Of a DNA stretch of 64,000 bases, positions 1 to 64,000 are shown one piece after another (the stretch's first letter is position 1; every line of letters begins with the position of its first letter). Source of the DNA: Dysidea avara (taxonomy: Eukaryota; Porifera; Demospongiae; Dictyoceratida; Dysideidae); the NCBI RefSeq assembly GCF_963678975.1, contig NC_089281.1, forward strand, positions 4,551,277 to 4,615,276. Reading direction: 5' to 3'. Under the pieces are notes generated by a model. The model did not search any database, was not told the DNA's origin, and saw nothing but the letters and a program-made list of their open reading frames with translations. The position numbers and the translations under genes are program-made.

Positions 1-249
1 GGCTGTGTGACAATGAGAAAACCTAAATCTTGATAAGTTCTGATACCAAAAAAACCATTATTTTTATCACGATAAACAATATTCTCACAAGAGTACCCAT
101 CTGCCTACTTTTAATATGCAATAGTCTATGGATATTTACTATTATTTTATAATAGAGAATCCATTATCATAATTAGCTTTATCATGATAATGACATAGGT
201 ATCACGATAATAGATAATATTGCATTATTGGTATTATTGCACAGCCCTA
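1..249. mobile_element. MITE with GGGCTGTG termini (copy 1, cut by window edge)
   Basis: Right end GTATTATTGCACAGCCCTA is complete; the left end lacks the first few bases. Same element as 5505-5756. The interior is AT-rich with repeated ATCACGATAAT-like motifs. No coding capacity. Confidence 0.7.
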
Positions 250-692
250 ATATATATCTTTTGATGCGATAGAACATCAGTGCAGAAGAATACAGTAAAA
301 CTATCAATAGCCCTATGTTAGTTGACCTACCTGACATGACCACCACATCACAAAGTGATCTCACTAAAGAGGTATCCACTAAGTGAGGTTTAGTGTATGA
401 AAATTACATAGCTTTATTATGATGAATATAAACCATTCATACACAGCTGTACTAAATCTATTGTGTTCACAGATAGTTAAAAGTCAATTGATCATCTAAA
501 CCTAACAACAGTCATTCTGCTGGTTTGATCTGTTTTGAGTCGCACAGACTGATTATTTTTAATGTGATTATATACTTGCTGCATCAAACTTGATTGCAAG
601 TTGCTGCAGTTAAGATGGTACTCCAGTCCCATCAACCCAACTTTCTGAAGTGAATTAATCAGCAGCTCGTATTTGAAATCACTGATCAACAA
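1..692. repeat. Partial array unit 0: MITE tail plus post-MITE segment
   Basis: This is the right-hand part of an array unit cut by the window edge. Positions 1-249 are the MITE lacking only its first few bases; 250-692 match the post-MITE segment at 5757-6195 with few differences by eye. In other units this segment leads to a galectin; here it runs straight into the TMEM-side direct repeat, so no galectin follows for more than 6 kb. No gene is seen here; short open frames such as 492-692 (- strand) recur in other units only because the DNA is repeated. Confidence 0.8.
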
Positions 693-2146
693 TCAAAATG
701 TGAACACTTTCTTCAGTAGCAAACAAATCAATAGTGACTTTCTATTGTGGTGCAAAGTTGTAGGTATACTAGTATGTGTAAATATTTAGTTAAGCCTTTA
801 GTACAGTCAGCAACAAAGTTAAAAATATGATTATATAGTTATCATCTTTGTCTAGTATGGTATTGTCCTAACCTACAGTCCATCATTGGGAGCCTAGCCA
901 ACTTGGTGACCAAACACTCACAATGAACTTATTGACTACTAATGCAGTATACAGTCAGACCAACCATTTTTTGATCTGAATTCAATTCTAATTAAATCTT
1001 GCACTTAATCTCAGTTATCTGGAAATGTACTTTAGTTATACCCAGAAACACACATATGTAGACCACACCGACCACATCAGTGTAAATGACGTTGAATTCA
1101 TGTTACTAATTGACACCAGAGCTTTTAGATATACTTGTAAGCTGCAGGCTGAACATCACTGTTGTAAAATAATTATAAGTAGGGTGAACTAATGAGTAGC
1201 TAAGATTGCATGCCAATATAATTGCCCGATTTCTTTTGCAAGTAATACGTATGTGATAAGAAGACCGAGAAGAGAATATTTTCTAACATTTAGTAGAAAT
1301 CAGTAAAAATTTACAAACACACACTAAGTAATGATTATTATGATGTAAATAAACCAGCATGCATCCAGGTAATAAGGTATATATTAACTAAAAACTTAAA
1401 CGTTCATCATAATTAATTTTATACTTATGGTAAAGAAATGAAATTATATATGATGAAAATGAAAACAAAATTGTGGCTGCTTGACTGTCACTCATCATAC
1501 AGTATGATAGTACTGTATAGTAGGGACCACAAAGGTTTGGGCATGGCCCATGAAAAAACATCACCCAAAAACCAGCCTCACTTTTCTCTGAAAACGATGA
1601 CTTACCAGTGTCCTCCTTTGTGTCTCATTCATCTTTGCTTACAGAGAAAGGTGCCAATTTGGTGGGAGTGTGTAATGGCTTTCCTTCATAATGGAAATCA
1701 TCCAGAGTGGCTACTTTGATTGCAGCGGTGCTTTTCAAACAGTTCTTGATTCGTAATACTGTGTAACGGGTTGAACATAGCCAACAACAAAGACTTCACT
1801 TTTCAGATGATAATTGATAGCTGGGGCATTTGTTTCTTTTGATGCAGTATGCGTGGATTCACCAGTCATAATAATTTTATTTTACAAAAAAGGTAACAGA
1901 CAAGTACGCAAAAATTGGAATTTTCAATGGTCCCTACTCAAGTTGAAAAGTCCAATTTTTTGTGTACTTGTTTGTTCTACAGCACAGGAAGTAGTCAAAA
2001 TACCTTTTGACTACTTCCTGTATACCCTAGAACAAATTAATGATTCAGTGAAAAGTACACAAAAAATTTTGGAATTTTCATAACAATCACACATATATAC
2101 TCTAACTTGCTTGTACACATAAAGGTACCACTCTTCATGCATATAA
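693..2146. repeat. Direct repeat R1, TMEM side (unit 1); chimeric left part
   Basis: R1 begins at TCAAAATGTGAACACTTTC and ends at CATGCATATAA. Every unit has it twice: before the TMEM exons (R1) and before the galectin (R1'). Markers: TMEM side has AGTAGCAATCAAATC, ACCAAC(C/T)ATTTTTTG, a TAATTAAATC insertion and GACCACACCGACCACATC; galectin side has AGTAGCAAACAAATC, ACTACTTTTTG and GACCACATTAGTG. This copy has the galectin-side marker near 717 and TMEM-side markers from about 962 on. It contains a 34 bp hairpin (1987-2022, AGGAAGTAGTCAAAA arms). Other copies: 9386-10815, 18703-19679 (short), 30788-32237, 40136-41112 (short), 52219-53670. Confidence 0.75.
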
Positions 2147-3085
2147 GTTATAGTTATATCCCGCTACGAGGGTGATACCATTGTTATTACACGAGTCCGA
2201 GGCGAAGCCGAGGACGAGTGTAATAACAATGATATCATCCGAGTATACGGGATATAACTATTTTATATTCCAGTGCGCGGGAGTGCGCAGAAGTTTACGG
2301 ATAGTAAATTAAGTTCCGGTTTGAGTTCCTGTCACTGTGCTCAAGATTTCGTCCGAATTGTGTGGAGATTCTACTTCGTATCTACAAGAGAGACCTTACA
2401 TACTGCCTACAAATTGTAGCAGAGGGCGGTGTTATGAAGCAGCGGTTCCAGGTACGATTCGCCTTCGTCAGAAATTGGTATGGTAGTGTCGCGTGGTGTC
2501 ACGTGGTGTCGTGTGGTGTGCAAGAGAAAAATAAAGACCAACAAATGGCTACCATAGTCCGAGATAGAACGATGAAGCTAGAGGAAGTTAGTTCTTCACC
2601 ATAGTGACTGTTGGGAGTGATTGCTGGAGCGAAAATCGTCACGGACTATTCTTGACATTTGTTAAACTATCGTATTGGTAACTTGTAGTGTTATTGTGTA
2701 AAGGATTAACAGTTTTCTTGTAAGATTTAGCTAGTTTTAAGTGCTGTATTGGTGTGTTTTGTATCAGTATTTTCTTATTTGGCTCTTTGTTCCATTGGTA
2801 AACAATGCCATTCGCGGTTATTATGATGTCATGAAAGAGACTGAGTGGCTCCGCAACAGGATGATAACTAATATATCGTACAGTAGCAGCGCCGCTCTGT
2901 CTAGCTGTATGGTAGTTATAACACAGCGCGTCGCTTTGATACTCCCACGCACTACTCCCTCATTTGTGGCATCTCTTATCCTGTTTAGAAGTGTCCACGT
3001 ATATGGTCTGATAGAAATTAAACATTTATTGTTTAAAAACAAAATTACATATACAAGTGTGGAACGTCTACATATACAGCATATC
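2147..3085. mobile_element. Composite foldback-bearing insertion before TMEM exons (unit 1)
   Basis: R1 and R1' are homologous up to CATGCATATAA at 2146; from 2147 the TMEM side carries about 0.94 kb absent from the galectin side. It opens with a 112 bp palindrome (2151-2262): TAGTTATATCCCG is answered by CGGGATATAACTA, and ATTGTTATTACAC by GTGTAATAACAAT, around a GAGGCGAAGCC centre. A GTGCGCGGGAGT motif near 2273 is matched in inverted form near 2945. GC content is higher than the surroundings. The right boundary is uncertain. A 10 bp tandem repeat (GTCGCGTGGT type) lies at 2486-2520. Open frames inside start at GTG and have no family resemblance. Confidence 0.5.
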
Positions 3086-3138
3086 ATACACACATGTATA
3101 TATGTACTATTCCATTTGTGTCAATTATTTATTAACAG

Positions 3139-4166
3139 GATCCTGAGGTGTTATGGCTGGGTGATGTGTGGAGGGAGATACTGTTCTCAGTAGTGTTAGC
3201 AATCTTAATGATACTGTGTCGACCTAAAGATGAATATGGAGGGTATGTACCTCTATGTTGTATTTCTACTGTGTACTATGTTTATAGCAAACAGCTTGTA
3301 TGTGCTAAAAGATGTTAACAATAATACTTTGTAGTTCCAGTTTCCTTTTGTGCTTATGCAGATTCAACAAAATAGTTTATGATTATGAAGATGAACCAGA
3401 ACAAGGAGCAAATAAAAATTTTGGTAAGCAATTTATACCGTCTACACAGCAGTTAGTAAGTGAATTGTCATTTTTGACCTAAAGCCAATAGTGACTGAAA
3501 TATATGTGATTTTCATGACGTCATGTCATACCCCGTGATGTACCCCTTAGAGACATACACAGGTGAATTTTGGTAGGCAGTAGACCATAGCTTAAGCCTC
3601 CAGTATTGTCAGATAGTATTGTGAGAATTGATCATGGTCAATTGATCCTTCTCACAAAATTATAAACTACAATATTTAAGGATGTTCACATCTTGTGTTT
3701 CATGTATGTGTCATGTGCAGTTGTATGCACATATTTTATAAGCATTTTGTATTCCCTCTCAGATACCATTGTAATGCGCCAACTTCCAAAAGAAACTGCC
3801 GATACTGAGAAATTCAAAGAAGTAAAAATTATGTCGCATGTTTGTAGTATATGTGTTTCATTATGTGCTCTTCTTTACCACATTTTCTGTTCTACACACT
3901 TTTTGCTTGCCAGATGACTCCAATTTTTTTAACGTTTCAGAATTATGTACTGCAAAATTGATATTTATGTGGTTTATCTGTATATGTATGAATGTGTATG
4001 TACATCCTGGGGGTACATATATGCAGTTACATCATTAGGCATACAGCCTAACAAGTCCCTGCTAAAGTATATACATTAATAGATAGTTTGCGTATATGTA
4101 TGCATGACCCATGTACTATAATATTGTTATTTTCATTTGTTATAGACCCCTGAAGAGAACATGTGA
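3139..4166 (+). CDS. TMEM87-like C-terminal exons (partial gene copy 1)
   Basis: Four small exons with GT-AG borders read as one 81-residue C terminus: 3139-3242, 3362-3423, 3763-3821 and 4146-4166 (TGA). Phases agree across all three introns (2, 1, 0); the third donor (GTAAAA) is weak. The first exon gives W-L-G-D-V-W-R-E followed by a hydrophobic helix (LFSVVLAILMIL) and a C-R-P, then an acidic cytoplasmic tail (YDYEDEPEQ) and a short K/E-rich end. The W-x-LFS...IM.L-RP pattern resembles the last membrane helix of TMEM87/GOST-type Golgi membrane proteins; that name is by eye and tentative. No upstream exon of such a protein is visible in the preceding 3 kb, so this is either the 3' end of a gene starting outside the window or a 3'-only duplicate. 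Confidence 0.42.
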
Positions 4167-4439
4167 TGACACTTCAGTTCAAGCAATGCCAAAAAGTCAT
4201 AGGAACTTGTAACCAAGAACAATTTTCAAATTTGCTGTTAAACAGTATAATGAGATTACATGATCAACTGGTGGATCTCTCATACTGCACAGAGCACACT
4301 TGAAATGATGAATAGATATAATGATATAATTAAACCCAACAGTACTTTCAGAATGTAACCCGAAATGCTTCCTATAAATTATGTTTTTTTAAATTTATTT
4401 CTGTTGGCTGACTAACTTACCAGACAAGCATAACTCAAC

Positions 4440-4745
4440 AACAGCTATAGCTAGAGGACCTTTTCGTACTGTTCTTCATTTGTAGTGGTGTGTAGGAGGC
4501 TGAACATAATGTAGCTGAAATGAAGTGTAATGGCAACTTGCACACGTTCAGACACAAAATTAATTTTATGATACATGTATATGTCTAATGCCATTCTTTC
4601 TTTTGATGTGGTATGCCGGGTTCACCAGTTATAATTATGCTAACAAACAAGTATAAGCCGAATCCCATTATTTGTTATGAACTACATGTACATTTTGTAG
4701 GAAATTTGATACACTTGAATAGTCTCACTACTATGCTCATTATAG
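4440..4745 (+). repeat. Inverted partner of galectin upstream DNA (unit 1)
   Basis: This part of the TMEM 3' flank, including CTTTTGATGTGGTATG and ACAAACAAGTATAAGC, matches 8160-8440 read on the opposite strand; about 160 bp of it is very similar by eye. Each unit therefore holds an inverted pair about 3.7 kb apart that encloses the MITE, R1' and the galectin. The equivalent pair recurs in the other units. Confidence 0.65.
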
Positions 4746-4954
4746 AAATATGTGTACAAGTAATTATTGTCTGCATGGTGCAAATAGATCAAGTCTTGTT
4801 GTGTACATCATATCTGTGTGTAGAGCTTTATACAAGTAGGCTAGCTCTACACAATACAATGCACTCTTAAATGTAATGAACTATACATTATCATATGTAT
4901 ATTAGTGACTGATGAACTGTTAGTTATTATACAGGGGCAGTGTTATCATATGGG

Positions 4955-5440
4955 CAGTAGGGATCATGAAGGTTTGTACTTTCCTGCTATGAAATGTCAA
5001 TCAACAACTAGCATCACCTTTCCTTCACGACAATTTGACAGTATTGGTTAGGTGTTGTAAGCAAGCCTGAAATGAAGTTTCTATGGAATTTTAAACATTA
5101 TTTTCCTTTTAGCTGAATTGACTAATTGTAACTCACTGTTACCTCTGGCCAAGCATAACTTGACTATAATGCTACCGGCTTGGTTTCTTCTTGTGCTGTT
5201 TGACATTGCTTAGGCTCAAAATGTGCCTTTTCATTTATGTCTGTGCAGCTACAATGAACTTACTGTGTTCCATTTCTTTCTCCATGCACTACCATGTAGG
5301 TGTTGTTATAGGTAGCATGTCAGTTTTCTTGTGGTGGTTATCACAATTAAATAAATATTGTGGATTGATTGCAGAGGTACTTTCTTGTACTGTTTTGCAC
5401 TGTGTGTCAAGCAGAACGTAGCTGAAGAAACAAGCCACTC
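4955..5440. repeat. Diverged copy of the dispersed repeat that also makes up R1
   Basis: GTAGGGATCATGAAGGTTTG... CTTTCCTTCACGACAA... CAAGCATAACTTGACTATAATG... AAAATGTGCCTTTT parallels the R1 order GTAGGGACCACAAAGGTTTG... CTTTTCCCTGACAACAA... CAAGCTTAACTCAATAATGG... ATATGTGCCTTTT. The match is old and gapped. Together with 4380-4700 this suggests that most non-coding DNA of each unit derives from one dispersed family. Present in every unit. Confidence 0.5.
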
Positions 5441-5504
5441 AGTAAGTGACAGTTAAGTTGGAGTGCATGCTCTTTCAGATACACAATTAATTTATGATAT
5501 GTTG

Positions 5505-5756
5505 TAGGGCTGTGTGACAATGAGAAAACCTAAATCTTGATAAGTTCTGATACCAAAACAACCATTATTTTTATCACGATAAACAATATTCTCACAAGAG
5601 TACCCATCTGCCTACTTTTAATATGCAATAGTCTATGGATATTTACTATTATTTGATAATAGAGAAACCATTATCATAATTAGCTTTATCATGATAATGA
5701 CATAGGTATCACGATAATAGATAATATTGCATTATTGGTATTATTGCACAGCCCTA
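5505..5756. mobile_element. MITE with GGGCTGTG terminal inverted repeats (copy 2)
   Basis: A ~250 bp non-autonomous DNA element. Left end TAGGGCTGTGTGACAAT and right end ATTATTGCACAGCCCTA are inverted repeats of about 17 bp with mismatches. The outermost TA at both ends could be a TA target duplication or part of the repeat. The interior carries short inverted ATCACGATAAT/ATTATCGTGAT motifs. Ends of this sort (GGGCTGTG) are frequent in hAT-like families, but TA flanks would fit other superfamilies, so the family is left open. Confidence 0.7.
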
Positions 5757-6195
5757 ATATATATCTTTTGATGCGATAGAACATCAGTGCAGAAGATACA
5801 GTAAAACTATCAATAGCCCTACGTTAGTTGACCTACCTGACATGACCACCACATCACAAAGTGATCTCACTAAAGAGGTATCCACTAAGTGAGGTTTAGT
5901 GTATGAAAATTACATAGCTTTATTATGATGAATATAAACCATTCATACACAGTACTAAATCTATTGTGTTCACAGATAGTTAAAAGTCAATTGATCATCT
6001 AAACCTAACAACAGTCATTCTTCTGGTTTGATCTGTTTTGAGTCGCACAGACTGATTATTTTTAATGTGATTATATACTTGCTGCATCAAACTTGATTGC
6101 AAGTTGCTGCAGTTAAGATGGTACTCCAGTCCCATCAACCCAACTTTCTGAAGTGAATTAATCAGCAGCTCGTGTTTGAAATCACTGATCAACAA

Positions 6196-7249
6196 TCAAA
6201 ATGTGAACACTTTCTTCAGTAGCAAACAAATCAATAGTGACTTTCTATTGTGGTGCAAAGTTGTAGGTATACTAGTATGTGTAAATATTTAGTTAAGCCT
6301 TTAGTACAGTCAGCAACAAAGTTAAAAATATGATTATATAGTTATCATCTTTGTCTAGTATGGTATTGTCCTAGCCTACAGTCCATCATTGGGAGCCTAG
6401 CCAACTTGGTGACCAAACACTCACAATGAACTTATTGACTACTAATGCAGTATACAGTCAGACCAACTACTTTTTGATCTGAATTCAATTCTAAATCTTG
6501 CACTTAATCTCAGTTATCTGGAAATGTACTTTAGTTATACCTAGAAACACACATATGTAGACCACATTAGTGTAAATGACATGTGGCTTTGAGTTCAAGT
6601 TACTATTTGACACCAAAACTTTTAGATAATTATACTTGCAGGCTGCAGCTGAACATCACTCAGTGTTGTAAAATAATTAAGTAGGGTGAACTAATGTGAT
6701 TCAGAAGATTGAGAAGAGAATATTTTCTAACATTTAGCAGAAATCATTTTAACCACAATCTAAGTAATGATTATTATGATGTAAATAAACCAGCATGCAT
6801 CCAGGTGATAAGGTATATATTAACTAAAAACTTAAACGTTCATCATAATTAATTTTATACTTATGGTAAAGAAATGAATCATACATGATGAAAATGAAAA
6901 CTAAATTGTGGCTGCTTGACTGTCACTCATCATACAGTATGATAGTACTGTATAGTAGGGACCACAAAGGTTTGGGCATGGCCCATGAAAAAACATCACC
7001 CAAAAACCAGCCTCACTTTTCCCTAACAACAATGAAACAGGTAAAACTAAGCCCAAACAAGCCTTCAGATCAACCCAAAGTGCTTTCAACAAGTTGCTAT
7101 AAAATTTTATTAAACGGAATTTTCTAGTGATTGATTAACTAAGTAAATGACTGATGTCTTCATGTAGACAAGCTTAACTCAATAATGGCTAAAGCTACAG
7201 ACTTGATTGTTCACTGTTCAACGTTGCTTCCACTCTTCATGCATATAAA
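6196..7249. repeat. Direct repeat R1', galectin side (unit 1)
   Basis: Galectin-side partner of R1, here with about 0.57 kb missing at about 7220 (GTTGCTTC joined to CACTCTTCATGC). Full-length copies lie at 14902-16559, 22988-24652, 36332-37984, 44421-46083 and 57765-59424. Direct repeats of 1.0-1.6 kb flanking a gene are a ready substrate for unequal crossing-over. Confidence 0.75.
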
Positions 7250-7566
7250 TTGCTTTATTTATTTACCATCCCTAGGAACTTGAATAGGTCACTAAATTCT
7301 AAACTACGTATTAGCTAGCTATAGACCAGTAAACATAAAATTAATGGTATAATAGTGAGACAACTGTTCAGGTCAGCACAAAAAGTGATGTGTATAAAAA
7401 ATGGCCCGGCTAGGATCATCACCCTCTAATCCCTGTAAGTTCAGTAAACTTTAGTACAGTTTGGATCAAATACATACTACAACATGACATAATGTAATAA
7501 CATATACAAACTATCTACAACTATTTGCATTGTCCAGTCAATCTATAAAGTCTTTGTTTAGTCATT

Positions 7567-8007
7567 TCACTCAGCAAGGTTGAACTTGACTGCAAGATAC
7601 TTCAGAACAGCTGGTGTACCATGGCCAGAACCCATGGACCAATCAAACTTGGCTGTTGTGATGTTGGAAATACGTAGCCCAGACTTATAATCATGAAACT
7701 GTTTACCATCAAGTAAAATTTTAATGTAATCATCTTTAGCAATGAATGTAACAGTGACATCTTCCCTTCCTTTAAAATCATATCCATCAACTCTTTGTGG
7801 TTTCTCCCCTCGTTGATATGGCCATTTTCCATCTATTTGTGATGAAATTACCACTTCTCTTTCATCAAAGCGAGGATTGAAGTGAAGAATGATATCTTCC
7901 TTATCATTGTACAAGTCTATTTTCACCCTTCCTTCCTTGGGGTTGGTGTAGGCTGCCTCTATACCTCTGCCAGTTTGGAAGTTGGTAAAGCTAATACTGT
8001 TTTCCAT
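7567..8007 (-). CDS. Galectin, single-domain, variant 1
   Basis: Complete intronless ORF of 146 aa, ATG to TGA, with no signal peptide, as expected for galectins that leave the cell by a non-classical route. It is one carbohydrate-recognition domain of usual prototype length. The beta-strand signature H42-F-N-P-R46 and the stacking tryptophan W62 are present. By eye, the usual Asn seven residues before Trp is Ser55, and the usual Glu three residues after Trp is Gln65, with Arg at 66 rather than two residues later, so sugar specificity may differ from mammalian galectins. Family knowledge: galectins bind beta-galactosides; sponge members are ~16 kDa lectins, some with effects on animal receptors. 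A TATAAAAG box lies about 75 bp upstream; a possible AATAAA lies about 310 bp past the stop (near 7254). Variant-specific residues: K29, E37, D77, K96, N115. It converges on the TMEM87-like exons. Confidence 0.88.
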   Translation of the reverse strand: MENSISFTNFQTGRGIEAAYTNPKEGRVKIDLYNDKEDIILHFNPRFDEREVVISSQIDGKWPYQRGEKPQRVDGYDFKGREDVTVTFIAKDDYIKILLDGKQFHDYKSGLRISNITTAKFDWSMGSGHGTPAVLKYLAVKFNLAE

Positions 8008-8062
8008 TTGTAACTCGTATATCTGTCAGTAGTGATGCTATCCACAGAGTAGTTCATATACT

Positions 8063-8088
8063 CTATATAAAAACAGTCTCCTTTTATA
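8063..8088 (-). promoter_or_regulatory. TATA-type core promoter of galectin variant 1
   Basis: On the - strand TATAAAAG (8081-8088) lies about 75 bp before the ATG, and a second TATATAG-like box (8063-8073) about 55 bp before it. With the usual ~30 bp spacing, transcription would start near 8050 and leave a 5' leader of about 45 nt. Both boxes are kept in all five galectin copies. Confidence 0.6.
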
Positions 8089-8159
8089 CACAACAAACTG
8101 TGTAGAGAGTTTCATGAGGTGACTGATTCTTGGGAGTGTGTATTTTTTGCAGCTGTCAG

Positions 8160-8440
8160 ATGAGATTTCCATTGCATAGTATTGAGACTATTCAAGTGTA
8201 TCAAATTTCCTAGAAAATGTACATGTAGTACATAACAAATAATGGAATCCAGCTTATACTTGTTTGTTAACATAATTATAATTGGTGAACTTGGGATACC
8301 ACATCAAAAGAAAGAATGTCATTATATCTATGTGTGTGCTTCATCAACTACTGAAAAGAGAAGTCACCATTACACTGTTCAACCTGCCACACACCATTAC
8401 AAATGAAGAACAGTACAAGAAGCACCTTCGTCTTTTGGGC
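8160..8440 (-). repeat. Inverted partner of TMEM 3' flank, upstream of galectin (unit 1)
   Basis: Reverse-complement match of 4440-4745. It begins about 80 bp beyond the galectin TATA box, so the distal galectin promoter region is built from the same repeat as the TMEM 3' flank. The short open frames here on both strands (8282-8467, 8344-8562) come from this repeat and are not supported as genes. Confidence 0.6.
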
Positions 8441-10815
8441 TTAATTAATACTGCCAAGGTGCTGTGAAGATATTGCGAGGCCAGTTTCTGGTCAATGTAT
8501 TTTGTGAGAAAGTGCAACTCCCCCTGATCCTTATAATATGCAGCTGTATGACAATACTTCAACTACAACATAACTACTACAACACGATAAACACTTAAGA
8601 ACATATAAAGGTGTAGGCATATTGAAATCTATGCAGCTGGGGTAGTGATTTTTGTGTTAGAGATGTTTTATTATATAATAAATATATATATATGATACTT
8701 CTTTGGGTGATGTTGGACTCGCCAAATTTGATCGGCAAGTGATAGCTAAGGCTCCTCCACCATGATTGGATGCCACTTAGTTCTTATATGTACAATGGAG
8801 ACACATTGACAAATTTTCGTTTATCTGCTATTATACGCTACATGTGTGTTGCTAAATATTCTGGAATTTTGTATAAATGCGACAATGCAGTCATAAACTA
8901 TAGTCCAGAGACAGTTATAATACTTTTCAAATCTCAGTGAAAATGTCAGACAACCTAAACCATTACCTGACATTGATATGCTACTGTTTTACACAATTCG
9001 TCATAATAGGAAAATCCTTACAATACATTGATAGAATAGAGTGACTCAACCTATAATAATGTAATCATTGTTGCCTAATTGCGTTTGCTATTATTGACAA
9101 TGCTTCACTATAAAAACTCTACAACTTCCTTCTATTTTGATCTGACATTTTGTCAGGCAGGTTCCATTATGGTCAGCCATGCATGATATTTGCCTGACAA
9201 ATGGCCTATGTCAGGCAGTAATAATTGACTCTGAACTATACTGGTGTAGACCGTGTATAGTGTTCTATATTTGAAGTGTTTTCAGTGTGAAATACGAGCA
9301 GTGTCAGCAATAAAGATGTAGAGGGGCAGTCAGCAATGTTATGTTTTATCATACAGCATGATGGTAATGATGTACTGACCAGCAGTCAAAATGTGAACAC
9401 TTTCTTCAGTAGCAATCAAATCAATAGTGACTTTCTATTGTGGTGCAAAGTTATAGGTATACTAGTATGTGTAAATATTTAGTTAAGCCTTTAGTACAGT
9501 CAGCAACAAAGTTAAAAATATGATTATATAGTTGTCATCTTTGTCTAGTATGGTATTGTCCTAACCTACAGTCCATCATTGGGAGCCTAGCCAACTTGGT
9601 GACCAAACACTCACAATGAACTTATTGACTACTAATGCAGTATACAGTCAGACCAACCATTTTTTGATCTGAATTCAATTCTAATTAAATCTTGCACTTA
9701 ATCTCAGTTATCTGGAAATGTACTTTAGTTATACCCAGAAACACACATATGTAGACCACACCGACCACATCAGTGTAATTGACACCAGAGCTTTTAGATA
9801 TACTTGTAAGCTGCAGGCTGAACATCACTGTTGTAAAATAATTATAAGTAGGGTGAACTAATGAGTAGCTAAGATTGCATGCCAATATAATTGCCCGATT
9901 TCTTTTGCAAGTAATACGTATGTGATAAGAAGACCGAGAAGAGAATATTTTCTAACATTTAGTAGAAATCAGTAAAAATTTACAAACACACACTAAGTAA
10001 TGATTATTATGATGTAAATAAACCAGCATGCATCCAGGTAATAAGGTATATATTAACTAAAAACTTAAACGTTCATCATAATTAATTTTATACTTATGGT
10101 AAAGAAATGAAATTATATATGATGAAAATGAAAACAAAATTGTGGCTGCTTGACTGTCACTCATCATACAGTATGATAGTACTGTATAGTAGGGACCACA
10201 AAGGTTTGGGCATGGCCCATGAAAAAACATCACCCAAAAACCAGCCTCACTTTTCTCTGAAAACGATGACTTACCAGTGTCCTCCTTTGTGTCTCATTCA
10301 TCTTTGCTTACAGAGAAAGGTGCCAATTTGGTGGGAGTGTGTAATGGCTTTCCTTCATAATGGAAATCATCCAGAGTGGCTACTTTGATTGCAGCGGTGC
10401 TTTTCAAACAGTTCTTGATTCGTAATACTGTGTAACGGGTTGAACATAGCCAACAACAAAGACTTCACTTTTCAGATGATAATTGATAGCTGGGGCATTT
10501 GTTTCTTTTGATGCAGTATGCGTGGATTCACCAGTCATAATAATTTTATTTTACAAAAAAGTTAACAGACAAGTACGCAAAAATTGGAATTTTCAATGGT
10601 CCCTACTCAAGTTGAAAAGTCCAATTTTTTGTGTACTTGTTTGTTCTACAGCACAGGAAGTAGTCAAAATACCTTTTGACTACTTCCTGTATACCCTAGA
10701 ACAAATTAATGATTCAGTGAAAAGTACACAAAAAATTTTGGAATTTTCATAACAATCACACATATATACTCTAACTTGCTTGTACACATAAAGGTACCAC
10801 TCTTCATGCATATAA

Positions 10816-11753
10816 GTTATAGTTATATCCCGCTACGAGGGTGATACCATTGTTATTACACGAGTCTGAGGCGAAGCCGAGGACGAGTGTAATAACAATG
10901 ATATCATCCGAGTATACGGGATATAACTATTTTATATTCCAGTGCGCGGGAGTGCGCAGAAGTTTACGGATAGTAAATTAAGTTCCGGTTTGAGTTCCTG
11001 TCACTGTGCTCAAGATTTCGTCCGAATTGTGTGGAGATTCTACTTCGTATCTACAAGAGAGACCTTACATACTGCCTACAAATTGTAGCAGAGGGCGGTG
11101 TTATGAAGCAGCGGTTCCAGGTACGATTCGCCTTCGTCAGAAATTGGTATGGTAGTGTCGCGTGGTGTCACGTGGTGTCGCGTGGTGTGCAAGAGAAAAA
11201 TAAAGACCAACAAATGGCTACCATAGTCCGAGATAGAACGATGAAGCTAGAGGAAGTTAGTTCTTCACCATAGTGACTGTTGGGAGTGATTGCTGGAGCG
11301 AAAATCGTCACGGACTATTCTTGACATTTGTTAAACTATCGTATTGGTAACTTGTAGTGTTATTGTGTAAAGGATTAACAGTTTTCTTGTAAGATTTAGC
11401 TAGTTTTAAGTGCTGTATTGGTGTGTTTTGTATCAGTATTTTCTTATTTGGCTCTTTGTTCCATTGGTAAACAATGCCATTCGCGGTTATTATGATGTCA
11501 TGAAAGAGACTGAGTGGCTCCGCAACAGGATGATAACTAATATATCGTACAGTAGCAGCGCCGCTCTGTCTAGCTGTATGGTAGTTATAACACAGCGCAT
11601 CGCTTTGATACTCCCACGCACTACTCCCTCATTTGTGGCATCTCTTATCCTGTTTAGAAGTGTCCACGTATATGGTCTGATAGAAATTAAACATTTATTG
11701 TTTAAAAACAAAATTACATATACAAGTGTGGAACGTCTACATATACAGCATAT
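10816..11753. mobile_element. Composite foldback-bearing insertion (unit 2)
   Basis: Co-duplicated copy; palindrome at 10820-10931, 10 bp tandem repeat at 11155-11189 with the same repeat number as unit 1. No supported gene. Confidence 0.5.
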
Positions 11754-11807
11754 CATACACACATGTATATATGTACTATTCCATTTGTGTCAATTATTTA
11801 TTAACAG

Positions 11808-12834
11808 GATCCTGAGGTGTTATGGCTGGGTGATGTGTGGAGGGAGATACTGTTCTCAGTAGTGTTAGCAATCTTAATGATACTGTGTCGACCTAAAGAT
11901 GAATATGGAGGGTATGTACCTCTATGTTGTATTTCTACTGTGTACTATGTTTATAGCAAACAGCTTGTATGTGCTAAAAGATGTTAACAATAATACTTTG
12001 TAGTTCCAGTTTCCTTTTGTGCTTATGCAGATTCAACGAAATAGTTTATGATTATGAAGATGAACCAGAACAAGGAGCAAATAAAAATTTTGGTAAGCAA
12101 TTTATACCGTCTACACAGTAGTTAGTAAGTGAATTGTTATTTTTGACCTAAAGCCAATAGTGACTGAAATATACGTGATTTTCTGACGTCATGTCATACC
12201 CCGTGATGTACCCCTTAGAGACATACACAGGTGAATTTTGGTAGGCGGTAGACCATAGCTTAAGCCTCCAGTATTGTCAGATAGTATTGTGAGAATTGAT
12301 CATGGTCAATTGATCCTTCTCACAAAATTATAAACTACAATATTTAAGGATGTTCACATCTTGTGTTTCATGTATGTGTCATGTGCAGTTGTATGCACAT
12401 ATTTTATAAGCATTTTGTATTCCCTCTCAGATACCATTGTAATGCGCCAACTTCCAAAAGAAACTGCCGATACTGAGAAATTCAAAGAAGTAAAAATTAT
12501 GTCGCATGTTTGTAGTATATGTGTTTCATTATGTGCTCTTCTTTACCACATTTTCTGTTCTACACAATTTTTGCTTACCAGATGACTCCAATTTTTTTAA
12601 CGTTTCAGAATTATGTACTGCAAAATTGATATTTATGTGGTTTATCTGTATATGTATGAATGTGTATGTACATCCTGGGGGTACATATATGTAGTTACAT
12701 CATTAGGCATACAGCCTAACAAGTCCCTGCTAAAGTATATACATTAATAGATAGTTTGCGTATATGTATGCATGACCCATGTACTATAATATTGTTATTT
12801 TCATTTGTTATAGACCCCTGAAGAGAACATGTGA
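11808..12834 (+). CDS. TMEM87-like C-terminal exons (partial gene copy 2)
   Basis: Exons 11808-11911, 12031-12092, 12431-12489 and 12814-12834 repeat the copy 1 layout with all splice borders kept and no stop. One coding change stands out (AAA to GAA, Lys to Glu, early in the second exon). The upstream ~9 kb back to copy 1 holds no exon for the N-terminal membrane domain, so on its own this cannot encode a whole protein; read-through or splicing from copy 1 is possible but unproven. Confidence 0.4.
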
Positions 12835-14183
12835 TGATACTTCAGTTCAAGCAATGCCATAAAGTCATAGGAACTTGTAACCAAGAACAATTTTCAAATT
12901 TGCTGTTAAACAGTATAATGAGATTACATGATCAACTGGCGGATCTCTCATACTGCACAGAGCACACTTGAAATGATGAATATAGATATAATGATATAAT
13001 TAAACCCAACAGTGCTTTCAGAATGTGACCCAAAATGCTTCCTATAAATTATGTTTTTTAAAATTTATTTCTGTTGACTGACTAACTTACCAATGCCTTC
13101 AGACAAGCATAACTCAACAACAGCTATAGCTAGAGGACCTTTTCGTACTGTTCTTCATTTGTAGTGGTGTGTAGGAGGCTGAACATATGTAGCTGAAAAT
13201 GAAGTGTAATGGCAACTTGCACACGTTCAGACACAAAATTAATTTTATGATACATGTATATGTCTAATGCCATTCTTTCTTTTGATGTGGTATGCCGGGT
13301 TCACCAGTTATAATTATGCTAACAAACAAGTATAAGCCGAATCCCATTATTTGTTATGTACTACATGTACATTTTGTAGGAAATTTGATACACTTGAATA
13401 GTCTCACTACTATACTCATTATAGAAATATGTGTACAAGTAATTATTGTCTGCATGGTGCAAATAGATCAAGTCATGTTGTGTACATCATATCTGTGTGT
13501 AGAGCTTTATACAAGTAGGCTAGCTCTACACAATACAATGCACTCTTAAATGTAATGAACTATACATTATCATATGTATATTAGTGACTGATGAACTGTT
13601 AGTTATTATACAGGGGCAGTGTTATCATATGGGCAGTAGGGATCATGAAGGTTTGCACTTTCCTGCCATGAAATGTCAATCAACGACTAGCATCACCTTT
13701 CCTTCACAACAATTTGACAGTATTGGTTAGGTGTTGTAAGCGAGCCTGAAATGAAGTTTCTATGAAATTTTAAACATTATTTTCCTTTTAGCTGAATTGA
13801 CTAATTGTAACTCACTGTTACCTCTGGCCAAGCATAACTTGACTATAATGCTACAGGCTTGGTTTCTTCTTGTGCTGTTTGACATTGCTTAGGCTCAAAA
13901 TGTGCCTTTTCATTTACCTCTGTGCAGCTACAATGAACTTACTGTGTTCCATTTCTTTCTCCATGCACTACCGTGTAGGTGTTGTTATTGGTAGCATGTC
14001 AGTTTTCTTGTGGTGGTTATCACAATTAAATATATATTGTGGATTGATTGCAGAGGTACTTTCTTGTACTGTTTTGCACTGTGTGTCAAGCAGAACGTAG
14101 CTGAAGAAACAAGCCATTCAGTAAGTGACAGTTAAGTTGGAGTGCATGCTTTTTCAGATACACAATTAATTTATGATATGTTT

Positions 14184-14436
14184 TAGGGCTGTGTGACAAT
14201 GAGAAAACCTAAATCTCGATAAGTTCTGATAACAAAAAAACCATTATTTTTATCACGATAAACAATATTCTCACAAGAGTACCCATCTGCCTACTTTTAA
14301 TATACAATAGTCTATGGATATAATTTTATTATTTGATAATAGAGAAACCATTATCATAATTAACTTTATCACGATAATGACATAGGTATCACGATAATAG
14401 ATAATATTGCATTATTGGTATTATCGCACAGCCCTA
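14184..14436. mobile_element. MITE with GGGCTGTG termini (copy 3)
   Basis: Same element at the same place in unit 2. The right terminal repeat reads ATTATCGCACAGCCCTA, one base different from units 1 and 3, and shared with units 4 and 6. Confidence 0.7.
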
Positions 14437-16877
14437 ATATGTTTAACACATTCTATATCCTTTGATGCGATAGAACATCAATGCAGAAGAATACAGTAAA
14501 ACTATCAATAGCCTTACGTTAGTTGACCTACCTGACATGACCACCACATCACAAAGTGATCTCACTATAGAGGTATCCACTAAGTGAGATTTAGTGTATG
14601 AAAATTACATAGCTTTTATTATGATGAATGTAAAGTTCTATAAACCATTCATACACAATACTAAATCTATTGTGTTCACAGATAGTTAAAAGTCAATTGA
14701 TCATCTAAACCTAACAACAGTCATTCTGCTGGTTTGATCTGTTTTGAGTCACACAGACTGATTATTTTTAATGTGATTATATACTTGCTGCATCAAACTT
14801 GATTGCAAGTTGCTGCAGTTAAGATGGTACTCCAGTCCCATCAATCCAACTTTCTGAAGTGAATTAATCAGCAGCTCGTATTTGAAATCACTGATCAATA
14901 ATCAAAATGTGAACACTTTCTTCAGTAGCAAACAAATCAATAGTGACTTTCTATTGTGGTGCAAAGTTGTAGGTACTAGTATGTGTAAATATTTAGTTAA
15001 GCCTTTAGTACAGTCAGCAACAAAGTTAAAAATATGATTATATAGTTGTCATCTTTGTCTAGTATAATATTATCCTAACCTACAGTCCATCATTGGGAGC
15101 CTAGCCAACTTGGTGACCAAACACTCACAATGAACTTATTGACTACTAATGTAGTATACAGTCAGACCAACTACTTTTTGATCTGAATTCAATTCTAAAT
15201 CTTACACTTAATCTCAGTTATCTGGAAATGTACTTTAGCTATACCTAGAAACACACATATGTAGACCACATTAGTGTAAATGACATGTGGCTTTGAGTTC
15301 AAGTTACTATTTGACACCAGAACGTTTAGATAATTATACTTGCAGGCTGCAGGCTGAACATCACTGTTGTAAAATAATTAAATAGGGTGAACTAATGAGT
15401 AGCTAAGATAGCCAATAAACTTTTGCAAGTATTACGTATGTGATTCAGAAGATTGAGAAGAGAATATTTTCTAACATTTAGCAGAAATCATTTTAACCAC
15501 AATCTAAGTTATGATTATTATGATGTAAATAAACCAGCATGCATCCAGGTGATAAGGTATATATTAACTAAAAACTTAAACGTTCATCATAATTAATTTT
15601 ATACTTATGGTAAAGAAATGAATTATACATGATGAAAATGAAAACTAAATTGTGGCTGCTTGACTGTCACTCATCATACAGTATGATAGTACTGTATAGT
15701 AGGCACCACAAAGGTTTGGGCATGGCCCATGAAAAAACATCATCCAAAAACCAGCCTCACTTTACCCTGACAACAATGAAGCAGGTAAAACTAAGCCCAA
15801 ACAAGCCTTCAGATCAACCCAAAGTGCTTTCAACAAGATGCTATGAAATTTTATTAAACGGAATTTTCTAGTGACTGACTAAGTAAATGACTGATGTCTT
15901 CATGTAGACAAGCTTAACTCAATAATGGCTAAAGCTACAGACTTGATTGTTCACTGTTCAATGTTGCTTCAGCTGATATGTGCCTTTTGGCATACCACAG
16001 TACATACAATGTATTCTTCATGGACTTACCAGTGTCCTCCTTTGTGTCTCATTCATCTTTGCTTACAGAGAAAGGTGCCAATTTGGTGGTAGTGTGTAAT
16101 GGCTTCCGTTCATAATGGAAATCATCCAAAGTGGCTACTTTGATTGCAGCAGTGCTTTTCAAATAGTTCTTGATTTGTAATGCTTTGTAACGGGTTGAAC
16201 ATAGCCAACAACAAAGACTTCACTTTTCAGACGATAATTAGCTGGGGTATTTGTTTCTTTTGATGTGGTATGTGTGGGTTCACCAGTCATAATAATTATA
16301 TTTTACAAAAAAAGTTAACATACAAGTACACAAGAAAAAATTAGAATTTTCAATGGTCCCTTACTCAAGTTGAAAAGTCCAAATTTTTATTGTGTACTTG
16401 TTTGTTATGCAGTAGTCAAAATACTCTTTGACTACTTCCTGTATACCCTAGAACAAACTAATGATTGACAAGTACACAAAAAATTTGGAATTTTCATAAC
16501 AATCACACATACTTTAACTTGCTTGTACACATATAAGGTACCACTCTTCATGCATATAAATTGCTTTATTTATTTACCATCCCTAGGAACTTGAATAGGT
16601 CACTAAATTCTAAACTACGTATTAGCTAGCTATAGACCAGTAAACATAAAATTAATGGTATAATAGTGAGACAACTGTTCAGGTCAGCACAACAAGTGAT
16701 GTGTATAAAAAATGGCCCGGCTAGGATCATCACTCTCTAATCCCTGTAAGTTCAGTAAACTTTAGTACAGTTTGGATCAAATACATACTACAACATGACA
16801 TAATGTAATAACATATACAAACTATCTACAACTATTTGCATTGTCCAGTCAATCTATAAAGTCTTTGTTTAGTCATT

Positions 16878-17318
16878 TCACTCAGCAAGGTTGAACTTGA
16901 CTGCAAGATACTTCAGAACAGCTGGTGTACCATGGCCAGAACCCATGGACCAATCAAACTTGGCTGTTGTGATGCTGGAAATACGTAGCCCAGACTTATA
17001 ATCATGAAACTGTTTACCATCAAGTAAAATTTGAATGTAATCATCTTTAGCAATGAATGTAACAGTGACATCTTCCCTTCCTTTAAAATTATATCCATCA
17101 ACTCTTTGTGGTTTCTCCCCTCGTTGATATGGCCATTTTCCATCTATTTGTGATGAAATTACCACTTCTCTTTCATCAAAGCGAGGATTGAAGTGAAGAA
17201 TGATATCTCCCTTATCATTGTACAAGTCTATTTTCACCCTTCCTTCCTTGGGGTTGGTGTAGGCTGCCTCTATACCTCTGCCAGTTTGGAAGTTGGTAAA
17301 GCTAATACTGTTTTCCAT
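16878..17318 (-). CDS. Galectin, single-domain, variant 2
   Basis: Complete 146 aa ORF without introns, same domain layout as the unit 1 copy: H42-F-N-P-R46 and W62 kept, Ser55 and Gln65 at two positions that usually hold Asn and Glu. Diagnostic residues are K29, G37, N77, Q96 and S115. The protein is identical to the copy at 38303-38743. Start chosen at the ATG followed by G, a short distance downstream of a TATAAAAG box. The possible poly(A) signal AATAAA sits at about 16565-16574 on the - strand. The ORF is open and full length, so the copy is probably functional. It converges on the TMEM87-like 3' exons ending at 12834. Confidence 0.88.
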   Translation of the reverse strand: MENSISFTNFQTGRGIEAAYTNPKEGRVKIDLYNDKGDIILHFNPRFDEREVVISSQIDGKWPYQRGEKPQRVDGYNFKGREDVTVTFIAKDDYIQILLDGKQFHDYKSGLRISSITTAKFDWSMGSGHGTPAVLKYLAVKFNLAE

Positions 17319-17375
17319 TTGTAACTCGTATATCTGTCAATATAGTGATGCTATCCACAGAGTAGTTCATATACT

Positions 17376-17401
17376 CTATATAAAAACAGTCTCCTTTTAT
17401 A
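17376..17401 (-). promoter_or_regulatory. TATA-type core promoter of galectin (unit 2)
   Basis: TATAAAAG on the - strand at 17394-17401, about 76 bp before the ATG, with the second TATATAG-like box just downstream. Same arrangement as unit 1 apart from a couple of extra bases between box and start. Confidence 0.6.
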
Positions 17402-19679
17402 CACAACAAACTGTGTAGAGAGTTTCATGAGGTCACTGATTCTTGGAAGTGTGTATTTTTTGCAGCAGCTGTCAGATGAGATTTCCATTGCATAGTATTG
17501 AGACTATTCAAGTGTATCAAATTTCCTAGAAAATGTACATGTAGTACATAACAAATAATGGAATTCAGCTTATACTTGTTTGTTAACATAATTATAATTG
17601 GTGAACTTGGGATACCACATCAAAAGAAAGAATGTCGTTATATCTATGTGTGTGCTTCATCAACTACTGAAAAGAGAAGTCACCATTACACTGTTCAACC
17701 TGCCACACACCATTACAAATGAAGAACAGTACAAGAAGCACCTTCGTCTTTTGGGCTTAATTAATACTGCCAAGGTGCTGTGAAGATATTGTGAGGCCAG
17801 TTTCTGGTCAACGTATTTTGTGAGAAAGTGCAACTCCCCATGATCCTTATAATATGCAGCTGTATGACAATACCTCAACTACAACATAACTACTACAACA
17901 CGATGTATAATTACAAAACACTTAAGAACATATAAAGGTGTAGGCATATTGAAATCTATGCAGCTGGGGTAGTGATTTTGTGTTAGAGATGTTTTACTAT
18001 ATAATAAATATATATATGATACTTCTTTGAGTGATGTTGGACTCGCCAAATTTGATCGGCAAGTGATAGCTAAGGCTCCTCCACCATGATTGGATGCCAC
18101 TTAGTTCTTATACAATGGAGACACATTGACAAATTTTGGTTTATCTGCTATTATACGCTACATGTGTGTTGCTAAATATTCTGGAATTTTGTATAAATGC
18201 AACAATGCAGTCATAAACTATAGTCCAGAGACAGTTATAATACTTTTCAAATCTCAGTGAAAATGTCAGACAACCTAAACCATTACCTGACATTGATATG
18301 CTACTGTTTTACACAATTTGTCATAATAGGAAAATCCTTACAATATGTTGATAGAATAGAGTGACTCAACCTATAATAATGTAATCATTGTTGTCTAATT
18401 GCGTTTGCTATTATTGACAATGCTTCACTATAAAAACTCTACAACTTCCTTCTATTTTAATCTGACATTTTGTCAGGCAGGTTCCATTATGGTCAGCCAT
18501 GCATGATTGCCTGACAAATGGCCTATGTCAGGCAGTAATAATTGACTCTGAACTATACTGGTGTAGACCATGTATAGTGTTCTATATTTGAAGTGTTTTC
18601 AGTGTGAAATACGAGCAGTGTCAGCAATAAAGATGTAGAGGGGCAGTCAGCAATGTTATGTTTTATCATACAGCATGATGGTAATGATGCACTGACCAGC
18701 AGTCAAAATGTGAACACTTTCTTCAGTAGCAATCAAATCAATAGTGACTTTCTATTGTGGTGCAAAGTTGTAGGTATACTAGTATGTGTAAATATTTAGT
18801 TAAGCCTTTAGTACAGTCAGCAACAAAGTTAAAAATATGATTATATAATTGTCATCTTTGTCTAGTATGGTATTGTCCTAGCCTACAGTCCATCATTGGG
18901 AGCCTAGCCAACTTGGTGACCAAACACTCACAATGAACTTATTGACTACTAATGCAGTATACAGTCAGACCAACTATTTTTTGATCTGAATTCAATTCTA
19001 ATTAAATCTTGCACTTAATCTCAGTTATCTGGAAATGTACTTTAGTTATACCCAGAAACACACATATGTAGACCACACCGACCACATCAGTGTAAATGAC
19101 GTTGAGTTCATGTTACTAATTGAAACCAGAGCTTTTAGATATACTTGTAAGCTGCAGGCTGAACATCACTGTTGTAAAATAATTACAAGTAGGGTGAACT
19201 AATGAGTAGCTAAGATTGCATGCCAATAAAATTGGCCGATTTCTTTTGCAAGTATTACATATGTGATAAGAAGACTGAGAAGAGAATATTTTCTAACATT
19301 TAGTAGAAATCAGTAAAAATTTACAAACACACACTAAGTAATGATTATTATGATGTAAATAAACCAGCATGCATCCAGGTGATAAGGAATATATTAACTA
19401 AAAACTTAAACGTTCATCATAATTAATTTTATACTTATGGTAAAGAAATGAAATTATAAATGAAAACAAAATTGTGGCTGCTTGACTGACACTCATCATA
19501 CAGTATGATAGTACTGTATAGTGGGACCACAAAGGTTTGGGCATGGCCCATGAAAAAACATCACCCAAAAACCAGCCTCACTTTTCTCTGAAAACGATGA
19601 CTTACCAGTGTCCTCCTTTGTGTCTCATTCATCTTTGCTTACAGAGAAAGGTGCCAATTTGGTGGTAGTGTGTAATGAG

Positions 19680-19809
19680 ATTTTAAAAATCACTAATTAA
19701 GGGGCGTGGCAACTGTTTTGCTCATGATTTTCGTGAATGAAACAGCTGCCACGTTGTCTCATGAGTGAAGCAGTTGCCACGCACCTCAATTAGCAATTTT
19801 TTAAAATTT
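19680..19809. mobile_element. Small foldback element replacing 1.4 kb (unit 3)
   Basis: About 130 bp with ~37 bp inverted arms: ATTTTAAAAATCACTAATTA plus GGGGCGTGGCAACTG on the left, CAGTTGCCACGCACCTC plus AATTAGCAATTTTTTAAAAT on the right. An inner inverted pair (AACTGTTTTGCTCATGA / CATTCAC region) extends the hairpin. A short GT-rich tail follows to about 19860. It sits where units 1, 2, 4 and 6 have the end of R1 and the composite insertion, so a deletion accompanied or followed its arrival. Confidence 0.6.
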
Positions 19810-19918
19810 CGAGTGAAGTTGTGTGTGCGAGTGAGTGTGATGTTGCGCTTGGGCGGTACCGTATCATACACACATGCATATATGTACTATTCCATTTGTG
19901 TCAATTTTTTATTAACAG

Positions 19919-20945
19919 GATCCTGAGGTATTATGGCTGGGTGATGTGTGGAGAGAGATACTGTTCTCAGTAGTGTTAGCAATCTTAATGATACTGTGTC
20001 GACCTAAAGATGAATATGGAGGGTATGTACCTCTATGTTGTATTTCTACTGTGTACTATGTTTATAGCAAACAGCTTGTATGTGCTAAAAGATGCTAACA
20101 ATAATACTTTGTAGTTCCAGTTTCCTTTTGTGCTTATGCAGATTCAACAAAATAGTTTATGATTATGAAGATGAACCAGAACAAGGAGCAAATAAAAAAT
20201 TTGGTAAGCAATTTATACCGTCTACACAGTAGTTAGTAAATGAATTGTCATTTTTGACCTAAAGCCAATAGTGACTGAAATATACGTGATTTTCATGACG
20301 TCATGTCATACCCCGTGATGTACCCCTTAGAGACATACACAGGTGAATTTTGGTAGGCAGTAGACCATAGCTTAAGCCTCCAGTATTGTCAGATAGTATT
20401 GTGAGAATTGATCATGGTCAATTGATCCTTCTCACAAAATTATAAACTACAGTATTTAAGGATGTTCACATCTTGTGTTTCATGCATGTGTCATGTGCAG
20501 TTGTATGCACATATTTTATAAGCATTTTGTATTCCCTCTCAGATACCATTGTAATGCGCCAACTTCCAAAAGAAACTGCCGATACTGAGAAATTCAAAGA
20601 AGTAAAAATTATGTCGCATGTTTGTAGTATATGTGTTTCATTATGTGCTCTTCTTTGCCACATTTTCTGTTCTACACAATTTTTGCTTGCCAGATGACTC
20701 CAATTTTTTTAACGTTTCAGAATTATGTACTGCAAAATTGATCTTGTGTGGTTTATCTGTATATGTATGAATGCGTATGTACATCCTGGGGGTACATATA
20801 TGTAGTTACATCATTAGGCATACAGCCTAACAAGTCCCTGCTAAAGTATATACATTAATAGATAGTTTGCGTATATGTATGCATGACCCATGTACTATAA
20901 TATTGTTATTTTCATTTGTTATAGACCCCTGAAGAGAACATGTGA
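19919..20945 (+). CDS. TMEM87-like C-terminal exons (partial gene copy 3)
   Basis: Exons 19919-20022, 20142-20203, 20543-20601 and 20925-20945, all open with borders kept. About 60 bp before the first exon the sequence switches to the foldback that replaces 1.4 kb of the usual upstream DNA; the acceptor and its pyrimidine tract survive. The second exon has Lys-Lys in place of Lys-Asn near its end, shared with copies 4 to 6. Confidence 0.4.
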
Positions 20946-22282
20946 TGATACTTCAGTTCAAGCAATGCCAAAAAGTCATAGGAACTTGTAACCAAGAACA
21001 ATTTTCAAATTTGCTGTTAAACAGTATAATGAGATTACATGATCAACTGGTGGATCTCTCATACTGCACAGAGCACACTTGAAATGATGAATAGATATAA
21101 TGATATAATTAAACCCAACAGTACTTTCAGAATGTGACCCGAAATGCTTCCTATAAATTATGTTTTTTAAAATTTATTTCTGTTGGCTGACTAACTTACC
21201 AGACAAGCATAACTCAACAACATTTATAGCTAGAGGACCTTTTCGTACTGTTCTTCATTTGTAGTGGTGTGTAGGAGGCTGAACATAATGTAGCTGAAAT
21301 GAAGTGTAATGGCAACTTGCACACGTTCAGACACAAAATTAATTTTATGATACATGTATATGTCTAATGCCATTCTTTCTTTTGATGTGGTATGCCGGGT
21401 TCACCAGTTATAATTATGCTAACAAACAAGTATAAGCCGAATTCCATTATTTGTTATGAACTACATGTACATTTTGTAGGAAATTTGATACACTTGAATA
21501 GTCTCACTACTATACTCATTATAGAAACATGTGTACAAGTAATTATTGTCTACATGGTGCAAATAGATCAAGTCATGTTGTGTACATCATATCTGTGTGT
21601 AGAGCTTTATTCAAGTAGGCTAGCTCTACACAATACAATGCACTCTTAAATGTAATGAACTATACATTATCATATGTATATTAGTGACTGATGAACTGTT
21701 AGTTATTATACAGGGGCAGTGTTATCATATGGGCAGTAGGGATCATGAAGGTTTGCACTTTCCTGCCATGAAATGTCAATCAACAACTAGCATCACCTTT
21801 CCTTCACGACAATTTGACAGTATTGGTTAGGTGTTGTAAGCAAGCCTGAAATGAAGTTTCTATGGAATTTTAAACATTATTTTCCTTTTAGCTGAATTGA
21901 CTAATTGTAACTCACTGTTACCTCTGGCCAAGCATAACTTGACTATAATGCTACCGGCTTGGTTTCTTCTTGTGCTGTTTGACATTGCTTAGGCTCAAAA
22001 TGTGCCTTTTCATTTATGTCTGTGCAGCTACAATGAACTTACTGTGTTCCATTTCTTTCTCCATGCACTACCATGTAGGTGTTGTTATAGGTAGCATGTC
22101 AGTTTTCTTGTGGTGGTTATCACAATTAAATATATATGTGGATTGATTGCAGAGGTACTTTCTTGTACTGTTTTGCACTGTGTGTCAAGCAGAACGTAGC
22201 TGAAGAAACAAGCCACTCAGTAAGTGACAGTTAAGTTGGAGTGCATGCTCTTTCAGATACACAATTAATTTATGATATGTTG

Positions 22283-22533
22283 TAGGGCTGTGTGACAATG
22301 AGAAAACCAAATCTTGATAAGTTCTGATAGCAAAAAAACCATTATTTTTATCACGATAAACAATATTCTCACAAGAGTACCCATCTGCCTACTTTTAATA
22401 TGCAATAGTCTATGGATATTTACTATTATTTGATAATAGAGAATCCATTATCATAATTAGCTTTATCATGATAATGACATAGGTATCACGATAATAGATA
22501 ATATTGCATTATTGGTATTATTGCACAGCCCTA
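22283..22533. mobile_element. MITE with GGGCTGTG termini (copy 4)
   Basis: Same element and position in unit 3, right terminus of the ATTATTGCACAGCCCTA type. Co-duplicated with the unit and not an independent insertion. Confidence 0.7.
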
Positions 22534-24154
22534 ATATATATCTTTTGATGCGATAGAACATCAGTGCAGAAGAATACAGTAAAACTATCAATAGCCCTAC
22601 ATTAGTTGACCTACCTGACATGACCACCACATCACAAAGTGATCTCACTAAAGAGGTATCCACTAAGTGAGGTTTAGTGTATGAAAATTACATAGCTTTT
22701 ATTATGATGAATGTAAAGTTCTATAAACCATTCATACACAGCTGTACTAAATCTATTGTGTTCACAGATAGTTAAAAGTCAATTGATCATCTAAACCTAA
22801 CAACAGTCATTCTGCTGGTTTGATCTGTTTTGAGTCACACAGACTGATTATTTTTAATGTGATTATATACTTGCTGCATCAAACTTGATTGCAAGTTGCT
22901 GCAGTTAAGATGGTACTCCAGTCCCATCAACCCAACTTTCTGAAGTGAATTAATCAGCAGCTCGTGTTTGAAATCACTGATCAACAATCAAAATGTGAAC
23001 ACTTTCTTCAGTAGCAAACAAATCAATAGTGACTTTCTATTGTGGTGCAAAGTTGTAGGTATACTAGTATGTGTAAATATTTAGTTAAGCCTTTAGTACA
23101 GTCAGCAACAAAGTTAAAAATATGATTATATAGTTGTCATCTTTGTCTAGTATGGTATTGTCCTAACCTACAGTCCATCATTGGGAGCCTAGCCAACTTG
23201 GTGACCAAACACTCACAATGAACTTATTGACTACTAATGCAGTATACAGTCAGACCAACTACTTTTTGATCTGAATTCAATTCTAAATCTTGCACTTAAT
23301 CTCAGTTATCTGGAAATGTACTTTAGTTATACCTAGAAACACACATATGTAGACCACATTAGTGTAAATGACATGTGGCTTTGAGTTCAAGTTACTATTT
23401 GACACCAGAAATTTAGATAATTATACTTGCAGGCTGAACATCACTCAGTGTTGTAAAATAATTAAGTAGGGTGAACTAATGAGTAGCTAAGATAGCCATT
23501 AAACTTTTGCAAGTATTACGTATGTGATTCAGAAGATTGAGAAGATAATATTTTCTAACATTTAGCAGAAATCATTTTAACCACAATCTAAGTAATGATT
23601 ATTATGATGTAAATAAACCAGCATGCATCCAGGTGATAAGGTATATATTAACTAAAAACTTAAACGTTCATCATAATTAATTTTATACTTATGGTAAAGA
23701 AATGAATTATACATGATGAAAATGAAAACAAAATTGTGGCTGCTTGACTGTCACTCATCATACAGTATGATAGTACTGTATAGTAGGGACCACAAAGGTT
23801 TGGGCATGGCCCATGAAAAAACATCACCCAAAAACCTGCCTCACTTTTCCCTGACAACAATGAAGCAGGTAAAACTAAGCCCAAACAAGCCTTCAGATCA
23901 ACCCAAAGTGCTTTCAACAAGATGCTATGAAATTTTATTAAACAGAATTTTCTAGTGACTGACTGACTAAGTAAATGACTGATGCCTTCATGTAGACAAG
24001 CTTAACTCAATAACGGCTAAGGCTACAGACTTGATTGTTCACTGTTCAGCATTGCTTCAGCTGATATGTGCCTTTTGGCATACCACAGTACATACAATGT
24101 ATTCTTCATGGACTTACCAGTGTCCTCCTTTGTGTCTCATTCATCTTTGCTTAC

Positions 24155-24270
24155 AGAGAAAGGTGCCAATTTGGTGGTAGTGTGTAATGGCTTCCCTTCA
24201 TAATGGAAATCATCCAAAGTGGCTACTTTGATTGCAGCGGTGCTTTTCAAACAGTTCTTGATTCGTAATG
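24155..24270 (-). other. Exon-like open segment inside R1 and R1' copies
   Basis: On the - strand a 116 bp segment lies between an acceptor-like ACACAG and a donor GTAAGC and is open for 38 codons, with residues K-V-A-T-L-D-D-F-H-Y-E-G-K-P-L-H in its middle. Equivalent segments occur at 1643-1758, 10312-10427, 16067-16182 and 37492-37607 among others, with mostly conservative changes. It could be one exon of a - strand gene or a relic carried by the dispersed repeat. I do not recognise the peptide, and no neighbouring exon was found. Confidence 0.2.
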
Positions 24271-24968
24271 CTGTGTAATGGGTTGACCATAGCCAACAAC
24301 AAAGACTTCACTTTTCAGACAATAATTAGCTGGGGTATTTGTTTCTTTTGATGTGGTATGTTTTGGTTCACCAGTCATAATAGTTTTATTTTACAAAAAA
24401 AGTTAACATACAAGTACACAAAAAAATGGAATTTTCAATAGTCCCTTACTCATTGACAAGTTGAAAAGTCCAAATTTTTATTGTGTACTTGTTTGTTATG
24501 CAGTAGTCAAAATACTCTTTGACTACTTCCTGTATACCCTAGAACAAACTAATGATTGACAAGTACACAAAAAAATTTGGAATTTTCATAACAATCACAC
24601 ATACTTTAACTTGCTTGTACACATATAAGGTACCACTCTTCATGCATATAAATTGCTTTATTATTTACCATCCCTAGGAACTTGAATAGGTCACTAAATT
24701 CTAAACTACGTATTAGCTAGCTATAGACCAGTAAACATAAAATTAATGGTATAATAGTGAGACAACTGTTCAGGTCAACACAAAAAGTGATGTGTATAAA
24801 AAATGGCCCGGCTAGGATCATCACCCTCTAATCCCTGTAAGTTCAGTAAACTTTAGTACAGTTTGGATCAAATACATACTACAACATGACATAATGTAAT
24901 AACATATACAAACTATCTACAACTATTTGCATTGTCCAGTCAATCTATAAAGTCTTTGTTTAGTCATT

Positions 24969-25409
24969 TCACTCAGCAAGGTTGAACTTGACTGCAAGGT
25001 ACTTCAGAACAGCTGGTGTACCATGGCCAGAACCCATGGACCAATCAAACTTGGCTGTTGTGATACTGGAAATACGTAGCCCAGACTTATAATCATGAAA
25101 CTGTTTACCATCAAGTAAAATTTGAATGTAATCATCTTTAGCAATGAATGTAACAGTGACATCTTCCCTTCCTTTAAAATCATATCCATCAACTCTTTGT
25201 GGTTTCTCCCCTCGTTGATATGGCCATTTTCCATCTATTTGTGATGAAATTACCACTTCTCTTTCATCAAAGCGAGGATTGAAGTGAAGAATGATATCTC
25301 CCTTATCATTGTACAAGTCTATTCTCACCCTTCCTTCCTTGGGGTTGGTGTAGGCTGCCTCTATACCTCTACCAGTTTGGAAGTTGGTAAAGCTAATACT
25401 GTTTTCCAT
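24969..25409 (-). CDS. Galectin, single-domain, variant 3
   Basis: Complete 146 aa intronless ORF. Signature H42-F-N-P-R46 and W62 present; Ser55 and Gln65 replace residues usually Asn and Glu. Diagnostic residues are R29, G37, D77, Q96 and S115. The protein equals the copy at 46400-46840. A TATAAAAG box precedes it, and AATAAA occurs about 310 bp past the stop (24657-24662). Unlike variants 1 and 2, a 3,994 bp insertion sits about 0.7 kb upstream (26096-30089), leaving the core promoter and first ~0.68 kb untouched. Whether distal control elements were displaced cannot be told from sequence. Confidence 0.88.
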   Translation of the reverse strand: MENSISFTNFQTGRGIEAAYTNPKEGRVRIDLYNDKGDIILHFNPRFDEREVVISSQIDGKWPYQRGEKPQRVDGYDFKGREDVTVTFIAKDDYIQILLDGKQFHDYKSGLRISSITTAKFDWSMGSGHGTPAVLKYLAVKFNLAE

Positions 25410-25464
25410 TTGTAACTCGTATATCTGTCAGTAGTGATGCTATCCACAGAGTAGTTCATATACT

Positions 25465-25490
25465 CTATATAAAAACAGTCTCCTTTTATA
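25465..25490 (-). promoter_or_regulatory. TATA-type core promoter of galectin (unit 3)
   Basis: TATAAAAG on the - strand at 25483-25490, about 74 bp before the ATG, followed by the second TATA-like box. Unaltered by the insertion that begins 0.6 kb further upstream. Confidence 0.6.
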
Positions 25491-26969
25491 CACAACAAAC
25501 TGTGTAGAGAGTTTCATGAGGTGACTGATTCTTGGGAGTGTGTATTTTTTGCAGCTGTCAGATGAGATTTCCATTGCATAGTATTGAGACTATTCAAGTG
25601 TATCAAATTTCCTAGAAAATGTACATGTAGTACATAACAAATAATGGAATCCAGCTTATACTTGTTTGTTAACATAATTATAATTGGTGAACTTGGGATA
25701 CCACATCAAAAGAAAGAATGTCATTATATCTATGTGTGTGCTTCATCAACTACTGAAAAGAGAAGTCACCATTACACTGTTCAACCTGCCACACACCATT
25801 ACAAATGAAGAACAGTACAAGAAGCACCTTCGTCTTTTGGGCTTAATTAATACTGCCAAGGTGCTGTGAAGATATTGTGAGGCCAGTTTCTGGTCAACGT
25901 ATTTTGTGAGAAAGTGCAACTCCCCTGATCCTTATAATATGCAGTTGTATGACAATACTTCAACTACAACATAACTACTACAACACGATGTATAATTACA
26001 AAACACTTAAGAACATATAAAGGTGTAGGCATATTGAAATCTATGCAGCTGGGGTAGTGATTTTTGTGTTAGAGATGTTTTATTATATAATAAATCAAGA
26101 CACACGATAGTGTGTCGTGCGGCCCAAGAAGCCGGCGCGCCACACCGTGAGTATATTAACAGGAAGAAAGAAAACGCAATTTTCACACCTATGTAGCTCT
26201 GTGATCCCTTATCCGATTGGAACCAAATTTGCTGGAGACGTGCCGCCCAGTTAGGGTAGTCTACATACCAAATTTGAAGAAAATCGCTCCAGCCATTTCC
26301 GAGATACGAGCGAACAAAATTTCGTTTTAATTTCTTCGTTTTTTTCTTCTTCTTCTTCATCTTCTTCATTTCGCACACTTCGCAAAATTCGCCATAAAAC
26401 ACGAATGCGTGCTCGGATTTGGCTGAAATTTGGCACACTTAAAGGGCTCATTAAGGCGGATCTCCGTACCAACTTTGGTAGGAATCCGATGAACATTCAC
26501 GGAGTTATGACCGATTATTTGCGTAAAATAAGGTCGAAGGTCTGTCACGCCTACAGGGTAAACTCCTTGGAGGAATCAGTTGAAAATTGATATGTAGATG
26601 GAGCAACCATCGTAGGAGTGCCTTTTTGTGGTTTGAAACGAATCGGAATAAAGACCACGGAGATATGATACGAAACCCAACCTGTGTCAAAATTACGCGA
26701 TCGATTTTTATGAATAAAAAAACTATTAGTTTTCGTGTCTACCAGGCAAACCGCTTAGAGCAACAAGCTGAAAATCAGTATGTAGCTGGAATAATCATCA
26801 TAGAAAGTACTTGCAGTAGTACAGAAGAATCAGATTACAAATCACTGAGTTATGATTCGAAAGGCAACTAGGTGCAGCAAATGCGAGATCGAGATACTCT
26901 AATAGAACAGTCACCCTAATAAAGCATTCAGCTGCATTTATAATTTACTCAGTTATATTACATTGTAAG

Positions 26970-29661
26970 TTATTCTGTAGGGAATTCAGCTACAAACAAG
27001 TCACCCTGTAGTCAGATCAGCTAGAAGAAGGTACCTAATAGAGAGTTCAGCTACAAAGAAGCCATCATGTAGAGAGTTCAGCTACAAACAAATTGCCCTG
27101 TAGAGAGATCAACTAGAAGAAGTTACCTTGTAGAGAGTTCAGTTACAAAGAAACAATCATGCAAAGAGTTTAGCTGCAAATAAATCACCCAGTAGAAAGT
27201 TCCGCTATGAACAGATAACACTGTAGAGAGTTCAGTTAGAAACAAGTCATCCTGTAGATAGATCAGCTAGAAGAAGTCACTTTGTAGAGAGTTCAGCTAC
27301 AAAGAAACCACCATGTAAGAGAGTTCAGATGCAAACAAATCACCCTGTAGAGAGTTCAGCTAGGAACAAGTCACCCTGTACAGAGATCAGCTAGAAACAA
27401 GTCACCCTGTAGAGAGTTCAGCTAGAAGAAGTTACATTGTAGAGAGTTCAGCTACAAAGAAACTACCATGTAGAGAGTTCAGCTGCAAACAAATCGCCCT
27501 GTAGAGAATCCAGCTACAAACAAATCACCCTGTAGAAAGATCAGCCAGAAGAAGTTACCTTGTAGAGAGTTCAGCAACAAACAAATCACCCTGTAGAGAG
27601 TTCAGCTAGAAACAAGTCACCCTGTAGAGAGTTCAGCTAGAAGAAGTTACATTGTAGAGAGTTCAGCTACAAAGAAACTACCATGTAGAGAGTTCAGCTA
27701 CAAACAAGTCACCCTGTAGAGAGTTCAGCTAGAAGAAGTTACATTGTAGAGAGTTCAGCTACAAAGAAACTACCATGTAGAGAGTTCAGCTGCAAACAAA
27801 TTTCCCTGTAGAGACAAACAAATCACCCTGTAGAAAGATCAGCTAGAAGACGTTACCTTGTAGAGAGTTCAGCTACAAACAAGTCACCCTGTAGAGAGTT
27901 CAGCTAGAAGAAGTTACATTGTAGAGAGTTCAGCTACAAAGAAACTACCATGTAGAGAGTTCAGCAGCAAACAAATTGCCCTGTAGAGAATTCAGCTACA
28001 GACAAATCACCTTGTAGAAAGATCAGCTAGAAGAAGTTACCTTGTAGAGAGTTCAGTTACAAACAAATCACCCTGTAGAGAGTTCAGCTAGAAACAAGTC
28101 ACCCTGTAGAGAGATCAGCTAGAAACAAGTCACCCTGTTGAGAGTTCAGCTAGAAGAAGTTACCTTGTAGAGAGTTCAGCTACAAACAAATCACCCTGTA
28201 GAAAGATCAGCTAGAAGAAGTTACCTTGTAGAGAGTTCAGCTACAAACAAATCACCCTGTAGAAAGATCAGCTAGAAGAAGTTACCTTGTAGAGAGTTCA
28301 GCTACAAACAAGCCACCCTGTAGAGAGTTCAGCTAGAAGAAGTTACATTGTAGAGAGTTCAGCTACAAAGAAACTACCATGTAGAGAGTTCAGCAGCAAA
28401 CAAATTTCCCTGTAGAGAATTCAGCTACAGACAAATCACCTTGTAGAAAGATCAGCTAGAAGAAGTTACCTTGTAGAGAGTTCAGCTACAAACAAATCAC
28501 CCTGTAGAGAGTTCAGCTAGAAACAAGTCACCCTGTAGAGAGTTCAGCTAGAAGAAGTTACATTGTAGAGAGTTCAGCTACAAAGAAACTACCATGTAGA
28601 GAGTTCAGCTGCAAACAAATTTCCCTGTAGAGACAAACAAATCACCCTGTAGAAAGATCAGCTAGAAGACATTACCTTGTAGAGAGTTCAGCTACAATCA
28701 AATCACCCTGTAGAGAGTTCAGCTAGAAACAAGTCACCCTGTAGAGAGATCAGCTAGAAACAAGTCACCCGTAGAGAGTTCAGCTAGAAGAAGTTACATT
28801 GTAGAGAGTTCAGCAGCAAACAAATCGCCCTGTAGAGAATTCAGCTACAAACAAATCACCCTGTAGAAACATCAGCTAGAAGAAGTTACCTTGTAGAGCG
28901 TTCAGCTACAAACTAATCACCCTGTAGAGAGTTCAGCTAGAAACAAGTTACCCTGTAGAGAGTTCAGCTAGAAGAAGTTACATTGTAGAGAGGTCAGCTA
29001 CAAAGAAACTACAATGTAGAGAGTTCAGCTGCAAACAAATTGCCCTGTAGAGACAAACAAATCACCCTGTAGAAAGATCAGCTAGAAGAAGTTACCTTGT
29101 AGAGAATTCAGTTACAAACAAATCACCCAGTAGAGAGTTCAGCTAGAAACAAGTTACACTGTAGAGAGATGAGCTAGAAACAAGTCACCCTGTAGAGAGT
29201 TCAGCTAGAAGAAGTCACATTGTAGAGAGTTCAGCTACAAAGAAACTACCATGTAGAGAGTTCAGCTGCAAACAAATTGCCCTGTAGAGAATTCAGCTAG
29301 AAACAAATCACCCTGTAGAAAGATCAGCTAGAAGAAGTTACCTTGTAGAGAGTTCAGCTAGAAACAAATCACCCTGTAGAGAGTTCAGCTAGAAACAAGC
29401 CACCCGTAGAGAGTTCAGCTAGAAGAAGTTACATTGTAGAGAGTTCAGCAGTTTAGCTGCAAACAAATCGCCCTGTAGAGAATTCAGCTACAAACAAATC
29501 ACCCTGTAGAAAGATCAGCTAGAAGAAATTACCTTGTAGAGAGTTCAGCTACAAACAAATCACCCTGTAGAGAGTTCAGCTACAAACAAGTCATCCGGTA
29601 GAGAGATCAGCTAGAAGGATCACCTTGCAGAGAGGTCAGCTACAAAGAAATCACCCTGCTT
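26970..29661. repeat. ~31 bp minisatellite with higher-order structure (unit 3)
   Basis: About 85-90 units (estimated from length) of ~31 bp. A nearly invariant core GTAGAGAGTTCAGCT is followed by a variable ~16 bp: ACAAACAAATCACCCT, AGAAGAAGTTACCTTG, ACAAAGAAACTACCAT, GCAAACAAATTGCCCT or AGAAACAAGTCACCCT. These variants recur in a partly fixed order, so blocks of five or six units repeat. The unit is not a multiple of three and no long frame crosses it, so it is not coding. Confidence 0.85.
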
Positions 29662-29765
29662 CATCTTTTCTTCTTCCTGTAGTAAAGAAAAAATGACAGG
29701 TTAAAAAGCCCTAAAGCCGGCCATATGCCGGCTTTGGGGTATACAAATACAAAAAGAAGTGAAGT

Positions 29766-30089
29766 CTAATCCAAAACAGCCAAGCTGTAAAAAAAGAGTG
29801 CGGCCCTGAGAAAGGCTATGGTGAAAAAAGATGTGAAATCCAAGGTGGCGGCCAAGAAATGGCTGTGATGGTAGGTTAATGGTAAAAATTTTAATAACAA
29901 CAATTCAGGTGAATTTGGTGCCGCTTGGTCTTGGCACAAAATTCACTTGAATTGTTGTTATTAAAACTTTTACCATTAACCTACCATCACAGCCATTTCT
30001 TGGCCGCCACCTTGGATTTCACATCTTTTTTCACCATAGCCTTTCTCAGGGCCGCACTGTTTTTTTACAGCTTGGCTGTTTTGGATTAG
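29766..30089. repeat. 324 bp long hairpin at right end of insertion (unit 3)
   Basis: Two ~157 bp inverted arms (29766-29922 and 29933-30089) around a 10 bp spacer GCTTGGTCTT, with very few mismatches. Arms start CTAATCCAAAACAGCC and end GGCTGTTTTGGATTAG. Such a near-perfect arm pair would extrude as a cruciform or, if transcribed, give a long double-stranded RNA. It looks like a foldback MITE of recent origin or one kept perfect by hairpin repair. Confidence 0.8.
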
Positions 30090-32237
30090 ATATATATATG
30101 ATACTTCTTTGGGTGATGTTGGACTCGCCAAATTTGATTGGCAAGTGATAGCTAAGGCTCCTCCACCATGATTGGATGCCACTTAGTTCTTATACAATGG
30201 AGACACATTGACAAATTTTCGTTTATCTGCTATTATACGCTACATGTGTGTTGCTAAATATTCTGGAATTTTGTATAAATGTGACAATGCAGTCATAAAC
30301 TATAGTCCAGAGACAGTTATAATACTTTTCAAATCTCAGTGAAAATGTCAGACAACCTAAACCATTACCTGACATTGATATGCTACTGTTTTACACAATT
30401 TGTCATAATAGGAAAATCCTTACAATACATTGATAGAATAGAGTGACTCAACCTATAATAATGTAATCATTGTTGTCTAATTGCGTTTGCTATTATTGAC
30501 AATGCTTCACTATAAAAACTCTACAACTTCCTTCTATTTTGATCTGACATTTTGTCAGGCAGGTTCCATTATGGTCAGCCATGCATGATATTTGCCTGAC
30601 AAATGGCCTATGTCAGGCAATAATAATTGACTCTGAACTATACTGGTGTAGACCGTGTATAGTGTTCTATATTTCAAGTGTTTTCAGTGTGAAATACGAG
30701 CAGTGTCAGCAATAAAGATGTAGAGGGGCAGTCAGCAATGTTATGTTTTATCATACAGCATGATGGTAATGATGCACTGACCAGCAGTCAAAATGTGAAC
30801 ACTTTCTTCAGTAGCAATCAAATCAATAGTGACTTTCTATTGTGGTGCAAAGTTGTAGGTATACTAGTATGTGTAAATATTTAGTTAAGCCTTTAGTACA
30901 GTCAGCAACAAAGTTAAGAATTATTATAATTGTCATCTTTGTCTAGTATGGTATTGTCCTAGCCTACAGTCCATCATTGGGAGCCTAGCCAACTTGGTGA
31001 CCAAACACTCACAATGAACTTATTGACTACTAATGCAGTATACAGTCAGACCAACTATTTTTTGATCTGAATTCAATTCTAATTAAATCTTGCACTTAAT
31101 CTCAGTTATCTGGAAATGTACTTTAGTTATACCCAGAAACACACATATGTAGACCACACCGACCACATCAGTGTAAATGACGTTGAGTTCATGTTACTAA
31201 TTGACACCAGAGCTTTTAGATATACTTGTAAGCTGCAGGCTGAACATCACTGTTGTAAAATAATTATAAGTAGGGTGAACTAATGAGTACCTAAGATTGC
31301 ATGCCAATAAAATTGGCCGATTTCTTTTGCAAGTATTACGTATGTGATAAGAAGACTGAGAAGAGAATATTTTCTAACATTTAGTAGAAATCAGTAAAAA
31401 TTTACAAACACACACTAAGTAATGATTATTATGATGTAAATAAACCAGCATGCATCCAGGTAATAAGGTATATATTAACTAAAAACTTAAACGTTCATCA
31501 TAATTAATTTTATACTTATGGTAAAGAAATGAAATTATATATGATGAAAATGAAAACAAAATTGTGGCTGCTTGACTGTCACTCATCATACAGTATGATA
31601 GTACTGTATAGTAGGGACCACAAAGGTTTGGGCATGGCCAATGAAAAAACATCACCCAAAAACCAGCCTCACTTTTCTCTGAAAACGATGACTTACCAGT
31701 GTCCTCCTTTGTGTCTCATTCATCTTTGCTTACAGAGAAAGGTGCCAATTTGGTGGGAGTGTGTAATGGCTTTCCTTCATAATGGAAATCATCCAGAGTG
31801 GCTACTTTGATTGCAGCGGTGCTTTTCAAACAGTTCTTGATTCGTAATACTGTGTAACGGGTTGAACATAGCCAACAACAAAGACTTCACTTTTCAGATG
31901 ATAATTGATAGCTGGGGCATTTGTTTCTTTTGATGCAGTATGCGTGGATTCACCAGTCATAATAATTTTATTTTACAAAAACGTTAACAGACAAGTACGC
32001 AAAAATTGGAATTTTCAATGGTCCCTACTCAAGTTGAAAAGTCCAATTTTTTGTGTACTTGTTTGTTCTACAGCACAGGAAGTAGTCAAAATACTTTTTG
32101 ACTACTTCCTGTATACCCTAGAACAAATTAATGATTCAGTGAAAAGTACACAAAAAATTTTGGAATTTTCATAACAATCACACATATATACTCTAACTTG
32201 CTTGTACACATAAAGGTACCACTCTTCATGCATATAA

Positions 32238-33180
32238 GTTATAGTTATATCCCGCTACGAGGGTGATACCATTGTTATTACACGAGTCCGAGGCGAAGCC
32301 GAGGACGAGTGTAATAACAATGATATCATCCGAGTATACGGGATATAACTATTTTATATTCCAGTGTGCGGGAGTGCACAGAAGTTTACGGATAGTAAAT
32401 TAAGTTCCGGTTTGAGTTCCTGTCACTGTGCTCAAGATTTCGTCCGAATTGTGTGGAGATTCTACTTCGTATCTACAAGAGAGACCTTACATACTGCCTA
32501 CAAATTGTAGCGGAGGGCGGTGTTATGAAGCAGCGGTTCCAGGTACGATTCGCCTTCGTCAGAAATTGGTATGGTAGTGTCGCGTGGTGTCACGTGGTGT
32601 CGCGTGGTGTCGCGTGGTGTGCAAGAGAAAAATAAAGACCAACAAGTGGCTACCATAGTCCAAGATAGAACGATGAAGCTAGACGAAGTTAGTTCTTCAC
32701 CATAGTGACTGTTGGGAGTGATTGCTGGAGCGAAAATCGTCACGGACTATTCTTGACATTTGTTAAACTATCGTATTGGTAACTTGTAGTGTTATTGTGT
32801 AAAGGATTAACAGTTTTCTTGTAAGATTTAGCTAGTTTTAAGTGCTGTATTGGTGTGTTTTGTATCAGTATTTTCTTATTTGGCTCTTTGTTCCATTGGT
32901 AAACAATGCCATTCGCGGTTATTATGATGTCATGAAAGAGACTGAGTGGCTCCGCAACAGGATGATAACTAATATATCGTACAGTAGCAGCGCCGCTCTG
33001 TCTAGCTGTATGGTAGTTATAACACAGCGCATCGCTTTGATACTCCCACGCACTACTCCCTCATTTGTGGCATCTCTTATCCTGTTTAGAAGTGTCCACG
33101 TATATGGTCTGATAGAAATTAAACATTTATTGTTTAAAAACAAAATTACATATACAAGTGTGGAATGCCTACATATACAG
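32238..33180. mobile_element. Composite foldback-bearing insertion (unit 4)
   Basis: Co-duplicated copy; palindrome at 32242-32353. The 10 bp tandem repeat at 32577-32620 has one more unit than in units 1 and 2, which is what changes the short open frames here. Confidence 0.5.
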
Positions 33181-33237
33181 TATCATACACACATGTATAT
33201 ATGTACTATTCCATTTGTGTCAATTATTTATTAACAG

Positions 33238-34264
33238 GATCCTGAGGTGTTATGGCTGGGTGATGTGTGGAGGGAGATACTGTTCTCAGTAGTGTTAGCA
33301 ATCTTAATGATACTGTGTCGACCTAAAGATGAACATGGAGGGTATGTACCTCTATGTTGTATTTCTACTGTGTACTATGTTTATAGCAAACAGCTTGTAT
33401 GTGCTAAAAGATGTTAACAATAATACTTTGTAGTTCCAGTTTCCTTTTGTGCTTATGCAGATTCAACAAAATAGTTTATGATTATGAAGATGAACCAGAA
33501 CAAGGAGCAAATAAAAAATTTGGTAAGCAATTTATACCGTCTACACAGTAGTTAGTAAATGAATTGTCATTTTTGACCTAAAGCCAATAGTGACTGAAAT
33601 ATACGTGATTTTCTGACGTCATGTCATACCCCGTGATGTACCCCTTAGAGACATACACAGGTGAATTTTGGTAGGCAGTAGACCATAGCTTAAGCCTCCA
33701 GTATTGTCAGATAGTATTGTGAGAATTGATCATGGTCAATTGATCCTTCTCACAAAATTATAAACTACAATATTTAAGGATGTTCACATCTTGTGTTTCA
33801 TGCATGTGTCATGTGCAGTTGTATGCACATATTTTATAAGCATTTTGTATTCCCTCTCAGATACCATTGTAATGCGCCAACTTCCAAAAGAAACTGCCGA
33901 TACTGAGAAATTCAAAGAAGTAAAAATTATGTCGCATGTTTGTAGTATATGTGTTTCATTATGTGCTCTTCTTTACCACATTTTCTGTTCTACACAATTT
34001 TTGCTTACCAGATGACTCCAATTTTTTTAACGTTTCAGAATTATGTACTGCAAAATTGATATTTATGTGGTTTATCTGTATATGTATGAATGTGTATGTA
34101 CATCCTGGGGGTACATATATGTAGTTACATCATTAGGCATACAGCCTAACAAGTCCCTGCTAAAGTATATACATTAATAGATAGTTTGCGTATATGTATG
34201 CATGACCCATGTACTATAATATTGTTATTTTCATTTGTTATAGACCCCTGAAGAGAACATGTGA
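33238..34264 (+). CDS. TMEM87-like C-terminal exons (partial gene copy 4)
   Basis: Exons 33238-33341, 33461-33522, 33861-33919 and 34244-34264. Open, with all borders kept. A Tyr to His change near the end of the first exon is shared with copy 6 only, matching the unit 4/unit 6 relationship. Confidence 0.4.
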
Positions 34265-35613
34265 TGATACTTCAGTTCAAGCAATGCCATAAAGTCATAG
34301 GAACTTGTAACCAAGAACAATTTTCAAATTTGCTGTTAAACAGTATAATGAGATTACATGATCAACTGGCGGATCTCTCATACTGCACAGAGCACACTTG
34401 AAATGATGAATATAGATATAATGATATAATTAAACCCAACAGTGCTTTCAGAATGTGACCCAAAATGCTTCCTATAAATTATGTTTTTTAAAATTTATTT
34501 CTGTTGACTGACTAACTTACCAATGCCTTCAGACAAGCATAACTCAACAACAGCTATAGCTAGAGGACCTTTTCGTACTGTTCTTCATTTGTAGTGGTGT
34601 GTAGGAGGCTGAACATATGTAGCTGAAAATGAAGTGTAATGGCAACTTGCACACGTTCAGACACAAAATTAATTTTATGATACATGTATATGTCTAATGC
34701 CATTCTTTCTTTTGATGTGGTATGCCGGGTTCACCAGTTATAATTATGCTAACAAACAAGTATAAGCCGAATCCCATTATTTGTTATGTACTACATGTAC
34801 ATTTTGTAGGAAATTTGATACACTTGAATAGTCTCACTACTATACTCATTATAGAAATATGTGTACAAGTAATTATTGTCTGCATGGTGCAAATAGATCA
34901 AGTCATGTTGTGTACATCATATCTGTGTGTAGAGCTTTATACAAGTAGGCTAGCTCTACACAATACAATGCACTCTTAAATGTAATGAACTATACATTAT
35001 CATATGTATATTAGTGACTGATGAACTGTTAGTTATTATACAGGGGCAGTGTTATCATATGGGCAGTAGGGATCATGAAGGTTTGCACTTTCCTGCCATG
35101 AAATGTCAATCAACGACTAGCATCACCTTTCCTTCACAACAATTTGACAGTATTGGTTAGGTGTTGTAAGCGAGCCTGAAATGAAGTTTCTATGAAATTT
35201 TAAACATTATTTTCCTTTTAGCTGAATTGACTAATTGTAACTCACTGTTACCTCTGGCCAAGCATAACTTGACTATAATGCTACAGGCTTGGTTTCTTCT
35301 TGTGCTGTTTGACATTGCTTAGGCTCAAAATGTGCCTTTTCATTTACCTCTGTGCAGCTACAATGAACTTACTGTGTTCCATTTCTTTCTCCATGCACTA
35401 CCGTGTAGGTGTTGTTATTGGTAGCATGTCAGTTTTCTTGTGGTGGTCATCACAATTAAATATATATTGTGGATTGATTGCAGAGGTACTTTCTTGTACT
35501 GTTTTGCACTGTGTGTCAAGCAGAACGTAGCTGAAGAAACAAGCCATTCAGTAAGTGACAGTTAAGTTGGAGTGCATGCTTTTTCAGATACACAATTAAT
35601 TTATGATATGTTT

Positions 35614-35866
35614 TAGGGCTGTGTGACAATGAGAAAACCTAAATCTCGATAAGTTCTGATAACAAAAAAACCATTATTTTTATCACGATAAACAATATTC
35701 TCACAAGAGTACCCATCTGCCTACTTTTAATATACAATAGTCTATGGATATAATTTTATTATTTGATAATAGAGAAACCATTATCATAATTAACTTTATC
35801 ATGATAATGACATAGGTATCACGATAATAGATAATATTGCATTATTGGTATTATCGCACAGCCCTA
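35614..35866. mobile_element. MITE with GGGCTGTG termini (copy 5)
   Basis: Same element and position in unit 4, right terminus of the ATTATCGCACAGCCCTA type. Confidence 0.7.
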
Positions 35867-38302
35867 ATATGTTTAACACATTCTATATCCTTTGATGCGA
35901 TAGAACATCAATGCAGAAGAATACAGTAAAACTATCAATAGCCTTACGTTAGTTGACCTACCTGACATGACCACCACATCACAAAGTGATCTCACTATAG
36001 AGGTATCCACTAAGTGAGATTTAGTGTATGAAAATTACATAGCTTTTATTATGATGAATGTAAAGTTCTATAAACCATTCATACACAATACTAAATCTAT
36101 TGTGTTCACAGATAGTTAAAAGTCAATTGATCATCTACACCTAACAACAGTCATTCTGCTGGTTTGATCTGTTTTGAGTCACACAGACTGATTATTTTTA
36201 ATGTGATTATATACTTGCTGCATCAAACTTGATTGCAAGTTGCTGCAGTTAAGATGGTACTCCAGTCCCATCAATCCAACTTTCTGAAGTGAATTAATCA
36301 GCAGCTCGTATTTGAAATCACTGATCAATAATCAAAATGTGAACACTTTCTTCAGTAGCAAACAAATCAATAGTGACTTTCTATTGTGGTGCAAAGTTGT
36401 AGGTATACTAGTATGTGTAAATATTTAGTTAAGCCTTTAGTACAGTCAGCAACAAAGTTAAGAATTATTATAATTGTCATCTTTGTCTAGTATAATATTA
36501 TCCTAACCTACAGTCCATCATTGGGAGCCTAGCCAACTTGGTGACCAAACACTCACAATGAACTTATTGACTACTAATGCAGTATACAGTCAGACCAACT
36601 ACTTTTTGATCTGAATTCAATTCTAAATCTTGCACTTAATCTCAGTTATCTGGAAATGTACTTTAGTTATACCTAGAAACACACATATGTAGACCACATT
36701 AGTGTAAATGACATGTGGCTTTGAGTTCAAGTTACTATTTGACACCAAAACTTTTGGATAATTATACTTGCAGGCTGAACATCACTGTTGTAAAATAATT
36801 AAGTAGGGTGAACTAATGAGTAGCTAAGATAGCCAATAAACTTTTGCAAATATTACGTATGTGATTCAGAAGATTGAGAAGAGAATATTTTCTAACATTT
36901 AGCAGAAATCATTTTAACCACAATCTAAGTAATGATTATTATGATGTAAATAAACCAGCATGCATCCAGGTAATAAAGGTATATATTAACTAAAAACTTA
37001 AATGTTCATCATAATTAATTTTATACTTATGGTAAAGAAATGAATTATACATGATGAAAATGAAAACTAAATTGTGGCTGCTTGACTGTCACTCATCATA
37101 CAGTATGATAGTACTGTATAGTAGGGACCACAAAGGTTTGGGCATGGCCCATGAAAAAACATCACCCAAAAACCAGCCTCACTTTTCCCTAACAACAATG
37201 AAACAGGTAAACTAAGCCCAAACGAGCCTTCAGATCAACACAAAGTGCTTTTAACAAGTTGCTATAAAATTTTATTAAATGGAATTTTCTAGTGATTGAT
37301 TAACTAAGTAAATGACTGATGCCTTCATGTAGACAAGCTTAACTCAATAATGGCTAAGGCTACAGACTTGATTGTTCACTGTTCAACGTTGCTTCAGCTG
37401 ATATGTGCCTTTTGGCATACCACAGTACATACAATGTATTCTTCATGGACTTACCAGTGTCCTCCTTTGTGTCTCATTCATCTTTGCTTACAGAGAAAGG
37501 TGCCAATTTGGTGGTAGTGTGTAATGGCTTCCCTTCGTAATGGAAATCATACAAAGTGGCTACTTTGATTGCAACGGTGCTTTTCAAACAGTTCTTGATT
37601 TGTAATGCTGTGTAACGGGTTGAACATAGCCAACAACAAAGACTTCACTTTTCAGACGATAATTAGCTGGGGCATTTGTTTCTTTTGATGTGGTATGTGT
37701 GGGTTCACCAGTCATAATAATTTTACTTTACAAAAAAAGTTAACATACAAGTACACAAGAAAAAATGGAATTTTCAATGGTCCCTTACTCAAGTTGAAAA
37801 GTCCAAATTTTTATTGTGTACTTGTTTGTTATGCAGTAGTCAAAATACTCTTTGACTACTTCCTGTATACCCTAGAACAAACTAATGATTGACAAGTACA
37901 CAAAAAAATTTGGAATTTTCATGACAATCACGCATACTTTAACTTGCTTGTACACATATAAGGTACCACTCTTCATGCATATAAATTACTTCATTTATTT
38001 ACCATCCCTAGGAACTTGAATAGGTCACTAAATTCTAAACTACGTATTAGCTAGCTATAGACCAGTAAACATAAAATTAATGGTATAATAGTGAGACAAC
38101 TGTTCAGGTCAGCACAAAAAGTGATGTGTATAAAAAATGGCCCGGCTAGGATCATCACCCTCTAATCCCTGTAAGTTCAGTAAACTTTAGTACAGTTTGG
38201 ATCAAATACATACTACAACATGACATAATGTAATAACATATACAAACTATCTACAACTATTTGCATTGTCCAGTCAATCTATAAAGTCTTTGTTTAGTCA
38301 TT

Positions 38303-38743
38303 TCACTCAGCAAGGTTGAACTTGACTGCAAGATACTTCAGAACAGCTGGTGTACCATGGCCAGAACCCATGGACCAATCAAACTTGGCTGTTGTGATGC
38401 TGGAAATACGTAGCCCAGACTTATAATCATGAAACTGTTTACCATCAAGTAAAATTTGAATGTAATCATCTTTAGCAATGAATGTAACAGTGACATCTTC
38501 CCTTCCTTTAAAATTATATCCATCAACTCTTTGTGGTTTCTCCCCTCGTTGATATGGCCATTTTCCATCTATTTGTGATGAAATTACCACTTCTCTTTCA
38601 TCAAAGCGAGGATTGAAGTGAAGAATGATATCTCCCTTATCATTGTACAAGTCTATTTTCACCCTTCCTTCCTTGGGGTTGGTGTAGGCTGCCTCTATAC
38701 CTCTGCCAGTTTGGAAGTTGGTAAAGCTAATACTGTTTTCCAT
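38303..38743 (-). CDS. Galectin, single-domain, variant 2 (second copy)
   Basis: Complete 146 aa ORF encoding exactly the same protein as the copy at 16878-17318 (K29, G37, N77, Q96, S115). Same start context and TATA box. The upstream region has a small local insertion near 38888 compared with the other units. A candidate AATAAA lies at 37994-37999. It is part of the second higher-order repeat, so identity of the protein reflects recent duplication or conversion rather than independent constraint. Confidence 0.88.
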   Translation of the reverse strand: MENSISFTNFQTGRGIEAAYTNPKEGRVKIDLYNDKGDIILHFNPRFDEREVVISSQIDGKWPYQRGEKPQRVDGYNFKGREDVTVTFIAKDDYIQILLDGKQFHDYKSGLRISSITTAKFDWSMGSGHGTPAVLKYLAVKFNLAE

Positions 38744-38798
38744 TTGTAACTCGTATATCTGTCAGTAGTGATGCTATCCACAGAGTAGTTCATATACT

Positions 38799-38824
38799 CT
38801 ATATAAAAACAGTCTCCTTTTATA
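38799..38824 (-). promoter_or_regulatory. TATA-type core promoter of galectin (unit 4)
   Basis: TATAAAAG on the - strand at 38817-38824, about 74 bp before the ATG, plus the second TATA-like box. Confidence 0.6.
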
Positions 38825-41112
38825 CACAACAAACTGTGTAGAGAGTTTCATGAGGTCACTGATTCTTGGGAGTGTGTATTTTTTACAGCAGGTATAAGCT
38901 GTCAGATGAGATTTCCATTGCATAGTATTGAGACTATTCAAGTGTATCAAATTTCCTAGAAAATGTACATGTAGTACATAACAAATAATGGAATTCAGCT
39001 TATACTTGTTTGTTAACATAATTATAATTGGTGAACTTGGCATACCACATCAAAAGAAAGAATGTCATTATATCTATGTGTGTGCTTCATCAACTACTGA
39101 AAAGAGAAGTCACCATTACACTGTTCAACCTGCCACACACCATTACAAATGAAGAACAGTACAAGAAGCACCTTCGTCTTTTGGGCTTAATTAATACTGC
39201 CAAGGTGCTGTGAAGATATTGTGAGGCCAGTTTCTGGTCAATGTATTTTGTGAGAAAGTGCAACTCCCCATGATCCTTATAATATGCAGCTGTATGATAA
39301 TACTTCAATTACAACATAACTACTACAACACGATGTATAATTACAAAACACTTAAGAACATATAAAGGTGTAGGCATATTGAAATCTATGCAGCTGGGGT
39401 AGTGATTTTGTGTTAGAGATGTTTTACTATATAATAAATATATATATGATACTTCTTTGAGTGATGTTGGACTCGCCAAATTTGATCGGCAAGTGATAGC
39501 TAAGGCTCCTCCACCATGATTGGATGCCACTTAGTTCTTATACAATGGAGACACATTGACAAATTTTCGTTTATCTGCTATTATATGCTACATGTGTGTT
39601 GCTAAATATTCTAGAATTTTGTATAAATGCAACAATGCAGTCATAAACTATAGTCCAGAGACAGTTATAATACTTTTCAAATCTCAGTGAAAATGTCGGA
39701 CAACCTAAACCATTACCTGACATTGATATGCTACTGTTTTACACAATTTGTCATAATAGGAAAATCCTTACAATATGTTGATAGAATAGAGTGACTCAAC
39801 CTATAATAATGTAATCATTGTTGTCTAATTGCGTTTGCTATTATTGACAATGCTTCACTATAAAAACTCTACAACTTCCTTCTATTTTGATCTGACATTT
39901 TGTCAGGCAGGTTCCATTATGGTCAGCCATGCATGATATTTGCCTGACAAATGGCCTATGTCAGACAGTAATAATTGACTCTGAACTATACTGGTGTAGA
40001 CCGTGTATAGTGTTCTATATTTCAAGTGTTTTCAGTGTGAAATACGAGCAGTGTCAGCAATAAAGATGTAGAGGGGCAGTCAGCAATGTTATGTTTTATC
40101 ATACAGCATGATGGTAATGATGTACTGACCAGCAGTCAAAATGTGAACACTTTCTTCAGTAGCAATCAAATCAATAGTGACTTTCTATTGTGGTGCAAAG
40201 TTGTAGGTATACTAGTATGTGTAAATATTTAGTTAAGCCTTTAGTACAGTCAGCAACAAAGTTAAAAATATGATTATATAGTTGTCATCTTTGTCTAGTA
40301 TGGTATTGTCCTAACCTACAGTCCATCATTGGGAGCCTAGCCAACTTGGTGACCAAACACTCACAATGAACTTATTGACTACTAATGCAGTATACAGTCA
40401 GACCAACTATTTTTTGATCTGAATTCAATTCTAATTAAATCTTGCACTTAATCTCAGTTATCTGGAAATGTACTTTAGTTATACCCAGAAACACACATAT
40501 GTAGACCACACCGACCACATCAGTGTAAATGACGTTGAGTTCATGTTACTAATTGAAACCAGAGCTTTTAGATATACTTGTAAGCTGCAGGCTGAACATC
40601 ACTGTTGTAAAATAATTACAAGTAGGGTGAACTAATGAGTAGCTAAGATTGCATGCCAATAAAATTGGCCGATTTCTTTTGCAAGTATTACATATGTGAT
40701 AAGAAGACTGAGAAGAGAATATTTTCTAACATTTAGTAGAAATCAGTAAAAATTTACAAACACACACTAAGTAATGATTATTATGATGTAAATAAACCAG
40801 CATGCATCCAGGTGATAAGGAATATATTAACTAAAAACTTAAACGTTCATCATAATTAATTTTATACTTATGGTAAAGAAATGAAATTATAAATGAAAAC
40901 AAAATTGTGGCTGCTTGACTGACACTCATCATACAGTATGATAGTACTGTATAGTGGGACCACAAAGGTTTGGGCATGGCCCATGAAAAAACATCACCCA
41001 AAAACCAGCCTCACTTTTCTCTGAAAACGATGACTTACCAGTGTCCTCCTTTGTGTCTCATTCATCTTTGCTTACAGAGAAAGGTGCCAATTTGGTGGTA
41101 GTGTGTAATGAG

Positions 41113-41242
41113 ATTTTAAAAATCACTAATTAAGGGGCGTGGCAACTGTTTTGCTCATGATTTTCGTGAATGAAACAGCTGCCACGTTGTCTCATGAGTG
41201 AAGCAGTTGCCACGCACCTCAATTAGCAATTTTTTAAAATTT
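41113..41242. mobile_element. Small foldback element replacing 1.4 kb (unit 5)
   Basis: Same element, same junctions as 19680-19809, at an offset of 21433. A shared derived state linking units 3 and 5. Confidence 0.6.
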
Positions 41243-41351
41243 CGAGTGAAGTTGTGTGTGCGAGTGAGTGTGATGTTGCGCTTGGGCGGTACCGTATCAT
41301 ACACACATGCATATATGTACTATTCCATTTGTGTCAATTTTTTATTAACAG

Positions 41352-42378
41352 GATCCTGAGGTATTATGGCTGGGTGATGTGTGGAGAGAGATACTGTTCT
41401 CAGTAGTGTTAGCAATCTTAATGATACTGTGTCGACCTAAAGATGAATATGGAGGGTATGTACCTCTATGTTGTATTTCTACTGTGTACTATGTTTATAG
41501 CAAACAGCTTGTATGTGCTAAAAGATGCTAACAATAATACTTTGTAGTTCCAGTTTCCTTTTGTGCTTATGCAGATTCAACAAAATAGTTTATGATTATG
41601 AAGATGAACCAGAACAAGGAGCAAATAAAAAATTTGGTAAGCAATTTATACCGTCTACACAGTAGTTAGTAAATGAATTGTCATTTTTGACCTAAAGCCA
41701 ATAGTGACTGAAATATACGTGATTTTCATGACGTCATGTCATACCCCGTGATGTACCCCTTAGAGACATACACAGGTGAATTTTGGTAGGCAGTAGACCA
41801 TAGCTTAAGCCTCCAGTATTGTCAGATAGTATTGTGAGAATTGATCATGGTCAATTGATCCTTCTCACAAAATTATAAACTACAGTATTTAAGGATGTTC
41901 ACATCTTGTGTTTCATGCATGTGTCATGTGCAGTTGTATGCACATATTTTATAAGCATTTTGTATTCCCTCTCAGATACCATTGTAATGCGCCAACTTCC
42001 AAAAGAAACTGCCGATACTGAGAAATTCAAAGAAGTAAAAATTATGTCGCATGTTTGTAGTATATGTGTTTCATTATGTGCTCTTCTTTGCCACATTTTC
42101 TGTTCTACACAATTTTTGCTTGCCAGATGACTCCAATTTTTTTAACGTTTCAGAATTATGTACTGCAAAATTGATCTTGTGTGGTTTATCTGTATATGTA
42201 TGAATGCGTATGTACATCCTGGGGGTACATATATGTAGTTACATCATTAGGCATACAGCCTAACAAGTCCCTGCTAAAGTATATACATTAATAGATAGTT
42301 TGCGTATATGTATGCATGACCCATGTACTATAATATTGTTATTTTCATTTGTTATAGACCCCTGAAGAGAACATGTGA
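41352..42378 (+). CDS. TMEM87-like C-terminal exons (partial gene copy 5)
   Basis: Exons 41352-41455, 41575-41636, 41976-42034 and 42358-42378, the 21433-offset partner of copy 3. Same foldback-bearing upstream DNA. Open with borders kept. Confidence 0.4.
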
Positions 42379-43715
42379 TGATACTTCAGTTCAAGCAATG
42401 CCAAAAAGTCATAGGAACTTGTAACCAAGAACAATTTTCAAATTTGCTGTTAAACAGTATAATGAGATTACATGATCAACTGGTGGATCTCTCATACTGC
42501 ACAGAGCACACTTGAAATGATGAATAGATATAATGATATAATTAAACCCAACAGTACTTTCAGAATGTGACCCGAAATGCTTCCTATAAATTATGTTTTT
42601 TAAAATTTATTTCTGTTGGCTGACTAACTTACCAGACAAGCATAACTCAACAACATTTATAGCTAGAGGACCTTTTCGTACTGTTCTTCATTTGTAGTGG
42701 TGTGTAGGAGGCTGAACATAATGTAGCTGAAATGAAGTGTAATGGCAACTTGCACACGTTCAGACACAAAATTAATTTTATGATACATGTATATGTCTAA
42801 TGCCATTCTTTCTTTTGATGTGGTATGCCGGGTTCACCAGTTATAATTATGCTAACAAACAAGTATAAGCCGAATCCCATTATTTGTTATGAACTACATG
42901 TACATTTTGTAGGAAATTTGATACACTTGAATAGTCTCACTACTATACTCATTATAGAAACATGTGTACAAGTAATTATTGTCTACATGGTGCAAATAGA
43001 TCAAGTCATGTTGTGTACATCATATCTGTGTGTAGAGCTTTATTCAAGTAGGCTAGCTCTACACAATACAATGCACTCTTAAATGTAATGAACTATACAT
43101 TATCATATGTATATTAGTGACTGATGAACTGTTAGTTATTATACAGGGGCAGTGTTATCATATGGGCAGTAGGGATCATGAAGGTTTGCACTTTCCTGCC
43201 ATGAAATGTCAATCAACAACTAGCATCACCTTTCCTTCACGACAATTTGACAGTATTGGTTAGGTGTTGTAAGCAAGCCTGAAATGAAGTTTCTATGGAA
43301 TTTTAAACATTATTTTCCTTTTAGCTGAATTGACTAATTGTAACTCACTGTTACCTCTGGCCAAGCATAACTTGACTATAATGCTACCGGCTTGGTTTCT
43401 TCTTGTGCTGTTTGACATTGCTTAGGCTCAAAATGTGCCTTTTCATTTATGTCTGTGCAGCTACAATGAACTTACTGTGTTCCATTTCTTTCTCCATGCA
43501 CTACCATGTAGGTGTTGTTATAGGTAGCATGTCAGTTTTCTTGTGGTGGTTATCACAATTAAATATATATGTGGATTGATTGCAGAGGTACTTTCTTGTA
43601 CTGTTTTGCACTGTGTGTCAAGCAGAACGTAGCTGAAGAAACAAGCCACTCAGTAAGTGACAGTTAAGTTGGAGTGCATGCTCTTTCAGATACACAATTA
43701 ATTTATGATATGTTG

Positions 43716-43966
43716 TAGGGCTGTGTGACAATGAGAAAACCAAATCTTGATAAGTTCTGATAGCAAAAAAACCATTATTTTTATCACGATAAACAATATT
43801 CTCACAAGAGTACCCATCTGCCTACTTTTAATATGCAATAGTCTATGGATATTTACTATTATTTGATAATAGAGAATCCATTATCATAATTAGCTTTATC
43901 ATGATAATGACATAGGTATCACGATAATAGATAATATTGCATTATTGGTATTATTGCACAGCCCTA
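43716..43966. mobile_element. MITE with GGGCTGTG termini (copy 6)
   Basis: Same element and position in unit 5, right terminus of the ATTATTGCACAGCCCTA type as in unit 3. Confidence 0.7.
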
Positions 43967-46399
43967 ATATATATCTTTTGATGCGATAGAACATCAGTGC
44001 AGAAGAATACAGTAAAACTATCAATAGCCCTACATTAGTTGACCTACCTGACATGACCACCACATCACAAAGTGATCTCACTAAAGAGGTATCCACTAAG
44101 TGAGGTTTAGTGTATGAAAATTACATAGCTTTTATTATGATGAATGTAAAGTTCTATAAACCATTCATACACAGCTGTACTAAATCTATTGTGTTCACAG
44201 ATAGTTAAAAGTCAATTGATCATCTAAACCTAACAACAGTCATTCTGCTGGTTTGATCTGTTTTGAGTCACACAGACTGATTATTTTTAATGTGATTATA
44301 TACTTGCTGCATCAAACTTGATTGCAAGTTGCTGCAGTTAAGATGGTACTCCAGTCCCATCAACCCAACTTTCTGAAGTGAATTAATCAGCAGCTCGTGT
44401 TTGAAATCACTGATCAACAATCAAAATGTGAACACTTTCTTCAGTAGCAAACAAATCAATAGTGACTTTCTATTGTGGTGCAAAGTTGTAGGTACTAGTA
44501 TGTGTAAATATTTAGTTAAGCCTTTAGTACAGTCAGCAACAAAGTTAAAAATATGATTATATAGTTGTCATCTTTGTCTAGTATGGTATTGTCCTAGCCT
44601 AAAGTCCATCATTGGGAGCCTAGCCAACTTGGTGACCAAACACTCACAATGAACTTATTGACTACTAATGCAGTATACAGTCAGACCAACTACTTTTTGA
44701 TCTGAATTCAATTCTAAATCTTGCACTTAATCTCAGTTATCTGGAAATGTACTTTAGTTATACCTAGAAACACACATATGTAGACCACATTAGTGTAAAT
44801 GACATGTGGCTTTGAGTTCAAGTTACTATTTGACACCAGAAATTTAGATAATTATACTTGCAGGCTGAACATCACTCAGTGTTGTAAAATAATTAAGTAG
44901 GGTGAACTAATGAGTAGCTAAGATAGCCATTAAACTTTTGCAAGTATTACGTATGTGATTCAGAAGATTGAGAAGATAATATTTTCTAACATTTAGCAGA
45001 AATCATTTTAACCACAATCTAAGTAATGATTATTATGATGTAAATAAACCAGCATGCATCCAGGTGATAAGGTATATATTAACTAAAAACTTAAACGTTC
45101 ATCATAATTAATTTTATACTTATGGTAAAGAAATGAATTATACATGATGAAAATGAAAACAAAATTGTGGCTGCTTGACTGTCACTCATCATACAGTATG
45201 ATAGTACTGTATAGTAGGGACCACAAAGGTTTGGGCATGGCCCATGAAAAAACATCACCCAAAAACCTGCCTCACTTTTCCCTGACAACAATGAAGCAGG
45301 TAAAACTAAGCCCAAACAAGCCTTCAGATCAACCCAAAGTGCTTTCAACAAGATGCTATGAAATTTTATTAAACAGAATTTTCTAGTGACTGACTGACTA
45401 AGTAAATGACTGATGCCTTCATGTAGACAAGCTTAACTCAATAACGGCTAAGGCTACAGACTTGATTGTTCACTGTTCAGCATTGCTTCAGCTGATATGT
45501 GCCTTTTGGCATACCACAGTACATACAATGTATTCTTCATGGACTTACCAGTGTCCTCCTTTGTGTCTCATTCATCTTTGCTTACAGAGAAAGGTGCCAA
45601 TTTGGTGGTAGTGTGTAATGGCTTCCCTTCATAATGGAAATCATCCAAAGTGGCTACTTTGATTGCAGCGGTGCTTTTCAAACAGTTCTTGATTCGTAAT
45701 GCTGTGTAATGGGTTGACCATAGCCAACAACAAAGACTTCACTTTTCAGACAATAATTAGCTGGGGTATTTGTTTCTTTTGATGTGGTATGTTTTGGTTC
45801 ACCAGTCATAATAGTTTTATTTTACAAAAAAAGTTAACATACAAGTACACAAAAAAATGGAATTTTCAATAGTCCCTTACTCATTGACAAGTTGAAAAGT
45901 CCAAATTTTTATTGTGTACTTGTTTGTTATGCAGTAGTCAAAATACTCTTTGACTACTTCCTGTATACCCTAGAACAAACTAATGATTGACAAGTACACA
46001 AAAAAATTTGGAATTTTCATAACAATCACACATACTTTAACTTGCTTGTACACATATAAGGTACCACTCTTCATGCATATAAATTGCTTTATTATTTACC
46101 ATCCCTAGGAACTTGAATAGGTCACTAAATTCTAAACTACGTATTAGCTAGCTATAGACCAGTAAACATAAAATTAATGGTATAATAGTGAGACAACTGT
46201 TCAGGTCAACACAAAAAGTGATGTGTATAAAAAATGGCCCGGCTAGGATCATCACCCTCTAATCCCTGTAAGTTCAGTAAACTTTAGTACAGTTTGGATC
46301 AAATACATACTACAACATGACATAATGTAATAACATATACAAACTATCTACAACTATTTGCATTGTCCAGTCAATCTATAAAGTCTTTGTTTAGTCATT

Positions 46400-46840
46400 T
46401 CACTCAGCAAGGTTGAACTTGACTGCAAGGTACTTCAGAACAGCTGGTGTACCATGGCCAGAACCCATGGACCAATCAAACTTGGCTGTTGTGATACTGG
46501 AAATACGTAGCCCAGACTTATAATCATGAAACTGTTTACCATCAAGTAAAATTTGAATGTAATCATCTTTAGCAATGAATGTAACAGTGACATCTTCCCT
46601 TCCTTTAAAATCATATCCATCAACTCTTTGTGGTTTCTCCCCTCGTTGATATGGCCATTTTCCATCTATTTGTGATGAAATTACCACTTCTCTTTCATCA
46701 AAGCGAGGATTGAAGTGAAGAATGATATCTCCCTTATCATTGTACAAGTCTATTCTCACCCTTCCTTCCTTGGGGTTGGTGTAGGCTGCCTCTATACCTC
46801 TACCAGTTTGGAAGTTGGTAAAGCTAATACTGTTTTCCAT
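46400..46840 (-). CDS. Galectin, single-domain, variant 3 (second copy)
   Basis: Complete 146 aa ORF, protein identical to the copy at 24969-25409 (R29, G37, D77, Q96, S115). Core promoter, stop and candidate poly(A) signal (46088-46093) are in the same relative places. The second copy of the 3,994 bp insertion begins about 0.7 kb upstream at 47527. All five galectin ORFs in the window are intact, which argues that the array supplies gene dosage rather than a set of decaying copies. Confidence 0.88.
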   Translation of the reverse strand: MENSISFTNFQTGRGIEAAYTNPKEGRVRIDLYNDKGDIILHFNPRFDEREVVISSQIDGKWPYQRGEKPQRVDGYDFKGREDVTVTFIAKDDYIQILLDGKQFHDYKSGLRISSITTAKFDWSMGSGHGTPAVLKYLAVKFNLAE

Positions 46841-46895
46841 TTGTAACTCGTATATCTGTCAGTAGTGATGCTATCCACAGAGTAGTTCATATACT

Positions 46896-46921
46896 CTATA
46901 TAAAAACAGTCTCCTTTTATA
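46896..46921 (-). promoter_or_regulatory. TATA-type core promoter of galectin (unit 5)
   Basis: TATAAAAG on the - strand at 46914-46921, about 74 bp before the ATG, plus the second TATA-like box. Confidence 0.6.
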
Positions 46922-48400
46922 CACAACAAACTGTGTAGAGAGTTTCATGAGGTGACTGATTCTTGGGAGTGTGTATTTTTTGCAGCTGTCAGATGAGATT
47001 TCCATTGCATAGTATTGAGACTATTCAAGTGTATCAAATTTCCTAGAAAATGTACATGTAGTACATAACAAATAATGGAATCCAGCTTATACTTGTTTGT
47101 TAACATAATTATAATTGGTGAACTTGGGATACCACATCAAAAGAAAGAATGTCATTATATCTATGTGTGTGCTTCATCAACTACTGAAAAGAGAAGTCAC
47201 CATTACACTGTTCAACCTGCCACACACCATTACAAATGAAGAACAGTACAAGAAGCACCTTCGTCTTTTGGGCTTAATTAATACTGCCAAGGTGCTGTGA
47301 AGATATTGTGAGGCCAGTTTCTGGTCAACGTATTTTGTGAGAAAGTGCAACTCCCCTGATCCTTATAATATGCAGTTGTATGACAATACTTCAACTACAA
47401 CATAACTACTACAACACGATGTATAATTACAAAACACTTAAGAACATATAAAGGTGTAGGCATATTGAAATCTATGCAGCTGGGGTAGTGATTTTTGTGT
47501 TAGAGATGTTTTATTATATAATAAATCAAGACACACGATAGTGTGTCGTGCGGCCCAAGAAGCCGGCGCGCCACACCGTGAGTATATTAACAGGAAGAAA
47601 GAAAACGCAATTTTCACACCTATGTAGCTCTGTGATCCCTTATCCGATTGGAACCAAATTTGCTGGAGACGTGCCGCCCAGTTAGGGTAGTCTACATACC
47701 AAATTTGAAGAAAATCGCTCCAGCCATTTCCGAGATACGAGCGAACAAAATTTCGTTTTAATTTCTTCGTTTTTTTCTTCTTCTTCTTCATCTTCTTCAT
47801 TTCGCACACTTCGCAAAATTCGCCATAAAACACGAATGCGTGCTCGGATTTGGCTGAAATTTGGCACACTTAAAGGGCTCATTAAGGCGGATCTCCGTAC
47901 CAACTTTGGTAGGAATCCGATGAACATTCACGGAGTTATGACCGATTATTTGCGTAAAATAAGGTCGAAGGTCTGTCACGCCTACAGGGTAAACTCCTTG
48001 GAGGAATCAGTTGAAAATTGATGTGTAGATGGAGCAACCATCGTAGGAGTGCCTTTTTGTGGTTTGAAACGAATCGGAATAAAGACCACGGAGATATGAT
48101 ACGAAACCCAACCTGTGTCAAAATTACGCGATCGATTTTTATGAATAAAAAAACTATTAGTTTTCGTGTCTACCAGGCAAACCGCTTAGAGCAACAAGCT
48201 GAAAATCAGTATGTAGCTGGAATAATCATCATAGAAAGTACTTGCAGTAGTACAGAAGAATCAGATTACAAATCACTGAGTTATGATTCGAAAGGCAACT
48301 AGGTGCAGCAAATGCGAGATCGAGATACTCTAATAGAACAGTCACCCTAATAAAGCATTCAGCTGCATTTATAATTTACTCAGTTATATTACATTGTAAG

Positions 48401-51092
48401 TTATTCTGTAGGGAATTCAGCTACAAACAAGTCACCCTGTAGTCAGATCAGCTAGAAGAAGGTACCTAATAGAGAGTTCAGCTACAAAGAAGCCATCATG
48501 TAGAGAGTTCAGCTACAAACAAATTGCCCTGTAGAGAGATCAACTAGAAGAAGTTACCTTGTAGAGAGTTCAGTTACAAAGAAACAATCATGCAAAGAGT
48601 TTAGCTGCAAATAAATCACCCAGTAGAAAGTTCCGCTATGAACAGATAACACTGTAGAGAGTTCAGTTAGAAACAAGTCATCCTGTAGATAGATCAGCTA
48701 GAAGAAGTCACTTTGTAGAGAGTTCAGCTACAAAGAAACCACCATGTAAGAGAGTTCAGATGCAAACAAATCACCCTGTAGAGAGTTCAGCTAGGAACAA
48801 GTCACCCTGTACAGAGATCAGCTAGAAACAAGTCACCCTGTAGAGAGTTCAGCTAGAAGAAGTTACATTGTAGAGAGTTCAGCTACAAAGAAACTACCAT
48901 GTAGAGAGTTCAGCTGCAAACAAATCGCCCTGTAGAGAATCCAGCTACAAACAAATCACCCTGTAGAAAGATCAGCCAGAAGAAGTTACCTTGTAGAGAG
49001 TTCAGCAACAAACAAATCACCCTGTAGAGAGTTCAGCTAGAAACAAGTCACCCTGTAGAGAGTTCAGCTAGAAGAAGTTACATTGTAGAGAGTTCAGCTA
49101 CAAAGAAACTACCATGTAGAGAGTTCAGCTACAAACAAGTCACCCTGTAGAGAGTTCAGCTAGAAGAAGTTACATTGTAGAGAGTTCAGCTACAAAGAAA
49201 CTACCATGTAGAGAGTTCAGCTGCAAACAAATTTCCCTGTAGAGACAAACAAATCACCCTGTAGAAAGATCAGCTAGAAGACGTTACCTTGTAGAGAGTT
49301 CAGCTACAAACAAGTCACCCTGTAGAGAGTTCAGCTAGAAGAAGTTACATTGTAGAGAGTTCAGCTACAAAGAAACTACCATGTAGAGAGTTCAGCAGCA
49401 AACAAATTGCCCTGTAGAGAATTCAGCTACAGACAAATCACCTTGTAGAAAGATCAGCTAGAAGAAGTTACCTTGTAGAGAGTTCAGTTACAAACAAATC
49501 ACCCTGTAGAGAGTTCAGCTAGAAACAAGTCACCCTGTAGAGAGATCAGCTAGAAACAAGTCACCCTGTTGAGAGTTCAGCTAGAAGAAGTTACCTTGTA
49601 GAGAGTTCAGCTACAAACAAATCACCCTGTAGAAAGATCAGCTAGAAGAAGTTACCTTGTAGAGAGTTCAGCTACAAACAAATCACCCTGTAGAAAGATC
49701 AGCTAGAAGAAGTTACCTTGTAGAGAGTTCAGCTACAAACAAGCCACCCTGTAGAGAGTTCAGCTAGAAGAAGTTACATTGTAGAGAGTTCAGCTACAAA
49801 GAAACTACCATGTAGAGAGTTCAGCAGCAAACAAATTTCCCTGTAGAGAATTCAGCTACAGACAAATCACCTTGTAGAAAGATCAGCTAGAAGAAGTTAC
49901 CTTGTAGAGAGTTCAGCTACAAACAAATCACCCTGTAGAGAGTTCAGCTAGAAACAAGTCACCCTGTAGAGAGTTCAGCTAGAAGAAGTTACATTGTAGA
50001 GAGTTCAGCTACAAAGAAACTACCATGTAGAGAGTTCAGCTGCAAACAAATTTCCCTGTAGAGACAAACAAATCACCCTGTAGAAAGATCAGCTAGAAGA
50101 CATTACCTTGTAGAGAGTTCAGCTACAATCAAATCACCCTGTAGAGAGTTCAGCTAGAAACAAGTCACCCTGTAGAGAGATCAGCTAGAAACAAGTCACC
50201 CGTAGAGAGTTCAGCTAGAAGAAGTTACATTGTAGAGAGTTCAGCAGCAAACAAATCGCCCTGTAGAGAATTCAGCTACAAACAAATCACCCTGTAGAAA
50301 CATCAGCTAGAAGAAGTTACCTTGTAGAGCGTTCAGCTACAAACTAATCACCCTGTAGAGAGTTCAGCTAGAAACAAGTTACCCTGTAGAGAGTTCAGCT
50401 AGAAGAAGTTACATTGTAGAGAGGTCAGCTACAAAGAAACTACAATGTAGAGAGTTCAGCTGCAAACAAATTGCCCTGTAGAGACAAACAAATCACCCTG
50501 TAGAAAGATCAGCTAGAAGAAGTTACCTTGTAGAGAATTTAGTTACAAACAAATCACCCAGTAGAGAGTTCAGCTAGAAACAAGTTACACTGTAGAGAGA
50601 TGAGCTAGAAACAAGTCACCCTGTAGAGAGTTCAGCTAGAAGAAGTCACATTGTAGAGAGTTCAGCTACAAAGAAACTACCATGTAGAGAGTTCAGCTGC
50701 AAACAAATTGCCCTGTAGAGAATTCAGCTAGAAACAAATCACCCTGTAGAAAGATCAGCTAGAAGAAGTTACCTTGTAGAGAGTTCAGCTAGAAACAAAT
50801 CACCCTGTAGAGAGTTCAGCTAGAAACAAGCCACCCGTAGAGAGTTCAGCTAGAAGAAGTTACATTGTAGAGAGTTCAGCAGTTTAGCTGCAAACAAATC
50901 GCCCTGTAGAGAATTCAGCTACAAACAAATCACCCTGTAGAAAGATCAGCTAGAAGAAATTACCTTGTAGAGAGTTCAGCTACAAACAAATCACCCTGTA
51001 GAGAGTTCAGCTACAAACAAGTCATCCGGTAGAGAGATCAGCTAGAAGGATCACCTTGCAGAGAGGTCAGCTACAAAGAAATCACCCTGCTT
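48401..51092. repeat. ~31 bp minisatellite with higher-order structure (unit 5)
   Basis: The same array at an offset of 21431, with the same length and the same order of variants as far as I could follow. Confidence 0.85.
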
Positions 51093-51196
51093 CATCTTTT
51101 CTTCTTCCTGTAGTAAAGAAAAAATGACAGGTTAAAAAGCCCTAAAGCCGGCCATATGCCGGCTTTGGGGTATACAAATACAAAAAGAAGTGAAGT

Positions 51197-51520
51197 CTAA
51201 TCCAAAACAGCCAAGCTGTAAAAAAAGAGTGCGGCCCTGAGAAAGGCTATGGTGAAAAAAGATGTGAAATCCAAGGTGGCGGCCAAGAAATGGCTGTGAT
51301 GGTAGGTTAATGGTAAAAATTTTAATAACAACAATTCAGGTGAATTTGGTGCCGCTTGGTCTTGGCACAAAATTCACTTGAATTGTTGTTATTAAAACTT
51401 TTACCATTAACCTACCATCACAGCCATTTCTTGGCCGCCACCTTGGATTTCACATCTTTTTTCACCATAGCCTTTCTCAGGGCCGCACTGTTTTTTTACA
51501 GCTTGGCTGTTTTGGATTAG
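51197..51520. repeat. 324 bp long hairpin at right end of insertion (unit 5)
   Basis: Same hairpin: arms 51197-51353 and 51364-51520, same 10 bp spacer. Confidence 0.8.
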
Positions 51521-53670
51521 ATATATATATGATACTTCTTTGGGTGATGTTGGACTCGCCAAATTTGATTGGCAAGTGATAGCTAAGGCTCCTCCACCAT
51601 GATTGGATGCCACTTAGTTCTTATACAATGGAGACACATTGACAAATTTTCGTTTATCTGCTATTATACGCTACATGTGTGTTGCTAAATATTCTGGAAT
51701 TTTGTATAAATGTGACAATGCAGTCATAAACTATAGTCCAGAGACAGTTATAATACTTTTCAAATCTCAGTGAAAATGTCAGACAACCTAAACCATTACC
51801 TGACATTGATATGCTACTGTTTTACACAATTTGTCATAATAGGAAAATCCTTACAATACATTGATAGAATAGAGTGACTCAACCTATAATAATGTAATCA
51901 TTGTTGTCTAATTGCGTTTGCTATTATTGACAATGCTTCACTATAAAAACTCTACAACTTCCTTCTATTTTGATCTGACATTTTGTCAGGCAGGTTCCAT
52001 TATGGTCAGCCATGCATGATATTTGCCTGACAAATGGCCTATGTCAGGCAATAATAATTGACTCTGAACTATACTGGTGTAGACCGTGTATAGTGTTCTA
52101 TATTTCAAGTGTTTTCAGTGTGAAATACGAGCAGTGTCAGCAATAAAGATGTAGAGGGGCAGTCAGCAATGTTATGTTTTATCATACAGCATGATGGTAA
52201 TGATGCACTGACCAGCAGTCAAAATGTGAACACTTTCTTCAGTAGCAATCAAATCAATAGTGACTTTCTATTGTGGTGCAAAGTTGTAGGTACTAGTATT
52301 TGTAAATATTTAGTTAAGCCTTTAGTACAGTCAGCAACAAAGTTAAAAATATGATTATATAGTTATCATCTTTGTCTAGTATGGTATTGTCCTAGCCTAC
52401 AGTCCATCATTGGGAGCCTAGCCAACTTGGTGACCAAACACTCACAATGAACTTATTGACTACTAATGCAGTATACAGTCAGACCAACTATTTTTTGATC
52501 TGAATTCAATTCTAATTAAATCTTGCACTTAATCTCAGTTATCTGGAAATGTACTTTAGTTATACCCAGAAACACACATATGTAGACCACACCGACCACA
52601 TCAGTGTAAATGACGTTGAGTTCATGTTACTAATTGACACCAGAGCTTTTAGATATACTTGTAAGCTGCAGGCTGAACATCACTGTTGTAAAATAATTAT
52701 AAGTAGGGTGAACTAATGAGTACCTAAGATTGCATGCCAATAAAATTGGCCGATTTCTTTTGCAAGTATTACGTATGTGATAAGAAGACTGAGAAGAGAA
52801 TATTTTCTAACATTTAGTAGAAATCAGTAAAAATTTACAAACACACACTAAGTAATGATTATTATGATGTAAATAAACCAGCATGCATCCAGGTAATAAG
52901 GTATATATTAACTAAAAACTTAAACGTTCATCATAATTAATTTTATACTTATGGTAAAGAAATGAAATTATATATGATGAAAATGAAAACAAAATTGTGG
53001 CTGCTTGACTGTCACTCATCATACAGTATGATAGTACTGTATAGTAGGGACCACAAAGGTTTGGGCATGGCCAATGAAAAAACATCACCCAAAAACCAGC
53101 CTCACTTTTCTCTGAAAACGATGACTTACCAGTGTCCTCCTTTGTGTCTCATTCATCTTTGCTTACAGAGAAAGGTGCCAATTTGGTGGGAGTGTGTAAT
53201 GGCTTTCCTTCATAATGGAAATCATCCAGAGTGGCTACTTTGATTGCAGCGGTGCTTTTCAAACAGTTCTTGATTCGTAATACTGTGTAACGGGTTGAAC
53301 ATAGCCAACAACAAAGACTTCACTTTTCAGATGATAATTGATAGCTGGGGCATTTGTTTCTTTTGATGCAGTATGCGTGGATTCACCAGTCATAATAATT
53401 TTATTTTACAAAAACGTTAACAGACAAGTACGCAAAAATTGGAATTTTCAATGGTCCCTACTCAAGTTGAAAAGTCCAATTTTTTGTGTACTTGTTTGTT
53501 CTACAGCACAGGAAGTAGTCAAAATACTTTTTGACTACTTCCTGTATACCCTAGAACAAATTAATGATTCAGTGAAAAGTACACAAAAAATTTTGGAATT
53601 TTCATAACAATCACACATATATACTCTAACTTGCTTGTACACATAAAGGTACCACTCTTCATGCATATAA

Positions 53671-54611
53671 GTTATAGTTATATCCCGCTACGAGGGTGAT
53701 ACCATTGTTATTACACGAGTCCGAGGCGAAGCCGAGGACGAGTGTAATAACAATGATATCATCCGAGTATACGGGATATAACTATTTTATATTCCAGTGT
53801 GCGGGAGTGCACAGAAGTTTACGGATAGTAAATTAAGTTCCGGTTTGAGTTCCTGTCACTGTGCTCAAGATTTCGTCCGAATTGTGTGGAGATTCTACTT
53901 CGTATCTACAAGAGAGACCTTACATACTGCCTACAAATTGTAGCGGAGGGCGGTGTTATGAAGCAGCGGTTCCAGGTACGATTCGCCTTCGTCAGAAATT
54001 GGTATGGTAGTGTCGCGTGGTGTCACGTGGTGTCGCGTGGTGTCGCGTGGTGTGCAAGAGAAAAATAAAGACCAACAAGTGGCTACCATAGTCCAAGATA
54101 GAACGATGAAGCTAGACGAAGTTAGTTCTTCACCATAGTGACTGTTGGGAGTGATTGCTGGAGCGAAAATCGTCACGGACTATTCTTGACATTTGTTAAA
54201 CTATCGTATTGGTAACTTGTAGTGTTATTGTGTAAAGGATTAACAGTTTTCTTGTAAGATTTAGCTAGTTTTAAGTGCTGTATTGGTGTGTTTTGTATCA
54301 GTATTTTCTTATTTGGCTCTTTGTTCCATTGGTAAACAATGCCATTCGCGGTTATTATGATGTCATGAAAGAGACTGAGTGGCTCCGCAACAGGATGATA
54401 ACTAATATATCGTACAGTAGCAGCGCCGCTCTGTCTAGCTGTATGGTAGTTATAACACAGCGCATCGCTTTGATACTCCCACGCACTACTCCCTCATTTG
54501 TGGCATCTCTTATCCTGTTTAGAAGTGTCCACGTATATGGTCTGATAGAAATTAAACATTTATTGTTTAAAAACAAAATTACATATACAAGTGTGGAATG
54601 CCTACATATAC
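53671..54611. mobile_element. Composite foldback-bearing insertion (unit 6)
   Basis: Co-duplicated copy; palindrome at 53675-53786; 10 bp tandem repeat at 54010-54053 expanded as in unit 4. Confidence 0.5.
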
Positions 54612-54670
54612 AGTATCATACACACATGTATATATGTACTATTCCATTTGTGTCAATTATTTATTAACAG

Positions 54671-55697
54671 GATCCTGAGGTGTTATGGCTGGGTGATGTG
54701 TGGAGGGAGATACTGTTCTCAGTAGTGTTAGCAATCTTAATGATACTGTGTCGACCTAAAGATGAACATGGAGGGTATGTACCTCTATGTTGTATTTCTA
54801 CTGTGTACTATGTTTATAGCAAACAGCTTGTATGTGCTAAAAGATGTTAACAATAATACTTTGTAGTTCCAGTTTCCTTTTGTGCTTATGCAGATTCAAC
54901 AAAATAGTTTATGATTATGAAGATGAACCAGAACAAGAAGCAAATAAAAAATTTGGTAAGCAATTTATACCGTCTACACAGTAGTTAGTAAATGAATTGT
55001 CATTTTTGACCTAAAGCCAATAGTGACTGAAATATACGTGATTTTCTGACGTCATGTCATACCCCGTGATGTACCCCTTAGAGACATACACAGGTGAATT
55101 TTGGTAGGCAGTAGACCATAGCTTAAGCCTCCAGTATTGTCAGATAGTATTGTGAGAATTGATCATGGTCAATTGATCCTTCTCACAAAATTATAAACTA
55201 CAATATTTAAGGATGTTCACATCTTGTGTTTCATGCATGTGTCATGTGCAGTTGTATGCACATATTTTATAAGCATTTTGTATTCCCTCTCAGATACCAT
55301 TGTAATGCGCCAACTTCCAAAAGAAACTGCCGATACTGAGAAATTCAAAGAAGTAAAAATTATGTCGCATGTTTGTAGTATATGTGTTTCATTATGTGCT
55401 CTTCTTTACCACATTTTCTGTTCTACACAATTTTTGCTTACCAGATGACTCCAATTTTTTTAACGTTTCAGAATTATGTACTGCAAAATTGATATTTATG
55501 TGGTTTATCTGTATATGTATGAATGTGTATGTACATCCTGGGGGTACATATATGTAGTTACATCATTAGGCATACAGCCTAACAAGTCCCTGCTAAAGTA
55601 TATACATTAATAGATAGTTTGCGTATATGTATGCATGACCCATGTACTATAATATTGTTATTTTCATTTGTTATAGACCCCTGAAGAGAACATGTGA
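54671..55697 (+). CDS. TMEM87-like C-terminal exons (partial gene copy 6)
   Basis: Exons 54671-54774, 54894-54955, 55294-55352 and 55677-55697, partner of copy 4. It adds one change of its own in the second exon (Gly to Glu in the acidic tail). Open with borders kept. No galectin follows, because the array ends at 59620. Confidence 0.4.
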
Positions 55698-57046
55698 TGA
55701 TACTTCAGTTCAAGCAATGCCATAAAGTCATAGGAACTTGTAACCAAGAACAATTTTCAAATTTGCTGTTAAACAGTATAATGAGATTACATGATCAACT
55801 GGCGGATCTCTCATACTGCACAGAGCACACTTGAAATGATGAATATAGATATAATGATATAATTAAACCCAACAGTGCTTTCAGAATGTGACCCAAAATG
55901 CTTCCTATAAATTATGTTTTTTAAAATTTATTTCTGTTGACTGACTAACTTACCAATGCCTTCAGACAAGCATAACTCAACAACAGCTATAGCTAGAGGA
56001 CCTTTTCGTACTGTTCTTCATTTGTAGTGGTGTGTAGGAGGCTGAACATATGTAGCTGAAAATGAAGTGTAATGGCAACTTGCACACGTTCAGACACAAA
56101 ATTAATTTTATGATACATGTATATGTCTAATGCCATTCTTTCTTTTGATGTGGTATGCCGGGTTCACCAGTTATAATTATGCTAACAAACAAGTATAAGC
56201 CGAATCCCATTATTTGTTATGTACTACATGTACATTTTGTAGGAAATTTGATACACTTGAATAGTCTCACTACTATACTCATTATAGAAATATGTGTACA
56301 AGTAATTATTGTCTGCATGGTGCAAATAGATCAAGTCATGTTGTGTACATCATATCTGTGTGTAGAGCTTTATACAAGTAGGCTAGCTCTACACAATACA
56401 ATGCACTCTTAAATGTAATGAACTATACATTATCATATGTATATTAGTGACTGATGAACTGTTAGTTATTATACAGGGGCAGTGTTATCATATGGGCAGT
56501 AGGGATCATGAAGGTTTGCACTTTCCTGCCATGAAATGTCAATCAACGACTAGCATCACCTTTCCTTCACAACAATTTGACAGTATTGGTTAGGTGTTGT
56601 AAGCGAGCCTGAAATGAAGTTTCTATGAAATTTTAAACATTATTTTCCTTTTAGCTGAATTGACTAATTGTAACTCACTGTTACCTCTGGCCAAGCATAA
56701 CTTGACTATAATGCTACAGGCTTGGTTTCTTCTTGTGCTGTTTGACATTGCTTAGGCTCAAAATGTGCCTTTTCATTTACCTCTGTGCAGCTACAATGAA
56801 CTTACTGTGTTCCATTTCTTTCTCCATGCACTACCGTGTAGGTGTTGTTATTGGTAGCATGTCAGTTTTCTTGTGGTGGTCATCACAATTAAATATATAT
56901 TGTGGATTGATTGCAGAGGTACTTTCTTGTACTGTTTTGCACTGTGTGTCAAGCAGAACGTAGCTGAAGAAACAAGCCATTCAGTAAGTGACAGTTAAGT
57001 TGGAGTGCATGCTTTTTCAGATACACAATTAATTTATGATATGTTT

Positions 57047-57299
57047 TAGGGCTGTGTGACAATGAGAAAACCTAAATCTCGATAAGTTCTGATAACAAAA
57101 AAACCATTATTTTTATCACGATAAACAATATTCTCACAAGAGTACCCATCTGCCTACTTTTAATATACAATAGTCTATGGATATAATTTTATTATTTGAT
57201 AATAGAGAAACCATTATCATAATTAACTTTATCATGATAATGACATAGGTATCACGATAATAGATAATATTGCATTATTGGTATTATCGCACAGCCCTA
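57047..57299. mobile_element. MITE with GGGCTGTG termini (copy 7)
   Basis: Same element and position in unit 6, right terminus of the ATTATCGCACAGCCCTA type as in units 2 and 4. Confidence 0.7.
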
Positions 57300-59620
57300 A
57301 TATGTTTAACACATTCTATATCCTTTGATGCGATAGAACATCAATGCAGAAGAATACAGTAAAACTATCAATAGCCTTACGTTAGTTGACCTACCTGACA
57401 TGACCACCACATCACAAAGTGATCTCACTATAGAGGTATCCACTAAGTGAGATTTAGTGTATGAAAATTACATAGCTTTTATTATGATGAATGTAAAGTT
57501 CTATAAACCATTCATACACAATACTAAATCTATTGTGTTCACAGATAGTTAAAAGTCAATTGATCATCTACACCTAACAACAGTCATTCTGCTGGTTTGA
57601 TCTGTTTTGAGTCACACAGACTGATTATTTTTAATGTGATTATATACTTGCTGCATCAAACTTGATTGCAAGTTGCTGCAGTTAAGATGGTACTCCAGTC
57701 CCATCAATCCAACTTTCTGAAGTGAATTAATCAGCAGCTCGTATTTGAAATCACTGATCAATAATCAAAATGTGAACACTTTCTTCAGTAGCAAACAAAT
57801 CAATAGTGACTTTCTATTGTGGTGCAAAGTTGTAGGTATACTAGTATGTGTAAATATTTAGTTAAGCCTTTAGTACAGTCAGCAACAAAGTTAAGAATTA
57901 TTATAATTGTCATCTTTGTCTAGTATGGTATTGTCCTAGCCTACAGTCCATCATTGGGAGCCTAGCCAACTTGGTGACCAAACACTCACAATGAACTTAT
58001 TGACTACTAATGCAGTATACAGTCAGACCAACTACTTTTTGATCTGAATTCAATTCTAAATCTTACACTTAATCTCAGTTATCTGGAAATGTACTTTAGT
58101 TATACCTAGAAACACACATATGTAGACCACATTAGTGTAAATGACATGTGGCTTTGAGTTCAAGTTACTATTTGACACCAAAACTTTTGGATAATTATAC
58201 TTGCAGGCTGAACATCACTGTTGTAAAATAATTAAGTAGGGTGAACTAATGAGTAGCTAAGATAGCCAATAAACTTTTGCAAATATTACGTATGTGATTC
58301 AGAAGATTGAGAAGAGAATATTTTCTAACATTTAGCAGAAATCATTTTAACCACAATCTAAGTAATGATTATTATGATGTAAATAAACCAGCATGCATCC
58401 AGGTAATAAAGGTATATATTAACTAAAAACTTAAACGTTCATCATAATTAATTTTATACTTATGGTAAAGAAATGAATTATACATGATGAAAATGAAAAC
58501 TAAATTGTGGCTGCTTGACTGTCACTCATCATACAGTATGATAGTACTGTATAGTAGGGACCACAAAGGTTTGGGCATGGCCCATGAAAAAACATCACCC
58601 AAAAACCAACCTCACTTTTCCCTAACAACAATGAAACAGGTAAAACTAAGCCCATACAAGCCTTCAGATCAACCCAAAGTGCTTTCAACAAGTTGCTATA
58701 AAATTTTATTAAACGGAATTTTCTAGTGATTGATTAACTAAGTAAATGACTGATGCCTTCATGTAGACAAGCTTAACTCAATAATGGCTAAAGCTACAGA
58801 CTTGATTGTTCACTGTTCAACGTTGCTTCAGCTGATATGCGCCTTTTGGCATACCACAGTACATACAATGTATTCTTCATGGACTTACCAGTGTCCTCCT
58901 TTGTGTCTCATTCATCTTTGCTTACAGAGAAAGGTGCCAATTTGGTGGTAGTGTATAATGGCTTCCCTTCATAATGGAAATCATCCAAAGTGGCTACTTT
59001 GATTGCAGCGGTGCTTTTCAAACAGTTCTTGATTCGTAATGCTGTGTAATGGGTTGAACATAGCCAACAACAAAGACTTCACTTTTCAGACGATAATTAA
59101 TAGCTGGGGCATTTCTTTCTTTTGATGCGGTATGTGTGGGTTCACCAGTCATAATAGTTTTATTTTACAAAAAAAAAGCTAACAAACAAATACACACAAA
59201 AAATGGAATTTTCAATGGTCCCTTGCTCAAGTTGAAAAGTCCAAATTTTTATTGTGTACTTGTTTGTTATGCGGTAGTCAAAATACTATTTGACTACTTC
59301 CTGTATACACCTAGAACAAACTAATGATTGACAAGTATACAAAAAATTTGGAATTTTCATAACAATCACATATACTTTAATTTGCTTGTACACATATAAG
59401 GTACCACTCTTCATGCATATAAATTGCTTTATTTATTTACCATCCCTAGGAACTCGAATAAGGGCAATAAATTCTAAACTATGTATTAGCTAGCTATAGA
59501 CCAGTAAACATAAAATTAATGGTATAATAGTGAGACAACTGTTCAGGTCAGCACAAAAAGTGATGTGTATAAAAAATGGCCCAGCTAGGATCATCACTCT
59601 CTAATTCCTGTAAGTTCAGT

Positions 59621-60084
59621 TCCAGGAGTGCAATTTCGGGGGAGGTTCAACCAACTCTTCACAAACATCAATACGGATGGCTGTGCTGAAGTTATAGATG
59701 ACACAGTAAGCCTCTCAACAGCCAAATGAAAATGTAGAACGGAGGACACAAAGTTTTTCAAAATCCCTATTCACCCCAAATAGAACATTTATAGATTCAC
59801 TGTAAGAACTGTAGATTTGTTGTTTCATGTTAGCAGAAGCTGTCTTATGAGCAATATTCAGAGAAAAACACTGATATAGTGTGATATAGTGTGACACAGA
59901 AACTTGGTGCAATCCACATTACAGATACAAAAGGCCAGGCCTCTAATTGAACAATCAGGCCTACATCACTGGCTCAGCCTATCCAAGAGTTAAATTGTCC
60001 TACCACCAAACAATGAAACATTTCTGTATTTGCCATGTAACTACTATAGGCCAGCCCGAGCTTATTTTGTTTGCTTTATTCCTT
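59621..60084. other. Array flank, no recognised gene
   Basis: First non-array DNA after the truncated unit 6. A short open stretch 59627-59706 on the + strand reads G-V-Q-F-R-G-R-F-N-Q-L-F and meets a GTAAGC that could be a donor, but nothing supports it further. A small direct repeat (GATATAGTGT) lies near 59876. Confidence 0.4.
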
Positions 60085-60893
60085 TGTGTTAAAGATAATA
60101 AGACAATGGAATAATCACTTAACGTAAATATAATCCAGTCAGGATGGATGGTACTATATAGTCTACTATCAAGTTTGTTCTGGTGTGATCATCATTTGGT
60201 TTATGATGTAACAGGTTGATAAAGAGAAATACATCCAATAGACGGTCAACAAATTTGTAATAAAGATTAAATGTCTTTTCTTCTCTTTAGGGAGTCCCCT
60301 GTAAATCTGTCAATGTGGCACTTGCACTACTGAATCTGTGCTACAGTCTGACATGACATACCAAGCTGTTCTTCTTTGAACTGATTCAATATTGTTGTTG
60401 GTAGGAGGAGACCATACAAATGCTGCATATTCCAGGAGAGGTCTAGCATAAGTATAGTATATGCATAAATATTTAATGTTTCACTAACAGAAATGTGTGT
60501 TCCTTCTAGTACTGAGTTATCCTTTTTACAAATATAGTTGATGTGTTTGTTGAAGGTAAGGTTACTATCTACTCACATATGTGAGTAAGTGTCTGTCCAT
60601 ACAGGGTATAATTTGGAATACAGCATAGTTAAGCCGCATACAGCAAGTCATTTATTTGCCCATTGTTCTAAGTTATTTTGCAGGATTTCACAGTCACATG
60701 TAGAATTAATTTGATGATTATAATAAACAATCATCTGCAAATAAAATAATAGCAAGTAGATTGACCCAACTAGGTAAATCATTCATGAAAGATGAGGAAT
60801 AGTAAGGGGCCCGATACTGAGCCTTGTGGTACGCCACTAGTAATGTGAGCAGCTTCTGAAGTAAAGCCTTCACAAAGAGAGAGAACCATCAAT
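60085..60893 (-). mobile_element. LINE fragment (CR1/Jockey-like), - strand, RT to C terminus
   Basis: Read on the - strand: T-S-G-V-P-Q-G-S-V followed by G-P-L-L-F-L-I-F, then F-A-D-D-C-L-L near 60733-60745 (the reverse-transcriptase active site), then the post-RT region including N-I-E-S-V-Q-R-R-T-A near 60390. Several frame changes and stops separate these pieces, so it is a decayed non-LTR retrotransposon. The C-terminal part fades out toward 60085. The 5' side stops abruptly near 60893, and a further piece of the same type and strand lies at 62520-62680. Confidence 0.75.
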
Positions 60894-60929
60894 GATGATG
60901 AAAATAATGCATACATAATTATACAATTA

Positions 60930-61970
60930 CTGAAAGTGTGGTGTGTCTTCGGGCACAACCATCACTTACTTCTAAAATTGAACTATTATGGAGTTAGAGG
61001 TAATATACTAAACTGGATCACATCTTTTCTGACTGGATGTACACAGAGTGTTAATGGATGCACCTCCACCCCTATAATGTTTTAAGTGGTGTCCCACAAG
61101 GCTCTGTACTAAGTCCTCTGTTATTTCTTATATATATATAATCTAATAATATTGTACAGGAATTAAGTTCTATTTGTCGCTTATACACTGATGACTGCAT
61201 ATACTATATAGGAGAATTGACAGTTTTACAGATGTTAGAGCCTTGCAAGACGATCTGCAACTCTTGGAACTATGGGAGAATAAGTGGAAAATGTCTTTCA
61301 ACATCGATAAATGTATGGTTATATCAAAACTTACACCCTTATGGAGAACAACTTACTATGGTCGAGTGTGCCAAATACCTGGGGGTATCAATTGACTCCA
61401 ACCTATCTTTTAACCAGCACGTGGACAATGTGTGCAAAAAGGCAAATTCTGTATTAAGTTTTGTAAGGAGAAATTTTGCAAACTGCTGACGTAAAATCAA
61501 AGAAGATCTGTATCTTACTGTACATACGTCAAATCCACTTTGGAATATGCAGCTACAGCTTGGGCACCTTATAGCAGACAGTCAATTAACAAACTGGAGT
61601 CTGTACAAAGACGAGCAGCTCGTTTTGTGATGCATGATTATTACCAAACTAGCAGTGTATCAAACATGTTATTACGTCTTAATTGGAATACCATGGAAAC
61701 ACACTTCAAACATCTAAGACTTCAAATGTTGCACAGAATTATTCATAGTAGCGTGGATGTCTCACTACCTAGTTATATAACACATAGAACAAGGCATACC
61801 AGGGGCAGTGGCCTTAATTTATACAGCCAGACACAGCTATTGACACATACAAGTACAGCTTCTTTCCTACATCAATTTGATTATGGAACAATCTATCTAT
61901 AGATACTATAAATTGTAACAATTTAGATACTTTTAAGGGACATTTAAATAAAACTAGATTGTAACTTAGC
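60930..61970 (+). mobile_element. LINE fragment (CR1/Jockey-like), + strand, RT to 3' end
   Basis: Begins within the reverse transcriptase (L-L-K-L-N-Y-Y-G-V-R-G near 60970), then S-G-V-P-Q-G-S-V-L-S-P-L-L-F (61084 on), Y-T-D-D at 61184-61195 in place of the common F-A-D-D, A-L-Q-D-D-L-Q-L-L-E-L-W-E (about 61240), Y-L-G-V-S-I-D-S-N-L-S (about 61375), and L-E-Y-A-A-T-A-W-A-P with L-E-S-V-Q-R-R-A-A-R-F-V (61540-61640). At least two frame changes and one stop break it, so it is a 5'-truncated dead copy. The 3' end is about 61970; no poly(A) tail was picked out. Confidence 0.8.
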
Positions 61971-62095
61971 CTAAATTATTACACTTACTGTAACATACTC
62001 ACTCATGTGAGTTCTACAATTATTACCTATAATGTTTCAATACAGACTATGACGGTTTGGTATCATGTGCTCTTCTGAGCATGCACAGAGTAAAT

Positions 62096-62330
62096 GTGAC
62101 CGAATTTGACAGAACCAGGCTTCCACATGGATCCAATTCTTTCACTTTGACCAACAGTATCATGATCATCCAACAAGCTATTGGCCTGAAAGTTTCACAC
62201 AATGCTTCCATAACATTACAAAAGTACAGGTCAAAATTTGAAGCTGATGGCATACTCCTACACTGAGTTATCATCTCTCAAAGGTGTAAAACTGGATGTG
62301 TGGAAGCCTGGTTTTGTCAAATTTGGTCAC
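62096..62330. mobile_element. 235 bp TIR/foldback element
   Basis: Terminal inverted repeats of about 34 bp: GTGACCGAATTTGACAGAAC then CAGGCTTCCACA on the left, and TGTGGAAGCCTGG then TTTTGTCAAATTTGGTCAC on the right, with a few mismatches. No coding capacity; the open frames on both strands inside it (62047-62274) are a by-product. Probably a non-autonomous DNA transposon. Confidence 0.65.
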
Positions 62331-62519
62331 AAATAATGGCTTACCATGCACGCGGTAGCCTAAGAAGGAAGTGGGCGGTGGATGAGAAACTAATAATCAC
62401 TAAATAGGGGCCTAATAGATAATCCAGCAGCTTCATCAAGTAATTTTCTACATTGAGACCGTGAGATTACTGTAGCTTGTTGAATGTAGCCTAGAGCATT
62501 ACACAGTGAGGACAGTGAT

Positions 62520-62680
62520 GATTGTAAATAATCACCAACTTGCTGCTTACAGAAGTTTATTGTATTGTTTCTCCAGCAATTCCATAATACCTTAGCTTTA
62601 ATAATAAAAGTTTTTGTGAAACACTTTGTCCAAGGCTTTAGTGAAGTTCAATAGAATACGGTTTGGCTTTTGCCGGAGTT
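62520..62680 (-). mobile_element. LINE fragment, - strand, early RT piece
   Basis: On the - strand L-N-F-T-K-A-L-D-K-V-F-H-K and, in a shifted frame, L-L-L-K-L-R-Y-Y-G-I-A-G-E-T-I match the conserved D-F-(S/T)-K-A-F-D-x-V block and the segment after it. In intact LINEs of this group these residues come shortly before T-S-G-V-P-Q-G, which on this strand is found 1.6 kb away at 60860. The two pieces look like one element split by later insertions. Confidence 0.6.
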
Positions 62681-64000
62681 TAATGAAGCATGGACAGTTT
62701 GATACTCTAATAAAACAGTCAGCCACTCTAATAAAACAACCACTTTTACATTTCCTTTAAAGCTGTAAGTATAGCTACTTAATTCAGAGCTTCAAATATG
62801 AAAATTTTCCTGGCAGTAAGCCCCCAGACCCCCACGAATAATACGCATAGTTGTTGTATGCTTACTTCACCATCAAAGCTTGCCCCCTTACTCTTTGGCC
62901 TGCTCCACTACCCCTGGTTTGCAGGCAGGTTTTTCATATATTGTGTATGAAGATTGAAATAATTATATAATTATACTGCATGCAAGAGGCATTGTTTAAT
63001 TACTAGCTATAGCTACATAGTCTGCATGTGTACTTAATAGCCATAAGCCTTGTAATAGTATTGTGCAAAATTAGTACTGCTAAACTAATATTATGGGGCA
63101 CAACGTAATTAACTTTTCAATTTCAAATCAGAGTCTCAAAGAAGAGTAGTCTGCCCACTACTATTCATCTCAAAGATACAGGTGAAATGAATGACATGTT
63201 GCTTGCTGACATTGACAGAGAATCATTATAATTCACTTCCATGACACTGGCACCTATGTGACTGATTGTTTTGTGAGAGTATAATATGACTTCTGTAGTA
63301 AGAGTATATTGATTATTAGAAGCTAGATCGATCATTGTTAATAATGTGGTTATGTTCATGATACCATAAGAATTTTATAATCTGGTGCAACCTGATAATA
63401 CCAGCACAGCGACCTGGTTCAACTTTCATGCAAGTACGCAAATTTACATGTCAACTAAGTGGTGTTTCCCCCCAATTCCCTGCTTGCATAATATATCAAA
63501 ACTACTGTGCATTCTTTCTTTGCTAGTACCCTATAATGTAGTTTCAAAGCTTGGGAATTATACTCACAATCTATATGCCTGGACAATTGAAACCAGTAAT
63601 AAACTATATAGTTACCTTTCAAAGCTTCATACTTGATCTTTTGTCTGTCTGCTGGATAACATGCAGTCTTGTACATTTGCCATGAACTATATAGCTTGCA
63701 GCGTTTGGCATCCACTCAGCTTGCCTGCTATGGGCATCATGCACCAAGAGTTTATGGGGATCAGAGGGTGTCCAACTGAAGAACATTCTGCAAAAAACTC
63801 AACTCAATTAGATTTTTCTTACAACTAAGGCTTAACTCTCTCTATCAATCACCAGTAGAGGTGTACGTATGTCAAAAGTGAATTTGTAGCAGTGAATTTG
63901 TACAGGCTGTACTACTGGGAGTTAGACACTCTTCTCCTTAAATAATATTGTAACATTACCACATGTAGCTATACAGCAATAGTAGCTAGAGATATTTGGC
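62681..64000. other. Right flank, no recognised gene
   Basis: GATACTCTAATAAAACAGTC at about 62701 resembles GATACTCTAATAGAACAGTC at the head/minisatellite junction of the 4 kb insertion (about 26893), so a relative of that element may have left a trace here. A C-rich patch (GCCCCCAGACCCCCAC) lies near 62820. From 63000 on the DNA is AT-rich with short open frames only and no motif I can name. Confidence 0.4.

Follow-up and report, generated by a model that had tools for sequence, protein, structure and literature searches.

In alpha-satellite-type higher-order repeats, alternating unit types are repeated as a block. Two-unit blocks are already known in coding arrays as well, since human AMY1 haplotypes vary mainly in steps of two gene units. 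The variable unit of 95 kb contains two inverted AMY1 copies and adjoins gene and pseudogene parts, and its copy structure was checked by fibre-FISH and segregation (PMC4498156). Proto-type sponge galectins, members of the gene family found at the present locus, have 140-193 residues according to a review (PMC13084444).

Array layout and units

The window, that is, the whole stretch of 64,000 bases analysed here (35.8% G+C, zero N), was mapped onto its second unit. This unit, U2, serves as the reference, and "ref" positions are positions within it. The mapping gave six head-to-tail units across 1-59620 in a single order and orientation, as the sequence-only reading had claimed (Table 1). With a galectin open reading frame (ORF) in five of the six, the locus is a tandem gene array in the sense of head-to-tail units that hold a gene, and chance is excluded as the source of the repeated pattern. 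In its detail the description needs correcting. The order of the parts is indeed shared, but U1 lacks ~570 bp of the internal repeat R2 and U3 and U5 lack ~1.4 kb. The sixth unit ends before its galectin, whereas the TMEM87-like tail is present in all six.

Self-BLAST joins 8684-38181 with 30090-59620 in one alignment of 29,562 columns (99.15% identity), seen as a diagonal at 21.4 kb. The super-period is 21.41-21.43 kb, and a third super-unit, starting at 51521, is cut off at 59620, which brings the window to ~2.4 super-units.

Table 1. Coordinates of the array units and of the features within them.
Feature	Position	Strand	Remarks
U1	1..8683	+	A/B mosaic, without ~570 bp of R2; window opens inside the preceding partial unit
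U2	8684..18004	+	type A, reference, 9,321 bp
U3	18005..26095	+	type B
U4	30090..39434	+	type A
U5	39435..47526	+	type B
U6	51521..59620	+	type A, ends at ref 8073 before the galectin; right edge of the array
Super-unit 1	8684..30089	+	U2 + U3 + insertion, 21,406 bp
Super-unit 2	30090..51520	+	U4 + U5 + insertion, 21,431 bp
Recombinant joint	1..1600	+	left window edge; pre-R2 sequence straight into R1
Direct repeat R1 of U2	9374..10815	+	
Direct repeat R2 of U2	14890..16559	+	extra ~240 bp relative to R1
184-bp foldback-bearing stretch, U3	19678..19861		replaces ref 1663-3068
3,994-bp insertion after U3	26096..30089		minisatellite 26975-29658, foldback 29766-30089
3,994-bp insertion after U5	47527..51520		second copy
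Galectin ORF, U1	7570..8025	-	TGA follows
Galectin ORF, U2	16881..17336	-	ATG at 17318
Galectin ORF, U3	24972..25427	-	
Galectin ORF, U4	38306..38761	-	
Galectin ORF, U5	46403..46858	-	
TMEM87-like last four exons, U1	3139..4166	+	
TMEM87-like last four exons, U2	11808..12834	+	11808-11911, 12031-12092, 12431-12489, 12814-12834
TMEM87-like last four exons, U3	19919..20945	+	
TMEM87-like last four exons, U4	33238..34264	+	
TMEM87-like last four exons, U5	41352..42378	+	
TMEM87-like last four exons, U6	54671..55697	+	

Two alternating unit types

The units from U2 onwards belong to two types, A (U2, U4 and U6) and B (U3 and U5), and their alternation is real. Both this alternation and the super-unit of ~21.4 kb had been noticed in the sequence-only reading, and both are borne out by the 21.4-kb diagonal and the pairwise divergences. 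The interval ref 1655-3080 was dropped from the pairwise counts, since MAFFT had aligned the foldback in it to unrelated sequence. With this interval left out, divergence is 1.89-2.21% across the six A-B pairs, 0.78-1.34% across the three A-A pairs and 0.18% for the one B-B pair, U3/U5. Direct counts gave 97 mismatches in 9,296 (1.04%), together with 15 indels, for U2/U4, and 14 in 8,089 for U3/U5. Of the sites that have two letters and a score in every unit, 44 split U2, U4 and U6 from U1, U3 and U5, and 32 set U3 and U5 apart from the rest. Equivalent units in different blocks are more alike than the units within a block, as in a higher-order repeat.

Two structural marks are found in U3 and U5 alone, in agreement with what had been described for them. 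The first is the 184-bp foldback stretch that stands in place of 1.4 kb (ref 1663-3068). Its core was found at 19700 and 41133 only, and 135 nt of the stretch fold at z = -7.9, where a single control stretch gave z = 1.0. The second mark is the insertion of 3,994 bp, whose two copies show 2 mismatches over their full length when compared directly; a pair of 92-bp gaps on the diagonal was accordingly set aside as an alignment artefact. Any target-site duplication would be at most 2 bp long, within an AT run.

The insertion appears to be mobile-element-like. Pfam matches within it (HC2 twice, Extensin_1 twice and PIF2 once, E 1.1e-4) were below the cut-off and, because all of them lie inside the minisatellite, they were rejected as matches to repeat composition. 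Rfam gave 0 matches at gathering scores and ARAGORN 0 genes. The minisatellite and foldback of the insertion had 0 matches in the public contigs scanned, and no match to an 18-letter minisatellite piece was found in the literature.

Uneven divergence along the super-period

Along the 21.4-kb diagonal, divergence changes in steps that lie near R1 and R2, and a per-kb table agrees. From ~18.9 kb (R1 of U3) to ~36.5 kb (R2 of U4) there are 12 mismatches in 17,608 aligned bases (0.07%), compared with 153 in 11,856 (1.29%) over the rest of the diagonal. Fisher's test gives p 2e-46 for this step, a value somewhat flattered because the limits of the stretch were picked by eye. With such a contrast and ~2.4 blocks, the array does not show the many blocks homogenised over their whole length that a fully developed higher-order repeat would have.

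The near-identical 17.6 kb spans U3 into U4 and is not a whole A+B block. Since U3 and U5 are nearly identical while U2 and U4 are 1.04% apart, the halves of the block look unequal in age. One clean final duplication would be insufficient to produce this pattern, as it would predict even divergence, with U2/U4 as alike as U3/U5. The position of the near-identical stretch suggests instead that either the last event copied a block in B-then-A phase, or later exchange overwrote parts of U2, U4 and U6. The proposal that a two-unit block was duplicated last can therefore be kept in part. As the alternation is real, and likewise the marks confined to type B, a two-unit block was copied (or duplicated in the assembly); a single simple A+B event does not account for 12 mismatches in one stretch and 153 in the other.

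Duplication in the assembly has to be weighed here, because the second super-unit is known only from the assembly. The true array could be shorter (for example U1, A, B and an A edge), with a single A+B block placed twice in tandem, either as its two haplotypes or through looped reads, so that the array would be real and the super-unit an artefact. The 12 differences extend over 17.6 kb, which is near the length of many long reads, and the patchy divergence resembles that between two haplotypes. Dropping one 21.4-kb period would erase the higher-order pattern and leave at least four units. However, besides the 97 mismatches and 15 indels relative to U2 given above, U4 has 45 mismatches to U6 over 1,686 R2 bases; the extra block is therefore no verbatim loop, although two haplotypes in tandem could still give these differences. 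Furthermore, the 1.9-2.2% divergence and the two structural marks between A and B indicate that the types are not just allelic forms of a single unit. Taken together, a false duplication is unlikely.

Internal repeats and recombinant units

Every unit contains two direct repeats of ~1.5 kb, R1 and R2, which are ~89-90% alike and are shortened in U1, U3 and U5. These repeats are likely exchange sites. The window does not open with a normal unit start: 1-690 matches the sequence left of R2 (98.6% to U1, 97.4% to U3/U5 and 93.1% to the A units), and the R1 part that follows has 96.7-98.3% identity. Such a joint would be the product expected of a misaligned R2/R1 exchange, with the loss of one galectin, and an old arrangement in which the R-T block itself was repeated could give it too.

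Along its length, U1 is a mosaic of the two types. Its 89 A/B-informative sites are distributed as 17 A and 1 B over ref 691-4100, 7 A, 46 B and 1 other over ref 4101-6400, and 13 A and 4 B over ref 6401-9321.

The edge unit U6 has many private differences in R2, as expected at an array edge. The donor of the divergent R2 in U4 and U6 is absent from the window. Gene conversion from R1 to R2 was considered as the main cause of this divergence and rejected. Among 69 polymorphic R2 sites, the commonest R1 letter equals the minority R2 letter at 13, whereas it equals the R2 majority at 53 (3 other), and R1-to-R2 conversion thus explains little. A few neighbouring sites common to the R1 of U4 and the R2 of U4 and U6 may represent a short conversion tract.

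The TMEM87-like tail

The TMEM87-like part comprises the last four exons of a gene on the plus strand, convergent to the galectin ORF, with GT-AG borders and a reading frame of 81 codons plus stop that is open in all six units. Its naming is tentative. The query was a human TMEM87A fragment without the GOLD domain. The first, TM7-like exon matched this fragment at 39% over 41 columns that include some intron (E 0.002 for the 64-kb window). The match recurs in all six units, with scores of 30.0-30.4 bits; matches to the opposite strand, taken to be chance, come next with up to 25.8 bits.

Pfam found 0 TMEM87 families in the three plus frames of 9000-18003, and in the minus frames of the same interval it found the galectin only, in one of the three. 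The three plus frames, TM7 exon included, gave nothing at E 0.1 against the PDB (phmmer). No GOLD domain or TM1-TM6 exon was found, with the limit that a fragment query and a background of 25.8 bits could miss divergent exons. A TMEM87 (GOST) protein has the GOLD domain and seven helices in one frame, while the array tail has TM7 and three tail exons. It is alike to these seven-helix proteins in the TM7 exon, as judged from the human fragment, and unlike them in consisting of the C-terminal 81 codons. As no further TMEM87 part was found, each unit carries a gene's end, and calling the array TMEM87-like, as had been done, is an overstatement.

The tail is probably a passenger fragment. It could instead form the 3' end of transcripts, fused or alternative, whose upstream exons lie within the unit, and four exons with intact borders and one open frame, kept in every unit, would suit such a role. 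The missing TM1-TM6 exons and the weak TM7 match speak against it. In addition, the U2/U3 differences number 4 in the 245 bases of these exons and 15 in the 1,026 bases of exons and introns together, so that they are no rarer in the exons. These counts show neither constraint nor diversifying selection, and their power is low. A functional tail is therefore regarded as very improbable.

The galectin gene

The galectin is the only gene in the unit that looks whole. Its ORF has 152 codons on the minus strand, with the first ATG at codon 7; all five copies are open and end at the same TGA, and no intron is seen. The U2 copy matches Pfam Gal-bind_lectin (PF00337.29) over profile positions 15-118 of 132, with E 3.4e-15 and 56.1 bits, well above the curated cut-off of 22.1 by which membership of the galectins is judged. 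The other four copies are at most 7 bases from the U2 copy or from one another. With the U1 copy, phmmer retrieved 79 distinct PDB sequences at E <=0.01, and among the 60 matches listed all are galectin or LEC-6. A search for galectin relatives in viral contigs yielded 1 pattern match, with 0 confirmed by tblastn.

Like proto-type galectins, the array galectin has a single carbohydrate-recognition domain, a length of 146 residues counted from the ATG and the motif LHFNPRF. The conserved residues of the galectin sugar site are H-N-R, N, W, E and R. In the phmmer alignment, HFNPRF and the W are kept, but the array galectin differs from the proto-type in having S for the N of V-x-N and Q for the E after W. 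Because of these two changes, sugar binding may be altered.

It could be proposed that selection kept and varied the copies for galectin dose or variety, in the manner of arrays of immune or dietary genes, with exchange at R1 and R2 tuning copy number. The five open ORFs encode three protein variants, a TATA-like box (read by eye) lies ~83 bp upstream of the U2 ATG, and the convergent TMEM87 part is a mere fragment, all of which would fit. Nevertheless, the 8 variable galectin sites comprise 5 nonsynonymous and 3 synonymous changes, on ~361 and ~95 sites, respectively. This 5:3 variation, with its low power, shows neither clear constraint nor diversifying selection, and the array also includes a joint and an edge unit that each lack a galectin. 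A selected array is thus improbable. More speculatively, this could be a fast-turnover galectin array, perhaps of an early-branching animal, with R1 and R2 as built-in exchange sites. Copy number would change in steps of one or two units, and the reshuffling of variants from one individual to another would supply a repertoire for immunity or self-recognition; this idea is regarded as very improbable.

Origin of the array

Taken as a whole, the evidence makes it probable that this is a tandem galectin array made by ordinary unequal crossing-over and gene conversion, its tandem status pending reads. The galectin and the GT-AG introns point to a eukaryote, most likely an animal, as the source. 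The units and their types, the shared marks, the mosaic U1, the recombinant joint on the left and the uneven divergence are observed, whereas the pathway and the sequence of events are inferred from them. Misaligned exchange between copies would have built and resized the array. Type B would then have acquired the foldback-bearing replacement and the 3,994-bp mobile-element-like insertion. Next, unequal crossing-over at the A+B distance may have copied the two types as one block, which would account for the 21.4-kb period. Later exchanges, seen chiefly in R2 and in the first part of R1, would have overwritten segments of the A units and made recombinants of the outermost units. The likely effect of the process is more galectin copies.

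Comparison with known systems

One sequence suffices here to follow steps in the growth of an array, namely insertion, duplication of a block, exchange at repeats inside the unit and divergence of an edge unit. For annotation, the copies need confirmation by reads before the five near-identical galectins and the six TMEM87 tails are entered as that many independent genes. Lectin dose could be linked to structural variation if copy number proves to be variable in the population.

A literature search on coding arrays with higher-order structure found no paper with all terms, and among the matches listed for galectin arrays and sponge galectins nothing describes the present locus. The locus had been called unusual, as a coding array with higher-order structure. 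This claim is weak, with ~2.4 super-units in the window and a two-gene variable unit documented for AMY1 (PMC4498156). As it stands, the array is ordinary tandem duplication. AMY1 is alike in being a protein-coding array with a two-gene variable unit; it differs in its unit size of ~95 kb and its inverted copies, whereas the galectin array has direct copies and a unit of 21.4 kb. Compared with alpha-satellite-type repeats, the galectin array has a gene-bearing unit of 8-9 kb, ~2.4 blocks and uneven divergence.

Repeats in the array units and right flank

The copy number of the 10-bp tandem repeat GTGTCGCGTG (3.4 versus 4.4) is a further mark dividing the A-type units (U2, U4 and U6). The inverted repeat detected in U2, with one arm placed after the TMEM87-like tail and the other upstream of galectin, is also found in U1, U3, U4 and U5. 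Shortly beyond the right end of the array lies a candidate reverse transcriptase fragment, whose score falls below the cut-off.

Coordinates of the features (window positions)
Feature	Positions	Location	Details
10-bp tandem repeat	2486-2519; 11155-11188	U1; U2	3.4 copies
10-bp tandem repeat	32577-32620; 54010-54053	U4; U6	4.4 copies
Inverted repeat	13258-13413 and 17492-17647	U2	156 bp, 91%
Hairpin	26099-26116	Near insertion start	7-base arms, 4-base loop
Minisatellite	26975-29658; 48406-51089	Inside the insertion copies	31-bp period
Foldback	29766-30089	Insertion right end	Pair of 157-bp arms with 97% complementarity and a 10-nt spacer
Candidate reverse transcriptase fragment	61019-61390	Right flank	RVT_1, E 2.7e-6, 27.7 bits (cut-off 29.6)

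Internal structure of the 3,994-bp insertion

A short perfect hairpin, noted by eye, begins four bases in from the left end of the insertion that follows U3. Both insertion copies contain a minisatellite of about 88 repeats with 75% matches, whose consensus is CTGTAGAGAGTTCAGCTACAAACAAATCACC; exact searches of genome and viral contigs for three shorter forms of it returned no match. The foldback terminates exactly at the unit boundary, and the second insertion copy has the same kind of end, at 51520. This foldback is MITE-like.
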